Below, piece after piece: positions 1 to 64,000 of a DNA stretch of 64,000 bases. The DNA is from Capitulum mitella (taxonomy: Eukaryota; Arthropoda; Thecostraca; Pollicipedomorpha; Pollicipedidae). The position numbers and the translations under genes are program-made. Positions within the stretch are counted from its first letter, which is position 1; the number at the start of each line of letters is the position of its first letter. The notes beneath the pieces are model-generated. The model did no database searches, had not been told where the DNA came from, and worked only from the letters and a program-made list of their open reading frames with translations. The stretch spans positions 12,436,144 to 12,500,143 of the forward strand of contig CP099849.1 in NCBI GenBank assembly GCA_030062745.1, written 5' to 3'.

Positions 1-114
1 TACCGCACTGGCAGAGGCAAAGAGCCCGAGTTTGACCCCACAGCTAGCGCACTTTGAATTCGTTAGCAGGACCTCTCGTCAGCTGTCAGCCACAGGGACA
101 CGTGCTGCACTCAC

Positions 115-237
115 TGACGCACGAGTGCTGGTTCTGCACCAGCTGAAAACCGGCGCGACACGCGCAACGGTACGAGCCGTCCGTGTTGGTGCAGTCCTGC
201 TCGCAGCCACCATTCTGGACCGAGCACTCGTCCATAT
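115..237 (-). CDS. MEGF6-like gene, calcium-binding EGF exon (last in window)
   Basis: This is one complete EGF module in a phase 1-1 exon. The acceptor reads CTCTGCCGCAG and the exon opens AT-ATG-GAC-GAG-TGC, so with the G from the previous exon it begins D-M-D-E-C. Six cysteines sit at module residues 5, 12, 16, 25, 27 and 40. [10 protein letters not shown] fits the Asp/Asn beta-hydroxylation consensus of calcium-binding EGF domains, and the D-x-D-E start fits calcium ligation. The donor is GTCA|GTGAGT. The next exon would lie left of base 1, so the gene is incomplete here. Upstream on the minus strand, a tandem array repeats this exon's splice acceptor (see 238-538). As in other proteins of this kind, the module should act outside the cell. 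Confidence 0.88.
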
Positions 238-538
238 CTGCGGCAGAGAGTACTAGTCTATGTCTGCGGCAGAGAGCACTCGTTCATATCAGCGGCAGAG
301 AGCACTAGTCCATGTCTGCAAACAGCAATCACCAGGCAAAGAGCACTCGTTCATGTCTGCGGCAGAGACCAATGGCCTATCTCTGCTGCAAACAGCAATC
401 ACCTATGTGTGCAGCAAAGAGGACTCGTCTATGTCTGCAGGAGAGAGGGCTCCATATCTTCGACAGACAGCATTGGCTCCCATCGAGGGAAAGTTTATGT
501 CTGCGGCTGATGATATTCGTTCATGTCTGATTTGGTGA
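238..538. repeat. Tandem repeat copying the intron/EGF-exon boundary
   Basis: An imperfect array of about 26-bp units continues directly from the exon edge at 237. Each good unit reads on the minus strand like CTCTCTGCCGCAG followed by ACATGAACGAGTG, that is, a splice acceptor plus the first codons of the neighbouring EGF exon (D-M-D/N-E-C). Units near 251-276, 277-302 and 345-370 are the cleanest. Later units carry insertions such as AAACAGCAATCACC (seen twice, near 321 and 392). Confidence 0.8.
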
Positions 539-1266
539 CCATGCATCTCTTTGACAGTTAACATTAAAAAAAGGACAGAAGTACATGACCATAAAACAAC
601 CTTGTGGAAAAGAAATGTTCGGTTAATTTTTCGGCATAGATATCCTGTAACCTAACCTATGCCTACGACTTAATTTTCAGCATTCCTTTTCCCAGCCCTT
701 CGCCTGTATTTCCTTTCCGCACGGTCAGAAACACCGTTAGGTCTATTCTGCACTTACTATCCAAATAGCCTTTATGCTAAAAATGGGTCAGCTGAATTTC
801 TCTGGACCTATTACAGCTGTTCCAAAACTTTAGGAAATGAGGTAAAACATGAAAACTAAATTTCCAGAATGTCGTAAGCCTTGGGGTTGTTCTTCAGTCA
901 GGATATCCAAACTAACATTGCACTAAGTTGTGCAAAAGTCATCACTGTTACATCACGTCCTCATTTTCAGGCAATTCCAATAAAATATCGCATGCGATTT
1001 CCATAGAACTACCATGCTACATTTCGCCAATAGGTAGCGGCATTTTACCGATCCGTAAAGATCCCTTACGGCCTGCCGTGTGTGATGGCTATCGAATTCC
1101 TTGAGTGCTTGCTGTTCGTTCGTGCAGCACCATGTTTGTTATTATATCCACATCGACTTCGAAGCACGCAATCCAGATCAGATAGGCGCTGCCTAACCAT
1201 AGATCACATCAAGATAAGCCATCAGCAAACATTGGCCGGAGGCGGCCCGGGTGGCCGCGTTCAGAC

Positions 1267-1387
1267 CTTGGCAGTCGGTGCCGTTCAGCAGGAGGTAGCC
1301 GACGCGGCACGAACACCGGTAGCTGCCCGGAATGTTGTCACACTGGTGCTGACATCTGTTGGCGCTCTCAGAACACTCGTCCACGTC
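1267..1387 (-). CDS. MEGF6-like gene, calcium-binding EGF exon
   Basis: One EGF module with cysteines at residues 5, 12, 16, 25, 27 and 39. It starts D-V-D-E-C and holds C-D-N-I-P-G-S-Y-R-C, which fits the hydroxylation consensus. The acceptor is CCCGCAG with the exon opening GAC-GTG-GAC-GAG. This is a phase 0 entry, and it matches the phase 0 exit of the exon at 3030-3166. The donor is CAAG|GTCTGA, weak at positions 4-6, giving a phase 1 exit that matches the next exon at 237. The spacing between C5 and C6 is one residue shorter than in the other modules. This and the preceding exon are the only pair here joined by a phase 0 intron. Confidence 0.87.
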
Positions 1388-1932
1388 CTGCGGGACGCCA
1401 GGAACATTAGTAAGCGCACGGGCTATTTCATCGACGTTTCCGACCGTCAGGATCATTTTGAAGTAAGAAGAGCTAAGGCACAAACAATGGGGAATACATC
1501 TCCCAAATCCAATGCCGACACCTGGCATGGTATGCCAGTTTTTTTAGTGTTTCCAAATTCATGGCTGAAAATGGGGAGTTGTGCCCTGTCCCACATTTCA
1601 GGGATTTGAACATTAGGCCTATGGTTATGATCGAAATAAAATAACATTTTGCCCAGACCTCAGTAGTTTTCGGGAACATCTTGCAAAGTCCCTTTTAGGA
1701 AGCTGGCCACGAAAACATGGGGACAACTTGTCGTGTGGCCTCTTTTCGGCTAAAAATTGCAGATATTTTGTTTTCAAAACAAAAATTGTTTCTACACATG
1801 CAATTTTTCCAAAATGTCGACGTCAAGTGGCCGAATTCCGAAGAAAAATTCACATTTAGCAGTAGGTTAGGTTACATGGATGGAAATTGCACCCACACCC
1901 TAACACATGGTCTAAATCCGCCCGTGATCCCA

Positions 1933-2029
1933 CCACTTCGAAAGAACCGGAACTGGTCACATGGCTCTAACCACACCCAGAACCAGTGTGGTTAGAGCCA
2001 TGTGACCAGTTCCGGTTCTTTCGAAGTGG
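1933..2029. repeat. Perfect 44-bp palindrome with 9-base loop
   Basis: The left arm 1933-1976 begins CCACTTCGAAAGAACC and ends CTAACCACAC. The right arm 1986-2029 is its exact reverse complement, and the loop is 1977-1985. A partial third copy of the arm follows at about 2030-2071, just before the TA tract. It could be a foldback element end or a hairpin that formed beside the microsatellite. Confidence 0.9.
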
Positions 2030-2077
2030 AACTGGTCACATGGCTCTAACTCTCCGGTTCTTTCGAAGTGGTAACCT

Positions 2078-2079
<2 letters not shown>

Positions 2080-2138
<59 letters not shown>
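2080..2138. repeat. (TA)n microsatellite
   Basis: An uninterrupted TA dinucleotide run of about 58 bases that directly follows the palindromic segment. Confidence 0.97.
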
Positions 2139-2139
<1 letters not shown>

Positions 2140-3029
2140 AGAATCACAGCGTTCTCGGCCTGTTGCATTTGTTGACAAAGTCCTGGCTCGGTAACGTAAT
2201 GGTGCCATATTTACCCCAGATGTCGTCCAACATAAGCAACGAGGCATTACGACCTCAAACCGAATTTATAGTGCAGAAGAAGAATATAAATGCCAACGCT
2301 CAGCACCAAGAACGACGCCAGACAATCATTCTTGTGAAGGTTGGCACCAATGAGATATGAAGCTTTGTCATGCCAACCGCCTTGCAAGCGCTCCGGTGCG
2401 CATTTTCCTTGGCAACGGATCAGGAATAGACCTTCGTGGAGCATTGGTAGGACGGTCCTCTGACAGAACTCACTGACCGCGCTCCTCTTTCCGTAGCCTT
2501 CGCTTGCCTCGTACCGTACCTCTGTCCGTGACCTACAATGACTCCGAAGACAGTCATTTTTTGTGACCTTCCGTGCAGGAACCTAGGAACATCCAATAAA
2601 GTGTGTGTGGGGGAGGAGGAAGACGCTTGTCCCATAGTGCTAATGTGGAATTTCTAAAAAGTGGGGGTCCTGGACCCCGGCCCTCGTTTTTAAGCCTATG
2701 TTTCCATGGAACCGTAATCCCACCCATTTTTGCGGAGATTCCACTTATCCCGCACCCCACCGCTGTCTTGTGGCCCTCACTCACCGTGCACCCCACCCTC
2801 TCCCTACGACCTCTACTGAAATCGCATTCCAGTCCTCTAAGGAGATATCCGCTGACCTCTTACCTGCCGTTCTCCAATGACCTTCATTGACCCCTTACTC
2901 ATCCATCTCCGCTGGCCATCACTGACCCCGTACCAGCCCCCCTTCGGCGACCTCCACTGATCTACTACCTACCCCTTCCACGACCTCCATTAGCCCCTTA
3001 CCCACCCCTGTCTGGCGACCTTCGCTGAC

Positions 3030-3166
3030 CTCGCACGTGCTGTTGTCGGCGGCCAGTCGGTAGCCCGGATGGCAGGAACACACCGGCCCGGCATCAGTTG
3101 TCGAGCACATGTGGTCGCATCCGCCGTTGCCTTGGAGACACTTGTCGACCAGTACGGTAAACACAC
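3030..3166 (-). CDS. MEGF6-like gene, EGF exon with hydrophobic linker
   Basis: The acceptor is GCTCTCAG and the exon opens GT-GTG-TTT-ACC. Together with the A from the previous exon it begins S-V-F-T-V-L-V-D-K-C, so a short hydrophobic linker precedes the EGF cysteines (residues 10, 17, 21, 30, 32, 45). The core holds G-N-G-G-C and T-D-A-G-P-V-C-S-C. From memory, vertebrate MEGF6 also has one EGF that follows a C-Y plus hydrophobic linker and contains a T/S-x-G-P-x-C-x-C core at this place in the array. That is the strongest single hint for MEGF6 identity. The donor is TGCGAG|GTCAGC, a phase 0 exit that matches the exon at 1387. No D-x-D-E start and no hydroxylation consensus are present, so this is probably a non-calcium EGF. 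Confidence 0.85.
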
Positions 3167-3620
3167 CTGAGAGCGCATCAGATGCGTCTAAATAAATGAC
3201 GTCACAGACGGTTGATCGACGCCCAATGAGCCGGCAGCCGGCGCCGCCGGGACCGGTCCAGTTGAGCCGCAACGGAAAAAGGCCGTGACTCAGCGGTGCA
3301 ACGGTCTGGGTCTTTGACGGACGTGAGATAGCGGAGGATGAGGTCGAAGGAGAGGCTGGATGTGACGTTGGCCAGCTGGCTGAGCCGAGTGATTGGCACC
3401 AGGGCATGATTAACAGGAGATATACGCCAGTCTACCATACAGCAATAAACGGGGAACGCATGGGGGAAAACGTGGTTAGATATTGATTTGGTACTGACGT
3501 GAGATCTGTCGCAAGGAGAGGAAAGTCCGAACCATGGATCCGCATTAATTTACGTGCTCGTGGTATGTCCTATCCAATCTCAATGTCCCAGCCTGTCCAC
3601 GAGCTCAGGACACTACTCAC

Positions 3621-3740
3621 TGTAACAGGTTTTGGCGTCCCCTGCCAGTTGGTGGTGAGGTCGGCAGTGGCACACGTACGATCCCGGCGTGTTGGTGCAG
3701 AAGTGATTGCATGGCGACTGTTCGCTGCATTCGTCGATGT
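3621..3740 (-). CDS. MEGF6-like gene, calcium-binding EGF exon
   Basis: A phase 1-1 exon. The acceptor is CGCTGCAG, the exon opens AC-ATC-GAC-GAA-TGC (D-I-D-E-C with the preceding G), and the donor is TTACA|GTGAGT. Cysteines lie at residues 5, 11, 15, 24, 26 and 39, and [10 protein letters not shown] fits the beta-hydroxylation consensus. The gap between C1 and C2 is one residue shorter than in most modules (S-E-Q-S-P). It ends T-C-Y-S, so the module joins directly to the hydrophobic linker of the next exon (3166). The usual Gly after the fifth cysteine is replaced (C-R-P-H-H-Q), which is unusual for an EGF fold. Confidence 0.88.
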
Positions 3741-4232
3741 CTGCAGCGTGACCAGAACTCAGTCGTAAGAGTTCATCACACACCAAACGACCAGCAGTCA
3801 ACAGCACTGCTCTGCCAAAGCCGTGCGTCTCCGTTGTTTACTGGTTCGGGTAAAGACAGGCAGGCCGTCTGTTTTTCACCTGACGATCGTAAGGCTCTCC
3901 CCTGAGCGGAAGCGTCTGGGCCAGACTGGCTCGTTTTGGGTCTGGGCCGTGGCCAGCATCCGACGTTCATTACGCTGTGTCAAGGCTAGATCAACACCGT
4001 GGCCTGCCGCGGGGGTCTTCACGTCTGGAGCAGTAACAGTGCCAAGAATGACGCATCATCCGGCACCAGACCCAGCGTTGCACAGGAGGCACAGCGCTCT
4101 GTCAAGACTTGCGAGACAGCATTTCGGTGTTTCCTTTGTAGTCTGTATTCGATCGTCCAACCTTCAACAAGACTACCTTCATCTGAGATTCTCTCGGCAA
4201 TCTGACCCTTTTCCGACTTTCGCAATACTGAC

Positions 4233-4370
4233 CTTCACAGGAGGTTCCGTCGGCGCGCAGACGGTAGCCGCTGTGGCACGAGCAGCTGACCTGGCCTAAC
4301 TTCAGGTCACAGGCATGCTGGCAGCCGCCGTTGTTCTGACCGCAGGGGTTCCGGGCACAGGACCGTTCGT
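4233..4370 (-). CDS. MEGF6-like gene, EGF exon with an extra cysteine
   Basis: A phase 1-1 exon. The acceptor is CTGGAGGCAG, the exon opens AC-GAA-CGG-TCC-TGT, and the donor is GAAG|GTCAGT. The EGF cysteines are at residues 10, 17, 21, 30, 32 and 45, with N-N-G-G-C-Q-H-A-C and C-H-S-G-Y-R-L-R-A-D-G-T-S-C. An additional cysteine at residue 5 (D-E-R-S-C-A-R-N-P-C) makes seven, so one may be unpaired or may pair with a residue in a neighbouring exon. There is no D-x-D-E start, so this is a non-calcium type. The intron to the next exon (3741-4232) is only about 490 bases. Confidence 0.85.
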
Positions 4371-5308
4371 CTGCCTCCAGGGAGAACCTGCGGTCGGAAC
4401 ATAAGGGCTCGCTGCCATGTGCCGCTGGGTTTTTGGGTCATGACTGTCCCGGTGCCATTGAAAGATGGATAAAAACTACAGGAACATCAATGCAAATTGC
4501 AAGCGTCGTGTCCGAGACATCATTGACGTGGAACATCGGTAATAAAAAGTCTCATAACCTCGTCCTACTCGTGTCGTTTTTATTTCACTTTTGACATATT
4601 TCGTTCAGTTCGTTTTTACTAGAGAAGTATTACGAAAACGCACGCAACATGGTGCAAAATCGTTATGTCTGAACTACATTTTAAACGTTTTTTTTAACTT
4701 TAAAGCGTTGTTTTTCTACCAATCGACTAGTTAAGTACGTTCATCACAGCCCATAATTCTAAATGTGAAGGGTCATATAGGATAGCCGACAGTGAAAGCT
4801 ACAAGAAAAGAGCTATCTCATGCACTAACGATGCTAGGAGACTTCAATAACGTAGTAACTTAACGGCAAAGAGGAAAAGCGGGGCCAATCTCAAAGACTA
4901 GTGAAACCATCTCTCTAATTCTTCTGGATTTTTGTCATTTTCTTCCTATGCTCCACCCCTTTTGCCCTCCAGAACTACGAAATAAGGTTGTAAATGTTTT
5001 CCATGCTGAAAGATCTACGATGATCTGTTTTCACCGAATAACGCTGTAATGTTTCACATGCTGAAAACCCTGTTACCAGTTACCAGTTTCTTCCACCCAT
5101 CCACTTTCACTTTCTGGCCGTCATATTTTCATCATCGCTAGAAAATAAAAATATTTTGGGGGGGGGGGATTCGACTCAATGGGATTTAAGACTGTTTCTT
5201 CCCAGCCAGTGTCAAAGGTCTCATGCTGAACTCAAAAAAGGGGGACGGGGAAGGCGGTCTGGACAAAGGATCTCCAGCCACGATTTTGCTAAAGCCATTA
5301 AGACGCTA

Positions 5309-5665
5309 ATGTTAATGCTAAAGTCACTAAGACGCTTTGTGGGACGCACGACGACTACTTGGCTGTTGCTTGCAACATTACTTTTTCTCCACGTATCTCA
5401 CAATGCAAACGAATATTTGTCGGTCTGTTTCGATACTTGCGATCGATGCTTAGATATTTTGATATATCTTAGAAATTGCAAGATAAAACGTAACCACGCG
5501 CTAATGATATTGTTTCCGGCTATTGCTGCGAGGTTAAAAATACCCGTAGAAAATATGTCTCAGCGCGAAATATTACTCCTGGAACAGTTACGCAGACGAA
5601 AGGGTTTTGACAATAATCGCATCGCGAATGCAGATGCCTACAGTTCAATACATCTAAACAACTGA
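5309..5665 (+). CDS. Putative small secreted peptide precursor (118 aa)
   Basis: This is an ATG-started ORF, opposite in strand to the host gene and inside its intron. Residues 1-33 look like a signal peptide: a basic start with R8, R9 and R13, a hydrophobic core W18-V29, and a possible cut after A33. Next comes a four-cysteine segment (C40, C44, C47, C57) ending K-I-K-R (58-61), a likely dibasic cleavage site. The C-terminal part (62-118) has R-E-I-L-L-L-E-Q-L-R-R-R (86-97) and then N103, I105 and a final S-S-I-H-L-N-N. The L-L-L-E-x-x-R-R-R core followed by N-x-I resembles, as I remember it, the core of arthropod CRF-like diuretic hormone (DH44). Against this, there is no amidation glycine and DH44 precursors are not known to me for a cysteine cluster. 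An upstream exon is possible: CTCCAG at 5274-5279 could act as an acceptor. ATTAAA lies about 20 bases after the stop. The function is inferred, not shown. Confidence 0.4.
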   Translation: MLMLKSLRRFVGRTTTTWLLLATLLFLHVSHNANEYLSVCFDTCDRCLDILIYLRNCKIKRNHALMILFPAIAARLKIPVENMSQREILLLEQLRRRKGFDNNRIANADAYSSIHLNN

Positions 5666-6478
5666 AGTATCTTGTAGTGAAAATTAAATTCTTCGGAGTC
5701 CAAAAGTTGCACAGCCTTGCTCCCCGGAAAGGTGAACGGCCAGGCCCGGCCGGCCGTCCAATTTCGTTTTTTTTTTTAGTTGAAGCTATTCAAACGCGAC
5801 CTGCGGTTTCGCCCCCAAAGAGACTAACCTCATGCCGGGAACTTCTTAGAACTAAATTCCTACAAGTGCTTATCCCCTCCCTCGCCATCGTATGTCTCGG
5901 AAGTTAACTTCTGACTTTTCAACAAGTTAGGTGAAACAATTCATTGGCCACTAATATGCAATGCTGAATGCCTTGAAATAAAAAATACCGGTGGCGGTGT
6001 CAAAGACCACAAAAAGACGGATTCGTAACAAATTTATTTCTGGTTCTTGGATGGGATACTGTCCGCAAAAATTTCGTTAAAACAAATGAAAAAGATATCA
6101 AAGGGTTTCATGCAATATGTTTATAGCCAACGCATATTCACAAGACGTTTCGCAGTAACATCCAACAGCTTTCCGGTGTGGACTGTTCGGCCGTGTCGTA
6201 TGCGTGACACCGCGCCACAAAAGCCGGTGGGCGCCGACCTACAAACGCTTGCGTTTATTGGCCGGCACATGGCCCGTATCGCGGGCCATGTGCCGTGTAA
6301 ACACGAGGCATATCGGCAGAGAACTATAAAATATAGTTTTTGATAAATAAAACTTCACTGAAGTTTGTCGACCTTCTTAAACCAATTAATAATGAATATG
6401 TTGCTGGCGACATTTTTCCGACGAACCACGTACATTCATGAAAACCTGGCCAAAATGGAACATTTTCTTTGCCACTAA

Positions 6479-7960
6479 TCCCGTGTGATGGGGAGGGGAC
6501 TTCAGAAGCCCCTCCAGTTTTTTTGCTCACCATTTCCAAGGGTTTTTGGAGTAGCCTCACAAAATTTCACCATTTTTCTTACTTAAGCTGGCTGCGTATC
6601 ATGTCAAGTTTTCAAAATTTAATATTTCCCAGGGATTGGAGCCAGGCCAAATTATTGAGAGGCACCTCGAGTCATGTTTACCTTTGGCACGGTTTAAGGT
6701 AAAAGAAAAACGACCGCCAAAAGTCGAAGTACTTAAGATATAACTTCAGAATGGGTCTGGGTGTATAGGTTTACAACTGCACAGCAATATAAAAATATCT
6801 TTGCTGATTTGAGGTCCCTTCACAAGTTCTTTGATGATCTGAGGTCACTTCAAGGGTAAGGTCAAGGTCAAAAATCAAAATATGGTTCTATGCAAATGTT
6901 TTTTTTTTACGCTAACTTTTTAAATGAACAACCTGGAAGACTATGACTCAGCACAGTGCTCTCTACTCGTCTGACAAGTTTCAGGTCGACCTTACGTTGG
7001 GTTACGGAACCGTGATCTAAGATGTCCATACGCATATACTATATCACGTCGGTCATAAACAAGATATTAAAAAAAATGCGATCAATTTGTTTGGAACCGT
7101 CTTTTAGCGTTATGAGGTTGACTTAAAACCATTTCAACTGACTTTGAGGTCATTTAAGGTCATATCTGAAGTTATATCTGAGGTCAAAGGTCGTAAGGTG
7201 ATTTGATGAAAATGTGGTCATGGCGGCTTTCCCCTTTTCGTGATCTTAGAGCCGCCTATGCCAACATTGTACAAATAATATAATACAATTTGTGCTTCGT
7301 AAGTACAAAATGGCCAGTAAAAGCTAAAAATAGACTTTTGCCTTAATCCAGTTAAAAAAAAATGTTTTTCTCATTTTCCAAACCATGTGAACGCCTATGA
7401 ATTTCCTCAAAATATTAAAGGTATGGGAGAAAATGGTACGTCCCATCGATTAGTCATCAATCCAGGCCAGCCGTATCAAAACTGGTCCATGAACGCCTGA
7501 ATCACAAGTATAAAATACAATTTTTATGGCTTTTTTGCCCTCTGTGTTCACCACTTACAAGATGTTTGAAACTTATTTCTACACAAATGTATTTTACGCC
7601 ATGACAAATCGATTGCCATCTGTTGTGATCAAGTGGGATTGGTACAGCTCGAGATCTAGAGAGGGGGGAGGGGCGATTAAGTTCCCCAAACGGGAAATGC
7701 CCCTTTGAAGCTTCAGAAACCACCTTCTTTTTTGCTCGCCGTTTCCAGGGTTTTTGGGGCAGTTTCACCAAACTAGGTGGCTATTCTTATACACTCTTTC
7801 TATGTCTTATGCCAAATTTTCACTATTTTGTTTTGTTCGGAGGCGGAGCCAAGCCAGGTGTTCGAAAAGGACCCCACACCTGTCTTGTTACTGTATAGAG
7901 GCTCCCAAAAATGGATCTTGTTAAGACAGAAAGTAAAACATTATATGAGTGTATTGGTAA
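6479..7960. mobile_element. Degraded TTAA-type non-autonomous elements (1.2-kb family relatives)
   Basis: This stretch shares many diverged blocks with the intact 1.2-kb elements at 38378, 40385 and 62235. Shared blocks include 'TTTTTTGCTC.CC.TTTCCA' near both ends, the 'GGCGGAGCCA' block at 7843-7852, and runs of AGGTCA half sites (6830-7200). One copy seems to run from about 6479 to 7690 and a truncated second one follows at 7690-7960. No clear TTAA-bounded ends remain. Confidence 0.6.
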
Positions 7961-8079
7961 AGGAATGGAAAAAGCATATAAAAATAACGGTTGAACACTA
8001 AAATTCGGCGAAAAATTCCAACGCGCATAGACAGCCATGCACTACCATCTCATTTATGGAAGTGGGAGATGGTGCAGCT

Positions 8080-8725
8080 GAACACTCGCACACAGCATAT
8101 CCATTCAGTGCACACAGCTCAGGGTTTCCGTACGTGCAGCATAACGCACTTGCTGTGGTACCTCCTCCAGCAATTTTTTCAGCACTTCCAATTTCAGAGA
8201 CTGGATGCTTTCAAAGATCATTCTCTTCAGACATTCATTTGACGTTACTTACCAGCGTCCTGCGCACGTCTTGGCCTTTATCATACCCCACACGTCAACA
8301 ACAGGGCGCAGCTAGGGGGAGCACGGGGAGTTTTGCTTCTTGGGAACAAATCATATCTTCCCATTCCGTCATCACCTCTTGCGTTTTTCGGCCCGTGGTG
8401 GCAGGTAGCCAGGTCCAGCCAGAAGAGGACGTCCCCCCTCTTATGCTTGGAGGCGATAAAGGGAACCAGTCTCTTTGTCATGCACTCCTCGCGGTAAGTT
8501 TCGCCGTCTAGGGCACCTCTGTTTTCGTAGAAAAACGGTTGTGACAAATCGCGCGGGCTGATGGCAAGCCACATCATGACCTTCCTTGGCAACTTGCCCT
8601 TAGAACAGAAACTAACTTTTTGCGGAACATTTACGAGGTCGTCAGATGTGTGGAGTCCCCGATATCGGCACTTTGTCTCCCTTGTAACTAAAGAAGCACT
8701 TATCGTCCATCACGACCTGTGGTCG
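8080..8725 (-). pseudogene. Broken mariner/IS630-type DDE transposase
   Basis: Minus-strand fragments resemble a Tc1/mariner/IS630-superfamily transposase. V-V-M-D-D-K (about 8717) corresponds to the first catalytic Asp region. K-V-M-M-W-L-A-I-S and V-L-F-W-L-D-L-A-T-C-H-H (about 8405) match the usual F-W-P-D-L-A block with the second Asp. V-V-D-V-W-G-M-I-K-A-K (about 8280) lies where R-P-I-E-x-F-W normally occurs. V-L-K-K-L-L-E-E-V-P-Q-Q-V-R near 8160 looks like the C-terminal tail. A stop follows P-H-I near 8650, and frame changes separate the blocks, so the gene is dead. The longest open part is 8592-8281. Terminal repeats were not found. Confidence 0.8.
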
Positions 8726-9269
8726 GCTTAACTGCACAGATTATCCGTGCCATCTGCTTCAATCATACTGTTATGAAATGTTTTGTGCAAAACTTTTTAA
8801 TGCCGATACAGATATGTTTGGTATTTTGTTATGTATCTGTGCTGAAAGTGCAAAATTTTCCAATTTCGTAGTACCTATTGCAACGGAAAAAATATGATTT
8901 TCGGATGATGTCCATTCAATGTGTTTTCCTTTTGTCTACCGTTTTCCTCAACTCATATTTCACTGTGTTACGGATTTCCTGAAGAACCACACCATATTTT
9001 CCTGGACGTATATCATCATTGCAGTGAATAGCAAGATTAAAAAATAGGAGTCTGCAACGGCATCCAGGTAACCATACATCACTCAGTACCACAGAATGTG
9101 AGCATTTTATAATCAACACACCTGCAGCAAATCCCACAGACCTCGAATGTCAACCGACTTACAAAAATGGGTATCAGTGAGTTGCATTATTGGCAAAAAA
9201 TATTTGCAGAACATGAGCAAACTGACATTAAAAACATTTCAATTTAGCAACACAAATACCTAGCCTCAA

Positions 9270-9330
9270 TTTATTTTGGCGTCCATGACACGAACCCGTA
9301 TCACAAACACCCAGCCGAGGCCTTGAGCCA
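9270..9330 (-). repeat. tRNA-derived SINE fragment
   Basis: On the minus strand, GTGGCTCAAGGCC resembles a pol III A box, and GGGTTCGTGTC about 30 bases later resembles a B box. The stem pairing of a working tRNA is not kept, so I read this as a SINE head rather than a gene. Confidence 0.4.
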
Positions 9331-9647
9331 CTACAGCGAGACGGCTGGGGAGGCACCTGGCCTGGCCAGCCAGGGCTCGGAGGCCGAGATTCGGCCATTG
9401 TTCGGCCGCGCGTGACGAAGGCATCGCCGCCGCCACGTGCTGATGGGCCGGCTCGTGTCGTCACGTGGACACGTCTGGTGCCGCCGACGGCAGTCAGCGG
9501 GGGTCCAGCGCGCCGGCGCCCCTCCCGGGCCGAACTGTCGGCGGCTATTTACGAGGCGTTTAGGCGGCGCGCCGTCCACGTCTCGTACATCACTGCAGTC
9601 ATTCTGCAGACGGAGCGCTGAGGGACATGACGCCAGGGCTGCCGTCC

Positions 9648-9684
9648 TCTCTCTCTCTCTCTCTCTCTATCTCTCACACACACA

Positions 9685-9760
<76 letters not shown>

Positions 9761-9812
9761 CGCTCACTCTCTCTCCTTTCTACACACACACATACGCACA
9801 CACACACAGAAA
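9648..9812. repeat. (CT)n and (CA)n microsatellites
   Basis: A long CT run (9648-9757) is broken once by a short CACACA stretch near 9676-9686. An imperfect CA tract follows at about 9781-9810. Frames across it give low-complexity Ser-Leu runs and are not genes. Confidence 0.95.
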
Positions 9813-10135
9813 CGGCGGGATCTCGCTGCCTTTTTAGGAATAAGTTGCCGTTAATTTTTGTTTCTGCCCAGCGAGGCAACCGCCGTTTTCCAGTCCTTTC
9901 CCTTCAATGCATCGACAGAAGGGTAATGTTATCTTCGCCGGCCAGGAGCCGCCCCTGGTTTTAGTACGTACACTCATGGACACATCTGTGTGTCCGGCAT
10001 TTCCCTGGCAAGTTTGTTTCCGTACTTTTCGAGTCACCTGCTTGCTCAGCAGAAGCATCAGTAGCACAACCACAAGAAAAAAAGAATGACGAAGAAAACA
10101 CTTTTCGAGAAATTTCGATGCTGCGGATTACGTAC

Positions 10136-10223
10136 CCGGGGTGGCACCGACATCTTGGCTTTCCGCTGAAGTCCTCACACGTGTGAAGACAGCCACCATT
10201 GTTGAAAGTGCAGGAATCAACAT
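10136..10223 (-). CDS. MEGF6-like gene, exon with first part of a split EGF
   Basis: The acceptor is GTTTGCAG and the exon opens AT-GTT-GAT-TCC-TGC. Five of the six EGF cysteines are present (residues 5, 12, 16, 25, 27), with N-N-G-G-C-L-H-T-C and C-R-C-H-P-G. The best donor is CCCCGG|GTACGT, a phase 2 exit straight after H-P-G. The tail of the module, with the sixth cysteine, must come from another exon between here and 4370. Reading on through the donor gives no plausible EGF tail. All other EGF exons of this gene carry whole modules, so this is an intron that cuts a domain. The hydroxylation consensus is broken (P where F/Y is expected). Confidence 0.82.
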
Positions 10224-11264
10224 CTGCAAACGACAGCATCGTGAGCTGACGGCAGTCACATTCCACACTCCCGATTTGTCATGCGGAAGCATTGGTCGAA
10301 ATTCCCAAGCAGTCCAGGTAAATCCGTTGCCAACTTTTTACCCGATCGACCGTCTTTCAGGGACCCTGAGGTCAACGACAGTTTTTATAGTAATTACGTT
10401 ATTAAAGGGATATCGAAAACTGGTGATGCAGTTATCCTGAGCTCCTTTTTCACTCCAGTACATGAGTTTTCCAAAAAAGCCCTATGAAACTCCAAGACTC
10501 CCCAATACCAAGACATGTGTTTATCAGTAGTCGTAATACAAGTATGCCATCGAACACGCAATTTCTGGTCTTGGTCCGATCCGTTGCAATTAGGGCGAAC
10601 GGTGCTGATTTACAGATTAAAGTTGTGAAACGTACAGCAAAAGTGCACTGTGTGCCGCGAATAGCCCGCTTATTTTGTTGCTTTAACCTGAAATGGAGGC
10701 GCATCGTCACATGAACAGCACTGTGCCCTATTGTTGCATCGTGCACAGACAGCTTAAGCACAAACATCCACAGTATTGAATGACAGAACTGTCCCTGTGA
10801 GGTGCGCATTCAAAGGCTCTTAGGGCCAGAATCCTCAAATATTAGATTAGAAACAGATACATGCATGAGGTGCACTTGCAACACCCCCAGTGGTACCTGG
10901 CGATCAGCATCCTAGGAAACAGGGACCCGTTAGGCAGTGGGCTGCCTTGGAAATATTCCTCGAGCTTCCAAGCTCCTCAAATGATTTCATGCCAACAAAA
11001 ACAGATGCATAGCTCTTGTAATGAATCACTTTATGTCACATGTTGAGCAAAAAGGGACAGATGTTTACATTGGATTTGATGATTATATCTGTTTTTCTAC
11101 TGCAGTCCATATTTATGCACTTTTTTTGGTAATACCGTATAGCAATGCACACCGCGCTGACTTAAACCCCGTATACTGCACAGCTAGTAATATCCAGCTC
11201 GAGAGAACGACACAAATGTACCAACACTGTCATCAACCCTATTCCCGAGCCCGTAACGTTAGGG

Positions 11265-12295
11265 TGCAATCTCGTTAGGGGGCCTATTCGCCCCCCCCCT
11301 TCCCAAGGATCTTGAGATCTACCCGTACAACTTCATCGCAACGAAAGGCAATCAATTCGCCATGATGTAAACTACATTTTTGTGAAAATAACTACTGAAA
11401 ACCTTGGAAAAGGTTGATTCAGGGAGAGGAGGCGTGAGGAAAAAAGCAGAACAAGAGGTATTCTTTACTTGTTATAACTCAGCTATTTATGGACCAGTTT
11501 CGATGTAACTGGCATAAATCAACGCTTCGATGTAATGGGCATGAATCAAGAGTTAATCGGTGGGACTTTTCCCAGTGGTCCATATGTCTAGGATTTTGAG
11601 AAAACTCATGGGCGTTCATAAGGTTTGAAAAATGGTTGGAATATGTCTTTTTTAATGAATTTACAGAACAGTCTGAAACGTTTTCTAGCTTTCGCTGGCC
11701 ACATTTCCCTTAAAAGAGTATAAATCGGATTACATTGGTAGTACAATGTTGGTACGGGCGGCACCAGAGACATCGAAAAGGGAATTACCATGGTCGCGTG
11801 CTATTCAGGTCAGCTCATGACCTTTGCCCTTAAACGACCTTGAATGACCACAGTGTCACATGGAATGGCCTTGAGTCAACTGCATAGTGCTGTAAAACGT
11901 TTCCCATAATTTGAATTGACCATATTTTTAAACGTCCTCTTTCTGGCCGTCAAGATATAGGGTAGGAGTACGGACATTTTAGATCATAGCTCTGTGACTC
12001 GACATAATATCGAATTAAAACTTCACAAAAATAGAAGACACTGTCCTGAGGGCTTATGTGCCCAGGATTTGGCATTTTGAAAATTATTGTCAAGACGTGT
12101 ACATAAAACTAAATTTTGACTTCTGACAATAAACTGATCTTGCAAAGCGATTTCAGAAGTGGCATGATACATATGAAAAATAGGTAAGAATACTGATCAT
12201 GTTTCTTAGACTTGTTTCAAAACGCTTACAAGTCGTGAGCAAAAAATCGGGGGCTTCTGAAGCCCCCCCCCCCTTTCATAGGGTAAGAACCTGAA
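11265..12295. mobile_element. Degraded relative of the 1.2-kb TTAA family
   Basis: Poly-C/poly-G ends (GGCCTATTCGCCCCCCCCC at 11281 and GGCTTCTGAAGCCCCC at 12253) flank blocks shared with the intact copies. These include AAAACTCATGGGCGTTCA, a TGACCTTTGCCCTTAA block at 11818, and 'CATAGCTCTGTGACTCGAC' at 11984. The TTAA target duplication is not visible. Confidence 0.55.
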
Positions 12296-14064
12296 ATTTA
12301 CAATGGCTAATATTATATCTTTTCCACAATTCAAACAAAAAAAAAACTGTTACCAAGTTACGCCAGGTTAACGAGCCATGGCGTCCTTCTTGACAGCCTC
12401 CATGTTGGTTTCCTGGATCTGAACCCACAGTTTGGTTTATTTCTCATCCAGCCTGACGAGATATGTCGCCAGTTTCGGATACACAACTGTTTGTACATAT
12501 TTTTCCAAATATGTCACAGTTTGAAAGGCCAGCGACTTTTTGAAGTTCACGTCAGATCATGGACCGTATATGATCTCAAAATGGTTTTATTCGGCTTCAG
12601 GGTAATTTCTGTTGCTGATCTCAGTGATGGCAGCGCTTTCTATCATTCTCAGTTATCGTAATACTGGTAGTCTCTGTGGTTACAAACATCATTTTCTGCA
12701 CAAGTAGTGTAATAAAGGCTGATGAAATCTTTGCTCCAACATTGACCTGAACGAAGCCAAAAAAATCGCTGACTTCAACGATTGTGAGACATCAAAACCA
12801 GGTGACCATTAAGCCATGGCTGGCCGGCCGGAACACCTCCTCACCCACTGCGACGGCAGCGTGGACGGCAAACGTACACTCTTCCCTTTGACCTGAGGAA
12901 GTGACCTGACGGGGAGGAACCAGGTAGCACTGGAATCATAAAGAAACTAGCTACAAAACTGCTTTTTGTCGCCGCACTATCTTGATTAAAAGGGAAATGA
13001 GAAGAGGAGTGGCAATCACCTCCCTCGTCCGGGGCGTAGGCGAAATCCGCACGGCCGTCGAGGGTTGGTGTTCAGGTAGAAAAAATGCTGCCTTGTTTTA
13101 CGGCCTCATAATTTTTGTAGTGTGGTGCTTCTGTCCCAAAGGGAACTTTGTGTCGTAATTAGATTCTGACAGCAGACATTACCGTATATGATTGTGTATC
13201 CTGAAATTTCAGATACGTTACAAATACAACACTTTGTCATGTCATTTATATAATCATACATATTTTGTGACTCATTAAGGAATTAAAAGGCGCAACGTCG
13301 CTGGACGTGCCAAGCTGAAGTAATCCTTTAAGGGGTCTGACGAGATATGTCGTGGTTTTCGACATGCTCTTTCCGCTTTAACGATACGCTTCAGGCCGGC
13401 TCGATAGTCCTGCTTTTGATACGTTTCCTTCTGTTAGGTTCCAATCGGATTGGATTCCATTTCTGTTTGATTGTAGTCAGATTCTAGTCACCGTCCCCTT
13501 CTGGTATCACAAGACAAAACCTCCACAGCAGTCCCGTAAATGTGTTTTTCGTCTCAGAAATAAAATCTTGTGATACGTTCTACACTTCCCTTCTTTATTG
13601 CACAAACACACATACGAGTAGATACGAATAAATCTGCTATACGATTTTTCACTGCCGATGATCCTTGGTTAATTCATCAGTTAATTCATTTATCAGTTAA
13701 TAGAAAAACATTTCATCAGAATCAAAGCATGCACCACGGTGAACAGGTTTCCAGTACTGACGAATATTGGCCATTTTTTGGACGGTATCAATGCAAATGA
13801 TGCTGATTACGCCCATGAAACGGAATGGTAAGCGGTCTGCAGTAAGCTAGAAAATGAACACACTCCATTAAACGTTTTCTTGGTTTTCTTTCGTTCTGCT
13901 TCACACTATTGCATTGCCAATGGAATCAGATCATGCAAACATATTCTACGTCCGACTCATTGAAAGATACACCAGAAAGGCCATAAAAACAGAATATGTT
14001 CTTTTCAACAAAACCTGTCGTAAAGAAAACCTCCTCCCAACATACACCACTGTAATACATATAT

Positions 14065-14068
<4 letters not shown>

Positions 14069-14094
<26 letters not shown>
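14069..14094. repeat. (AT)n microsatellite
   Basis: A short uninterrupted AT run. Confidence 0.95.
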
Positions 14095-14095
<1 letters not shown>

Positions 14096-16895
14096 AACAG
14101 TCGTTGTTAAAATGAGTTCCGTCAATTATCTGCGCTGAAATAGTACTGCAACTTCGTTGTTAAAGTGATTCCTCAAATTTTTCAATACGCGCAGAATTGA
14201 TGCGTTTTACCAACCAGCGACGTGTCTACTTTTTAGATTATATTCCATTATATTGTATTTTACGTTCTCGTTATCGACAGCATCCGGAAATGCAAACTAC
14301 TGAAAAAATAAATGTACTGACGGCCACGTGCTGCTCGATTCCTGCACAGTCAGAATCGACTGTGAAATCAACTTCATTTTGACCAGCGTCAGAATCAGAA
14401 TCCATTCCTCTCATCAGATATCAGAGTCGGAGCTGAATCACATGGTTGTTTACGGAATCAGAACAGAAATCATTTTTATCGGCCAAGTCTGACTAAAGCT
14501 GCAATCTATTGAGCATAAAAATGGCCAGGAATTTTTATCAATAACGGCATCAAGGCCTCCTCAAAACGCCTCAAAGCTGGGAAAAAGCACTCATAGAACA
14601 GAAGAAAAATGCACTCACTGCTAAGAAACATTAACATAAATGTTCGGTAAAAAAAATAAAGATGTCATTCATAACAATAATTACACTGTCATTATGTTCG
14701 GGTCCATCTAAAGCGTTCCACGGCCGGACACCACATCGAAAAAAGAATGGGATTCTAGAATTAGTACCTAAACAGGTCAAAAAACTGATCCAAGGGTTAT
14801 TTAACTCTGCAATATGAGGAAACATCAAAGCCGATGGACCCCTATTTACTAAGACACAAAACATTGCAACCTGCGAGGCAAATTGGCAGAAATGTTCAAA
14901 ATGTTCTGTGACGTACGGCTACAGTGCAAAAAGTTTAACTTTGTTAACAAAATAAAAGTAACGCGTTCTAGAACCGAACTGAGGCTGTGTCGTTGTGTTC
15001 ACATCTTGAATCTGCTTTCTACTTATCACTGATGTTCTGAAAGTAAAGCATAGCCAAATACCTTTGCACATCGAACATTCGTAACTATTTTTGCGGAGAA
15101 TATACTGATATTCACAATCTAAGTATTATCTTACTTGAAGAGACTATAATAGTTTGTATAGTGTTTATAGTTTTCTATTAGTAATTTTTGTGCGCAAGCA
15201 TATAACTTTTTTGGAAATGATCTAAATGGAATGGATTCCGGAATCAACTCATTTTACTTTGAGTCGAGTTCTGAATCGGTTCAGTTTGGCACTGCGTTAA
15301 GTAAGAATCAGAATCAATTCAGCAAGCCATGCATCGTATTCGGAATCCATTCACCCGAAGTGGAGTCAAGCACATGTCTGCCAACAGCAGATTACCTTAC
15401 GTTCCTGGATTCGAGTGCGCAAAGAGATAATTCACAAAGCATGTCCGAGCCTTTTCCGTTCGCATCAGCCATGTCATCGGACTGCGTTATTTTTCAGAGG
15501 AGAAATGTATCGCTGATCGACTTTCGACATGACAGGTTCGTCGCAAGGATGATGCGGCAGACAAGCTCGGCAACACAGGAAGGCGGGTCGACTCCGCCTC
15601 ATATCTCTGTAGGAACCGCAGACAGACTGCCACTATCCCTCATGTTATGTATCCCAAAACGGAACATCTGCGGCTGCCACCAGTGATGCGACCTGCGGGA
15701 TACATTGCCAGCGCTTTGATCTGTGGCTGCTTTAGGAGCGTTTAAGCGCAAAATGCATGCAAACCACTAAATTGCGACAAATGTAAAGCTGCACCACACG
15801 CTATAAACATATATTTTGCATGATTCTATGCAGTTGAAAATAAATCCCGTTAAACACGACGTCTCATGCATTTGTTGTATCCCAAGACCGCAGAAGTTAT
15901 CCCCATCGTCGTTATCAGTAGCGGGGAGGGGTCGCAACCGTTTTTGCGGGTAGGACAACCAGCATCACACCCTGCACTAACAAATGACAGGGGGGGGGGC
16001 GGGGGCGCCATGAATTTGGTGTCAGACCGCAGCGAATCACTCGGCGATAAATTTTAGCTTCGCCTACTGTCAGTCTCTCCGCCACTCAGAGCCGTATTCA
16101 CCAGCCTGCTAATGGCGCAGGCTCGGGATGATTTAACACTGCGCCGGCTGGACGGCTCGAGGTTGACCTCTCGGGGCTCGAGGAGCCGCGTGGCAGCAGA
16201 CCGCAGCTGGGCCCATCGTTCTTGTCCAGCATTAGTGGGACAGTCGACGTCGGAGTCGGAGCTATGTGACGCCCACGCTACGGGGGGTCAGGAGGTCACG
16301 AAAGTGACAGGAGTTTGTTTACCGGCTGTCTTTACGATACCCGGAAACACGGGCGGCCCCGTTCCGAGGACATTGCTATGGAAATCGCGGATGCCAAAGC
16401 AGAGCTGAATGCCAGGCTGCGACTGTCCCTTCAGTAATGGCGTGACCGTGGTGAGATCAAATACACCAATGATTCTTGCTGATGCAAAAATAAGGTGCTG
16501 AAAATGTAGGAATGAAACGGCAATGCTCGCTTGCGTTATCCGCGCTCTCCACGACAGATAAACCGCAGCGTAAACCAAACTTCAAGACAACCAAGAGTAT
16601 TCAGCAGGGTGTCCTTTGCTACTGTAACCTGCATAATTATCAGACCAACAATCATCGATCCATTCTTCCTTTAGCATGTCAGACATTTCACCGTTAACCC
16701 TAATCTGGTCAAATCAATGTCCTGTTTGTGTCACAACGGTCATAGACAGGACGCTGAGGAATATAACCAACCCAAACGATCAGCATTGTTTGCATGATGG
16801 GATAAAATGCGACCAGGACATCAGGTATAACTGTTTCGTGCCCTGGCACCGCCCATGTCAGTGTTACATAAACAATGCAATGCGATTTGTACTTC

Positions 16896-18120
16896 TTAAC
16901 CCGTCCCCGACTGGGGGGGACAGTTGACTGCCCCTCCCTGAGGTTTTTCTGGGATTGCGAGAGAACCAACAAACACAGAGTCACGAAACTTTGTGTACCT
17001 TTTGCTCCATCAATTTTAAGTCTCGTGTCAAAATTTTGACCTCAGGTCAGGCCAGGTGCCTGACCTAGCCCAGGTCAAACAGACCTATGTCAAAAAAAGT
17101 TTAGCGCCCTCTAACTTTTTCGCAAAACAAGATATCTCAATAATACTTTCAAGGATTAGTGATCGTGATACATGCAACAAATCTGCTATCTCGGATTTTT
17201 CGGAATTTTCCGGGCCATTGACCTAAGGTCAAGCCCATTTTTATGACATGTCGCCGTTTTTTTCGGAAATTGACGGAATATTCCATAACATTTTTAGTGT
17301 GGAGTGAAGCAGACATCTAGTTACCGTCATTGGGCAAAGTATCAGTGACTTCCAGTCATTGACCTGAGGTCAGGTCACGAATAACTGTAGTGGGCCAAAA
17401 TGTACCATCGTCAAAATCGACGATGAATTACTCAGAATGGGTAGAAAATGGCAGAACTAGCTTGCACAGACGTAATTAATACCAGGAACCTCAAAAAGTT
17501 TGAAAAAGTAGCATATTTTGGAAATAAACAGGCTCTCGCGAATAAAGCTCCGCCAACTTTGTAGATTGGTAACTAATCAATTTTTCCAAAATTTAAGCAT
17601 GAGAAACCATAACAAGAACCACAAAGATCAATAAAATTCACATAGATCGTCTTTTTCGCGAAAATAAAGGAACGCTAAAATTAGTTCCCGTCAATTTGGT
17701 ACCGCATACGGCAGCGGCGCACAGTGACGCTGACGGGAGAATTACGGTGTCTTTAACTCAACGTTTCGGCGTATATATTGAACAAATCTGAGGAAATTAG
17801 ACGTGTATCGGCATCCGCGGACATTTACTTGTGCGCTGGTGCCTTTACCTATGCGTTATTAGTCACAGGCCTTGAGATTCAGGCCATTTCTCTGTCTCAT
17901 GCAGTCCGCTATGGGAAAACATATATAGGGCGTAAATTGGCTTACATTTTATCTAAAACTAAAAATGAGACCAGTTTCGAGCTTTACTCGTGACAGGCTT
18001 TCCAACGGTATGCTTATTTTTATCGTGCGACCAACCGTTCGTGAGTTAGAGGGGGGGCAGTCAACTGCCCCCCCCCCAGTCGCCGGTGTTCGGGACGGAC
18101 CGACGGTCGTGCGCGGGTTA
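16896..18120. mobile_element. TTAA-flanked non-autonomous element, family B copy 1
   Basis: The element is flanked by TTAA at 16896-16899 and 18117-18120. The ends are inverted: CCCGTCCCCGACTGGGG on the left, and on the right a block ending GCGCGGGTTAA that holds GGGGCAGTCAACTGCC, matching GGACAGTTGACTGCCCC at the left. It contains AGGTCA half-site clusters (about 17038-17090 and 17340-17375) and no coding capacity. TTAA targets and ends starting CCC are typical of piggyBac-type elements, so I infer a piggyBac-like MITE mobilised by another element's transposase. Confidence 0.7.
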
Positions 18121-18209
18121 AGTAAAAAACCACTAGTACAAGCCAAAAAAAAGTTATTTGACTTTTATGTCAATTCAGTTCGTGTTTAATACACCTTTAA
18201 CATTTTCTA

Positions 18210-18515
18210 AGCGCTGTGAACGCTCATGAATTTCGGCATCATTCTAAGGATGCGGTCAAGAGGAAAACGCCCATCAGTTAACTTTCTGTTCATGTCAATT
18301 GCATGGAAGACAGTCCACAAATATCAGAATTATAATTGGAGAAATGTCATATTTTCTGACTTCTTTCCCTTTTACAATATTTTCAATATTTCCTGGTATA
18401 AAAATATAGTTTACGCGATGGGAAATCGGTTGTCGTTTTTTTGCGATCAACTCGGATGGTTAGTTCTCAAGATCTCGGGGGAGGGGAGAATACCCCTATC
18501 CATACGGAATGCGTC
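18210..18515. mobile_element. Fragment of the 1.2-kb TTAA family
   Basis: The blocks GCTGTGAACGCTCATGAATTT, TTTACGCGATGGGAAATCGG and AGTTCTCAAGATCTCGGGGG match, with divergence, the ordered blocks in the right part of the element at 38378-39596. The rest is missing. Confidence 0.55.
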
Positions 18516-18951
18516 GATGCGTCACGGGTACGGATATAGAGCTAAGCGTGCTTACCTGTACGAGGAATTTTGTTCATAATTAAAATGTCTTATATCTAAG
18601 TGCCTTAATGTGTAGACATTGCTCAGCAACCAATTTGCGTCTAGGCCATTACCCGGACGTTTCAAACAGCCCCATGCCAAGTGGTGCCATGGCGTCCCTC
18701 CAGTTGAAATAAACTGGCTCTATTGCCTACAAGTAACGCATCAAGAGCTACAAAACCATCAACAGCCCCTCTGTCTTCTTACGACAACAGAGGCCCGTCT
18801 GCTTGATTGCAGACGGCACTTTGCCAGCATGACCGGCAGGACAGCGTTCCCGTCAGCGGCCATCGGACCGGCGGCGTCGCTGACAGGCAAAACGGTCCAA
18901 TATGGGGCGGCCGCCGGCAGCCGGCCCGACCGGCGCCGACCGGCCACTCAC

Positions 18952-19074
18952 GCTGGCACGTGCGGCCGTCGAAGCCGAGCTGCATGCCCTCCGGGCAGAC
19001 GCAGACGAACGAGCCAGGCGTGTTGACGCACACGTGAGAGCAGCCGCCGTTGCTGTCGCCGCACTCGTCCCAGT
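18952..19074 (-). CDS. MEGF6-like gene, first calcium-binding EGF exon found
   Basis: A phase 1-1 exon with acceptor TGCCGGCAG, opening AC-TGG-GAC-GAG-TGC, and donor CAGC|GTGAGT. With the G supplied by the previous exon it starts D-W-D-E-C. Cysteines lie at residues 5, 12, 16, 25, 27 and 40. [15 protein letters not shown] is a typical calcium-binding EGF core with a hydroxylation consensus. It can accept either the signal-peptide exon (27397-27466) or the EMI exon (46521-46627), since both supply one G. As I recall vertebrate MEGF6, the equivalent module carries a very similar H-x-C-V-N-T-P-G-S core and follows the EMI region. Confidence 0.9.
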
Positions 19075-20228
19075 CTGCCGGCAGAGAGTGACGTCACCGG
19101 TGGCACGGGTCACCAGGGGCACACGTGGGCACCACTAGAATGATTACGCGATCTATGACAGTGTCTCAGACTTTGTGAACGCTCTGAGAAGCCCGGCGCA
19201 TCGACTTCAGGCCAGCGGGTAAGAAGTAATTAAAAAATTAAAATCAGGAGCTGAAAATCAGAAGCTGAAAGCATGCTTTGCCGTCTTTAACCGCATGGGA
19301 TTTCGTACATGGCGATCACTCGGAAAAGTCCAGATCGAAGTGTTTGTTAGCCACTGGATCGGTGTGTCCAAGCTTCAGAGCCCAGCACCCGAATATGTCA
19401 ACCGATCGCGATACAAATGGCACGATCGGATGTGCCGACTCGGCGGACAGATCATGGCGTATGCTAAAAAGCGATTCGTGGTGTGTGGCAAGTGCCACGT
19501 GTCGCGAGCCGGACCTCTGCAGCATTCGAATTCAGGGCATAGGTCAAACGGTGGGTGCCGATGACTCGAGACTTGGTGACAACATGGGCCTTACTTGTGG
19601 GTACTCGCTTTTTGGTCGGCATCTATCCACGATCCACGTGGCGATCCACAGGCACGTGTTTTGATTTGGACTCTGGGACTTTGGAGTGCCGTCATCAGTA
19701 ACTTAGGCGGCTGAAATTTTCTAAGTAGATACACCAGCTCTAGGGTTATCAAATGGCACCCCATATGATTGTGAGGGTGCAAAAGGTCACGTACAGCGCG
19801 CGTGCGCCTCTTTTATACTCGTGTTTCCTATGGGCCAATTGCCGAGACGCAAACGACGCAGTTCGGTGCGATGATGATGGCTTGGAAAGGCGGACGGGCA
19901 GCTGGGCAATCACCTTCGATGAATTCAAGCCGAGACAGGGGTGCAGCTTGTCGTGAAGCGCTAAGTGCCTAAGTGATTAACACACCTCCTTCACTGCCGC
20001 AAAACTACAACCGCTGGGGTGCTGAAAACTGACGGGCAGGAGCACGCGATGCGTGTCATTCGATACATGTGGCTGTTTTGCATGCCAATAGCTTCAGCCT
20101 GGTGTGTGCGGGACGCAACTGCTGAGGTGTGCCCCTTTGCGTTTCAAGCCTGGCGACCCATACAGCCGGGCGATATATGCAGTTTACTGAGTGATCCCAT
20201 TCCAGGCGGCTTCAGCAAGCCAGCGGCC

Positions 20229-20385
20229 GTGGTGGAGTGGCTAGGGTGTATGTTTGTGAATCCGACAGCACAGGTTCAAGCCCTGCCGGAGGTGAACGGT
20301 TTTCATAACTCATTGTGCGCTGTTGCTGGCCGAGTTTGTGTCATGCCATGTCTGTGAATCCGGCGGCGCGGGTTCGAGCCTTTTA
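20229..20385 (+). repeat. Tandem tRNA-derived SINE-like units
   Basis: The first unit has TGGAGTGGCTAGGGTG (A-box-like) and, about 35 bases on, CAGGTTCAAGCCC (B box). A second unit repeats GAATCCGGCGGCGCGGGTTCGAGCC about 80 bases later. The same GAATCC-to-B-box block occurs in both, with GCTCATGGTGCGC/ACTCATTGTGCGC following. Cloverleaf pairing is poor, so these are SINE parts rather than tRNA genes. Confidence 0.55.
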
Positions 20386-21919
20386 TAGCTCATGGTGCGC
20401 AGTTTTTCTGCAGATTTCTTTCACTGTGCAAGTATGCCGTGGCGTGAATGGTAGGATGGCTTCCAAGCATCTCTTACCTATGACTGGAGGTACTTCTTGC
20501 ACTAAGCGAGTGTACAGGTCTGTGTGCGATACACAGCTTCGATTTTGACTGCAAACTAGCCGTGCAACGAATTGGTTCGCTTCTAGTTGGATAGCCAGTG
20601 AACCAACTTTTCGGACGAATTGAGATGACATCGTTGGGTACCACACGAATGCTCAGCCTCTTCAAACGCCGGGCAGATAATCGTGGTAATTACTACATTC
20701 CGTACTGAAGCCGCTGCAAGATATGGTTTTTTAGTGCGCTCTTTCGGGAAGCCTGATGGACCAGTTTCCAATTGGGCGGCAAGTATCAGGCGCCTATGTT
20801 AGCCGAAACAAAGACTGCAGTAATTTCGGATGCGCAGAGCACAAATTCACATGTTTATCGATCTATATCGACAACTGTTTTGGCTGCGTTTGGTCTGCAG
20901 TGTGCATGGATGTGTGTGCAGTTTCGAAAAATATGTTCAAATGCCTTCAAACTATCTAATTTTTGGATGATCACAAATGAGAATCCGTCAATCATGTCAT
21001 CTGAAGTGTTACAATTTAACAAATATTGTTTTCGAGCAGTATTTTCGGAAGAATCGTCTCAGATATTCATGCACTTGTTACTAGCATCACGGTCGTTTCC
21101 TCATACCGAAAGTCGTCTTTCTCGGTGAAACACAACTTTGTCCATAAACTCAACAATGAACTGACAGCCTGGCTGGGTATCCGACATTCCGCATAAATTG
21201 GATGAGAACGTGTTGACTGTGTTTCAGCCTGACATCACACGACGTTGCGAAACAAAATGCATAAAATAATCACATACGACCTTTTATCAACCGACGCTGC
21301 AAAAAAAGGAAACTTCAAATGCACCAGCTGAGCACTCCATGACATCGAGTTCTTACATACTATTTCAGATTCATGTGGATGTCTCCCGAAATAATGTTTA
21401 GAAAATCCTTTGTTTGAAACATGATCGCGCGAGGTGATGCCATGAGGAAAACATTTGCATCTGCATCTGCAGGACCATCTGCATCCATTACCGTCCGGAA
21501 GAGCAGACGAGCATGATGCACATGTCCTAAAATGATGAAGACAGACCGATGGAGCTTTGTCACTAAGAGGAAGCAAGATTCGTTTGCAATAAGAACTATG
21601 TTAATTTGCATATACTTTGCTTTTGCGGAGACAGAACACCCATATTTCGTTCAAATACATCCCATTAAAAATATGGTGCATATCAGGCTTCTGTATGAGT
21701 TGATTACAATATAGTTTGGGAATTTTAGCAAAACTTTCATCTTTCGGAGCGAACGTTTGAAACCTTTATGGAGCCTCTATATTAAGAATGGTGCATTAGT
21801 TAGCCAAAGTATTTTAAGCTGTTTTTCTTTTTCCATCTCTTCCGTACACAAAAATGCTCATCTCACAAACGGGGACTCTGAAGCCCTCGTATTTCATCTT
21901 GATCAATGCAACTGAGCGC

Positions 21920-22940
21920 ACGAAGCGCTGAAATCGCCGCACTGCGCCGTATTTGAGCCGAATGCGTCTGGCGCCGCACGTTCGGCAGTATCGTTTATCA
22001 CAGGAGCGGCGCCTTCAGTCAGCACCCGATAACATGACGGCCGTCTGATCGTCCGCCGCCCAGCTAAAGGCGAACACGCCGAACACGCGGGCGTGGCGGC
22101 CGACTACGCGTCTCAGGCGCTGCACCGATCCATCGCCGCGCCAGGGGGCGCCGGGCGCGCCTCTCGCGGCCGGCGGACGGCCGGTTTTCGGCTATCTCAC
22201 GGGTGTCCGCAGTGCGCCCAGCGTCCCCGCTCGCTGTGCAATGTCACACAGGCTGGACACGTGCGGCCGGCAGGGCGGGACTGCGTCAGCACGGTGCGGT
22301 GCGGGTCAGACGGATCACAGCGCCCGCCGCTATCGTCCGTGCATCGCAGCGGCCTCCATTGTGTTCACTGGATTGGTGTGGAGCGGGTCACGTAGGTCGT
22401 TGCAGGTCAACTGCTGGTGCCGCAGCGCCAAACGAGTCTAGACTAGGTCTGAATGAGGTTTCAATTTGGTTGAAAGGGGCACGGCGAGATCGATGGGCAT
22501 TCGGCGACAGAGACTGATACCATATGGCCGGCGCGGGTCCGAAAATCCGCACGTCATTCTGAAATCGAATATGTTTGTTTCTCGTCGGCACGTTCCCGGG
22601 ATCAACCAGCACTCCCGCATGAATCTGCAGCGAGGAGCGGCACTCGAGCACGCGCCGATCAGCGCGGCTCCACCCTCCACCGCGATCACCGCCGCTGACA
22701 GCCCGTTCACTTTACACTGATGACGTAACTGTATAGCTCAAGTGGCGTCCGGTCGGCGGCCGCAGAGGGTGGCTACATCGACGCTGCCGCCCCGATCGCT
22801 GCCGCCGAGATGCCAGGACACGTGATTTGTCTTGTCGCCCCGCGCCGCGGCGCTTCCGGTACGTGGAAGCTGGTCCCGGGGTACTGGACGCCCCCGACAC
22901 GTGACACCGAGCGGATAATTCGCCCCCACAAACGCAAACA
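21920..22940. other. GC-rich, CpG-rich island without assigned gene
   Basis: CpG-dense sequence inside an intron. Open frames occur on both strands, but this is expected in GC-rich DNA. No domain, splice-bounded exon or tRNA was recognised. Confidence 0.5.
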
Positions 22941-23131
22941 CGCTCTCGGAAAATGGTCGCCTCCGGCCAAATCATTTTTATGGAAGCAAGAGCACAACGA
23001 GAGGTTAGGGATAACACGAAAAATCATACTTCTACTGTATTATGTGTGAAATAACAATAGCGACCTTTTAAAAGATTTAGGCGTCTTATGGAGTTCAGGT
23101 CAAGTCCAGCAAACTGCGTTTTTCTGGGAGC

Positions 23132-24296
23132 TTAGCACGCGCACTGGAAGGGGAGGGCACGTTTTATTGAAAATCTCGTTTTTGTTTTTGGAGCTCGTTT
23201 TTATTTTTGAAACCCATTTTTATTTTTGAAATCCACCTGTTTTTACTGAAAATCTCGAGAAATGATCAAAGCTGTTCTTTGCTACTTTGTGACATTTAAG
23301 ACAACTGAATAACTCGTCGACTGACGCAAAAAATCGAAAATCGACCGGAAATCTTCGAAGTTTGAAGCATTTGAAATCAAACAAACATAAAGAAAATAAC
23401 GGTTGTCGCTGACAAATGGGAAGGTTGCGAAAGGACAAGCGTTTTAAATAAGACTACAGTTTCAACATAATCGGCCGACATCATTCGGGTATAAGCGATG
23501 GATGTACCAGGACCAAAGTCAAGGCCAGTAAGGGTCATGGTCATCAAAGGTCAAGGGCAACTATCTTGTGACTTGGTCCAGATTTGCTTTGCAACATGTC
23601 AGTTTGTATGAAATATGCATTCAAAGACCTTAATGAAAACCACGCTTGGTATGCGCATGTATGCATATACAATTTCCACATTTTACAGCAATCAAATCGT
23701 GTAATTGGGTAGCGACTTTCTCGCAAACAGTTGACAAAACTTATTTTAGGTCAAAAACTTCATCCAAGGTCAATGACAGCGCTTTACTTCTTTCGACCTT
23801 GCGGAGCTGGTAAATGCATGAAGTGATTAAATGTACCGATCTTGGCTATCTTCACTGAAAATAAGCAAAAAATGCGTTTAGCGCCCTTATTTACACTCAA
23901 CCTACACCAGTATCCCGTGCTTGTCGAAATCTGATTCGCAAAAATGAGAAAATTATTCCATAGGTCAAAGACCTGTCATCACCTCGACCCAGAATCCTCA
24001 TTCAATACGCCAAATGAATGGAAATTGTTGTATTCCACGCTTTAACGATCAAACGCGCGTCCTTTTCTCGTTTCGTTCGAAAAGCCGGACGGAACGACCT
24101 GTAGGGGCCGAGGAAATGTCCAAAGTTAACATTTTCGTCCCCATTTGACCTTCGAGATATTGACCTAAGCCCATGAAAATTGCACACTATGCACATTTTT
24201 ATGGCCCCCTCTACCCATAGAGTTTCATGTCTCTAACTATTTTCGTTTCCGAGATCGGAGGGGCACTTTTGTGCCCCCTTCCAGTGCGCGTTAGCG
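23132..24296. mobile_element. Non-autonomous DNA element with about 27-bp inverted ends
   Basis: The left end (23132-23160) holds CGCGCACTGGAAGGGGAGGG. The right end (24271-24292) holds GTGCCCCCTTCCAGTGCGCG, its reverse complement with small gaps. The inside has AGGTCA-type half sites (23515-23560, 23745-23770) but no ORF. A small GGGGCAC-TTTT-GTGCCCC hairpin sits at 24260-24277. It ends about 20 bases before the next element. Confidence 0.65.
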
Positions 24297-24319
24297 CGAA
24301 ACCCCTTCCACTGCGCGTC

Positions 24320-25507
24320 TTAACCCGCGCCCGACTGTCGGTCGGCGCTATGCACGCCCGACTGGCGGGTTGACCGGCCCCCTCTAATTCACGAACAAGT
24401 GGGTCGCACGATAAAAATAAGCACACCGTTGGAAAGTTCATGTCGAATAGAGCTCGAAACTAACCTCATATTTAGTTTAGGGTAATATGTAAGCCATTTA
24501 CGCCCTACACATGTTTTCTCACAGCCGCCTGCACGAGAAACGGCCTGGATGTCAAGGGCTGTGACTAATAAAGTCCAGATAAAGGCACCAGCGGGCAGGT
24601 TGGAGTCCGCAAATGCCGATACACGTCTGACCAAATTTCCCTGATTTGTTTAATATATATGCGGAAACGATGAGTTACGGACACGGCGCTTTTCGTAACG
24701 CCTCACGGCGGGCGCCGTAGGAACCCCATAGGAACGCGGTATGAAATGAACGGGAACTAATTTTAGCGTTATTTTCACAAAATATGCATTCCCAAGCGTT
24801 GTTTCTTTATCCAAGTGGTTCTTGTGATGAGGTTCTCGTGATGTGGTTCTCGTGCGTAAATGTGGAAAAACTCATTAGTTATCAGTTTACACAACTGAGG
24901 TTTTATTCGCGAGAGCCTTTTTCTTTCCAAAATGTTCAATCTTTCGAAATTTTGTTCAACTTCTTTGTATTATTCGCGACTGTGCGAGTCAGTTATGCCA
25001 TTTTCCGCCCCATCTGAGCCATTCATCGCTGATTTTGATGGCAGTGAATTTAGACTCATAAAAGTTATTCGTGAACTGGCCTCAGGTCAAAGGTCAGAGG
25101 TCATTGAGACTTTGCCTATTGAAGAAAACTGGATGTCTGAATCTCCTAACGCTCAAATTTTTATAAAAAAACGGGCGTGACCTTAAGTCAATGGCCCGGG
25201 TATTTCCAAAAAATCCGAGATTGCACATTTGTTCTATGTATCAAAATCTGTAACCCTTGAAAGTTTTATTGTTCCGTTATGTTTTGCAAAAAAGTTCCAG
25301 GACGCTAAACTTTTTTCGGCATATGTCCTCTTGATCTGACCTAGGTCATAAGCCTTACTTGGCCTGAGGTCAAAAATTCGATACAAGGTGCAAAGATAAT
25401 CAACAAAGGGGTAAACCAAGCTTCGTGGCGCTCCGTTTGTTCGTTCTCTCACATTCTCCGAAAACCTCAGGGGGGTCAACCGCCTCCCGAGTCGGGGGAC
25501 GGGTTAA
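24320..25507. mobile_element. TTAA-flanked non-autonomous element, family B copy 2
   Basis: TTAA occurs at 24320-24323 and 25504-25507. The element is inverted relative to the copy at 16896. For example, CGCACGATAAAAATAAGC at 24412 is the complement of GCTTATTTTTATCGTGCG at 18011. The ends start CCCGCGCCCGACTG and finish GAGTCGGGGGACGGG. A perfect AGGTCAAAGGTCA motif lies at 25084-25096, with another AGGTCA directly after it. Confidence 0.72.
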
Positions 25508-25810
25508 AAGTACATTAAAAAATACTGTCTTGAGAATCCTTTTATTTAACTGCATTTTCATTGAAGTACATTTTCCCTTCATGGATTTTGTAATACAAAA
25601 GGATATTTGTCGATCCGCTTCAGCATTGAACACATCAGCAGTTGCAGGTTTAAACGTCAAGCGTCCACCTATCCTTCACTTATTACGGAGCAGTTAAAAA
25701 GCACGAAAAAACGTCTGAAACAAAAACATCACTCTCGGAATAGATACATGGATATACGAGTGTTGTATATGTACGATTTACGAATGCTGTACTCGTATGT
25801 TGTATACGGC

Positions 25811-25815
<5 letters not shown>

Positions 25816-25869
<54 letters not shown>
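25816..25869. repeat. (AT)n microsatellite
   Basis: An uninterrupted AT run of about 54 bases. Confidence 0.97.
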
Positions 25870-25870
<1 letters not shown>

Positions 25871-27249
25871 CCTTAATATACTATTTGCCAGTACATTTCG
25901 AAAAAGCCTGCGAACTAGTACAATTTTGATGCCAATACAAACTTTATCTATCTTCTGATGAAGCCTTTATGGTCCTGTGCCCGGTGGTTACGAAGGTTAC
26001 TTAAACTTATCAGAAACGTTATATCTTAGCCGGGCCGTGCCGGCCACTCAGTTTTATTTTTTCTGCTGGATGAAGTGAGACCTACTCGACCTCCTGCCTC
26101 GCTCATATGGGTAAGGATCGCAGGCATATTGTCTGTTGGTGGCGTTCCTCCTTTTGCGCAATCTGCGAACATAACGTCATCTAACGGGAAAAATCATTTG
26201 AGAGTGTTACGAAGGCGTGATGCATCCATAGTATTGCTTTATCGGAATGATGCTTCACTATTTCTCTTCCGTGTTTTACCCATATATGCGCTATCATTTT
26301 CACCTTCATGTAGGTACAGCTCGAATGAGTCTACCCAGCTCCAAAATGCATCCTGTAAACCAGGAAAACTTCAAATCAGGCCAGCGTGTCATTTTCTGTT
26401 GAGGAACCCTTAGCATTCCTATAGAAAACTTTTACAATGCTAAGGACAGACCTGATGAGGTCCGCTTCAGCAGCGCTTACACCTCCTGAGCAATACAAAC
26501 AAGTCTGTTGTGAACTTAGATTACAGGAGGATTACAGGAAGAAATTCACATCGGCCCCTAAGCCGCTGTCGTAGACTAATCTCTCTAGCATTGTATAAGG
26601 CGTTGTTTATGCTCCTTTGTCTCAAGGCAATATATCATTCTGTCAAAATGTTGAGTGTATGCCAGGTGATTTACGGAACAGGTGACGTTCGTGTCAAAAG
26701 TTTTGAACATGCAAATTAGGTTTCCTGGACGCATTATACAAAGCAGTTGCGTTCAAGCACCACGCGAGCAATAAGAGTGATGACAAATGGTTCAACGGAT
26801 GAGCGATGTATCATTCGAACGGCATGTGTATTGCGTCCATCACTTACAGCATCCACGGGCTCCGGCGTTCATTGATGTGTTCTGGGCAGCTTACTGTCCT
26901 GATTGCATGACGGGCCACGAAAGGCTATTTTCTTAACCTATAACTTAACATATGGGCAAAGATAAAAATGATTTCGAGGTACCGATCTGATATTTGTTAT
27001 TCTCTCCGTCGGTATTTCCTTAATGACATGGCATGTGAAAAGACAGCACTGACCTGTTGCAACCGCTCAAATGTCGTCCATAAAGCCAAACGGGGGTTCT
27101 TCATCACGACTTTCTCGATAACATCTCAGCGGTTTAATATTCTGGGCCAGTGTTACACACGGAGCCATGCGGCTGACATCAATGAGTCTGCTCTGAATGA
27201 ATTACGTTGCCATACGTTTCACCGTGACCTCGCATCCCAGACATCGCCA

Positions 27250-28060
27250 TTGTTCAAACCGTTCCGTCTGTCTGCGCCCAGATGACAGAGCCTGGGAGCG
27301 CATCCCTCCCTCTCAACACACGCACACCTTTCCATGCACGTGCGCGGTCTTGACACCCTTGTGACCGTGGGCCGCAGCCGGCGACGGTAGACTTACCAGG
27401 CGCGCGCCGACACCTCGCGGTCGCCACCACGGTCAGGAGCACGGCCAACACGCACCAGCGCTGCATTGTGAACCACGAGTCTGCACGGAGTCCTCTCAGT
27501 CCACCCGCGGCCGACTCGAGTCTGAGCGGCGGTCTGCTGCCGCACCACCGCAGACAGAAGCGGAGCGCGGTCGGCCCGACTCTGCGAGACCGGGGTCCCG
27601 GTCTGATGCGGCGCAGGTCCCGGTCCGGTCCGGCGACGTCTCAGTCCCGTCCGGCAGCTCACTGGACCATCCCGCGCGTGTCGGCGTCCTGTGCAGCGCG
27701 CGGACGGCGTGCAACAGGGCCCGGCCGGCTGATCGCACGTTCTAGCTGGTGGCCGCCGGCCGGCCCCCTTTTCTATCGGCGGCGTCGGCCGCGCCGGCGG
27801 CGCTCGGCCGCGGCGGGGGGCCGCGCCGGCCCGGGCGGGGCTGCCGCTGGAGCTGGCGCCGGCTGAGCGGGGACGGCGGCCGGCAGCCCCGGCGGCCGTC
27901 CGTGTCCGATAGTCTCTGACGCGTCCCGAGACCCGACCGATCGCCCAGCAGGGCGGTGCGGCTCTGCCTCGTCCGACAGACGGACGCCGGGACGTGACAG
28001 GATGGCGCCGCTCCGCCGGCCTCCTGGACGCCCGGCACGTGGCGATTCCTGTTTACATGA
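27250..28060 (-). promoter_or_regulatory. GC-rich island around the internal first exon
   Basis: Strongly CpG-rich sequence spans the ATG-containing exon and about 600 bases upstream of it on the minus strand. CpG-dense islands mark many animal promoters, which supports transcription starting here. I see no clear TATA box. Promoter activity is inferred from composition and from the first-exon structure. Confidence 0.5.
27397..27466 (-). CDS. MEGF6-like gene, alternative first exon with signal peptide
   Basis: The frame opens at an ATG (27466) preceded by TTCACA. It encodes M-Q-R-W followed by a hydrophobic run C-V-L-A-V-L-L-T-V-V-A-T-A, then R-C-R-R-A-P, a classic cleavable signal peptide. 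The donor CGCCTG|GTAAGT is close to ideal. The exit is phase 1 with a final G, so it joins the EGF exon at 19074 to give R-R-A-P-D-W-D-E-C. It lies downstream of the EMI exons in the same gene direction. The simplest reading is an internal promoter making a secreted isoform without the EMI domain. If the EMI exons belong to a separate gene, this is simply the gene's only first exon. Confidence 0.78.
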
Positions 28061-31000
28061 CGCCTGCACTTGGCTTCTGTCAAAAATAGCGTTTGCAAGA
28101 AATTCCTCGATACACAGAAAATGCCAAACCTCGATTAGCTGCCGTGTTCCTTTCAGGCATGCAGCGGAGTTTTGCAGCGGCACGGATGCGCTGATTACAT
28201 GTAGACGAATGTGCCGCGGGCGAATTCAGCAGGCGCAAACACAAACGGCGTGTGGCCGAATAAAGGCAGAGTGGGCCGGCCGACGGGGGTACCAAAGCGC
28301 GCCAGAATCTGTGCGCATCTAGGCTTACGCGAGTCAGGTGCAAAATGGCGACATTTCTGGTTCCAAAGGGTAGGAGCATGCCTTTTCGGAAGGCTAAAGC
28401 ATTACCAAAGAAAAAGCGTTATTGCTCCGTAAACAACAGTTTAATGCCGCAGTGCAGACAAGACGTTTACAGCGGGACCGAGAGGCATCACTCAAAAAAA
28501 TAAAAGGAGCGAGAAACCTTGAAACGCGAGAAACATGTGCAATAAAGACCAATAAACAAATGACAGGGCAAATCATCAACACATCTACGCTAAGACTTGC
28601 CTCATTCCGAGCGACACCACTGGCTTGATGAGAAGATTGTGTCGAGCGATAATCTCGTGGGCACATTGGCATTTCGATTGTTTCTAGTGTTTTTTTCCCA
28701 CTCCCGGTAACAAGATCCATACAAAGATGTCGGCATAACCGTGACATCATGCTACCGCACTTGGCTTTTCTTTTTGCAGAGGGCAGATTAGTGCAACCTG
28801 TTCACGGAAAGCAAATTAAAAGAGACTTTCGGGATTCAGAAAAGGACAATAAAATTTTGTGATTCCACTGGCGATGCTGCGAAATCTATACACGTATCTG
28901 CAACCAACTGGGGACTTACCAAAATGTCAGCGGGTTTCCACGACTAGATTCACATTATTGCACATAACTGTCTTCATTTAACTTTTTAGAGCATGAGACT
29001 GTCGTTCGGTGTCCTCAGTGCGGCATCAGGTATGTAAGCATGCTGCTCATCTTCCGTCCATGTACAGCTCATCGATTAGAACAACCAATCGCCGTTGATA
29101 ATGAATGATTCAACTCAAACAGTTAACACGGAGGGCCTCCACCAAACACCATCCGCAGTAAGCTTTGCATGCAAAACAATCCAGTGCAATATCAACTCGT
29201 GAAGCACATGATTCAATCACATCATCCGTCATAAGCATTTAGATATATTCGTTTGTCATGATGTTTCGGAGGATTTGTCACAAGGTCATATTTTAGCTAA
29301 ATCAACTCACTTCGAATCGAATAAAGTAATGAAGTGCTAATCAGACTCATAACGAGCGAAATAATCCGATTTACGAACAGCAGATGTGCCGAGAATTACT
29401 TTGCACAATCTGCGAGCGCCTGGAACATGTTCAAAGGCTGAATTCGATGATGGGCAGCCTGCATTTACTGACCAAAGGTCACAGCAGCGATTCTTTAAAC
29501 CCGCGACCACAGCCGATCACTGTCGGCATCCTATCCCCGTCAGCTTTTCCGTCCCGTCACGTAGGGATTCGTGGTATTTCACATCGTTCAGATCGCTGGC
29601 GCAGCCTGCGCTCGACGGTGCCGAGCTCCTGGCCCACCGCTCTCCATCCCCGCCTTCACGTCGCGGAGTGATTCCCCGACCCGCGTCCGATCTGGCGACG
29701 CTCCGTCACAGGCGGCGCCTCGGCGGTCCGGGCCGGACGCCGGCTGGCGGCCAGCCCCATGTAAGGAGGTATCGTGTCGGCCCAGCGGGCGGCCGGGCGC
29801 GGGCGCCACTGGGGGCCCCGCTCACTGGGGGCGCGGCCGCACGGCCCCCAGCCGGAGGCCGGCTGACCTAAGAGTCAGCTCAGAATGGTCTCAGAGAGTG
29901 ACTCCAGCCTGTGACGAGCAGGTCGCTTCGCAGGGCATGAACAACCTGCATGTCGTGCATTGTTTTCAGGTTTGGGGTATTTGAATGCAATGGATGAGTT
30001 CACCACCGCTCATGGACCGCAAAACGTGATGCCGTTACCGGCTCCCGAAAATTTCGAACCATGAGCTTTGGCACGCATTTCGTTCTGAGCATGTATAACA
30101 ACGATTCGCAAGGAGGTGGGATCTTAAGCCCAGGATGAAAGATTCGTGAGATAGTTCAGCAAATGTTTTAGGATCAGCGTGCCCCACACAGAACCTTGCC
30201 AGACACCAACTGTCCAAGCATGAAGAGGCTTACGATCAAAAACCGTGTAGTGCAATCCGGCCGCTGCAGGCGCCGGGCCAAAGAACTGCAGCGGCGCATC
30301 AGATCCCGCTCCTGACGCTGCCGCGCCTTCCAGGAGTCTGCCGGCGCCCGTCTGTGTGCGCCGCCGATGTCCGCCGTCCATCAACATCGGCCAGATCGGC
30401 CGTGATGCCTATTGTTATCGGCCCGCGATAGCATCTGGGCCGGCCGACGCCGCCGCCGCCGCCGCCGACGCCGACGGAGCGATACGACGGCGGCAGCCGG
30501 CGCTCGCATGCGTCACGAAGGCCGTCGACAGGGCTAACCGGCTGAGACCGTCCCGGGAGGAGCGGCGCAGGACGGCGGGGGGGGGGTGCGGCCGCGTCGC
30601 GGGGTCCCCATTGTCCGCGTGGACACGGCGTAATCCGCGGCGGCGGCTACCGAGCGTCTGTCGGCTGGCAACAGGCTGTCCGACTCCGCACGCAGGGCGG
30701 GAGGTTAGCCCCTGCCAGGGCCGCTGGCAGAGGCTCTACGGCGGAGAGAGCGTGAGATGGATTCATTGACAGGATCCGTACTGTCGGAGTGTATCACTTC
30801 ACGAAGTGTGAAGGTATTAGCGAGCAATGAAAAACGTCGGGACGAATAGCCCACCAGTCATGGGGTTGGGCAGAAGACCAGACCAATTCATTATATCGTG
30901 ATGTATAGCGGCTTTTAAACATTGTAATTATCTTTGCATTTGGCACGGCATGAATGACCGATGTTAATTTGTTCAGTCCTAATATGCAATTGCACAGCGG

Positions 31001-34000
31001 AACTTGATCTCCACCGGCTTATTAAAAAGCCGTTTGGGTAGCTCATTTCGCGACAAGCCCCCAGATAGGGCAATTCCTTTGTCTTGATGTCTTTATTATA
31101 GTGCTGTCCAAATAAAAGAACATGATATGGCTCATGTTTCATTCTGATGGGCTGACCTAAAAGAAAAGGAAAACGAACACACCAAGATGCAGATTATGAG
31201 GATGAAGGAATACAAACGATCACGTTTTATGGCCATTGGCCACGGAAAATCGCTTCCTGACGTTTTTTATGAATATGGTGACCGTAAATAAAGCAACCGT
31301 TATTTATGTTATGTAGTCAAATCACAGGAATGCATCTTATCCGTTATCAAGGCAATCTAAAAGGCTTGCTGGCATGGTGGTATGCAAAGTACAGGGCTGC
31401 AAAGTACTTAATGGGTGCAGCAGACAGAGAACTTCTAAACCATTTTTCTTGTCATTTTGCACACAGGATGAGTGGTGACGGGAGCACCTGACCAACGTGC
31501 ATTGCCCGAGCAGCTGCCTGTGATCAAGCAAAGATATCGTGTTATACTTCGAATCTTTGTAAAGCATATCATTTACCATTATCAAGGATACCATTAAAAG
31601 TAAATATCGGCGGAAAACGTCAATTAAAAGGCTGTTACTTTTACGTTTGGCTGGTGACACCTATGGATAGCACAAGAGACAAAGGTTTTTATTGTAAGAT
31701 ATGCTATCATCACACTAAGCTGGGCTTCATTTCATTCCAATGTAAAGAAGGTACTTAGTGTTGCAGGCAAGTCACGACCAAACGACGAAGCATGGCCCAA
31801 CCGCACGTGTCAAAGTCATGAGGTCGAGGTTCCCAAGCCATAATAACAGCAGACTTTTCCTATTTACGAGTGGACCAGCGGAAACCAGAGGTGTCCCTCT
31901 CACAAATTTGACTTCACGTCTCGTCGGCTGGTTACGACACGTTTTATTGAGCATGCAACAGCATTTAAATGGGCTGAAAACAGCCCACTAATAATAGCAG
32001 TTTCAGTCCAGCCCCATATAGAGGTCGCTAAACAGTCGACTGTCGGTTTGCGGACATCCAACACCTACTGCGAACGTCTGAGCCGGCCTCTGGCGCAGCA
32101 CAGCCGGCCAGCCGGCGCGATCTCGCAACGTCTCCCGAAACGTAATTTGGAAGTGAAAATCTGGTTCAGCGAATGTTTTGAAGATGGGTGTAATATCATT
32201 GGTTTAAAACAACCGTAGTGGAGAAAAAGGGGACGGATCGACAGAAGAAAACAGGCAGCACAATATTCTTTTCAAGGTTTGGTTTTCGGTTCGGTCAACC
32301 ATGGAAGCATTTGTTTTACAAGATTTTGAGCAAGTGTCTCGAAGTGTTTGACACTGTCATTTTATCCTCTTCATATTTTGTGCGATTGAAGCTGTATGCC
32401 GATGCGTTGCTTTTCCGACCTCTGATGGTATCTGTGTTAAAAATGTGTTTTGTAGTACTATCTGCCCGTCGTCAAGCAATAATTAGAAAGATATGATACT
32501 GAAACGTTTAATAAAATATAAAGCTATTGCTCATATCTGGCAAATTATTAAGACACTTAGCAGCCCAAGTGAACATTCAGCGTATGCTCATATGAAGTTT
32601 TGTGGGGGGAACATATCATCCTTCAACAAACAGCTAATTAAGGAATTCGTGAACTTTTTATTGTAAGGCTTTCTGTAGTGATGAATGAACTCGTCGTTAG
32701 ATCTGTCACATAAATGCACGTCCGAGGCTGCTGCTTTCGCAAAGTTTATCTCCATCATTTCTTAACCCTCGGAGCCATCCAAACAAAAATAAACGTAAAT
32801 TTCGGGTGAGTTACCACTGCTCCCGATTCTGATACGATGAGTCCCACGGGTCCGATCTCTTGTCTCAGTCGCCAGACGCCTCGTATTTCCTCCGCGCAGT
32901 CTGCCCGCGCGGCCCACTACGGCGCGACGGCCCGAATTAATTAGGCCCTGCTGCAGTCAGCGGTCATGACGGCGCGTAATTAATGCCGGGCCCCGCCCTC
33001 TCAACCGGCGGCTATCTCTCAACCTCGGCGGCCGGCGCCCCGGCAGTACCGCCGGGCTGCGCCAGCCCCGGCCGGGACTCGTGCGGCGACGCTGCGCTCC
33101 AGGAAGGCTGTCTCCTCTGCGGCTCTCCTGGACCCGGGCCTTCCCGAGACCGCAGCTCCGCGCTCCTGTGGCCCGACACTGGCAAACAGAGGTCGTGATG
33201 GCTCTGTGTTCATACCGCATGGCTTATCACTTGGCACTTCACTATGGCTGTTCGTGTGTTCTTTGTTACACGCGAAGGAAAAACAAAACGAAATCTTAAC
33301 ACGGGGGAATTTGGCCCCCCCGAGGTTTTTCTGGAATAGGTCCCAAACGGTACGACGCAGCGGCACTAAATTTGACACAGCTGTACAGAACTGATAAGTA
33401 ATTTTTTGGCGTCAAAAATTTTCAAGATCTTCCAGTATCACCACGTGAAAGCGGGTTAACGTCAGGTCACGGTTTTTAGAAAAGGTCATTTCTTTGAGTA
33501 AACTTCAGATTGCTGCCACGAATATAATTTTAAAGACAGACTCGACCCTTTTAATCATGCAAAGGTAACCAACTGGAAAAATGCAAAAATGATTTGATTG
33601 ATCTGAAGTCAGGTCTCAGAGCCAGATAAAGGTCAAAGGTCAAAAATTACTTCCAGACATGGAGCTTCTGTTGTAATTATCTCAGCCAAAAATCCGAAAC
33701 ATATGTAAAAGACTACTTCATGTCCTACCGATGTACCAAGTTTCAGGTCGCACGAAGAAACGACCGAAAATGTGTTCCCGCGTACCAGTTTTCTGTGGAG
33801 GTCAAACGATGAAGCGCCACCAGTTTGTTGTTCAGTGCCTAATTCAAGGCTAAAATGGTACAAAACAATGCCAGAGATGATTTAAAACACATTCCGAATG
33901 TTTTTATCTCTTCTAGGCCATTTCAGGTCAGTGGCCTGAGATGAACATCATTAACCTTAGTACACGCGTTTCTGCAACAACTTGCTTTCTAGGCTGTTTT

Positions 34001-37000
34001 TTTTTACGCATATTTCGGATTCAGGACCCAAAATTACCGAGGTGTCGTACACGTACGGGTAAACTGGTGTCAAAAAAGACCTAGATCAAATGGGTTTTTG
34101 CCTTCGGTCTCGCATTCCGTGCCCGCGTACTATTCTGACTCAGTCGGAGGACGCAGTGAAGTCTTTATTTACCAGTGCTAAATCTGTAGTGGTGAAACTG
34201 CACTGGATGACCGCAATTGACTCCGGGGCGCGCATTCTTGCGATTTTAACCTTTTCGAGGTCGCTTTAGGTCAGTGACCTAGGATGGCCTTACATGACCT
34301 TGGGTGGCCTTGGCAGCAGAAATTTAAAGATCATCTACGCTGCAAATTTAGTGGATCTGGCCCCGTTCGTTTTCGAGATCCTGGAGCGGTTCAAATTAAT
34401 CCCTCCCCACCACCTGAGTGCGTCATATTTGACAGGCTATCCGTGTGCGTGTTAACCCAGCAGTTGCTGGGGTATTTCACCACCTTCCTCTTGCTGGAGC
34501 GGGGAGGGGGTGCGTCAAACGCCCACACTTAATAACTCGGCAACAAATATACCAATTAGGCGGAATCAGACAGCAGTCGACTTCTCTCGATGATGCGGCC
34601 CCGGCTGTATAACATTTTTAGACTTCAAAAATATTTTTAAGGCCACAGGTGATGTCCAACGTCAATTATTTCACCGATTTGGGGCGTGCCGGTTTTTGCG
34701 TGCGAAAGGGAAACCACAGGCCTCCTAATGCCAAAAGACATGACAATTTACCAACATGATGTCACTGTACATCTAATGGAAGAAAATGATGACAGAGGTA
34801 AACTAAGGTCATGCAGTTCTAGGGCACTAATTACATGTATTTTGAATTACGCCTCACATTCCGCATAAGCCGAAAAACACGAAAAACTCCATCAGATCCA
34901 TCGGAATCATCGTGTTTGAGCCGGGGAGTCTTCAGCTTGTTGTGACATCTGGAACTACAGCTTAATTTAACGTTATTTTTTTGTAAATCACAGCTATATA
35001 AATTTGGCTCAAGATGACCTTGTGTGAGGTCATGGGCGGATTGCACTAATCTCCCATGACATTGCAATGCAAACACACTGTCGGCCACTTCCAGTGAACA
35101 GCACACTGATCAAGATTAAGAAGACTCGAAAAACAGCAAAACCGTAAAACATCATCATCCTCATGACATCATGTCGACATAACCTGTGATGACCTCGACA
35201 GAAAAAGGCGAGCAAAATGTGTAGAATTGATGTAATGAGGGTACTGCAAACTTGACTGTGCTGCACTGCCTGGTTATGGAGTTATGCGGCCGAGAAAAGT
35301 GGAGGTGTGAGCCCCCCACCCCACCCCACCCCACCCAGCATGCGCGAGTTGACGAACAAGGCAACAATCACTTACTAGCGAGCTCCGTGATAATGATCTA
35401 CGTCTTAACGTAGGACGGTTCTTCTTGAAGCTGTGGCAGCAACAGAGGTGCCATGCTTCGCCCAACGGGAACGTCATTTTGTGCCAATATTTAGGCGAGC
35501 CCCCAATACGCTTCAGCGTTGCAGTAATTCATTGGTACCCATTTGCCGTAATTATCAATCCGAGCTGATAACTCTGAGACTAAGACCGCCTTGAGCGCCA
35601 CCCTGGAGCACAGCTCAGGCCCTTGGGACAGAGCCGGGAACAATGCCGCTGGGAACAATGGGCCGTGGACGGTGCCGGACGGCCAGCGGGGTGGCCCCGG
35701 CACCGCACCGTGCTCGACGCCGGTCCTCACGCACGCCGCCGGGCCGTTCCGGCCTGCTCTCGCCGGCGGCGGATCCGATGGCGCGCCGGAACGGAGGCGC
35801 ACTCGGCGAAATGGCGCCAGACGCCGGTCGGGCGCCGGGCGGTTGACTGGCGCCGAAGGCAGGCGGCCGACGGTCCACGTGAGGTGCTGCGGCGGGTTAC
35901 GGGCGACGTCAGGCGCCGGCCTCCCTGACGAGTCTGGGCCTCACGTGGTGGCCGTCACGCAGTCCGGCGGTGTCCGCGCAACCATGTTCGACGACAAAAT
36001 CTGCACATTATGACGGGACGCAAAACGCTGACAACGCATCCATCGACGGCAGGCATATTGCAGAGCCGTAGTGGGCCGCTGCCGAGTCTGTGCAGTGCGC
36101 GGCCTGCGCGCGGCAGAAAACCAGTAGCATTCCTCACCCAGCCGTGACCCCCTGAATGATTCCAGTAGAATTACATCATGTTTGACTCACATAAGCATAA
36201 ATCCATCTTTGCGCGGCGGCCGCCTTGGCTGGAGGCGACTGGCACCCATCAAATCCACGTCAAAACACACTAACGGCGATTTATAGCGCCATCAATGCGG
36301 CCGGACCCTTCAGTAACTCCCCCGGCGGGCAGATAGCTGAGGTGCAGTTCTCCAGCGCCGGGGGCTGGGTTCTCGAGTGACACCGCAACCGTCAGACTGC
36401 GATAGGGGCCGGTGTGTCTCTTGCCATCACGGCCTTAGCTTGCACGTCCCCACAGCGGACGTGCAGCGCCACTCGCATTCCCCGGCAGTCAGATGCGGCG
36501 CGGCGACTGAAGGTGTTTCCGGTACGGCGTGCCCACAGGCGGCTCAACAGCCACCAGTGAGGTGCAGCCTTCGCGCAGGGGGCAGCAGGTTCACAGCGGG
36601 AGCCCCAAATGGCGGCGGTTGTGAGCAGTTTTCCGACGGTCGGTCCCAGCCGAAGTGGACGGGATTCCCAGTCGACGCACGGTGAGACGGCTTGGTTCCC
36701 CGGGGACGTCGGCGTTATAAATAACGCTAGACTAATTGGAGACGGGGTTGTAATTCCACTGAGTTTACATGCAACTGCACTTAGAATGGTGCACGTCCTT
36801 CTGTTTTAATCACGCCCGCCGTGCTCTACCTTGAATCAAAGATTAATGGGATGGGTCATTACGGAAAATGTATCAAGGTAACGGCGAAAATCATACAACC
36901 ACCGCAAATTACTGATAACGCGATGATACAGTACTTGTCAAGTGCTGAGATTGTGGCTTACAGTAAAATTCCTGACAATGGAGGTGGAGGATGAGAGGAG

Positions 37001-38145
37001 AGAGCTTTTCAGAGCCAGCATAGATTCAGCGTGATTTTAGTTACCGATGACCTTACGAGACAGCGAACTATTCATATTTTGATGCTGAAGAGGGCACGTT
37101 CATTGCCATAAAGTAACCTGATACTGCAACGCCGTGCTACCTTGACGTATAACGTATAACGAAATAATCCAGCACGAACGTGTTGGTACTAGATTATCTC
37201 GATATCGGGAACGGATGATTCCAGACATTCCAATGCTCTCTGTTCCTCAGAGTTCGTTATGTTGGGTGAGGGGTCAACAGCAGTTGTAATTTTGACAGAA
37301 AAGTTTGTAATACACCAAAATTTGTTCTCTACTACAGGCACGCGAACAAACATTCTGAGCCTAAGTGCAGCCGCAAACCAGCATCACCAACATCGTACGA
37401 ATGATCTTCTGAACATGCGCCAACGTTGCAAAATAGATATTATGACAGCGTTGTGAGTTTGTAAATGTGAATTTATGCAAAGGCAAAGCACTTGGCAAGC
37501 TGTAGTTGCCTCGTCACCTACGGCGCTCTAAATGAGAGGTCCATCACGCTTTCACTGTACCACTTTACTACACTGCAAGGTAAAAAGCAGAAACGAAGAG
37601 GGAGGGAGCGAAGGGCAATTTAAGTTCTACCCAGTCTTAGCTACAGCCTTCTGGATTACGGGCCCGTCACGCTTTCACTGCGTCACTTAGCTTCACTGCA
37701 AGGCAAACATCAGAAACGAGGGGGACAAGGGGCAAATGAACTCCTGTCCATATCCATGCAGTCAGAACCCAAAGAATTATGAAAAAATACTGCATGGATA
37801 GCCAAAGCAAAAGTTTACAACTATGGAGCATATCATATCGATGGCATTCCCTATCCATTCTCTAAACACTGACATAATATACCGGATGCAAAACGCAAAC
37901 CACATGCAGTATACCTAGCTCCTTAGTAAAATGCGACTTCCCTTTTCCCGCAGTCGAGATATTTCTCTGGTATCTAGTACTACACACATCGGAGGAAACA
38001 GAAGAGCTCTTTGCATGATTATGAGACGACCGATTCCGAAGAGTCTTGCGGGGTGGCGCTCCGGGCCTTGTGCCTAGTGGTGCGATCAGTGGCCCTGACA
38101 GAGCCATCTACTGCTGACAACAAAACGTGAATCGCGACCACGTGC
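28061..38145. other. Large intron/intergenic stretch, mostly without recognised content
   Basis: No exon was recognised. GC-rich patches occur at about 29520-29880, 30240-30770, 32820-33200, 35590-36130 and 36300-36720. They have long frames on both strands but no domains. A TTAA-type element lies at 33296-34532, and a CCCCA pentamer run (four to five units) at about 35313-35337. Confidence 0.45.
33296..34532. mobile_element. Diverged TTAA-flanked non-autonomous element
   Basis: It starts TTAACACGGGGGAATTTGGC with GAGGTTTTTCTGG, as in family B, and ends near TTAA at 34529-34532 after GGGGAGGGGGTGCGTC. The inside carries AGGTCA half sites, including a perfect AGGTCAAAGGTCA at 33630-33642 and further ones near 33925 and 34265. 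There is no coding capacity. The right boundary is uncertain because a second TTAA lies at 34452. Confidence 0.5.
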
Positions 38146-38217
38146 AGCAGAGTGGCGCAGTGGAAGCGTGCTGGGCCCATAACCCAGAGGTCCGTGGATC
38201 GAAACCACGCTCTGCTA
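38146..38217 (+). tRNA. Initiator tRNA-Met (CAT)
   Basis: A 72-base cloverleaf starting AGCAGAGTGGCGCAGTGG and ending in GCTCTGCTA. The acceptor stem pairs AGCAGAG with CTCTGCT. The anticodon stem is CTGGG/CCCAG around a loop with CAT. The T arm holds GGATCGAAACC, with A in place of T at position 54, a hallmark of eukaryotic initiator tRNA. No intron is present. A TTTTAA stretch about 10 bases downstream could serve as a pol III stop. Confidence 0.96.
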
Positions 38218-38377
38218 CGATCGCGTCGTTTTAACCCAGCCCCAGCCCGAACGGGGAAAACAGCAGTTTTCGGCAGCAACTCGATCAAAAACATGTGAAA
38301 AACTAGTTGACTCGAGAAAACATCATCAGCATCAGCATGCATCATCAACGGCAAAACTATATCTTCCTCGGCATCAT

Positions 38378-39596
38378 TTAACCCTATTCCCGGTAGGGGG
38401 GGGCGGAATCCCCCCCCCCCTCGGGTTTTTTGCTTGCCAATTCCAGGCTTTTTAACGCAGCTTCACGAAACTTGCTGACTTTTCCTAGCTATTCCTTCTA
38501 CGTGCCGTGACAAATTTCGAAGTTCTATTTTGCTCAGAGGCGGAGCCAGGCAACGTTTTTGGGAGGCACCTCAGGTCATTTTTGGCCATGTTGAGGGTAA
38601 AAGGAAAATGTCTGCCAAAAACAGAGTTTTGAAGATAGAACTTAAACCTTTATATGAATATATAACTACATAGTTGGGCAATGTGCATATGTAATTTTGT
38701 TTATCTGAGGCCACTTTACAAGGTCAGGTCAAGGTCAAAAGTCAAAATTTGTTTTTTTCGCAATAATTTCGGCGCCGTTTTTTAAAATGCCAAACCCGGA
38801 ATATATATGACGTAGAAAGGTGTCCTCTGCTTGTGTACCAAGTTTCAGCTTGATATCAGGTCGGGTCACGGAGCTATGACCTAAAATGTCAGTGCGCGTA
38901 CCCTATATCGCAAAAGCCAAAAAATGAATTTTTTGGAATAGAGTGAATTCAATCGATTAAAAACGTTTACAGATAATACTGAATGCACACGACATCATTC
39001 CAGGTGACCCCAAGGTCACTGGAGGTCATTTAAGGTCAAAGGTCACAAGTTGATCTGAAGAACGTGTGACCATGACAGTTCCCCTTTTTTTATGTCCCTG
39101 GCACCGCCTATGCGAACATTATACAAATATTGTAATGCGATTTGTACTTCTTTCGCATAACATGACTAGCAGAAGCTAAAAAAGTGTTTTGGCCTCTTTT
39201 GTTCATTCCGTTATTAGAAAACTAATCCCCCTATTTTTGAAACCCTGTGAACGCCCATGAATTTTCTCAAAATTTCAAATTTGCATACCCATGGTAAAAG
39301 CCCTATTCATAATCTCTCGATTCATGCCAGTTTCATCGAAATCGGTCCATAAACAACGGAGTTATAAGAAGTCAAAAAGTACCCCCCATTTTGACATTTT
39401 TGCTCCCCTGTATCCACAAATTTCAAAATTTTGAAAATTTCTTTTTATAAAAATGTAGTTCACGTCACGGCAAATCGATTTCCGTTTGTTGCGATGAAAT
39501 CGGATAAGTAGTTCTCGAGATCTCAGGGGGGGCCGAATCCGCCCCCCCCCTGCCGGGAATCGGCCATACCGTCTAGCCCTCCCGGAATAGGGTTAA
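38378..39596 (-). mobile_element. TTAA-flanked 1.2-kb element, family A copy 1 (inverted)
   Basis: TTAA duplications lie at both ends (38378-38381, 39593-39596). The ends are inverted, starting CCCTATTCCCGG, and are followed by G/C-run hairpins (GGGGCGGAATCCCCCCC-like at both ends). Length is 1219 bases with no ORF. It is in opposite orientation to the copies at 40385 and 62235. Half sites cluster at 38712-38745 and 39003-39046, with a perfect DR1 (AGGTCAAAGGTCA) at 39033-39045. The target and terminal CCCT suggest a piggyBac-type MITE. Confidence 0.82.
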
Positions 39597-40384
39597 ACGT
39601 ACGGGACCTATCGCGCTGGCAGAACACTGCATCGCATCACACTGTGAAAGGATTTAAGTCTAAGTGACTTATCGCAAATCGGTCCTAATGCTATGCCACG
39701 CCGTTTTTATCATATTTCTTTTTCATATTCCCCGAACTTTTGCAACCGGAGCTTCAGACTTTTCACAGGCGGTTCAGAACGGTAACAGAGTAAAAGGATG
39801 CTTTCATTTTTCCCCTTCTGGGAATGCCTGAAAATCAAACGTTGGGACTGTTGTTCGTAATGAAACTGGAAAAAGTGCAGGCTGGTGGGAGTTAACCATC
39901 ATGAACGCCAAACGAGGATAAGGACCAAACCACTGAGATGTAAATTCTTGTGTGCATGTATGTGTACAGCCAACTGCCCACACCAAACATCGTAATGTTT
40001 GGACATCGTTTTTTCTCTTGACGACATACCAGTTTAGGGATCGGTGACACCGGAGAAAAATAACCCTATCTGCGGGGAGCCGTGAAAGAACAAGCTCGTA
40101 GGCCAGGTACGCCGACAGCTTTTCTGACTGGCTGATCTTAACACCTAAACAACACAAAGCTCAATAAAAAAAATGTCCCCAGTCGCACCAACTTTACAAA
40201 CAAGCCTACAACCATACATTGTCTTGTGGGACGGTCTGCTGTCAGCAGTGTGACCATATCTAGGGAAATTTCCCCTGTCTATGCCAATCGGCTCGGATCT
40301 GGGAGTCTGGAGACACAGACCGAAGTCTGGGGAAATCCCACCACTGTGGATATCTAACTAATTTCATCAATTAATTTTTACAAA
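39597..40384. other. Spacer between inverted elements
   Basis: A 788-base spacer between two inverted copies of the 1.2-kb element. No gene or repeat was recognised; the longest frames lack domains. Confidence 0.5.
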
Positions 40385-41575
40385 TTAACCCTATTCCCGG
40401 AGGGCTAGACGGTATGGCCGATTCCCGGCAGGGGGGGGGCGGATTCGGCCCCCCCCTGAGGTCTCGAGAACTACTTATCCGATTTCATCGCAACAAACGG
40501 CAATCGATTTGCCGTGACGTGAACTACATTTTGATAAAAAGAAATTTTCAAAATTTTGAAATTTGTGGATACAGGGGGGCAAAAATGTCAAAATGGGGGG
40601 TACTTTTTGACTTCTTATAACTCCGTTGTTTATGAACCGATTTCGATGAAACTGGCATCAATCGAGAGATTATGGATAGGGCTTTTACCATGGGTATGCA
40701 AATTTGAAATTTTGAGAAAATTCATGGGCGTTCACAGGGTTTCAAAAATAGGGGGATTAGTTTTCCAATAACGGAATGAACAAAAGAGGCCAAAACACTT
40801 ATTGGCTTTTGCTAGTCATGTTATGCTAAAGAAGTACAAATCGCATTACAATGTTTGTATAATGTTAGCATAGGCGGTGCCAGGGACATCAAAAAGGGGG
40901 AAATGTCATGGTCACACGTTTCTCAGATCAACTTGTGACCTTTGACCTTAAATGACCTCCAGTGATCTTGGGGTCACCTGGAATGATGTCGTGTGCATTC
41001 AATATTATCTGTAAACGTTTTTAATCGATTAAATTCACTCTATTCCAAAAAATTCATTTTTTGGCTTTTGCGATATAGGGTAAGTGCACTGACATTTTAG
41101 GTTAGCTCCGTGACCTGACCTGATATCAAGCTGAAACTTGGTACACAAGTAGAGGGCATCGTTCTACGTCATATATATTCCGGGTTTGGCATTTGAGAAA
41201 ACGGCGCCGAAATTATTGCGAAAAAACAAATTTTGACTTTTGACCTTGACCTGACCTTGTAAAGTAAACTCAGATAAACAAAATTACATATGCACATTGC
41301 CCAATTATTTAGCTATATATTCATATAAAGTTTTAAGTTCTATCTTAAAAACTCTGTTTTTGGCAGACATTTTTCTTTTACCCTCAACATGGCCAAAAAT
41401 GACCTGAGGTGCCTCCCAAAACATTGCCTGGCTCGCCCTGAGCAAAATAGAATTTCGAAATTTTGTCACGGCGCGTAGAAGGAATAGCTAGGAAAAGTCA
41501 CCAAGTTTCGTGAAGCTGCGTCAAAACCCTGGAATTGGCAAGCAAAAACCCGGGGGCGGATCGCCCCATGGTTAA
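40385..41575 (+). mobile_element. TTAA-flanked 1.2-kb element, family A copy 2
   Basis: It begins TTAACCCTATTCCCGGAGGG and ends at TTAA 41572-41575, although the right terminal repeat is damaged (CCCCATGG where CCGGGAATAGGG is expected). It matches copy 3 (62235) block for block and copy 1 in reverse. A perfect DR1, read as TGACCTTTGACCT, lies at 40936-40948. An open frame at 40414-40620 is a shadow of repeat sequence and recurs in copy 3. Confidence 0.82.
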
Positions 41576-42226
41576 AGCTACCTCCATGCGCAAAGTGATG
41601 AGAACATCGCTTCTCTTTCCTTCTTAGGCAAAGTCGTCATCATCTGGTAGCATATTACCTCGTATTTTATGTTATAACTTACCTCTGTCGCAACGGATAT
41701 ATTAGCCTTTTCCCTGACGCTGTGTGCAAATACGCAACATTTCTAATGCCAAATACCTGTACAAAGAAAAATGTATTAAAATGGATAAACAAAAGCTCAA
41801 AATATCCTCTCCCTCCATTATTTCCAAAATATTTCCGGCTGTTCATTTGTGTCGTTTACTGATCGTACCTCCATGATTTTATCCATTCTGAATGCTGTAC
41901 CTACATGCGTACGGACGGAAACAGTATCAGTACAATGCTGGGATATGGAAGCTAACGAAGCACGGTACCTGAGAAATGGCTCATCAAAAAGGGAAATTTT
42001 AATCGAAATTTTGAGAAATGTGGCCAGACGCGCGCGGTCACACCGGCTGTCAGCCCGTTCCGCGCGACGTCACAGGCCTGAGAGCCACTCAGAAACTGGG
42101 GGCGTGAGGTAACCCACCGGGACGTCAACCGCCGACCGAAACAGCTGACCGCGCCGAGTGGTGCAATCAGCAGCGCTCACGGGGTTGGTGACTGGTGAGG
42201 ACAAAACGTAATTTAGTACTACCCGC

Positions 42227-42299
42227 AGCAGAGTGGCGCAGTGGAAGCGTGCTGGGCCCATAACCTCAGAGGTCCGTGGATCGAAACCACGCTCTGCTA
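42227..42299 (+). pseudogene. Initiator tRNA-Met pseudogene or damaged copy
   Basis: It is almost identical to the tRNA at 38146-38217, but an extra T in the 3' strand of the anticodon stem (AACCTCAGAGG versus AACCCAGAGG) disrupts pairing and makes it 73 bases long. The upstream flank is also alike: both copies have a GTGC-ATCAG block and a GACAACAAAACGT/GGACAAAACGT block before the gene. The copy therefore arose by DNA duplication rather than from an RNA. Confidence 0.8.
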
Positions 42300-42369
42300 A
42301 AATTACGGATTTTGTTGGGATCCTGAGAGCCCTGCGTCCGAACAGCACGATACTGAATGATGGCCAACA

Positions 42370-42540
42370 GTCTATGCACTAGTCCGCCACCTTAGGTGGA
42401 CTAGTGTCATGTCAGCCTTAGGCGACTACCATGTTCTTTCTGCTTCCCTGCCGTGGCCAAACATCCCCACTGCCAGCCACCTGAAACGACCTTACTCTCC
42501 TTGCAGTACCTCTTTAGAGTACTGCAAGGAGACCAGTGTC
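42370..42540. repeat. Two adjacent short hairpins
   Basis: One hairpin is ACTAGTCCGCCACC...GGTGGACTAGT near 42380-42407, with one mismatch or bulge. The other is TCTCCTTGCAGTAC...GTACTGCAAGGAGA at about 42496-42532, with a 9-base loop. They could be terminal parts of a foldback element. They lack rRNA or tRNA features. Confidence 0.6.
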
Positions 42541-45500
42541 GTACAGACGACGTCACAAGGCGCCGTGGTCTCTGATTGGTCGGACAAGTGATGTCAATTT
42601 GCATCTGCTAACTGCATTGTCAAGGTTCTCGGTCAGTCAACGTTGATGTCTGTCGCCTATGTCTTTGGAAAACGATTTTAACTAATCACTAGACAGTGTT
42701 GAGAGAATTTTTCGACGCAACCAAATAGAAAGGGGTTATCAGGTCACAGCTTTTCAGTTTTCAAATTCAGGAATCAGGTTTTGCATTCAATACCCAATGC
42801 GCAGCAGGCTTGCAAAAACTGTCATCATGCAACATCAAATTTGGAAGCCGTCACGAAACAAAAGGTGCAAAATACAGTAGCTTCATGACCGGTGATTCCA
42901 AAGATGAACGCAGTAGTTAATCACGTAGACTTAATAGTCATGCGTTTGTTACTATTTCGTCACTATGGTATTTTTGTTCCCGAAAGCATGGATATGTTGA
43001 AACAGTCGGCCGCTTTTGTTCATTTTTAAGGTAATAATTGGCCCTGGACCTCACGGACCACGATGACCCAGGTCATTCAGTGCTTCAAAATGGAAGGTCA
43101 TGTATCTACGGACCGTATTAGTGAAAGAACTGCGGTGCACCATTTTTGGAAAAGAGCATCATGAAGCGTGTTTTGTCAAAAAAGTGGCCAAAGACAACAT
43201 GCATAGGTTATACGTTCAAATGACGCCATGGCCTTGCTTTCAGTCTTTCTAGATTTCCGCAGTTAAACTTCATGACAGATCAATGTTTTTCACAACTTGT
43301 TTTTTTTAAATAAGCTAGTACATTCAAAACACAAGCGCTTACTACACACAAACGTAAATTAATACGAAGCAAGAAACAAAAATGACTAATGTGACTATTC
43401 AGGCTACACATCGCACATGATGAAATATTTGATATTCGACAAAGACCACATGAACTTCTATCAAGATCTGCTCGAAAGACCAATACCACAGTGTTAAAAG
43501 TGGTAATCATGATTAATTATGTGTTCACGTGATGACCAAGACTGCGATGACCTATAGATCTATACCTATATCTATACGTATACCGATACCCATACACCTA
43601 CCTATACGATGACCTATACGATGACCTTATTTGTCCAAAAGTAGCTCTGACGTTGAGGCGGATATAGTGCGCAAATGAGTTTATTATTCTGCTTCAGCTT
43701 GAAAACTATGTGGGAAACACCAAAGGTAGAATGAAAATACCCCCTGCAGTTATCTGCGGATCAACCCGGCACCGCCTGGGAGCGTCAAATAAGGCACCCC
43801 TCGGTTTTTCTTCAATAACTTCTGAACAGTTAGAGTCAACCCAACTAAATTCTCCTTTTCTGTTGAACAATCAATTCTAGATATTTTGACATCAAAATAA
43901 TTTTCATGCTATGTCAGGTCATGGAGATATGACGTCATAAGTGAACCCTTACATACCTCGTACTTGTGTTTGCCTACTCAGACGGTGGCGCGAACATGCT
44001 TCGTTATTTTACAATATTTGCCAGTATAATGCATGGATTATTTGGGTTTGGATAGGAAACGGTCACCAAAAGAATACACAATCGTGGCATGTCAACACTG
44101 GACGCTATGCTAGGTCACATGCATGATGGCCATTGAACTCATTCGCATTATGGTTGATAGAAGTTGTTGCCGCTGACTTTTCCCATCGTTCAAGTCAGAG
44201 AAGTAACTCTACATGTGCCTCTTAGCAACGTTCACCAAATGCAACGACAGGTCAAGTCAGGTCAGGTCACGTCAAAGGTAGATGTCAAAACGGAACGAAA
44301 TGCAACGTTGTCCGTGGAAGGTCGTTCAATAACAGCACACAGCAATTGTTGTTCCTTGTCAGAAGCAGAAAAAATGGCTAATTGTCCTGGCCTGACTTGA
44401 CCCTGACCCACTAAAGAGCAGACAGAGCATATTTAATTATCATGAGATGCCATTTCAGTTATGTACTTGACGCAGTTAAGAATCCCAGCGAGTAATGTTT
44501 GTTCTTTGTCAAGAAGAGTAATGCGATCTTATCTGACCTGACCTAGACGGACCTTGACTGTATGAAACGCATATAATGCAAAACTGGTCATTACAAGGTT
44601 TTACTTTCATTCGTTTTGTCACGTAGATCAAAACGGCTGCGAGTAAGTATCGATTTTTCGCATATCAAGTAAGAACAATATTTCGCTTGATCTAGGTTGA
44701 CCTTGACCTGGCATTTCTAACATTTTGGCATGCATTTGATGCAAAAGGTCGCGACCTTTCGTTTGATACCCAACTGAAGGTTCTAAGACCACAATTGCCG
44801 ATGATATGAGGTACAAACTGATGTCAGTTTTTCCGACGGCGTGTTGCGCGTTTTGCGTAACCTGTTACGCCACCAGCCAGATGACCAGGGATTTATGGTG
44901 TTTTCTGAATCGCAAGACTCAGGGCTATCGACTGGTGGTAGACCGGTTCAGATCCGACGGTTAGATCCTGAGATAGTAGGGGATACCCTTTTTGACATCC
45001 CCTCCCCGGCGGTGGCGGGTACTAAAACACGCCAGGCGGTGCCGGATGAGTGTATTTCTGTAAAAAGCACCACTTCTCCTGCATCCTTGCCGGAAGGAAT
45101 CACTTTTTCTAAGTTCTTAGTAGTGTAATCTTAGTACAGTACTTAGAAACTGTGGCAACATTCCTGTTCATTCATTTATAACTACGATCTACAGCCGAGA
45201 CATGGATCAAGTACAATTTGTGTATTTGAGTCATAGTCGACGTCAGTAACTGCGACGAGACAATAGCCGTTTTCACGAAGGTAAAGTCTCAGATATGACC
45301 CAATATCATCCCTTAAATATTTGGTCCCAACAGCAAAAAGGAAATTTTCCTAAACACCATGTAGTAATGTAATTGGTTTAAAACAGTTGTTACATTGAAA
45401 CCTCCAATGTCGATTTGATGCTATTTCAGGGCTAAACTCTCAAATTTCGGGGATCATTTCGGGTCACATGTGGAATAACACTGATAAATCTATCGTCGCG

Positions 45501-46179
45501 AAATGGTTATTGTGAAAATGGGTTGAGTATCACCCTCGTTCACGCGGGTCTGCTCCACAGCTGGACCGCTCCAAAAGCTCGACAGCGGCACAGCTGGATT
45601 ACCACACTCGTCGCAGAGCTAGGCGTGCTCTGGAACGTCCCGTCGTGAGGACGTTCTGAGAACTCCCGGTACGTCCCGGCGTGCTGGCGGCACGACGCAC
45701 CGCCATGACTGCCAGGGCTGCAGAAGTCAAAGGGCACGGACCGCCGCTCGCAGCAGGTCGGACTGACACGCTCCGACTGTGTTGTTCAGCCGTCTGGAAG
45801 ACTGAGGAGGGTGTTGCCGGAAAATGTCGGCACGACTGTTGGTTCCAAGCGCAGACCTTTGTCAGCATTGGATGAATGCGGCTCGTCTAAATCGGTCAGA
45901 TTAAAATGTTGCCGATTTCCTAATAAATGCGCTGTACATTCCATTTTTTGCACTGAGGACTAGCCCTGCTTCCTTCCCTGTTTGTATCCTGCTTGGAAAA
46001 ATCTAATGTCTCGCATTAAATGTACGTATTTTCGACCTGCCGCATGTATAACGGCGACGGAAGTCTTCAAGATGCGTGTGACATAGCACATAAGTATGTA
46101 CGTACACGTACATGTATAAAAACATATTAACATAAATATACATAAATGTATAATATATCAAATTATATATGAACATAAT

Positions 46180-46180
46180 T

Positions 46181-46214
<34 letters not shown>
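46180..46214. repeat. (TA)n microsatellite
   Basis: A TA run with one G interruption, inside an AT-rich stretch with repeated ACATA/TACGTA motifs (46085-46180). Confidence 0.93.
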
Positions 46215-46520
46215 CGCTAGAACAGCATTTCGTTTTTCTACGTATTTTTTCACATGCAGCTCGAAACCCACGCCAGCCTTCTTATCATCAACGAAACGTC
46301 AGTTTTGCCCATAATTGCATCAAGCATCAGGTTTCGACAGTTCTGCAGTGCGAGATATCGAAAATGTGGAAAATAGTGCATGTTTTCCTTTAGTGCAACT
46401 GGAATCATCACAACTGGGCCAGGAAAATCTGTTCTGGATGCTTCGGCGAGAACTGTGAGAGTAATCCCGGCCAGTTACATGTGTCACGCTGCGAGGTCTG
46501 GACTCGCGGCGCCGCCTCAC

Positions 46521-46627
46521 CTATCGTGCAGCCTGGATCGTGTGATCTTGCCCAACCGGCGCAGCACTGGTACATGAGGCGTACTCTGGGCAGGAACAGC
46601 TTCCTGTACCGGAACACGTGCTGCCCT
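46521..46627 (-). CDS. MEGF6-like gene, EMI domain exon (C-terminal part)
   Basis: The acceptor is CGCTTTCCACAG and the donor is ACGATAG|GTGAGG; the entry is phase 2 and the exit phase 1. The peptide runs G-Q-H-V-F-R-Y-R-K-L-F-L, then R-L-M-Y-Q-C-C-A-G-W, and ends H-D-P-G-C-T-I. Y-R-x-x-F/Y...Y-x-C-C-x-G-W followed by G-C is the conserved end of EMI domains, as in MEGF6, MEGF10, EGFL7 and NimA proteins. The 107-base exon fits the 75-base exon at 49265-49339 (phase 2) on one side and the EGF exon at 19074 (phase 1) on the other. In MEGF6 the EMI domain also precedes the calcium-binding EGF array. I did not find the extra EGF that vertebrates have between them. Confidence 0.8.
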
Positions 46628-47177
46628 CTGTGGAAAGCGATAACGAGCTGTGGTAGGGGGAGGCAGGATTAGTATGTATCTCATGCACAAAGTGCTTCTT
46701 GCACCGAAATATGTGATGTCCTCTCCGTGTGATGTACAACAGAAACATGAGGTAGTGTCTGCCGGTGCCTTGTTAAGGCAGTGTTACAGATCAGGACAGA
46801 AACCTAGCGACAAACTATCGTAAAGCGACAACAACGCGAAACGAAGGTAATATGCCCTTGCCAGGAGAGCCGAGAAAGAGGTGAAAGCGTCGTGATGGCA
46901 TAATTACTGAAACACCCCTCCCCCGAGTGTGGTGAACTAGACCCTCAAGAGGTACACCACGGGTGCAGATACCTGGATCAGAACGTAGGAACGAAGTGAG
47001 AGCTTGTAAGCCTGATCGCTATGATTTCTCGCCGGAACGGCCCCCGGTTCGCGAGAAACCCTCATTGTTTCGAAAGCTATACATCTCAAGGGGAATTATG
47101 CGATCAGAGGTTGCCAGAGGTCGTCTTACGTCAAATAACCGTGGATATTTTCGGCGAAAACCTTTTTTGTACATAAG

Positions 47178-47181
<4 letters not shown>

Positions 47182-47232
<51 letters not shown>
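47182..47232. repeat. (AT)n microsatellite
   Basis: An uninterrupted AT run of about 50 bases. Confidence 0.97.
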
Positions 47233-47234
<2 letters not shown>

Positions 47235-48243
47235 AGCTCTGAATATGGCTTCAAGAGCGTTAGCATTAACACGAAGGTCTGATTATATGGTGCAGAAAAA
47301 TGTCACTTGGGATCAGATTTCGTCATGTCAGACAAACATTAAAATGAAGGGAAAATGCCGCCTTTTTGTACGGATAGGAAACTCGTCCTGTTAATGCTCA
47401 TGAAGTGCTTCGACCAAAACTAGCTGAAAATGTATCTGCAACGCAGATCAAGTCTGCATCACAATAAGTCGAAAAACAGTCGACCAAGGTTGGAGTTTCG
47501 ACATCTCTAGGTCGTGCGTTCCTGCGTCTGTTGCATCATTTGCTGTGTTACCACTGATCAGATACGAAGCGACATCACATCTCATTAAATTTTCCAATCC
47601 GAGGTGCCTGCTATCCATAGCAATCATGTGCGAATCATTCCCTCCACATACCTTACTCGGGCGCCGGGCACTGGGTGAGGTAGTGACATAAAAACTTGGC
47701 ATTTAATGGGTAATTTTTTATGCCAGAGGAAGGGGCTTTTTATTAACCAAAAGAGGATTTAACTAGGTATTAAGTGAAAGGTAAATTCTGTGACAGAAAT
47801 GGTTCCATATTTAGAAAGAGGCCATCGGCGTAGTTCTTATGACTTGGTATCAAACAATGTGCGTTCAACCAGAAAACAAGAGGAATAATTCAAACGTTCA
47901 AACCGGCTACCCCGGGTTAAAATGTGACAGGAACGTCCTTTGCAACTACGGTTCTTATGTCTCATTAGCGCTTTCACAGCACATGGCGTTACATACCGTG
48001 CTTTCCAGAATCGCAAACCACACAACTATCATCCGTTGCAGGACCAAGCATTCGGTGTCGTATGTGGCCTGACCCCAGGTCACGGGTCAAAACGTAAAAT
48101 TACTCAGTTGCAGAACGCACAAATCATCAATGTGTATATTTAAAAGTTCAAAACCAAACTTAATACGACAAGATGACTAGACAAGACGAGGGCTTTTCAC
48201 CGCAGTGTTTTGATTTTCTCTGTCACCTTTCATTCCGTGACAG

Positions 48244-48310
48244 CGGACGGTCCCTGAGGGCCTCCTCGTCTGAGGAACGACGCAACTACCTGCACCGGGG
48301 CGAGGGCCAG
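48244..48310 (+). CDS. Possible plus-strand internal exon
   Basis: A pyrimidine-rich tract (TTTTCTCTGTCACCTTTC) ending in CCGTGACAG is followed by 67 bases open in one frame (G-R-S-L-R-A-S-S-S-E-E-R-R-N-Y-L-H-R-G-E...). A good donor, GGCCAG|GTAAAT, comes after a whole codon. Third positions are G/C-rich. It would be phase 2 in and phase 0 out. No partner exon or domain is known, so it may be chance. Confidence 0.25.
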
Positions 48311-49264
48311 GTAAATGCTCTACTTGTGGTCTGCACCACGGTGATTTTGAAATGCGGAGCCGAGGCACAAGAAAAAATTGCCGTTGAAGCAATAGGCCAC
48401 TTAATGACCTTTGTCTTATCGTCCTACGCACGTCGAAGCCCTACGTACTTCGAAATGCTACAGAAGTCCCAAGACAGTCTGGTAGATTCGCAATCCCTCG
48501 CCGGTAGCCGACTGTTTATTTGGTCTGACAGCCGCGTGGCGGACACCATGACAATCCACTTAGGTTAATCCTCCGCGCCATATATTTCGGAGTGGCGCGC
48601 TGATGTAGGGGACAGGAGGACGGGCCGCCGTCAGGGCTAAGCCAAGTCAGAGAGAATAATGGTCAGGACCAGCAATAAATATCGCCAGTCGGCTCGCAGG
48701 GGCAAGATACACATCTGTCGCCCGAGCTTAGCACTTCACAAATCACGGAATCCGTCGGGGGCGACCCGACGGAGGTGCGCTATGGGAGATGAACGAGACA
48801 GATCTGGCAACGTGAATAGGGACAAACGATAACCAGGCAGAGGACATAAATAGGTATGAATGGTCAACAAACGGCCACAGAAGGAAATGTAGAAACTCTT
48901 TTTAACAGAGCATTTAAATGCCGGCAATATTAGCGTCAAGTATCTCACAAGCGCCGTTCACAAATGACAGCCAGCAAGTCGTGGGGAAAGCAACACCTAG
49001 ACGTCATCAATGCCTTTCGTATGCACCGGGACGCATCCATTGGAACTTAGATCCCATTTTAGTGACGGTTTTTTTTCTTATCAAATTACAAGGAAGGAAA
49101 GCCCCGTCACTTTGACAAAAGCGCCCCTCCAGCCAAACAGAATGCTGGGCGCTCCTCTGTGTATGAGTTGAAGAGGACCGGGATCAAACACCGCTTCAAC
49201 ACACCGATGGATATGTCCCATGTCATACGGTATAGATTGGACTGAAGCTACAGGTGGGACTTAC

Positions 49265-49339
49265 CTGTGTTTGAAGTTGAATATTTTCGGGTTTCCGTGG
49301 GGCTGGTAGTCGACAGCCTCATACTCGCAGACATTTACC
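49265..49339 (-). CDS. MEGF6-like gene, EMI domain exon (N-terminal part)
   Basis: Flanked by acceptor CGTTGTTGCAG and an excellent donor CACAG|GTAAGT. The 75-base exon is phase 2-2 and encodes V-N-V-C-E-Y-E-A-V-D-Y-Q, then P-H-G-N-P-K-I-F-N-F-K-H. EMI domains typically begin N-V-C. Joined to the exon at 46627 it gives F-K-H-R-G-Q-H-V-F-R-Y-R in frame. The combined piece has cysteines at the start, the CC pair and the final G-C, but lacks the two or three middle cysteines common in EMI domains. Either this domain is short, or another phase 2-2 exon lies between. The exon supplying the first two bases of the first codon, and the signal peptide for this form, were not found upstream. Confidence 0.65.
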
Positions 49340-50579
49340 CTGCAACAACGTATTTCTATGAGGGAAAGAGAAACAAAAGGCCTCAGCAGAGCCATCTGGT
49401 CTTATACGAAGATGTCAGTTGGAAATAAATGTTGTACATGCATTTATTCTCATTCCTTCAAAAGAAACTGACTAATGCAGACATCCAGCTACAAAGACCG
49501 ATAATAAATCGTAACGGCGAGATGTCGCGCCGCTCATGTCATTCAGTTGTTCGTAAAGACCGGACTGCCGCTTTGTGAGAGCTTTATTCGCTGTTGGTTT
49601 TAGCAGTAATTGTCTAATCTAAAACGTAGATCAAATTCAAATACTCCGTCTCTTAAATTCCGGATTTTTTCCTTCACATTTTTTAACATCATGACATATT
49701 GGCCAGGCTTACGCATTCCTTTTGAATCGCCTGACCATGAGGGAGTCACAGTTATCACACGTCACTGTAAAACGTTTCTTATCTGACACGCATCAGGAAA
49801 AAAATTCTGTTCTTGCTTGTTTTAAAAGGCTCCAGTTCCCTTTTCAGTGATGACATGAAATTCGAACGGTTTAGAAATTATGCCATGACGGTATGTGTTG
49901 CTCACATCAGCATCTATCAGTCTCGTTTATTTTTAGAGCAAGCTACTAAATTCTCGTCTGTGTGGCATTGACCTTGAAAAGAGAATATCAACAAGGAGCT
50001 TGTTGCCTGACGGCCGATGAAGACAAAACGCCACCTATAATACAGGCATTATTTCAAAATCTCACGTCAGATGTCGCTCTTACCAGAGCTGAAAAACGAA
50101 GCATCACCACGAGCACAGGCAAAGACAGAAACGGCTCATGTGCAGTATCTCATTAGTCCCCAGTCGTAGTTCCGTGCGCGTGGTGGCCGGACAGATAAGA
50201 TCGATTGTCGCAGGTGTGGCGCTGTCGGCAGCTGCACACTCTTCGCTAGTAGGCTGCGCCAGCTAGCTCCAGAACGGACCCTGCTCTCCCTCCACAGATC
50301 AAGAGCAGGTAATCCGTACTGCACGATCCGATCGCAACCAGATGCTGGCGGGTCTGAGCGTCGTTATTCCGATGTCCTCCCGTTACACGGCATTATTGTA
50401 GCTGCAAATGACTCGGATGGAAATGCAAAGTAGACGATGACGCAAACTGCTCAATGGAAAGAACACACAAACGTCCGCCCCACAACGGATAAAGATTTCT
50501 ATTTCCAGTCGTTGACAACGTGGCATATTCTTCCCGCATGGAATGCCGATCGATGCGTCGACAGCCGGAAAGAATGATG

Positions 50580-51060
50580 AATGAAGGACTCGGTACCTGG
50601 GTGCGTGCATCCTCAATCTTGGCCGACACTGACCCGCGCCACTGTCCACCGAACAGCGGGGACAGCGGGCGGCGCCCGGGATAGTACGGGCCCAGAGTTC
50701 GGCCGTCTCCCGCCAGTGATGGATGCGATGTCGGTGCACATGGAGCGTCTCCAAAGCGGGCCTCTGTGAGTCACGTGTGCACGCCAGCGCCGGGGCCTGG
50801 CGGGCGGGCAGCGCTGGTCCGCCGCGCGCCGGCGACGGGAACGCGCCTGCTGGTCAGATGTCTCGGCGATGCAAACCCTCCGAAGGGACAGCCCGTTTGC
50901 TTGTCGCGACTGGATACAACAATCACCAGTCCATAATCGGAATAGTGCCGTCGGCCAGCACATTTCACCGGCAGACGTTCCTGAGAATGTCTGGCGCCTG
51001 AAATCTCCCTGGACCTCAGCCTCTCCTCTTCCTGACTGAAGCAGTGGTTGCATTCACAGG
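50580..51060. other. GC-rich island with exon-like signals on both strands
   Basis: On the minus strand, GACTCACAG (about 50762) opens a frame ending A-K-I-E-D-A-R-T-Q at the donor CACCCAG|GTACCG (about 50605). On the plus strand, ATG at 50720 (M-D-A-M-S-V-H-M-E-R-L-Q...) runs into the donor CCTCT|GTGAGT at about 50766. Both cannot be equally used, and neither has a recognised domain. The minus-strand frame exits in phase 0 and so cannot join the exon at 49339 directly. Confidence 0.3.
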
Positions 51061-51786
51061 ACTCTAACAAACGTTAGAAATGTTAATTATCAATATTAAA
51101 ACGACGTGAAATGTATCGCGATACGTGGAAATTCAAATTTATGGCCGACTATCTTTATTACTCATTACGAACGTTTCTGCACAGTCAGGAGCTGACGGCC
51201 CCAGGGCGACTTCGCTTAGTTTTATGGGCGACATCAGATATCAGTTTATGGATCCATTAACTGGCAGCAGCACCCAGTCCGCTAAGCAATTAAGGTTGAT
51301 GGGGTAGCATTCAAGGCTTCAACAATTTGTCAAAGGTAAGGCTCGTGTAACGCCTTGTAAAACCGATGCAAAATAACACGTTCATTTCTTACTGATGCAT
51401 ATTATTCGTTGTTTGTCATGTCCAGAATGCTGTGGTACGTTTAAACGGAACCAACGTAAGCGATCCAAAAGCATGGAGCTCGTCGGAGCTATGCTTAGTT
51501 TGTGACCCATCATTCGGTCTGAGAATGACATGATTCTCGGGAACACCTCGGGCACTGCTCAAAACCGGTGTGATGTTGGTCAAACTGTACGCTGGATCCA
51601 GTGAGTTGTTATAATTAGTCGCGTGAATTAGACCGCATCACGTGGGCGTCTGCCGCCGGCCGGGCCCGTCCCCATTAACAGACCGGTCCGCGCTGCCATT
51701 CGGTGACGTCACCGTCCAGTCGAAGGTCGGCAGGGCCGCAGACGTTGATTGTCGTCCGACTCTGCGACAGCGGTCGCCCCGGAGCC

Positions 51787-51891
51787 GGCTGAAGACACTG
51801 ACGGCCGCCGTGGGCTGTAGGCCTCACTACGGGGCCACGGCTGAAGACACTGACGGCCGCCGTGGGCTGTAGAGCCTCACTGCGGGGCCAC
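51787..51891. repeat. Tandem duplication of a 52-bp GC-rich unit
   Basis: Two nearly identical copies start GGCTGAAGACACTGACGGCC and end GGGGCCAC. They differ by an inserted base (GTAGGCC versus GTAGAGCC) and a few substitutions. Confidence 0.9.
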
Positions 51892-53135
51892 CCATTGCCG
51901 GCGTTATCGCCGTGCTTTCCCCGCTGGGACTCCTGAGATGGACACGTTACGCCGTCGCTGGCTTTGTTATTCTGCGTTACGACGATTTTCTGCATCGGAG
52001 CCGCCAGCGACGGAGGCGCCGGCTGTAGCACCAGGACGAGTTTCCTGCCACGTTAGCCATCAGACTACGCGACTGGTTAGGGGATCCGTGCACAGAATGC
52101 CGTTTGAACAGCGGAAACACGGACTGGACAGATGTGCCGCTTTAAATGTCGACGCACTTGGGTTTCAGGCACTTTGGTTAAGGACGTATATCCAGGTTCG
52201 CAATGAGGAGATAAAGCTAAATGGCGCTGGACGTCGGAGTCAAACTATTGCTGCGCAGAAGTTCCATACGAGGCGCACTAACTAAAACTAAACATACTGA
52301 CAACCATACGCATAACATGGAATACGTGTGCCTCAACGACTGTGATGCGACTGGTGTCCGATAAGAATATTCAGTTTTTGCTAATTTTATCGCGAATGTT
52401 TAGTGTGCGATTTCAGTACTTGAGGTAACTTACTGCTATCTGAACACCACGAGCTGGACAAGTTTTAGTCCAGAAATGCATCAGAATGGCAATTCTAAAA
52501 AAGTAGCTGGAACTTATCTATTGTTCCTTTTCAATTTAAATTTGCTGCTTAATCTCCAAAACCAGCTGCTTAACGTTCCACAGTCATCTTCTGCTCGTGT
52601 TAATTTAAGAAGGACCTTGAAGTAATTTGTCCAAGCAACTGATCGCCCTTGTCCAGCATTTGCCGAACATTTACCATAAACGTACGCATGATAACGGTGT
52701 GTTTTGTTTAGATATACTATGATATGGGATTTTGAGGCATGAAATTAAAAGCTGGATATCAATATAAAGCTGAATACATATACAAGACATCTTTCATAAT
52801 CATGGTATTTTGAGCCTTTGGCAGGCAGAGTCGTCTGGTGGCTGGAGTTTCGCTTGGATTAGTGATTTCACATGGAGTTTCGCTTTATCAGTTATTTCAC
52901 ATGGAGACCTCTAGTGAAATGACAGATGCTCACGAGCTCAGCCTCTATCCAGCGCAGGAAAATGGCGCTTCTTTTTAGTGGCATGAGCAATAACTGACAG
53001 CCTATTGCATTTACTTGCGACGTTACTAGAATTATCCCGAGCCTTTTAGGAACTAAGCCAAAGGACGACGCTGTTTACAAACAACAAACGCAACAACGAA
53101 ATGCTATTCACAGTACTTGTAGCTGTGCCCGTTAG

Positions 53136-53262
53136 CACGCCAAACAACGATTATTCTGGTATGGTTTCTGGTTTGAAGGCAAAAAATCGCTATATCGCAA
53201 AGATATAGCGTTTATTTACCTTGGAGCCAGCAACTATACCAGAACAATTGTTGTTCAGCGTG
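53136..53262. repeat. Foldback (MITE-like) element
   Basis: The outer arms CACGCCAAACAACGATTATTCTGG and CCAGAACAATTGTTGTTCAGCGTG (imperfect) enclose an inner hairpin, CGCTATATC-GCAAA-GATATAGCG. Total length is about 127 bases with no clear target duplication. Confidence 0.6.
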
Positions 53263-55149
53263 ATAAGAGATCATGCCATCACCCTACCATAATATCGATA
53301 TCATGCCACATCATAACCATATCACCATAATGTAATATTATTTCATATAATAATGATCATTCTGGACGCCGATGGGCAGATATGACAGCTAACTGTCACA
53401 TGCCATACGAGTCAAGCGATTAATAACTTTGTTCACCGCTTGACTCGTTTGAAACAGACCACGACACACGACGGCGTTGGAACATGCGAGAGGTTCACAA
53501 ACTGCTCAGTCATTATTGATGCATCATCATGGTGTGAAACCAGCCTTCGGCGACTGAGACTGCGTTCTGTAATAGTACTATAACACGCCCAGGAAGAAAA
53601 GGAACAGACACGTGGTATTTATGCAATTTAACACCAACCATCACGGCATTTTCCCACTTATTTGTCTGCCAAACTTCCCTCGCCCGCATCCGGAACAAAC
53701 GTGCGAACGCTCTCACCTTCAAACTTCTCGGTTTTTATTCGGGCTCCGGAAACCGTGTGTAGGCCAACAAAGAAAGGCGCTGCCACCAGCTAAAGCTTCA
53801 AAATCCTCCGGCTAGACCCGCATCACGTCGCCAAGATCCTCCTCGCTCCGTGCTTTCCGCTCTGTGCAGCACGGACGAACGTGGCCCCAGGCGACGACGG
53901 GTACAGATCACCGCCATTAGAGTCACGTGACGCTAAGCCGCGTCGTGCCCAGGAGGGACCCCCCTCCCCCCCCGCTGCAGATCGCCAGCAAACGTCACCG
54001 TCGTCTCCAGGCGTCCCCACCGCTCGTTAATCCCCATTGGCGTGGGCTGCGACCTCGTGGGCCTCCACGAGTCCGGCAACCCCACTTCGCCCCCTCCCCT
54101 CCCCACCCAACGCCGCCAGCGTTGCTGATTCGGCTCGACGATCGTGGCGCCGTCGCTACAGTGGCCCCGGCCGGGGGTCACCGGCGCCGGGTCGCGGGGG
54201 TCGCGACGCGAGGTCAGGGGTCACGCTGTAGGCGAGAGGCGGTTGGATCCTCCAGAACCAGCCGGCTGACGGTGATCTGTCCAGTTTCGCAGTTTCACAA
54301 ATCACGAGGAATTCCGCCAACATGCTGTGTAGACAGTCTCTCAGATCCCTGTAAGTGGCTGCAACAAAGACGGCTCGTTTGCATCATGCAAGACCAAACA
54401 TTTGCGTTCTTCAGTGTTGGCCGCCTACCTTTCAGTGCTAAATAAAATCCAGTGCCATTTATCTTTGTACTAAACAGGATATGTTTGTGGCTTATGGGCG
54501 TTTGCCTCGAGAGAGAGAGAGGGGCTGGACTGATTGAAATGGATTTCCCTATTTCATGAGGTATTCCCCTCGGTCTCCAGCCCCACTTGGCAACTCGGCA
54601 TCACCACCGACGAATCCTGGCTTTCGCAGAGCTGATATTCGTCTTCCCCGAAACACGGAGTATGATTCATTTTTGATTCTCCTCTCGCACAATTATCTGT
54701 TGTCAATGGTACTGCATCCACAGCACACGCGCACACCAGCCAGCGAGGAATGGTATGTGTGAAGTCGACTGCGGGTCTCCGAAGTTATCTGAGCTGCCTG
54801 TTACGTCCGCACCACGGCTGGACGCCAGGACGTAGCCAGGATTCCTCCCAGGGGTGGGGCCGATCGGGTCAAGGGGACCCTCGTAACCAATGGGGGCTCT
54901 CGCCAAGGACAGGATCCAGGATTTCGTCAGGGCGGGGGAGAGGGGCGGGGGCGAATGGTCAGCGGGGGGCCCCATTTTTTTGCCCTTCAGATATGAAAAA
55001 TGATCTAATTTTGTTTTTGCCATATAAAATACCCAGCAGAATTTCAACGCATCACCTCATTTGAGAAAATCCTGCGTTTTGTTCCCGAACAAAGTGGCCG
55101 AAATATGACAAAAAAAGCGAGATTTTAGGCGGTTCCGTCCCTCCTTCCG

Positions 55150-57540
55150 TTTCAAATGCCGTGTCTGTATCTGGCCCAGGAGCCCGTCTGCCCCCCCCCC
55201 ATCCCGTAGCTTCTGGGATTTTTTTTGTCAGCTTAGTTTAGGTTCCCTCTTGCAGCTACAGGAACACTTTTGGTATTCTCGGGCCGTCTGCCGTGCCAGG
55301 ACCGTCTAGTGGTCTCAGGTTCCTTTTACAATTTCACGTGTTCCGCGGGACGTCTCAGGCGCTCCTTTGTCAATTTCAGGGGCACCTCGGACAGTCTCAG
55401 GGACCCATCTGACAATTTCAGGGACCCTTAAGCCATCTCAGGTTCCCTCCTGTCGTCCCTGGCACGCTTTTGCGGTGTAAGGAGCCCTTAGGCACCAACA
55501 AAGGCCCTCTATAAGTCCCTCTCAGAGGCGCCTCTGGCAATCCACTAGATCCTTTGACCGTTCAGCAGCCTGGACGTCTCAAGGCTTAATAATTTCAGGA
55601 GCCCCTCTGGTCGTCTCAGGTGCCCCTGTTGCTAGAGACTTCTAGTTAGCAGTCTCAAAGGTCCCTCTCTAGCAATCTCAGTGGACCCCCTGTGGTCCTG
55701 GGCAACCCTCTCATCGTCTCTGGGAAACATTTTTGCCATCTCAGTGGCCTTCTGGCAGTTACAAAAGACGTTTTGACAATATCAGGGCCCCTGTGCAATG
55801 TCATAGGCCTCTGAACGTCTTCCGGTGGTGCCCATGGCTGTATCAGGGGTCTTCCTCTGTTACATTAGGTACATCTGGCAGTCTTTTAGGGCTTCTCTAG
55901 CCGTAGCAAGGGGCTTTTGTTGGCGCTTCAGACGCCTGACTGGCAGTCTCAGGGGGACCTTACATGTGCCAGGAGCCGGCTTATTACACTCGAGGACTCT
56001 CTGGCCGTCCAGCGCCCCCATAAAACCCAAATGCCGTCTCAGAGGCCCTCTTATTGTCTTTGCCTCGCTGGGGCCCTGCAACCCTTTCGGCGGTCTCAGG
56101 GTGTACATCTGCGGTGTACGAACCCGCCTTGCCGTCTCAGAAACCACCTGACCTTCCCGGGCCCCTTACAGCATCAGGAAGCCCTCAAGGTTTCAAAAAG
56201 GCCAGTGTAGCCCATTTGTGGTTCCTCTCGAGGTTGAGAAGGTCATCGACGAATCCCCGTTCAGGGGGGCCTCTGGCTGGCCAGGATCTCCGTATGCCGT
56301 GTTAGGCACCCTTTTAAGTTCTTTCCGTCTCAGGTGCCTCTCTGGCAACTTAAGCGGTCTCATGGACCCTTTGCCGTGATGGGACCCATTGCGGTCCCAG
56401 GAGCCCTTGAGGAGTTTCAAGGGCCCTTCTTTCCATCCTAGTGACCATCTTACCGTGTCAGGGTCTCATTAAACCTCCCGGAGGCCCTCTGACTACATCA
56501 AGAACAAGACATTCAACTTTTCACTCAGAGGGGCCCTCTAGGGACTCAGCCCTCATTTTGGCCGTCTCAGAGGACCCCATGAGCCATCTAGCGGTCTCAG
56601 GGACACGCTGCCGTGTTTGAGCCCTGTTGTGGTTTCAGGGTTTTTTGGGATCTTCAGGGACCCTCTATGCCTCTCAAAGGTCACCTAACCCTCCAGGAGG
56701 CCTTCCCTGACTGCATCAAGAGCCCGTCAGGTTCTTATAGACACCCGTGAAGCGGGGTCCCTTCCCTTTAAGTCTGACAGGGGCCCTTCTCAGGCCTCGG
56801 GGAGAGGGGGGGGGGACGATCGCCCCAATTGCTCCCCCTCTGGATCGGCGCCTGGCCCTCGTAATCAGTCGGGCCCCAGGTGGTTAAAATTACTGTCTGT
56901 TTGTAAACGGGCCCCGCTGAAGTGTAAAGGGGACCCATGCTCGCCTGTAAAGACGTTCCGCCGACCTGGCGGGTACCTCTTACAGGTCGGCAGGGACATC
57001 TTTACAGGAAAGCAGGGGGCCGCTGAACGATCGTTTAGGGGCCCCTGTTAGCCAGGGGGTCACTGCCTGTCTGTAGAGGGCACTATATCCGCCTGTAAAG
57101 GGCCTCTGTCGACCTCTGGAGGCAGGGGCAGGGGCCTTCTTCTAGACCAAAAGGAGGTCCCTTCAGAGGCTGACTGGGGCCCTTTATGGGCTGACAGGGG
57201 CCCTCCCGAGACAAGCAGTGAACTCCCCTACAAGCTAGCAGGGGCCCCTGAACGCTCATTCAGACCATGGGCCTCTTTTTCGTAGCACACAAAGCCTTCT
57301 TGTGTATTCGGAGAACGTTTTTTTTTAGGTTCGTAAGCCTTCTTTAACGATTAAAATATTCTTATTTTGCTTTAATTGTCTGTTTCGGACAGCGTAAAAC
57401 GCCCTGCGGACGCCTCACGCTGTCCAAAGAACTGGGGCCTTCGACCTCAGGGGGGCCCGTTCGGCCGCCAGGGGGCCCTGCTTGGTCTCCAGGGGAGGTC
57501 ATGGCCCCTTTGGCCCTCCCCCTTGGCTACGTCACTGGCA
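55150..57540. repeat. Long degenerate GC-rich minisatellite array
   Basis: About 2.4 kb of imperfect repeats built from phrases such as CTCTGGCAGTCTCAGGGG, CCGTCTCAGG and GGACCCTCT at irregular 20-45-base spacing. From about 56900 the phrase changes to CCTGTAAAGGGGCCCC and GACCTGGCGGG-like blocks. CAGG-ending pyrimidine-rich phrases recur throughout. Several frames are open, but their composition simply follows the repeat. It has no similarity to coding modules elsewhere in the window. Confidence 0.8.
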
Positions 57541-60500
57541 GGACGCTGCAATACGTGGCATCTAAAATACACCACTTCTACGCAGCTGGCGTCAAGAAAT
57601 AAGTCCTATTATAGGTGAAGATTTTTCCCATCCAGGTATGCTTATCACGCCATGTATGGCGATCGCTTCCATAACTTCTTCTGATGCAATTCAGTGCCAC
57701 ATGCATCTTCAGTCTCACGCTTATGGAAAACTGTTTTTAGTCCAGGCATGTGCGGTCACGCCGCCTACGCATTCAGAGCATGAGATCGTAGGTCACATTC
57801 AGCGCACGACCTTGGACTGCGAAAACAAAAGTTGCATTCATGGTGCGACAGGTTTGACAAGCACGGTTTTGCGCACCTAAATATCCCATCCGTTTCACCA
57901 CGGGCGAACATCAGACGATTTTTGTAGGCTTTCGGATAAACGTACAGAAGCCGAGTGGCTCAACGTCTGGCGTTCTTCGTACCGATTAAATAGAAACAAA
58001 TACTCATACAGGAAGTCGCTACCCTGAACATTGAAGAGTGCTGTCTACACATGCGTGCTGGAAGCTGCCTCTAATAAATGTCATCAGTTTCTGCTGCGCA
58101 TGATCAATGGCCTCACTGATCGTGCGGACTGATTCACATTTGAACATCACGTCATCTTTCCCGAGGGATAATGCATCACCGTTGTAACTTCCGGAGCCAA
58201 TGCCATTAACCTGTGACAACGCCTGAACTGGTGCTTTTCAATGTGTTTTGCGTGGAGTTGCTGCCTAAGTCGAGTCGACAGGAATAAAATAATGTATTTT
58301 CATTGGTACTTACACCCACTGTACACATTCTTACTGTTTACATTCTATTGGTACTAACACATCGCATTTGCACTTACTTAGTGTTTTCCGATAGCACGAT
58401 GGTTTCGTTAACGGAGACGTATTTACGTTGGTATTGCTAGTCCTGTGACGTTTTAGCCTTTCGCGGATTGATCATCTGTTCGTGGAGTTCGCATGTTCAT
58501 ATAAGTTTTGGCAGACAGTCTGTAATGTGTGGTAACGAGCTCCGTTCAGATATGAGATGTGCAGGTCTAGAAGCAGCAGCAAGCGGTCGTCCTTACGACT
58601 GAAATTGCATGTTCGCATCGACTGATTCAATGTGTTTTGAATGCACATTTCCCGGGAGACTATGTAATCTGCCGTATCTAGCACATGGACAATGTCTGAA
58701 ATCACGGACTACACGTTTGCAAAGCGCACTTTGTCCATCCCACTGCATGCAACAAAGCTGTCTCATTAAGAGATAACGAGAAGACCAGGCTGTTCATGTT
58801 CGGAGCGTGACCGGGCTGATCAGTAACCCATATTTCGATCGTCTCTCGACCCCGCCCCGCCCGGTTCCCGTTCATGGTCCCGGCCTGAGAGTGACGCCCG
58901 GCAGGGGACGGTCCCAGCTTTCCGAACCTCTTCCACAAGCCTTCTCACCGCACTGCAGCCGCGCGCAAAGCTCGGGACAGTCATCCGTTTCAGGAACGGC
59001 CATCGATTTCAAGTCGCCAGGAGGCCTCCGCGCGCCGCTGCGTGCCAGGTATGTCACGCAGAGGGTGCGGCCGCCCCAGCCCCCTGTCCGGCGAGCTGCG
59101 CTGTCCGCGGCTGCCAGCGTGGCTGGTTGGAAAACTGAGCACGTGGTGCATGGTGTCGGCGCCGGCCGTCGGCAGGTGTGCAGCAGAGGGTGACGGGACG
59201 AGACAGCCGCCCGCGACTGCCGAGAGGGCGCCGAGTCCGCAGCGCGCCAGTCTCGCCGGAGACGCCGTCTGACAGCTGTCGGGCCGTCTCTGGCCTCGCC
59301 CAGAAAGCCGCCGGCGGTACTCGCTGCCGCTCACGACAGCTAAATACTCGCACTCGCCTCAGCGTGAGATAGCACCGTGTCCACTGCAGCCGGTCACATG
59401 TGATGAGCGCTGTATCACCCTGGCCATTCCGCACCGGACTTTCCGCGCGCTCCTGGCGGCCATATGTCGAAGCCTGTACGGCAGAATTGCCTATCGGTGT
59501 GACACGGTCCTCGATTTTTCCCCAGTATGTGGTCATACTGGTCTTTGGTCCAACCCACGAAAGAGTTGTAGAAAATGTAGAAAAATGCACGGCAGCGCGA
59601 CTGTTTAAAAGGTTCGTCGCACCAATAGGATTTTTTTCTTTTTTTGCAAAGTAACAGCAGGCCTCGGGTCCAGAAAAGTGAAACAGGTACGTGCCTTTTT
59701 CTCGGCTGCAGAATTTGCCGGCCGTCTTCTGACTATGGGCAGCACCACGATATGACCAGCTGGCAGACTCTGCAAGCGACTGCTCGTCACAGCAAGCTTG
59801 CAGAAATCACCTCCTGTACCCCGTCTCCGAGTCTTGGATTAGAGACTGAGGGCCATTCTTTGTCGTGACTTGGTACTGTTGGTGCAATTCAGACATACCA
59901 CGTGGCGCAGCACTTCATCCAGTGCTAGGCGTGGCGTTCTGAAGACTTTTTGTAAATGGAACGGCTAGTTACGTACACGTAATTATATGGGATTACCGCC
60001 ACTTTTTATCTTCACAGCAAGCATTATTCAAGTCAATATAAGTCCGCTTCATACATGAATCAAGTGGTAAGATGAGCTCATGATTGCTTCATTTTGAGGT
60101 CTTTGTATCGAGAAAGCATGAAAGATCAGGATCATATGGTCGGAAACTTTTGAACTGAAATAAGTAGCCCAGTGCATCGGATTTGGTGATTGTTACCGCG
60201 TAAAATATCACCAGAAGACACGATAATAACGAAAAGCGTTGTTTTTTAGAGTGAATATATGAAATAAAATCAAACATGCTATGCATGCCTTATGGAGTTT
60301 ATTCATACCATATCGCAGGGCTCCAAAACTGAGTGACGGGCAGCAGAGGCCCGTCAAAGTATTCCGTGAGAAGCGGTGTTCGAATTAATTTGCTTCTATC
60401 GCAACATCTTGGAGCTGATGCAACTCAGCCCAGGCGGTCTATAACTCTCCCTCCTCTCTCGTACCCAACTTATAATGTCGTTCCACTGTTGGAGAGAATA

Positions 60501-60979
60501 AAAACAAAGGATCGCATCTTCCACATCAGCATCAGAAAGAAGATTGTCGCTAGGTTTATGGGTATTCGATTCCAGTTCGCCGACCCCTTTAAATATTCGG
60601 CGTCCACCTAAAAGATATTTGTTCCAGAGACGTCTGAACAAACACCAGCAATCTCAAACGTAAATTCGAATTCCTGCTGGTTTGCATGTTTTTTTCTCTC
60701 TTGGTCATAACAAATACTGTTGGGGCGAGCCGAAACTTCTGTTATCTCACCAAGTCAGCGAAGGTTTTCTTTGTGTTCCGCGACACGAGGGAGAACAGGT
60801 TTTTATCACTGCCGCCCCTACTTCAGTCTACGTCCTCCTCGAGACGTTCCCAGGGCCCATCCCTACTCCCGGCTGCCGAACAGGGCCTCCTCACAGCCGC
60901 ATACAGACAGCAGAAACGTCCCGGGCGGCGCCCAGAGGTACTGGGCGTGTCTGACGTCGGCGCGCCGCATTCGTCTCGC

Positions 60980-61390
60980 TCTTAAATCACGGCCGACCGC
61001 CCTCGGCAGACGGGCGGGCCGGCACACAGGCGGTCAGACTGCCCCTGCCTGCCAACGGTCTGCCGCCCCCGACTCTGGGTCGCTTCTGGTCTGCCGTCAC
61101 TCTATCGGAGTTCTGACGACACTCGAAAGTCTGCCTCCAGTCTGCTGCTGGTCAGTGTCGCGCATCAGTTCCCGACAATCCGCCGTCAGTCTGAAGCCAG
61201 CTTGTCAGGAGGCCTGCTGCTAGCCTAACGAAAGTTCACTGACAGTCTGTTGCCGGTCTTCCACCCGTCGGTCGCCCCCCCCCCCCCCAGTCTGACGTCA
61301 GTCTGCCGTTAGTCTGGGATGTTCACCGACCGTCTATCGCCGATCTGAAGTTAATCTGCCGGCACCCCGCGTCGGTCTGCTGCAGGGACC
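60980..61390. repeat. Short-period repeat of CAGTCTGCC phrases
   Basis: CAGTCTGCCGTC, CAGTCTGAAGCCAG, CAGTCTGTTGCCGG and similar phrases recur at about 10-25-base spacing, with a C14 run at about 61276. It is distinct in sequence from the 55-57 kb array but similar in style. Confidence 0.6.
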
Positions 61391-62234
61391 GGCCCACATT
61401 GCAAGGTCATGCATCAGGTGTGCAACACGAGTCGGGCGGACGGAGCCGTGCAAGTGGGCAAATGTGAAAATGTTCCTGCTAGCGATGTTACTGGATAATA
61501 CTCGGGCATCGGGTGCCTCGTAATGGACCTGTGAATGGTTCATGCTTGCTGTGAGGAAATATGTAGCGCCCCAAGTCATGCGGCTGATCAGGGTATCGAG
61601 AGACAAAGGCTATGAAAGGGGACCAAGGAGTCTCATATGAATTCTAAAACTGAACAGACACCTATTTTCCGCCAGATTACAGCGGATTAAGCCAAATCTC
61701 AGCATGCCAGTTGTGCTAAATTACATCAGCACTGACCGATAGAAATAATAAAAATAAATTTCGAAACTGCACGATGATACGAATCAAGTCATTCACAACT
61801 ACGAGGCATATCGCGATAACAGTAAATCCCGCTTGAGTAACCAACAAAAGCATGCTCGAGATCGCATGCGCCTGGCAAACGATGCACTTCAGTGCGCTGC
61901 CGGCACCCTGGATCCGCTGCGCATTTCTCACACCGTTAGCGGATGAATTGACCCGTCACTTGTTCGATAGGTCGGCAGTCTAAACACAGTCACATTCATT
62001 CGCCGCAGACTTCCTGCGGTCTATTTCTGCCGGTGACCGGGACTGTTTGTACAGGCCTCGCTCAGATCAGCTGGATTGTTGTGTGGTCTGATTAATTAAG
62101 GTTTGAAGTATTTCCAGGCTTTTCATCATCTGAAGGAACGAGACCAAGTCATATGGGTTCCTCTGCCAACGTGTTAGCAGTGCCACGTTTGTTGGTCATA
62201 GACTGTAGCTATAGTTCGTGTTGTGTCACAGTCT

Positions 62235-63452
62235 TTAACCCTATTCCCGGAGGGCTAGACGGTATGGCCGATTCCCGGCAAGGGGGGCGGATTCGGCCCC
62301 CCCCCCTGAGATCTCGAGAACTACTTGTCCGATTTTATCGCAACAAACGGCAATCGATTCGCCGTAACGTGAACTACATTTTTATAAAAAGAAATTTTCA
62401 AAATTTTGAAATTTGTGGAGACAGGGGGGTAAAAATGTCAAAATGGGGGGTACTTTTGGACTTCTTATAACTCCGTTGTTTATGGACCGATTTCGATGAA
62501 ACTGGCATGAATCGAGAGATTATGGATAGGGCTTTTACCATGGGTCTGCAAATCTCAAATTTTGAGAAAATTCATGGGCGTTCACAGGGTTTCAAAAATA
62601 GGAGGATTAGTTTTCTAACAACTGAATGAACAAAAGAGGCAAACACCTTTTTTTGGTTTCTGCTAGTCATGTTATACTAAAGAAGTACAAATCGCATTAC
62701 AATGTTTGTATAATGTTAGCATAGGCGGTGCCAGGGACATGAAAAAGGGGGAACTGTCATGGTCGCACGTTTCTCAGATCAACTTGTGACCTTTGACCTT
62801 AAATGACCTCCAGTGACCCTGGGATCACTTGGAATGATCTCGTGTGCATTTAATATTATCTGTAAAGGTTTTCAATCATTTGAATTCACTCTATTTCAAA
62901 AATTTCATTTTATGGCTATTACGATATAGGGTAGGCGCACTGACATTTTAGGTCATAGCTCCGTGACCCGACCTGATATCAAGCTGAAACTTGGTACACA
63001 ACTAGAAGGCACCGTTCTACGTCATATATATTCCGGGTTTGGCATTTGAAAGAACGGCGCTAAAATTATTTCAAAAAAACAAATTTTGACTTTTGACCTT
63101 GACCTGACCTTGCAAAGTGACCTCAGACAAACTGAATTTTGTGTGCACATTGCCCAGCTATTTGGATATACATCCATATAAAGTTTTAGGTTCTATCTTA
63201 AAAACTCTGTTTTTGGCAGACGTTTTTCTGTTACCCTCAACATGGCCAAAAATGACCTGAGGTGCCTCCCAAAAACGTTGCCTGGCTCCGCCCCTGAGCA
63301 AAACAGGATTTTGAAATTTTGTCACAGAACGTAGAAAGAATAGCTAGGAAAAGTCACCAAGTTTCTTGAAGCTGCGTTAAAAAGCCTGGAATTGGCAAGC
63401 AAAAAACCCGAGGGGGGGCGGATTCCGCCCCCCCTGCCGGGAATAGGGTTAA
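62235..63452 (+). mobile_element. TTAA-flanked 1.2-kb element, family A copy 3
   Basis: This is the best preserved copy: TTAA at both ends (62235-62238, 63449-63452), left end CCCTATTCCCGG and right end CCGGGAATAGGG as exact inverted repeats. Each is followed by G/C-run hairpin sequence (GGGGCGGATTCGGCCCCCC). It is 1218 bases, same orientation as 40385, with no ORF of its own. DR1 motif TGACCTTTGACCT lies at 62787-62799, and further half sites at 63098-63125. Confidence 0.85.
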
Positions 63453-64000
63453 ACCATGCGATATAATTTTTACTATTTTTATTGTTTCCGTAGCAATGAA
63501 TGTGATGAATAGGCATGCTATTTAGCAGCTTTGCAACCCCCATAAATGTTTTTGATTATCTATCCGTCATTAAGAGCTGAAATCCGTTCACTTCCCCCTC
63601 GTCTCTACTCCTATTACATGTCCAGCAAACCACCGCCATGATACGCAACACCTGCTCTGAAGCTCCACAGCTGCTGCAAAAAAGAAGGCTGTAAAACTAG
63701 GAGCAATTCCATTCGTCACATCCTTCATTTGCTGCGTCACCTCCACAAGGACGGGACCACCCGGACGGTGAGTGGCGGGTGGGCGGGGCAGGACTAAGCG
63801 GTGCACCGTTAAGACAGCGCTCTCCTGACCCCCCCCCCCCCCCCCGCCGCTGACAGCCGCGCACTGGTGGCGGCGCCCGGGCAGAACGGACGCCCGCCCG
63901 AGCACACGTCCTGCGCGCCGCCGGCCGCTCCAGCGAGCCGGCATCAGAAGGCATCAAAATGAAGTTGTTATGTCGATGGGAGGTACACACGCACCGCGAT

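Follow-up and report, generated by a model that had tools for sequence, protein, structure and literature searches.

MEGF6 is defined by a signal peptide, an EMI domain, calcium-binding-type EGF repeats and MEGF-type EGF repeats within one gene, the EMI domain having the signature of an N-terminal NVC and a C-terminal CC-x-G-W and also carrying middle cysteines. The EMI head of human MEGF6 has these middle cysteines and is longer than the EMI-like head described here, which is without them. In MEGF10/11, Draper and CED-1 the EMI domain is followed by MEGF-type EGFs, whereas the two genes described here, on C11 (the contig of the window) and C6, have a run of calcium-binding-type EGFs in between. 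According to excerpts of one study, MEGF6 is present in crustaceans, was not found in insects and has a basement-membrane role in planarians (PMC7059952). Three lung cancer papers, as excerpted, report a single event in human MEGF6, the skipping of an exon. Among the listed papers that mention MEGF6 (30 of 201), none is about an EMI-less form made from an internal promoter. Two alternative promoters (1a and 1b) with alternative first exons have been described, in the excerpts available, for the IgLON genes Lsamp, Ntm and Opcml (PMC5288359); these belong to a different protein family and are likened to the present gene by promoter layout only.

The window, which is the whole 64 kb stretch of DNA that was analysed, and the DNA on either side of it together carry exons that follow the order of MEGF6, namely signal peptide, a head ending in CC-x-G-W, calcium-binding-type EGFs and then MEGF-type EGFs, and that differ from it by the addition of a second, internal signal-peptide first exon. 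At a probability of roughly 0.8, we read them as one minus-strand MEGF6-like gene with two alternative first coding exons, in which promoter choice would set the presence of the EMI-like head. The features concerned are:

49265..49339, minus strand: EMI-like exon 1, 75 nt, phase 2 in and phase 2 out, (M)VNVCEYEAVDYQPHGNPKIFNFKH(R), with the best minus-strand donor; the C6 copy is also 75 nt
46521..46627, minus strand: EMI-like exon 2, 107 nt, phase 2 in and phase 1 out, (R)GQHVFRYRKLFLPRVRLMYQCCAGWARSHDPGCTI(D), an open frame; the C6 copy has the same length and phases
27777-27768, minus strand: TATA-like GATAGAAAAG, putative core-promoter element of the internal form
27467..27777, minus strand: putative core promoter and 5' leader for the internal form, taking in the start of the GC maximum (27501) and a GAT-N(1-3)-AAAAG motif
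27659..27670, minus strand: upstream reading frame of three codons (MVQ, stop) in the proposed leader
27397..27466, minus strand: internal alternative first coding exon, 70 nt, phase 1 out, MQRWCVLAVLLTVVATARCRRAP, a putative signal peptide; no other exon of this kind in the window passes the strict thresholds
18952..19074, minus strand: first EGF exon, common to both forms, phase 1 in and phase 1 out, (D) plus 40 residues; FXa_inhibition (53 bits) and EGF_CA (33 bits) matches, both above cut-off
119..10212, minus strand: another six EGF repeats belonging to this gene (10212, 4344, 3729, 3140, 1375, 226)

Read along the minus strand, the EMI-like exons (49339-49265 and 46627-46521) and the signal-peptide exon (27466-27397) can each be joined in frame to the EGF exon at 19074, as the first-pass annotation had proposed. 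The second EMI-like exon leaves in phase 1, as does the signal exon, and either gives ...D-W-D-E-C at the junction. Both paralogues have a pair of in-frame first coding exons that converge on one common exon, and in each gene the joined frames of the two forms read through without a stop. A final G common to the two exons had also been put forward as a matching feature; the G is present, but it is merely donor consensus and adds little. Phase agreement by itself is a one-in-three chance event. The two-beginning layout, that of a MEGF6-like matrix-protein gene whose product would come with or without the EMI-like head, is probably real because it recurs in a duplicate of the gene located on another chromosome, the order of distal signal exon, EMI1, EMI2, internal signal exon and EGF1 being common to C11 and C6. 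The two-ended design claimed earlier is supported at the level of gene structure by the C6 paralogue, which has both ends.

On both C11 and C6 a distal signal-peptide exon was located 21-22 kb upstream of the EMI-like exons, which in the case of C11 is 7.5 kb outside the window, at ~71.7 kb in window coordinates. Both distal exons end in phase 2 at AT|gtgagt following LQLRKG or LELRKG, that is, as L(Q/E)LRKG-AT|gtgagt, and the local alignment score of the two distal peptides was matched in 0 of 5000 shuffles; a search of the genome with the C11 distal peptide recovered only itself. From the distal start, a signal peptide would join in phase 2 to the two-exon EMI-like module, which would in turn meet the EGF exons in phase 1, while from the internal start (~27.5-27.8 kb, in the EMI2-to-EGF1 intron) a second signal peptide would be spliced directly to the same first EGF exon, so that the secreted protein would have or lack the EMI-like head according to the promoter used. 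The EMI-like pair amounts to 182 nt, and forms without both of its exons lose the EGF frame in C11 and C6 alike, so a secreted EMI-less protein would require the internal first exon, and only by promoter choice could a product be secreted that lacks the whole head yet keeps the EGF frame. On this mechanism both promoters would fire, the signals would be cut as predicted and the EMI-like head would change binding partners.

The head had originally been annotated as an EMI domain, a designation which holds for its ends, with NVC and CC-x-G-W found as VNVC...QCCAGW and PNVC...ICCAGW, but not for the Pfam model or for the middle cysteines, which are absent from the joined exons. The EMI-like module of the window gave no match to Pfam EMI (PF07546) at E<=1 and a longer construct none at E<=10, and that of C6 scored 7.7 bits (E 8.2), both short of the membership cut-off of at least 25 bits. 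The module was not among the matches of a Pfam EMI search of the whole genome, and a PDB search with it returned 0 matches at E<=10. Pfam scans of the window itself were confined to its first 49 kb. A middle EMI exon was sought between 49265 and 46627, where ten W + two Cys candidates had mostly poor splice sites; scoring of these sites gave five weak phase-compatible candidates, none clearly conserved with C6. As no convincing middle exon was obtained, the module is taken as short for now.

A short module without Pfam support might also be one in decay, with the C11 copy making the internal form only, and the conserved C11 acceptor at 49339 is indeed weak (1.4) beside a stronger one at 49355 (6.4), whose phase misfits the distal exon. 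We consider decay improbable, given that the frames are open and the lengths identical in both copies, that 15 of 24 residues (63%) are identical in EMI-like exon 1 and 23 of 35 (67%) in exon 2 (38/59 pooled, with codon position 3 least conserved), and that the donor at 49265 (CAG|GTAAGT, 8.7) is the top-scoring one on the minus strand of the window and the only one there of at least 8. A start of exon 1 at 49355 was rejected, as the C6 exon begins at the equivalent of 49339, the conserved position, and only 49339 is in phase with the distal exon, which leaves in phase 2. An in-frame ATG is present at 49395, within the pyrimidine-rich stretch ahead of the acceptor.

Comparison of the C11 and C6 loci at the protein level gave 19 rows outside a shared transposon-like block, and those with E < 1e-3 were EMI1, EMI2, EGF1, one non-collinear match and an other-frame echo of EMI1 near 1e-3. 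The non-collinear match pairs C11 68173-67841 with C6:13139417-13139617 (E 1.1e-4), and weaker rows with E of 0.001 to 0.05 were also obtained. EGF1 was the only strongly conserved exon found downstream of EMI2, up to 18.9 kb. This result bears on whether the EMI-like exons are instead part of another, upstream gene that has an end of its own, the MEGF6-like gene beginning only at 27.5 kb, as might be supposed from the 19 kb that separate these exons from the 27.5 kb start and from the failure of Pfam to recognise the module as EMI. In both paralogues, however, EMI2 closes at a phase 1 donor and hence needs a further exon, for which the phase 1 EGF1 is the conserved candidate; EMI before EGF is also the order expected of MEGF6, and the exon order is the same on C6. 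A separate EMI gene is for these reasons unlikely, and distinctly so.

For the internal exon of the two-ended gene, a scan of the window for an ATG, hydrophobic core and donor (core >=2.4, donor >=4) returned one candidate on the minus strand (27466-27397) and 0 on the plus strand; the likely cut of this putative signal peptide is predicted at A17|R18. With a looser core cut-off of 2.2, chosen after the C6 candidate was seen and barely passed by it (2.21), 608,000 strand-bases produced 21 rows, six of them phase 1, and the two that were phase 1 with at least 65% GC were the 27466-27397 exon and its C6 counterpart, each of 70 nt. The C6 intron, scanned but for 1.6 kb of its length, held 5 candidate rows, the single phase 1 row being the C6 internal exon, so a phase 1 candidate alone is not rare. 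The internal exons of both copies lie in the same intron, have A or V at residue 15, A17 and R18, and are at or beside the GC maximum of their own stretches. They are identical at 37 of 70 nucleotides, where codon shuffles average 25.7 (p 0.003), while their peptides agree at 7 of 23 residues, an ungapped score that is not significant against shuffles (p 0.058). The two peptides did not find each other in a protein search of the genome at E<=10, nor were the exons picked up in DNA and protein comparisons of the two loci. With the peptides so weakly similar, the claim for the internal exon rests on its position, length and phase. A C8 match to the internal peptide (E 4.66) was taken as chance after inspection of part of the C8 locus.

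Such weak similarity, the lack of a link between the copies by sequence search or BLAST and the post hoc discovery of the TATA-like motif would also fit a fortuitous or dead signal-like exon at 27397, or one that opens a nested gene bypassing the EGF exons. Either is doubtful, since intron, length, phase, predicted cleavage position and high GC agree in both copies and these are the only phase 1, GC-rich candidates in the bases scanned. Against a nested gene, 40 of 40 minus-strand ORFs of at least 80 residues in the EMI2-EGF1 intron were without a Pfam match at E<=0.01, a size limit that shorter exons would escape.

Within the window, GC content peaks over the 500 bases that begin at 27501 (0.77 against a mean of 0.48), beside the internal exon, which the first-pass annotation had placed in a CpG-rich island. 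The GC maximum is there, but the island was dropped as a special mark because CpG is not depleted across the window (observed/expected 0.99). The GAT-N(1-3)-AAAAG motif, picked post hoc, is present a single time within the 600 nt preceding the internal exon, in C11 and in C6 alike. Alignment of the GC-rich 5' flanks of the two internal exons was reached by 1 of 200 shuffles and is too compositional to rely on.

Downstream, the first EGF exons of C11 and C6 are 63% identical, C6:13185879 being the best non-self hit among the 66 matches listed in a genome search, and a downstream MEGF-type EGF exon is 53% identical. The gene runs past the window end with MEGF-type EGFs, and these exons argue against a SCUBE-like identity, in which the signal peptide leads straight into EGFs. 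The MEGF6-type order was read from genomic exons on both C11 and C6, with the EMI-like part below the Pfam cut-off.

The presence of the two-ended design in both paralogues suggests, at the level of gene structure, that both forms may be useful. The C11/C6 pair may be copies from a barnacle genome duplication, and we place at even odds that the two-promoter switch of the EMI-like head predates the gene duplication and was kept by both copies, reading phase tying the head to the distal promoter. If, further, the animal is a barnacle and the pair dates from the published barnacle genome duplication, the switch would have been kept on both copies for >247 million years. Promoter choice that alone decides the head would provide a clean way to ask what the head does, as both forms have the EGF exons in common and either promoter could be tracked or deleted on its own. 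Gene models made from one transcript, or from Pfam EMI matches, could overlook one end of such a gene. At a further locus, on C1, an EMI match below cut-off (C1:21588005) and EGF matches (C1:21600390-21607415) were found, and this may be a gene of the MEGF10/11, Draper and CED-1 type.

The minus strand of the window carries a MEGF6-like gene, as the first-pass annotation had claimed, with seven EGF repeats inside the window and further EGF exons about -0.6 to -22 kb beyond it, which we take to be of MEGF type from their spacing. Five of the seven repeats were submitted to Pfam and all five reached the FXa_inhibition cut-off; two stretches of the MEGF-type exons were also scored and matched Pfam EGF models below the cut-offs only. 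According to PMC7059952, MEGF6 is present in shrimp and scorpion and was not found in insects, and planarian MEGF6 has a role in the basement membrane.

Features of the locus (window coordinates unless a C6 position is given; C11, which carries the window at C11:12436144-12500143, and C6 are contigs of the same genome)
About 85000-91100 on C11, outside the window, minus strand: ATP13A-like gene, upstream of the MEGF6-like gene
71669-71530, outside the window, minus strand: candidate distal signal exon (C6 counterpart 13141799-13141902)
49339-49265, minus strand: EMI-like exon 1 (EMI1)
46627-46521, minus strand: EMI-like exon 2 (EMI2)
38387-45021 (about 38.0-45.3 kb), minus strand: transposon-like block, counterpart C6:13146958-13150687
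27659-27670, minus strand: three-codon uORF in the proposed leader of the internal form
27466-27397, minus strand: putative internal signal exon, within the EMI2-EGF1 intron
19074-18952, minus strand: first EGF exon (EGF1)
C6:13176705-13176774: putative internal signal exon of the paralogue, phase 1, 70 nt, MLCCRLAAVLLATSVAARSDSGL

Genome searches point to a paralogue on C6. EMI2 has one strong genomic relative (C6:13164475-13164582, 67% over 36/36 residues), its third match having an E value of 1.18 and containing a stop, and EMI1 likewise has one (C6:13162872-13162952, 63%). The best non-self match of EGF1 among the 66 matches listed is C6:13185879-13185998 (63%), and that of a MEGF-type EGF stretch is C6:13212704 (53%, second of 14). 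In both copies EMI1 is 75 nt long (phase 2 to 2), EMI2 is 107 nt long (phase 2 to 1) and EGF1 starts in phase 1; these matches, with their equal lengths and phases, show the EMI-like exons to be genuine coding sequence of a gene that has been duplicated.

These two exons had been annotated as EMI exons, a reading that stands in so far as they code for an EMI-type N-V-C start and C-C-x-G-W end but which the Pfam EMI model did not bear out, giving no score to the window module and 7.7 bits to the C6 form. In this genome the model matched at six other places, one of them exceeding the cut-off together with its neighbours, and at neither copy of the module; none of the 14 control genomes gave a match, and they are no positive control here. 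Scans for exon candidates and comparison with C6 yielded no convincing middle EMI exon, and the module is here called EMI-like. At a separate locus, C1:21588005-21607415, the Pfam EMI model matches below its cut-off, at 22 bits, and MEGF-type EGF matches come after it within 20 kb; this is perhaps a relative of MEGF10/11/Draper.

Splice sites were scored with a generic consensus. No other minus-strand donor in the window scores as high as that of EMI1 at 49265 (CAG/GTAAGT, 8.7) or reaches 8; the donor at 27397 scores 6.6 (seven donors reach 6) and that at 46521 scores 5.3 (33 reach 4). When both strands of the 64-kb window were scanned for an ATG, a hydrophobic core of at least 2.4 and a donor of at least 4, the internal signal exon was the one minus-strand candidate and the plus strand gave none. 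Next to it lie the 500 bases with the highest GC content in the window, beginning at 27501 (0.77; window mean 0.48). Because CpG observed/expected is 0.99 when the window is taken as a whole, the "CpG-rich island" described there amounts to high GC content. The exons ending at 46521 and 27397 do both fit EGF1, as the first-pass annotation proposed in predicting two promoters, each form reading open through it. The final G that they share is present but proves little, being part of the donor consensus, and a shared phase 1 by itself has a one-in-three chance of arising at random.

The EMI2-EGF1 intron of C6 (scanned over 19.4 kb, all but 1.6 kb of it; core at least 2.2, donor at least 3) gave five candidates, one in phase 1. 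Like the window exon, the phase 1 candidate is exactly 70 nt long, and it lies next to the 500 bases (from 13176101, 0.754) that are highest in GC within the 30 kb analysed. In both internal peptides residue 15 is A or V, residue 17 is A and residue 18 is R, which, judged from the sequence itself, would suit a signal cleavage between A17 and R18. A wider scan of 608,000 strand-bases (174 kb of C11, 40 kb of C6 and 90 kb of C5, both strands; donor at least 4) returned 21 candidates, six in phase 1, of which the two with at least 65% GC are the window and C6 internal exons; the core cut-off of 2.2 was applied after the C6 exon had been seen, and that exon passes narrowly (2.21). The two share 7 of 23 residues and 37 of 70 bases (codon-shuffle mean 25.7, p 0.003), and the peptide score has p 0.058 in shuffles. 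Because the sequences have drifted and neither retrieves the other in searches, what supports an internal exon in both copies is its position, its length, its phase and its setting, not sequence similarity.

The search for a distal first exon took in a further 60 kb on the upstream side of the window. In the stretch from EMI1 to the upstream P5-type ATPase gene, which we take to be ATP13A-like from its motifs, a first scan gave two phase 2 candidates, 81863-81769 and 71669-71530, the latter ending in ALQLRKG-AT/gtgagt. A looser scan of the 29 kb leading up to EMI1 on C6 gave nine candidates, and the only one in phase 2, 13141799-13141902, ends in SLELRKG-AT/gtgagt. It was found by position and then known by its ending, because the C11 distal peptide, searched against the genome, retrieved only itself; the alignment score of the two peptides was reached in 0 of 5000 shuffles. 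With matching endings and matching joins to EMI1 (LQLRKGM-VNVCEY on C11, LELRKGM-PNVCEY on C6), a distal end of the EMI form is predicted in both copies, on C11 outside the window.

In both genes the frame stays open through EGF1 in either form, the distal one carrying the head and the internal one lacking it. The two head exons total 182 nt, and if the distal exon is spliced directly to EGF1, the EGF frame is lost in C11 and a stop is reached in C6; skipping EMI1 alone keeps the frame in C11 and leaves half a module. To be secreted with the EGF frame intact and none of the head, a product would thus need the internal exon, and promoter choice and presence of the head would be coupled. Each internal exon has a single TATA-like GAT-N(1-3)-AAAAG within its 600 upstream nt, at -311 and -360, a motif that 0.12% and 0% of 5000 single-letter shuffles contain; it is a hint only, because the motif was chosen after being seen.

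When C11 18.9-72.3 kb was compared at protein level with 50 kb of C6 and the C6 EGF1 (E up to 0.05), 86 rows resulted, 67 from the transposon-like block and 19 others. The strongest of the latter are EGF1 (2e-17), EMI2 (1e-16) and EMI1 (3e-10), followed by a non-collinear match outside the EMI2-EGF1 intron (1.1e-4) and by weak rows (to 0.04) that include other frames of EMI1 and EMI2. None of 40 minus-strand ORFs of at least 80 residues in this intron had a Pfam match at E up to 0.01, and comparison and ORFs together gave nothing else clear there. The non-collinear match (C11 68173-67841 in window coordinates, outside the window, with C6:13139417-13139617; 46% over 35 residues) lies downstream of the distal exon on C11 and upstream of it on C6. 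The block, whose many short matches have protein identities of roughly 55-100%, lies in the EMI2-EGF1 intron on C11; on C6 it is situated between EMI1 and the distal exon.

Genes with alternative first exons are known. Among the papers listed by full-text searches of open-licence literature (in one of them, 30 of 201 papers mentioning MEGF6), none is about an EMI-less MEGF6 form from an internal promoter. The ATP13A-like exon has its best paralogue at C6:9297698 (9.30 Mb, 56%), 3.9 Mb from the C6 MEGF6-like gene, and a third match on contig C3; two neighbours pointing to the same chromosome, thin evidence at two genes, would fit chromosome-scale paralogy. For barnacles, PMC11331182 reports a duplication of the whole genome, dated to more than 247 million years ago. 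If the pair dates from it, the two-ended layout would be no younger.

EGF repeats of the same kind are also densely packed at C5:11647921-11653993, which includes an 859-residue open frame with many repeats. At 222-447 of the window lies a 26-bp minisatellite whose unit, on the minus strand, resembles the acceptor of the EGF exon at 237 together with its first codons; the edge of this exon seems to have been multiplied within the intron.
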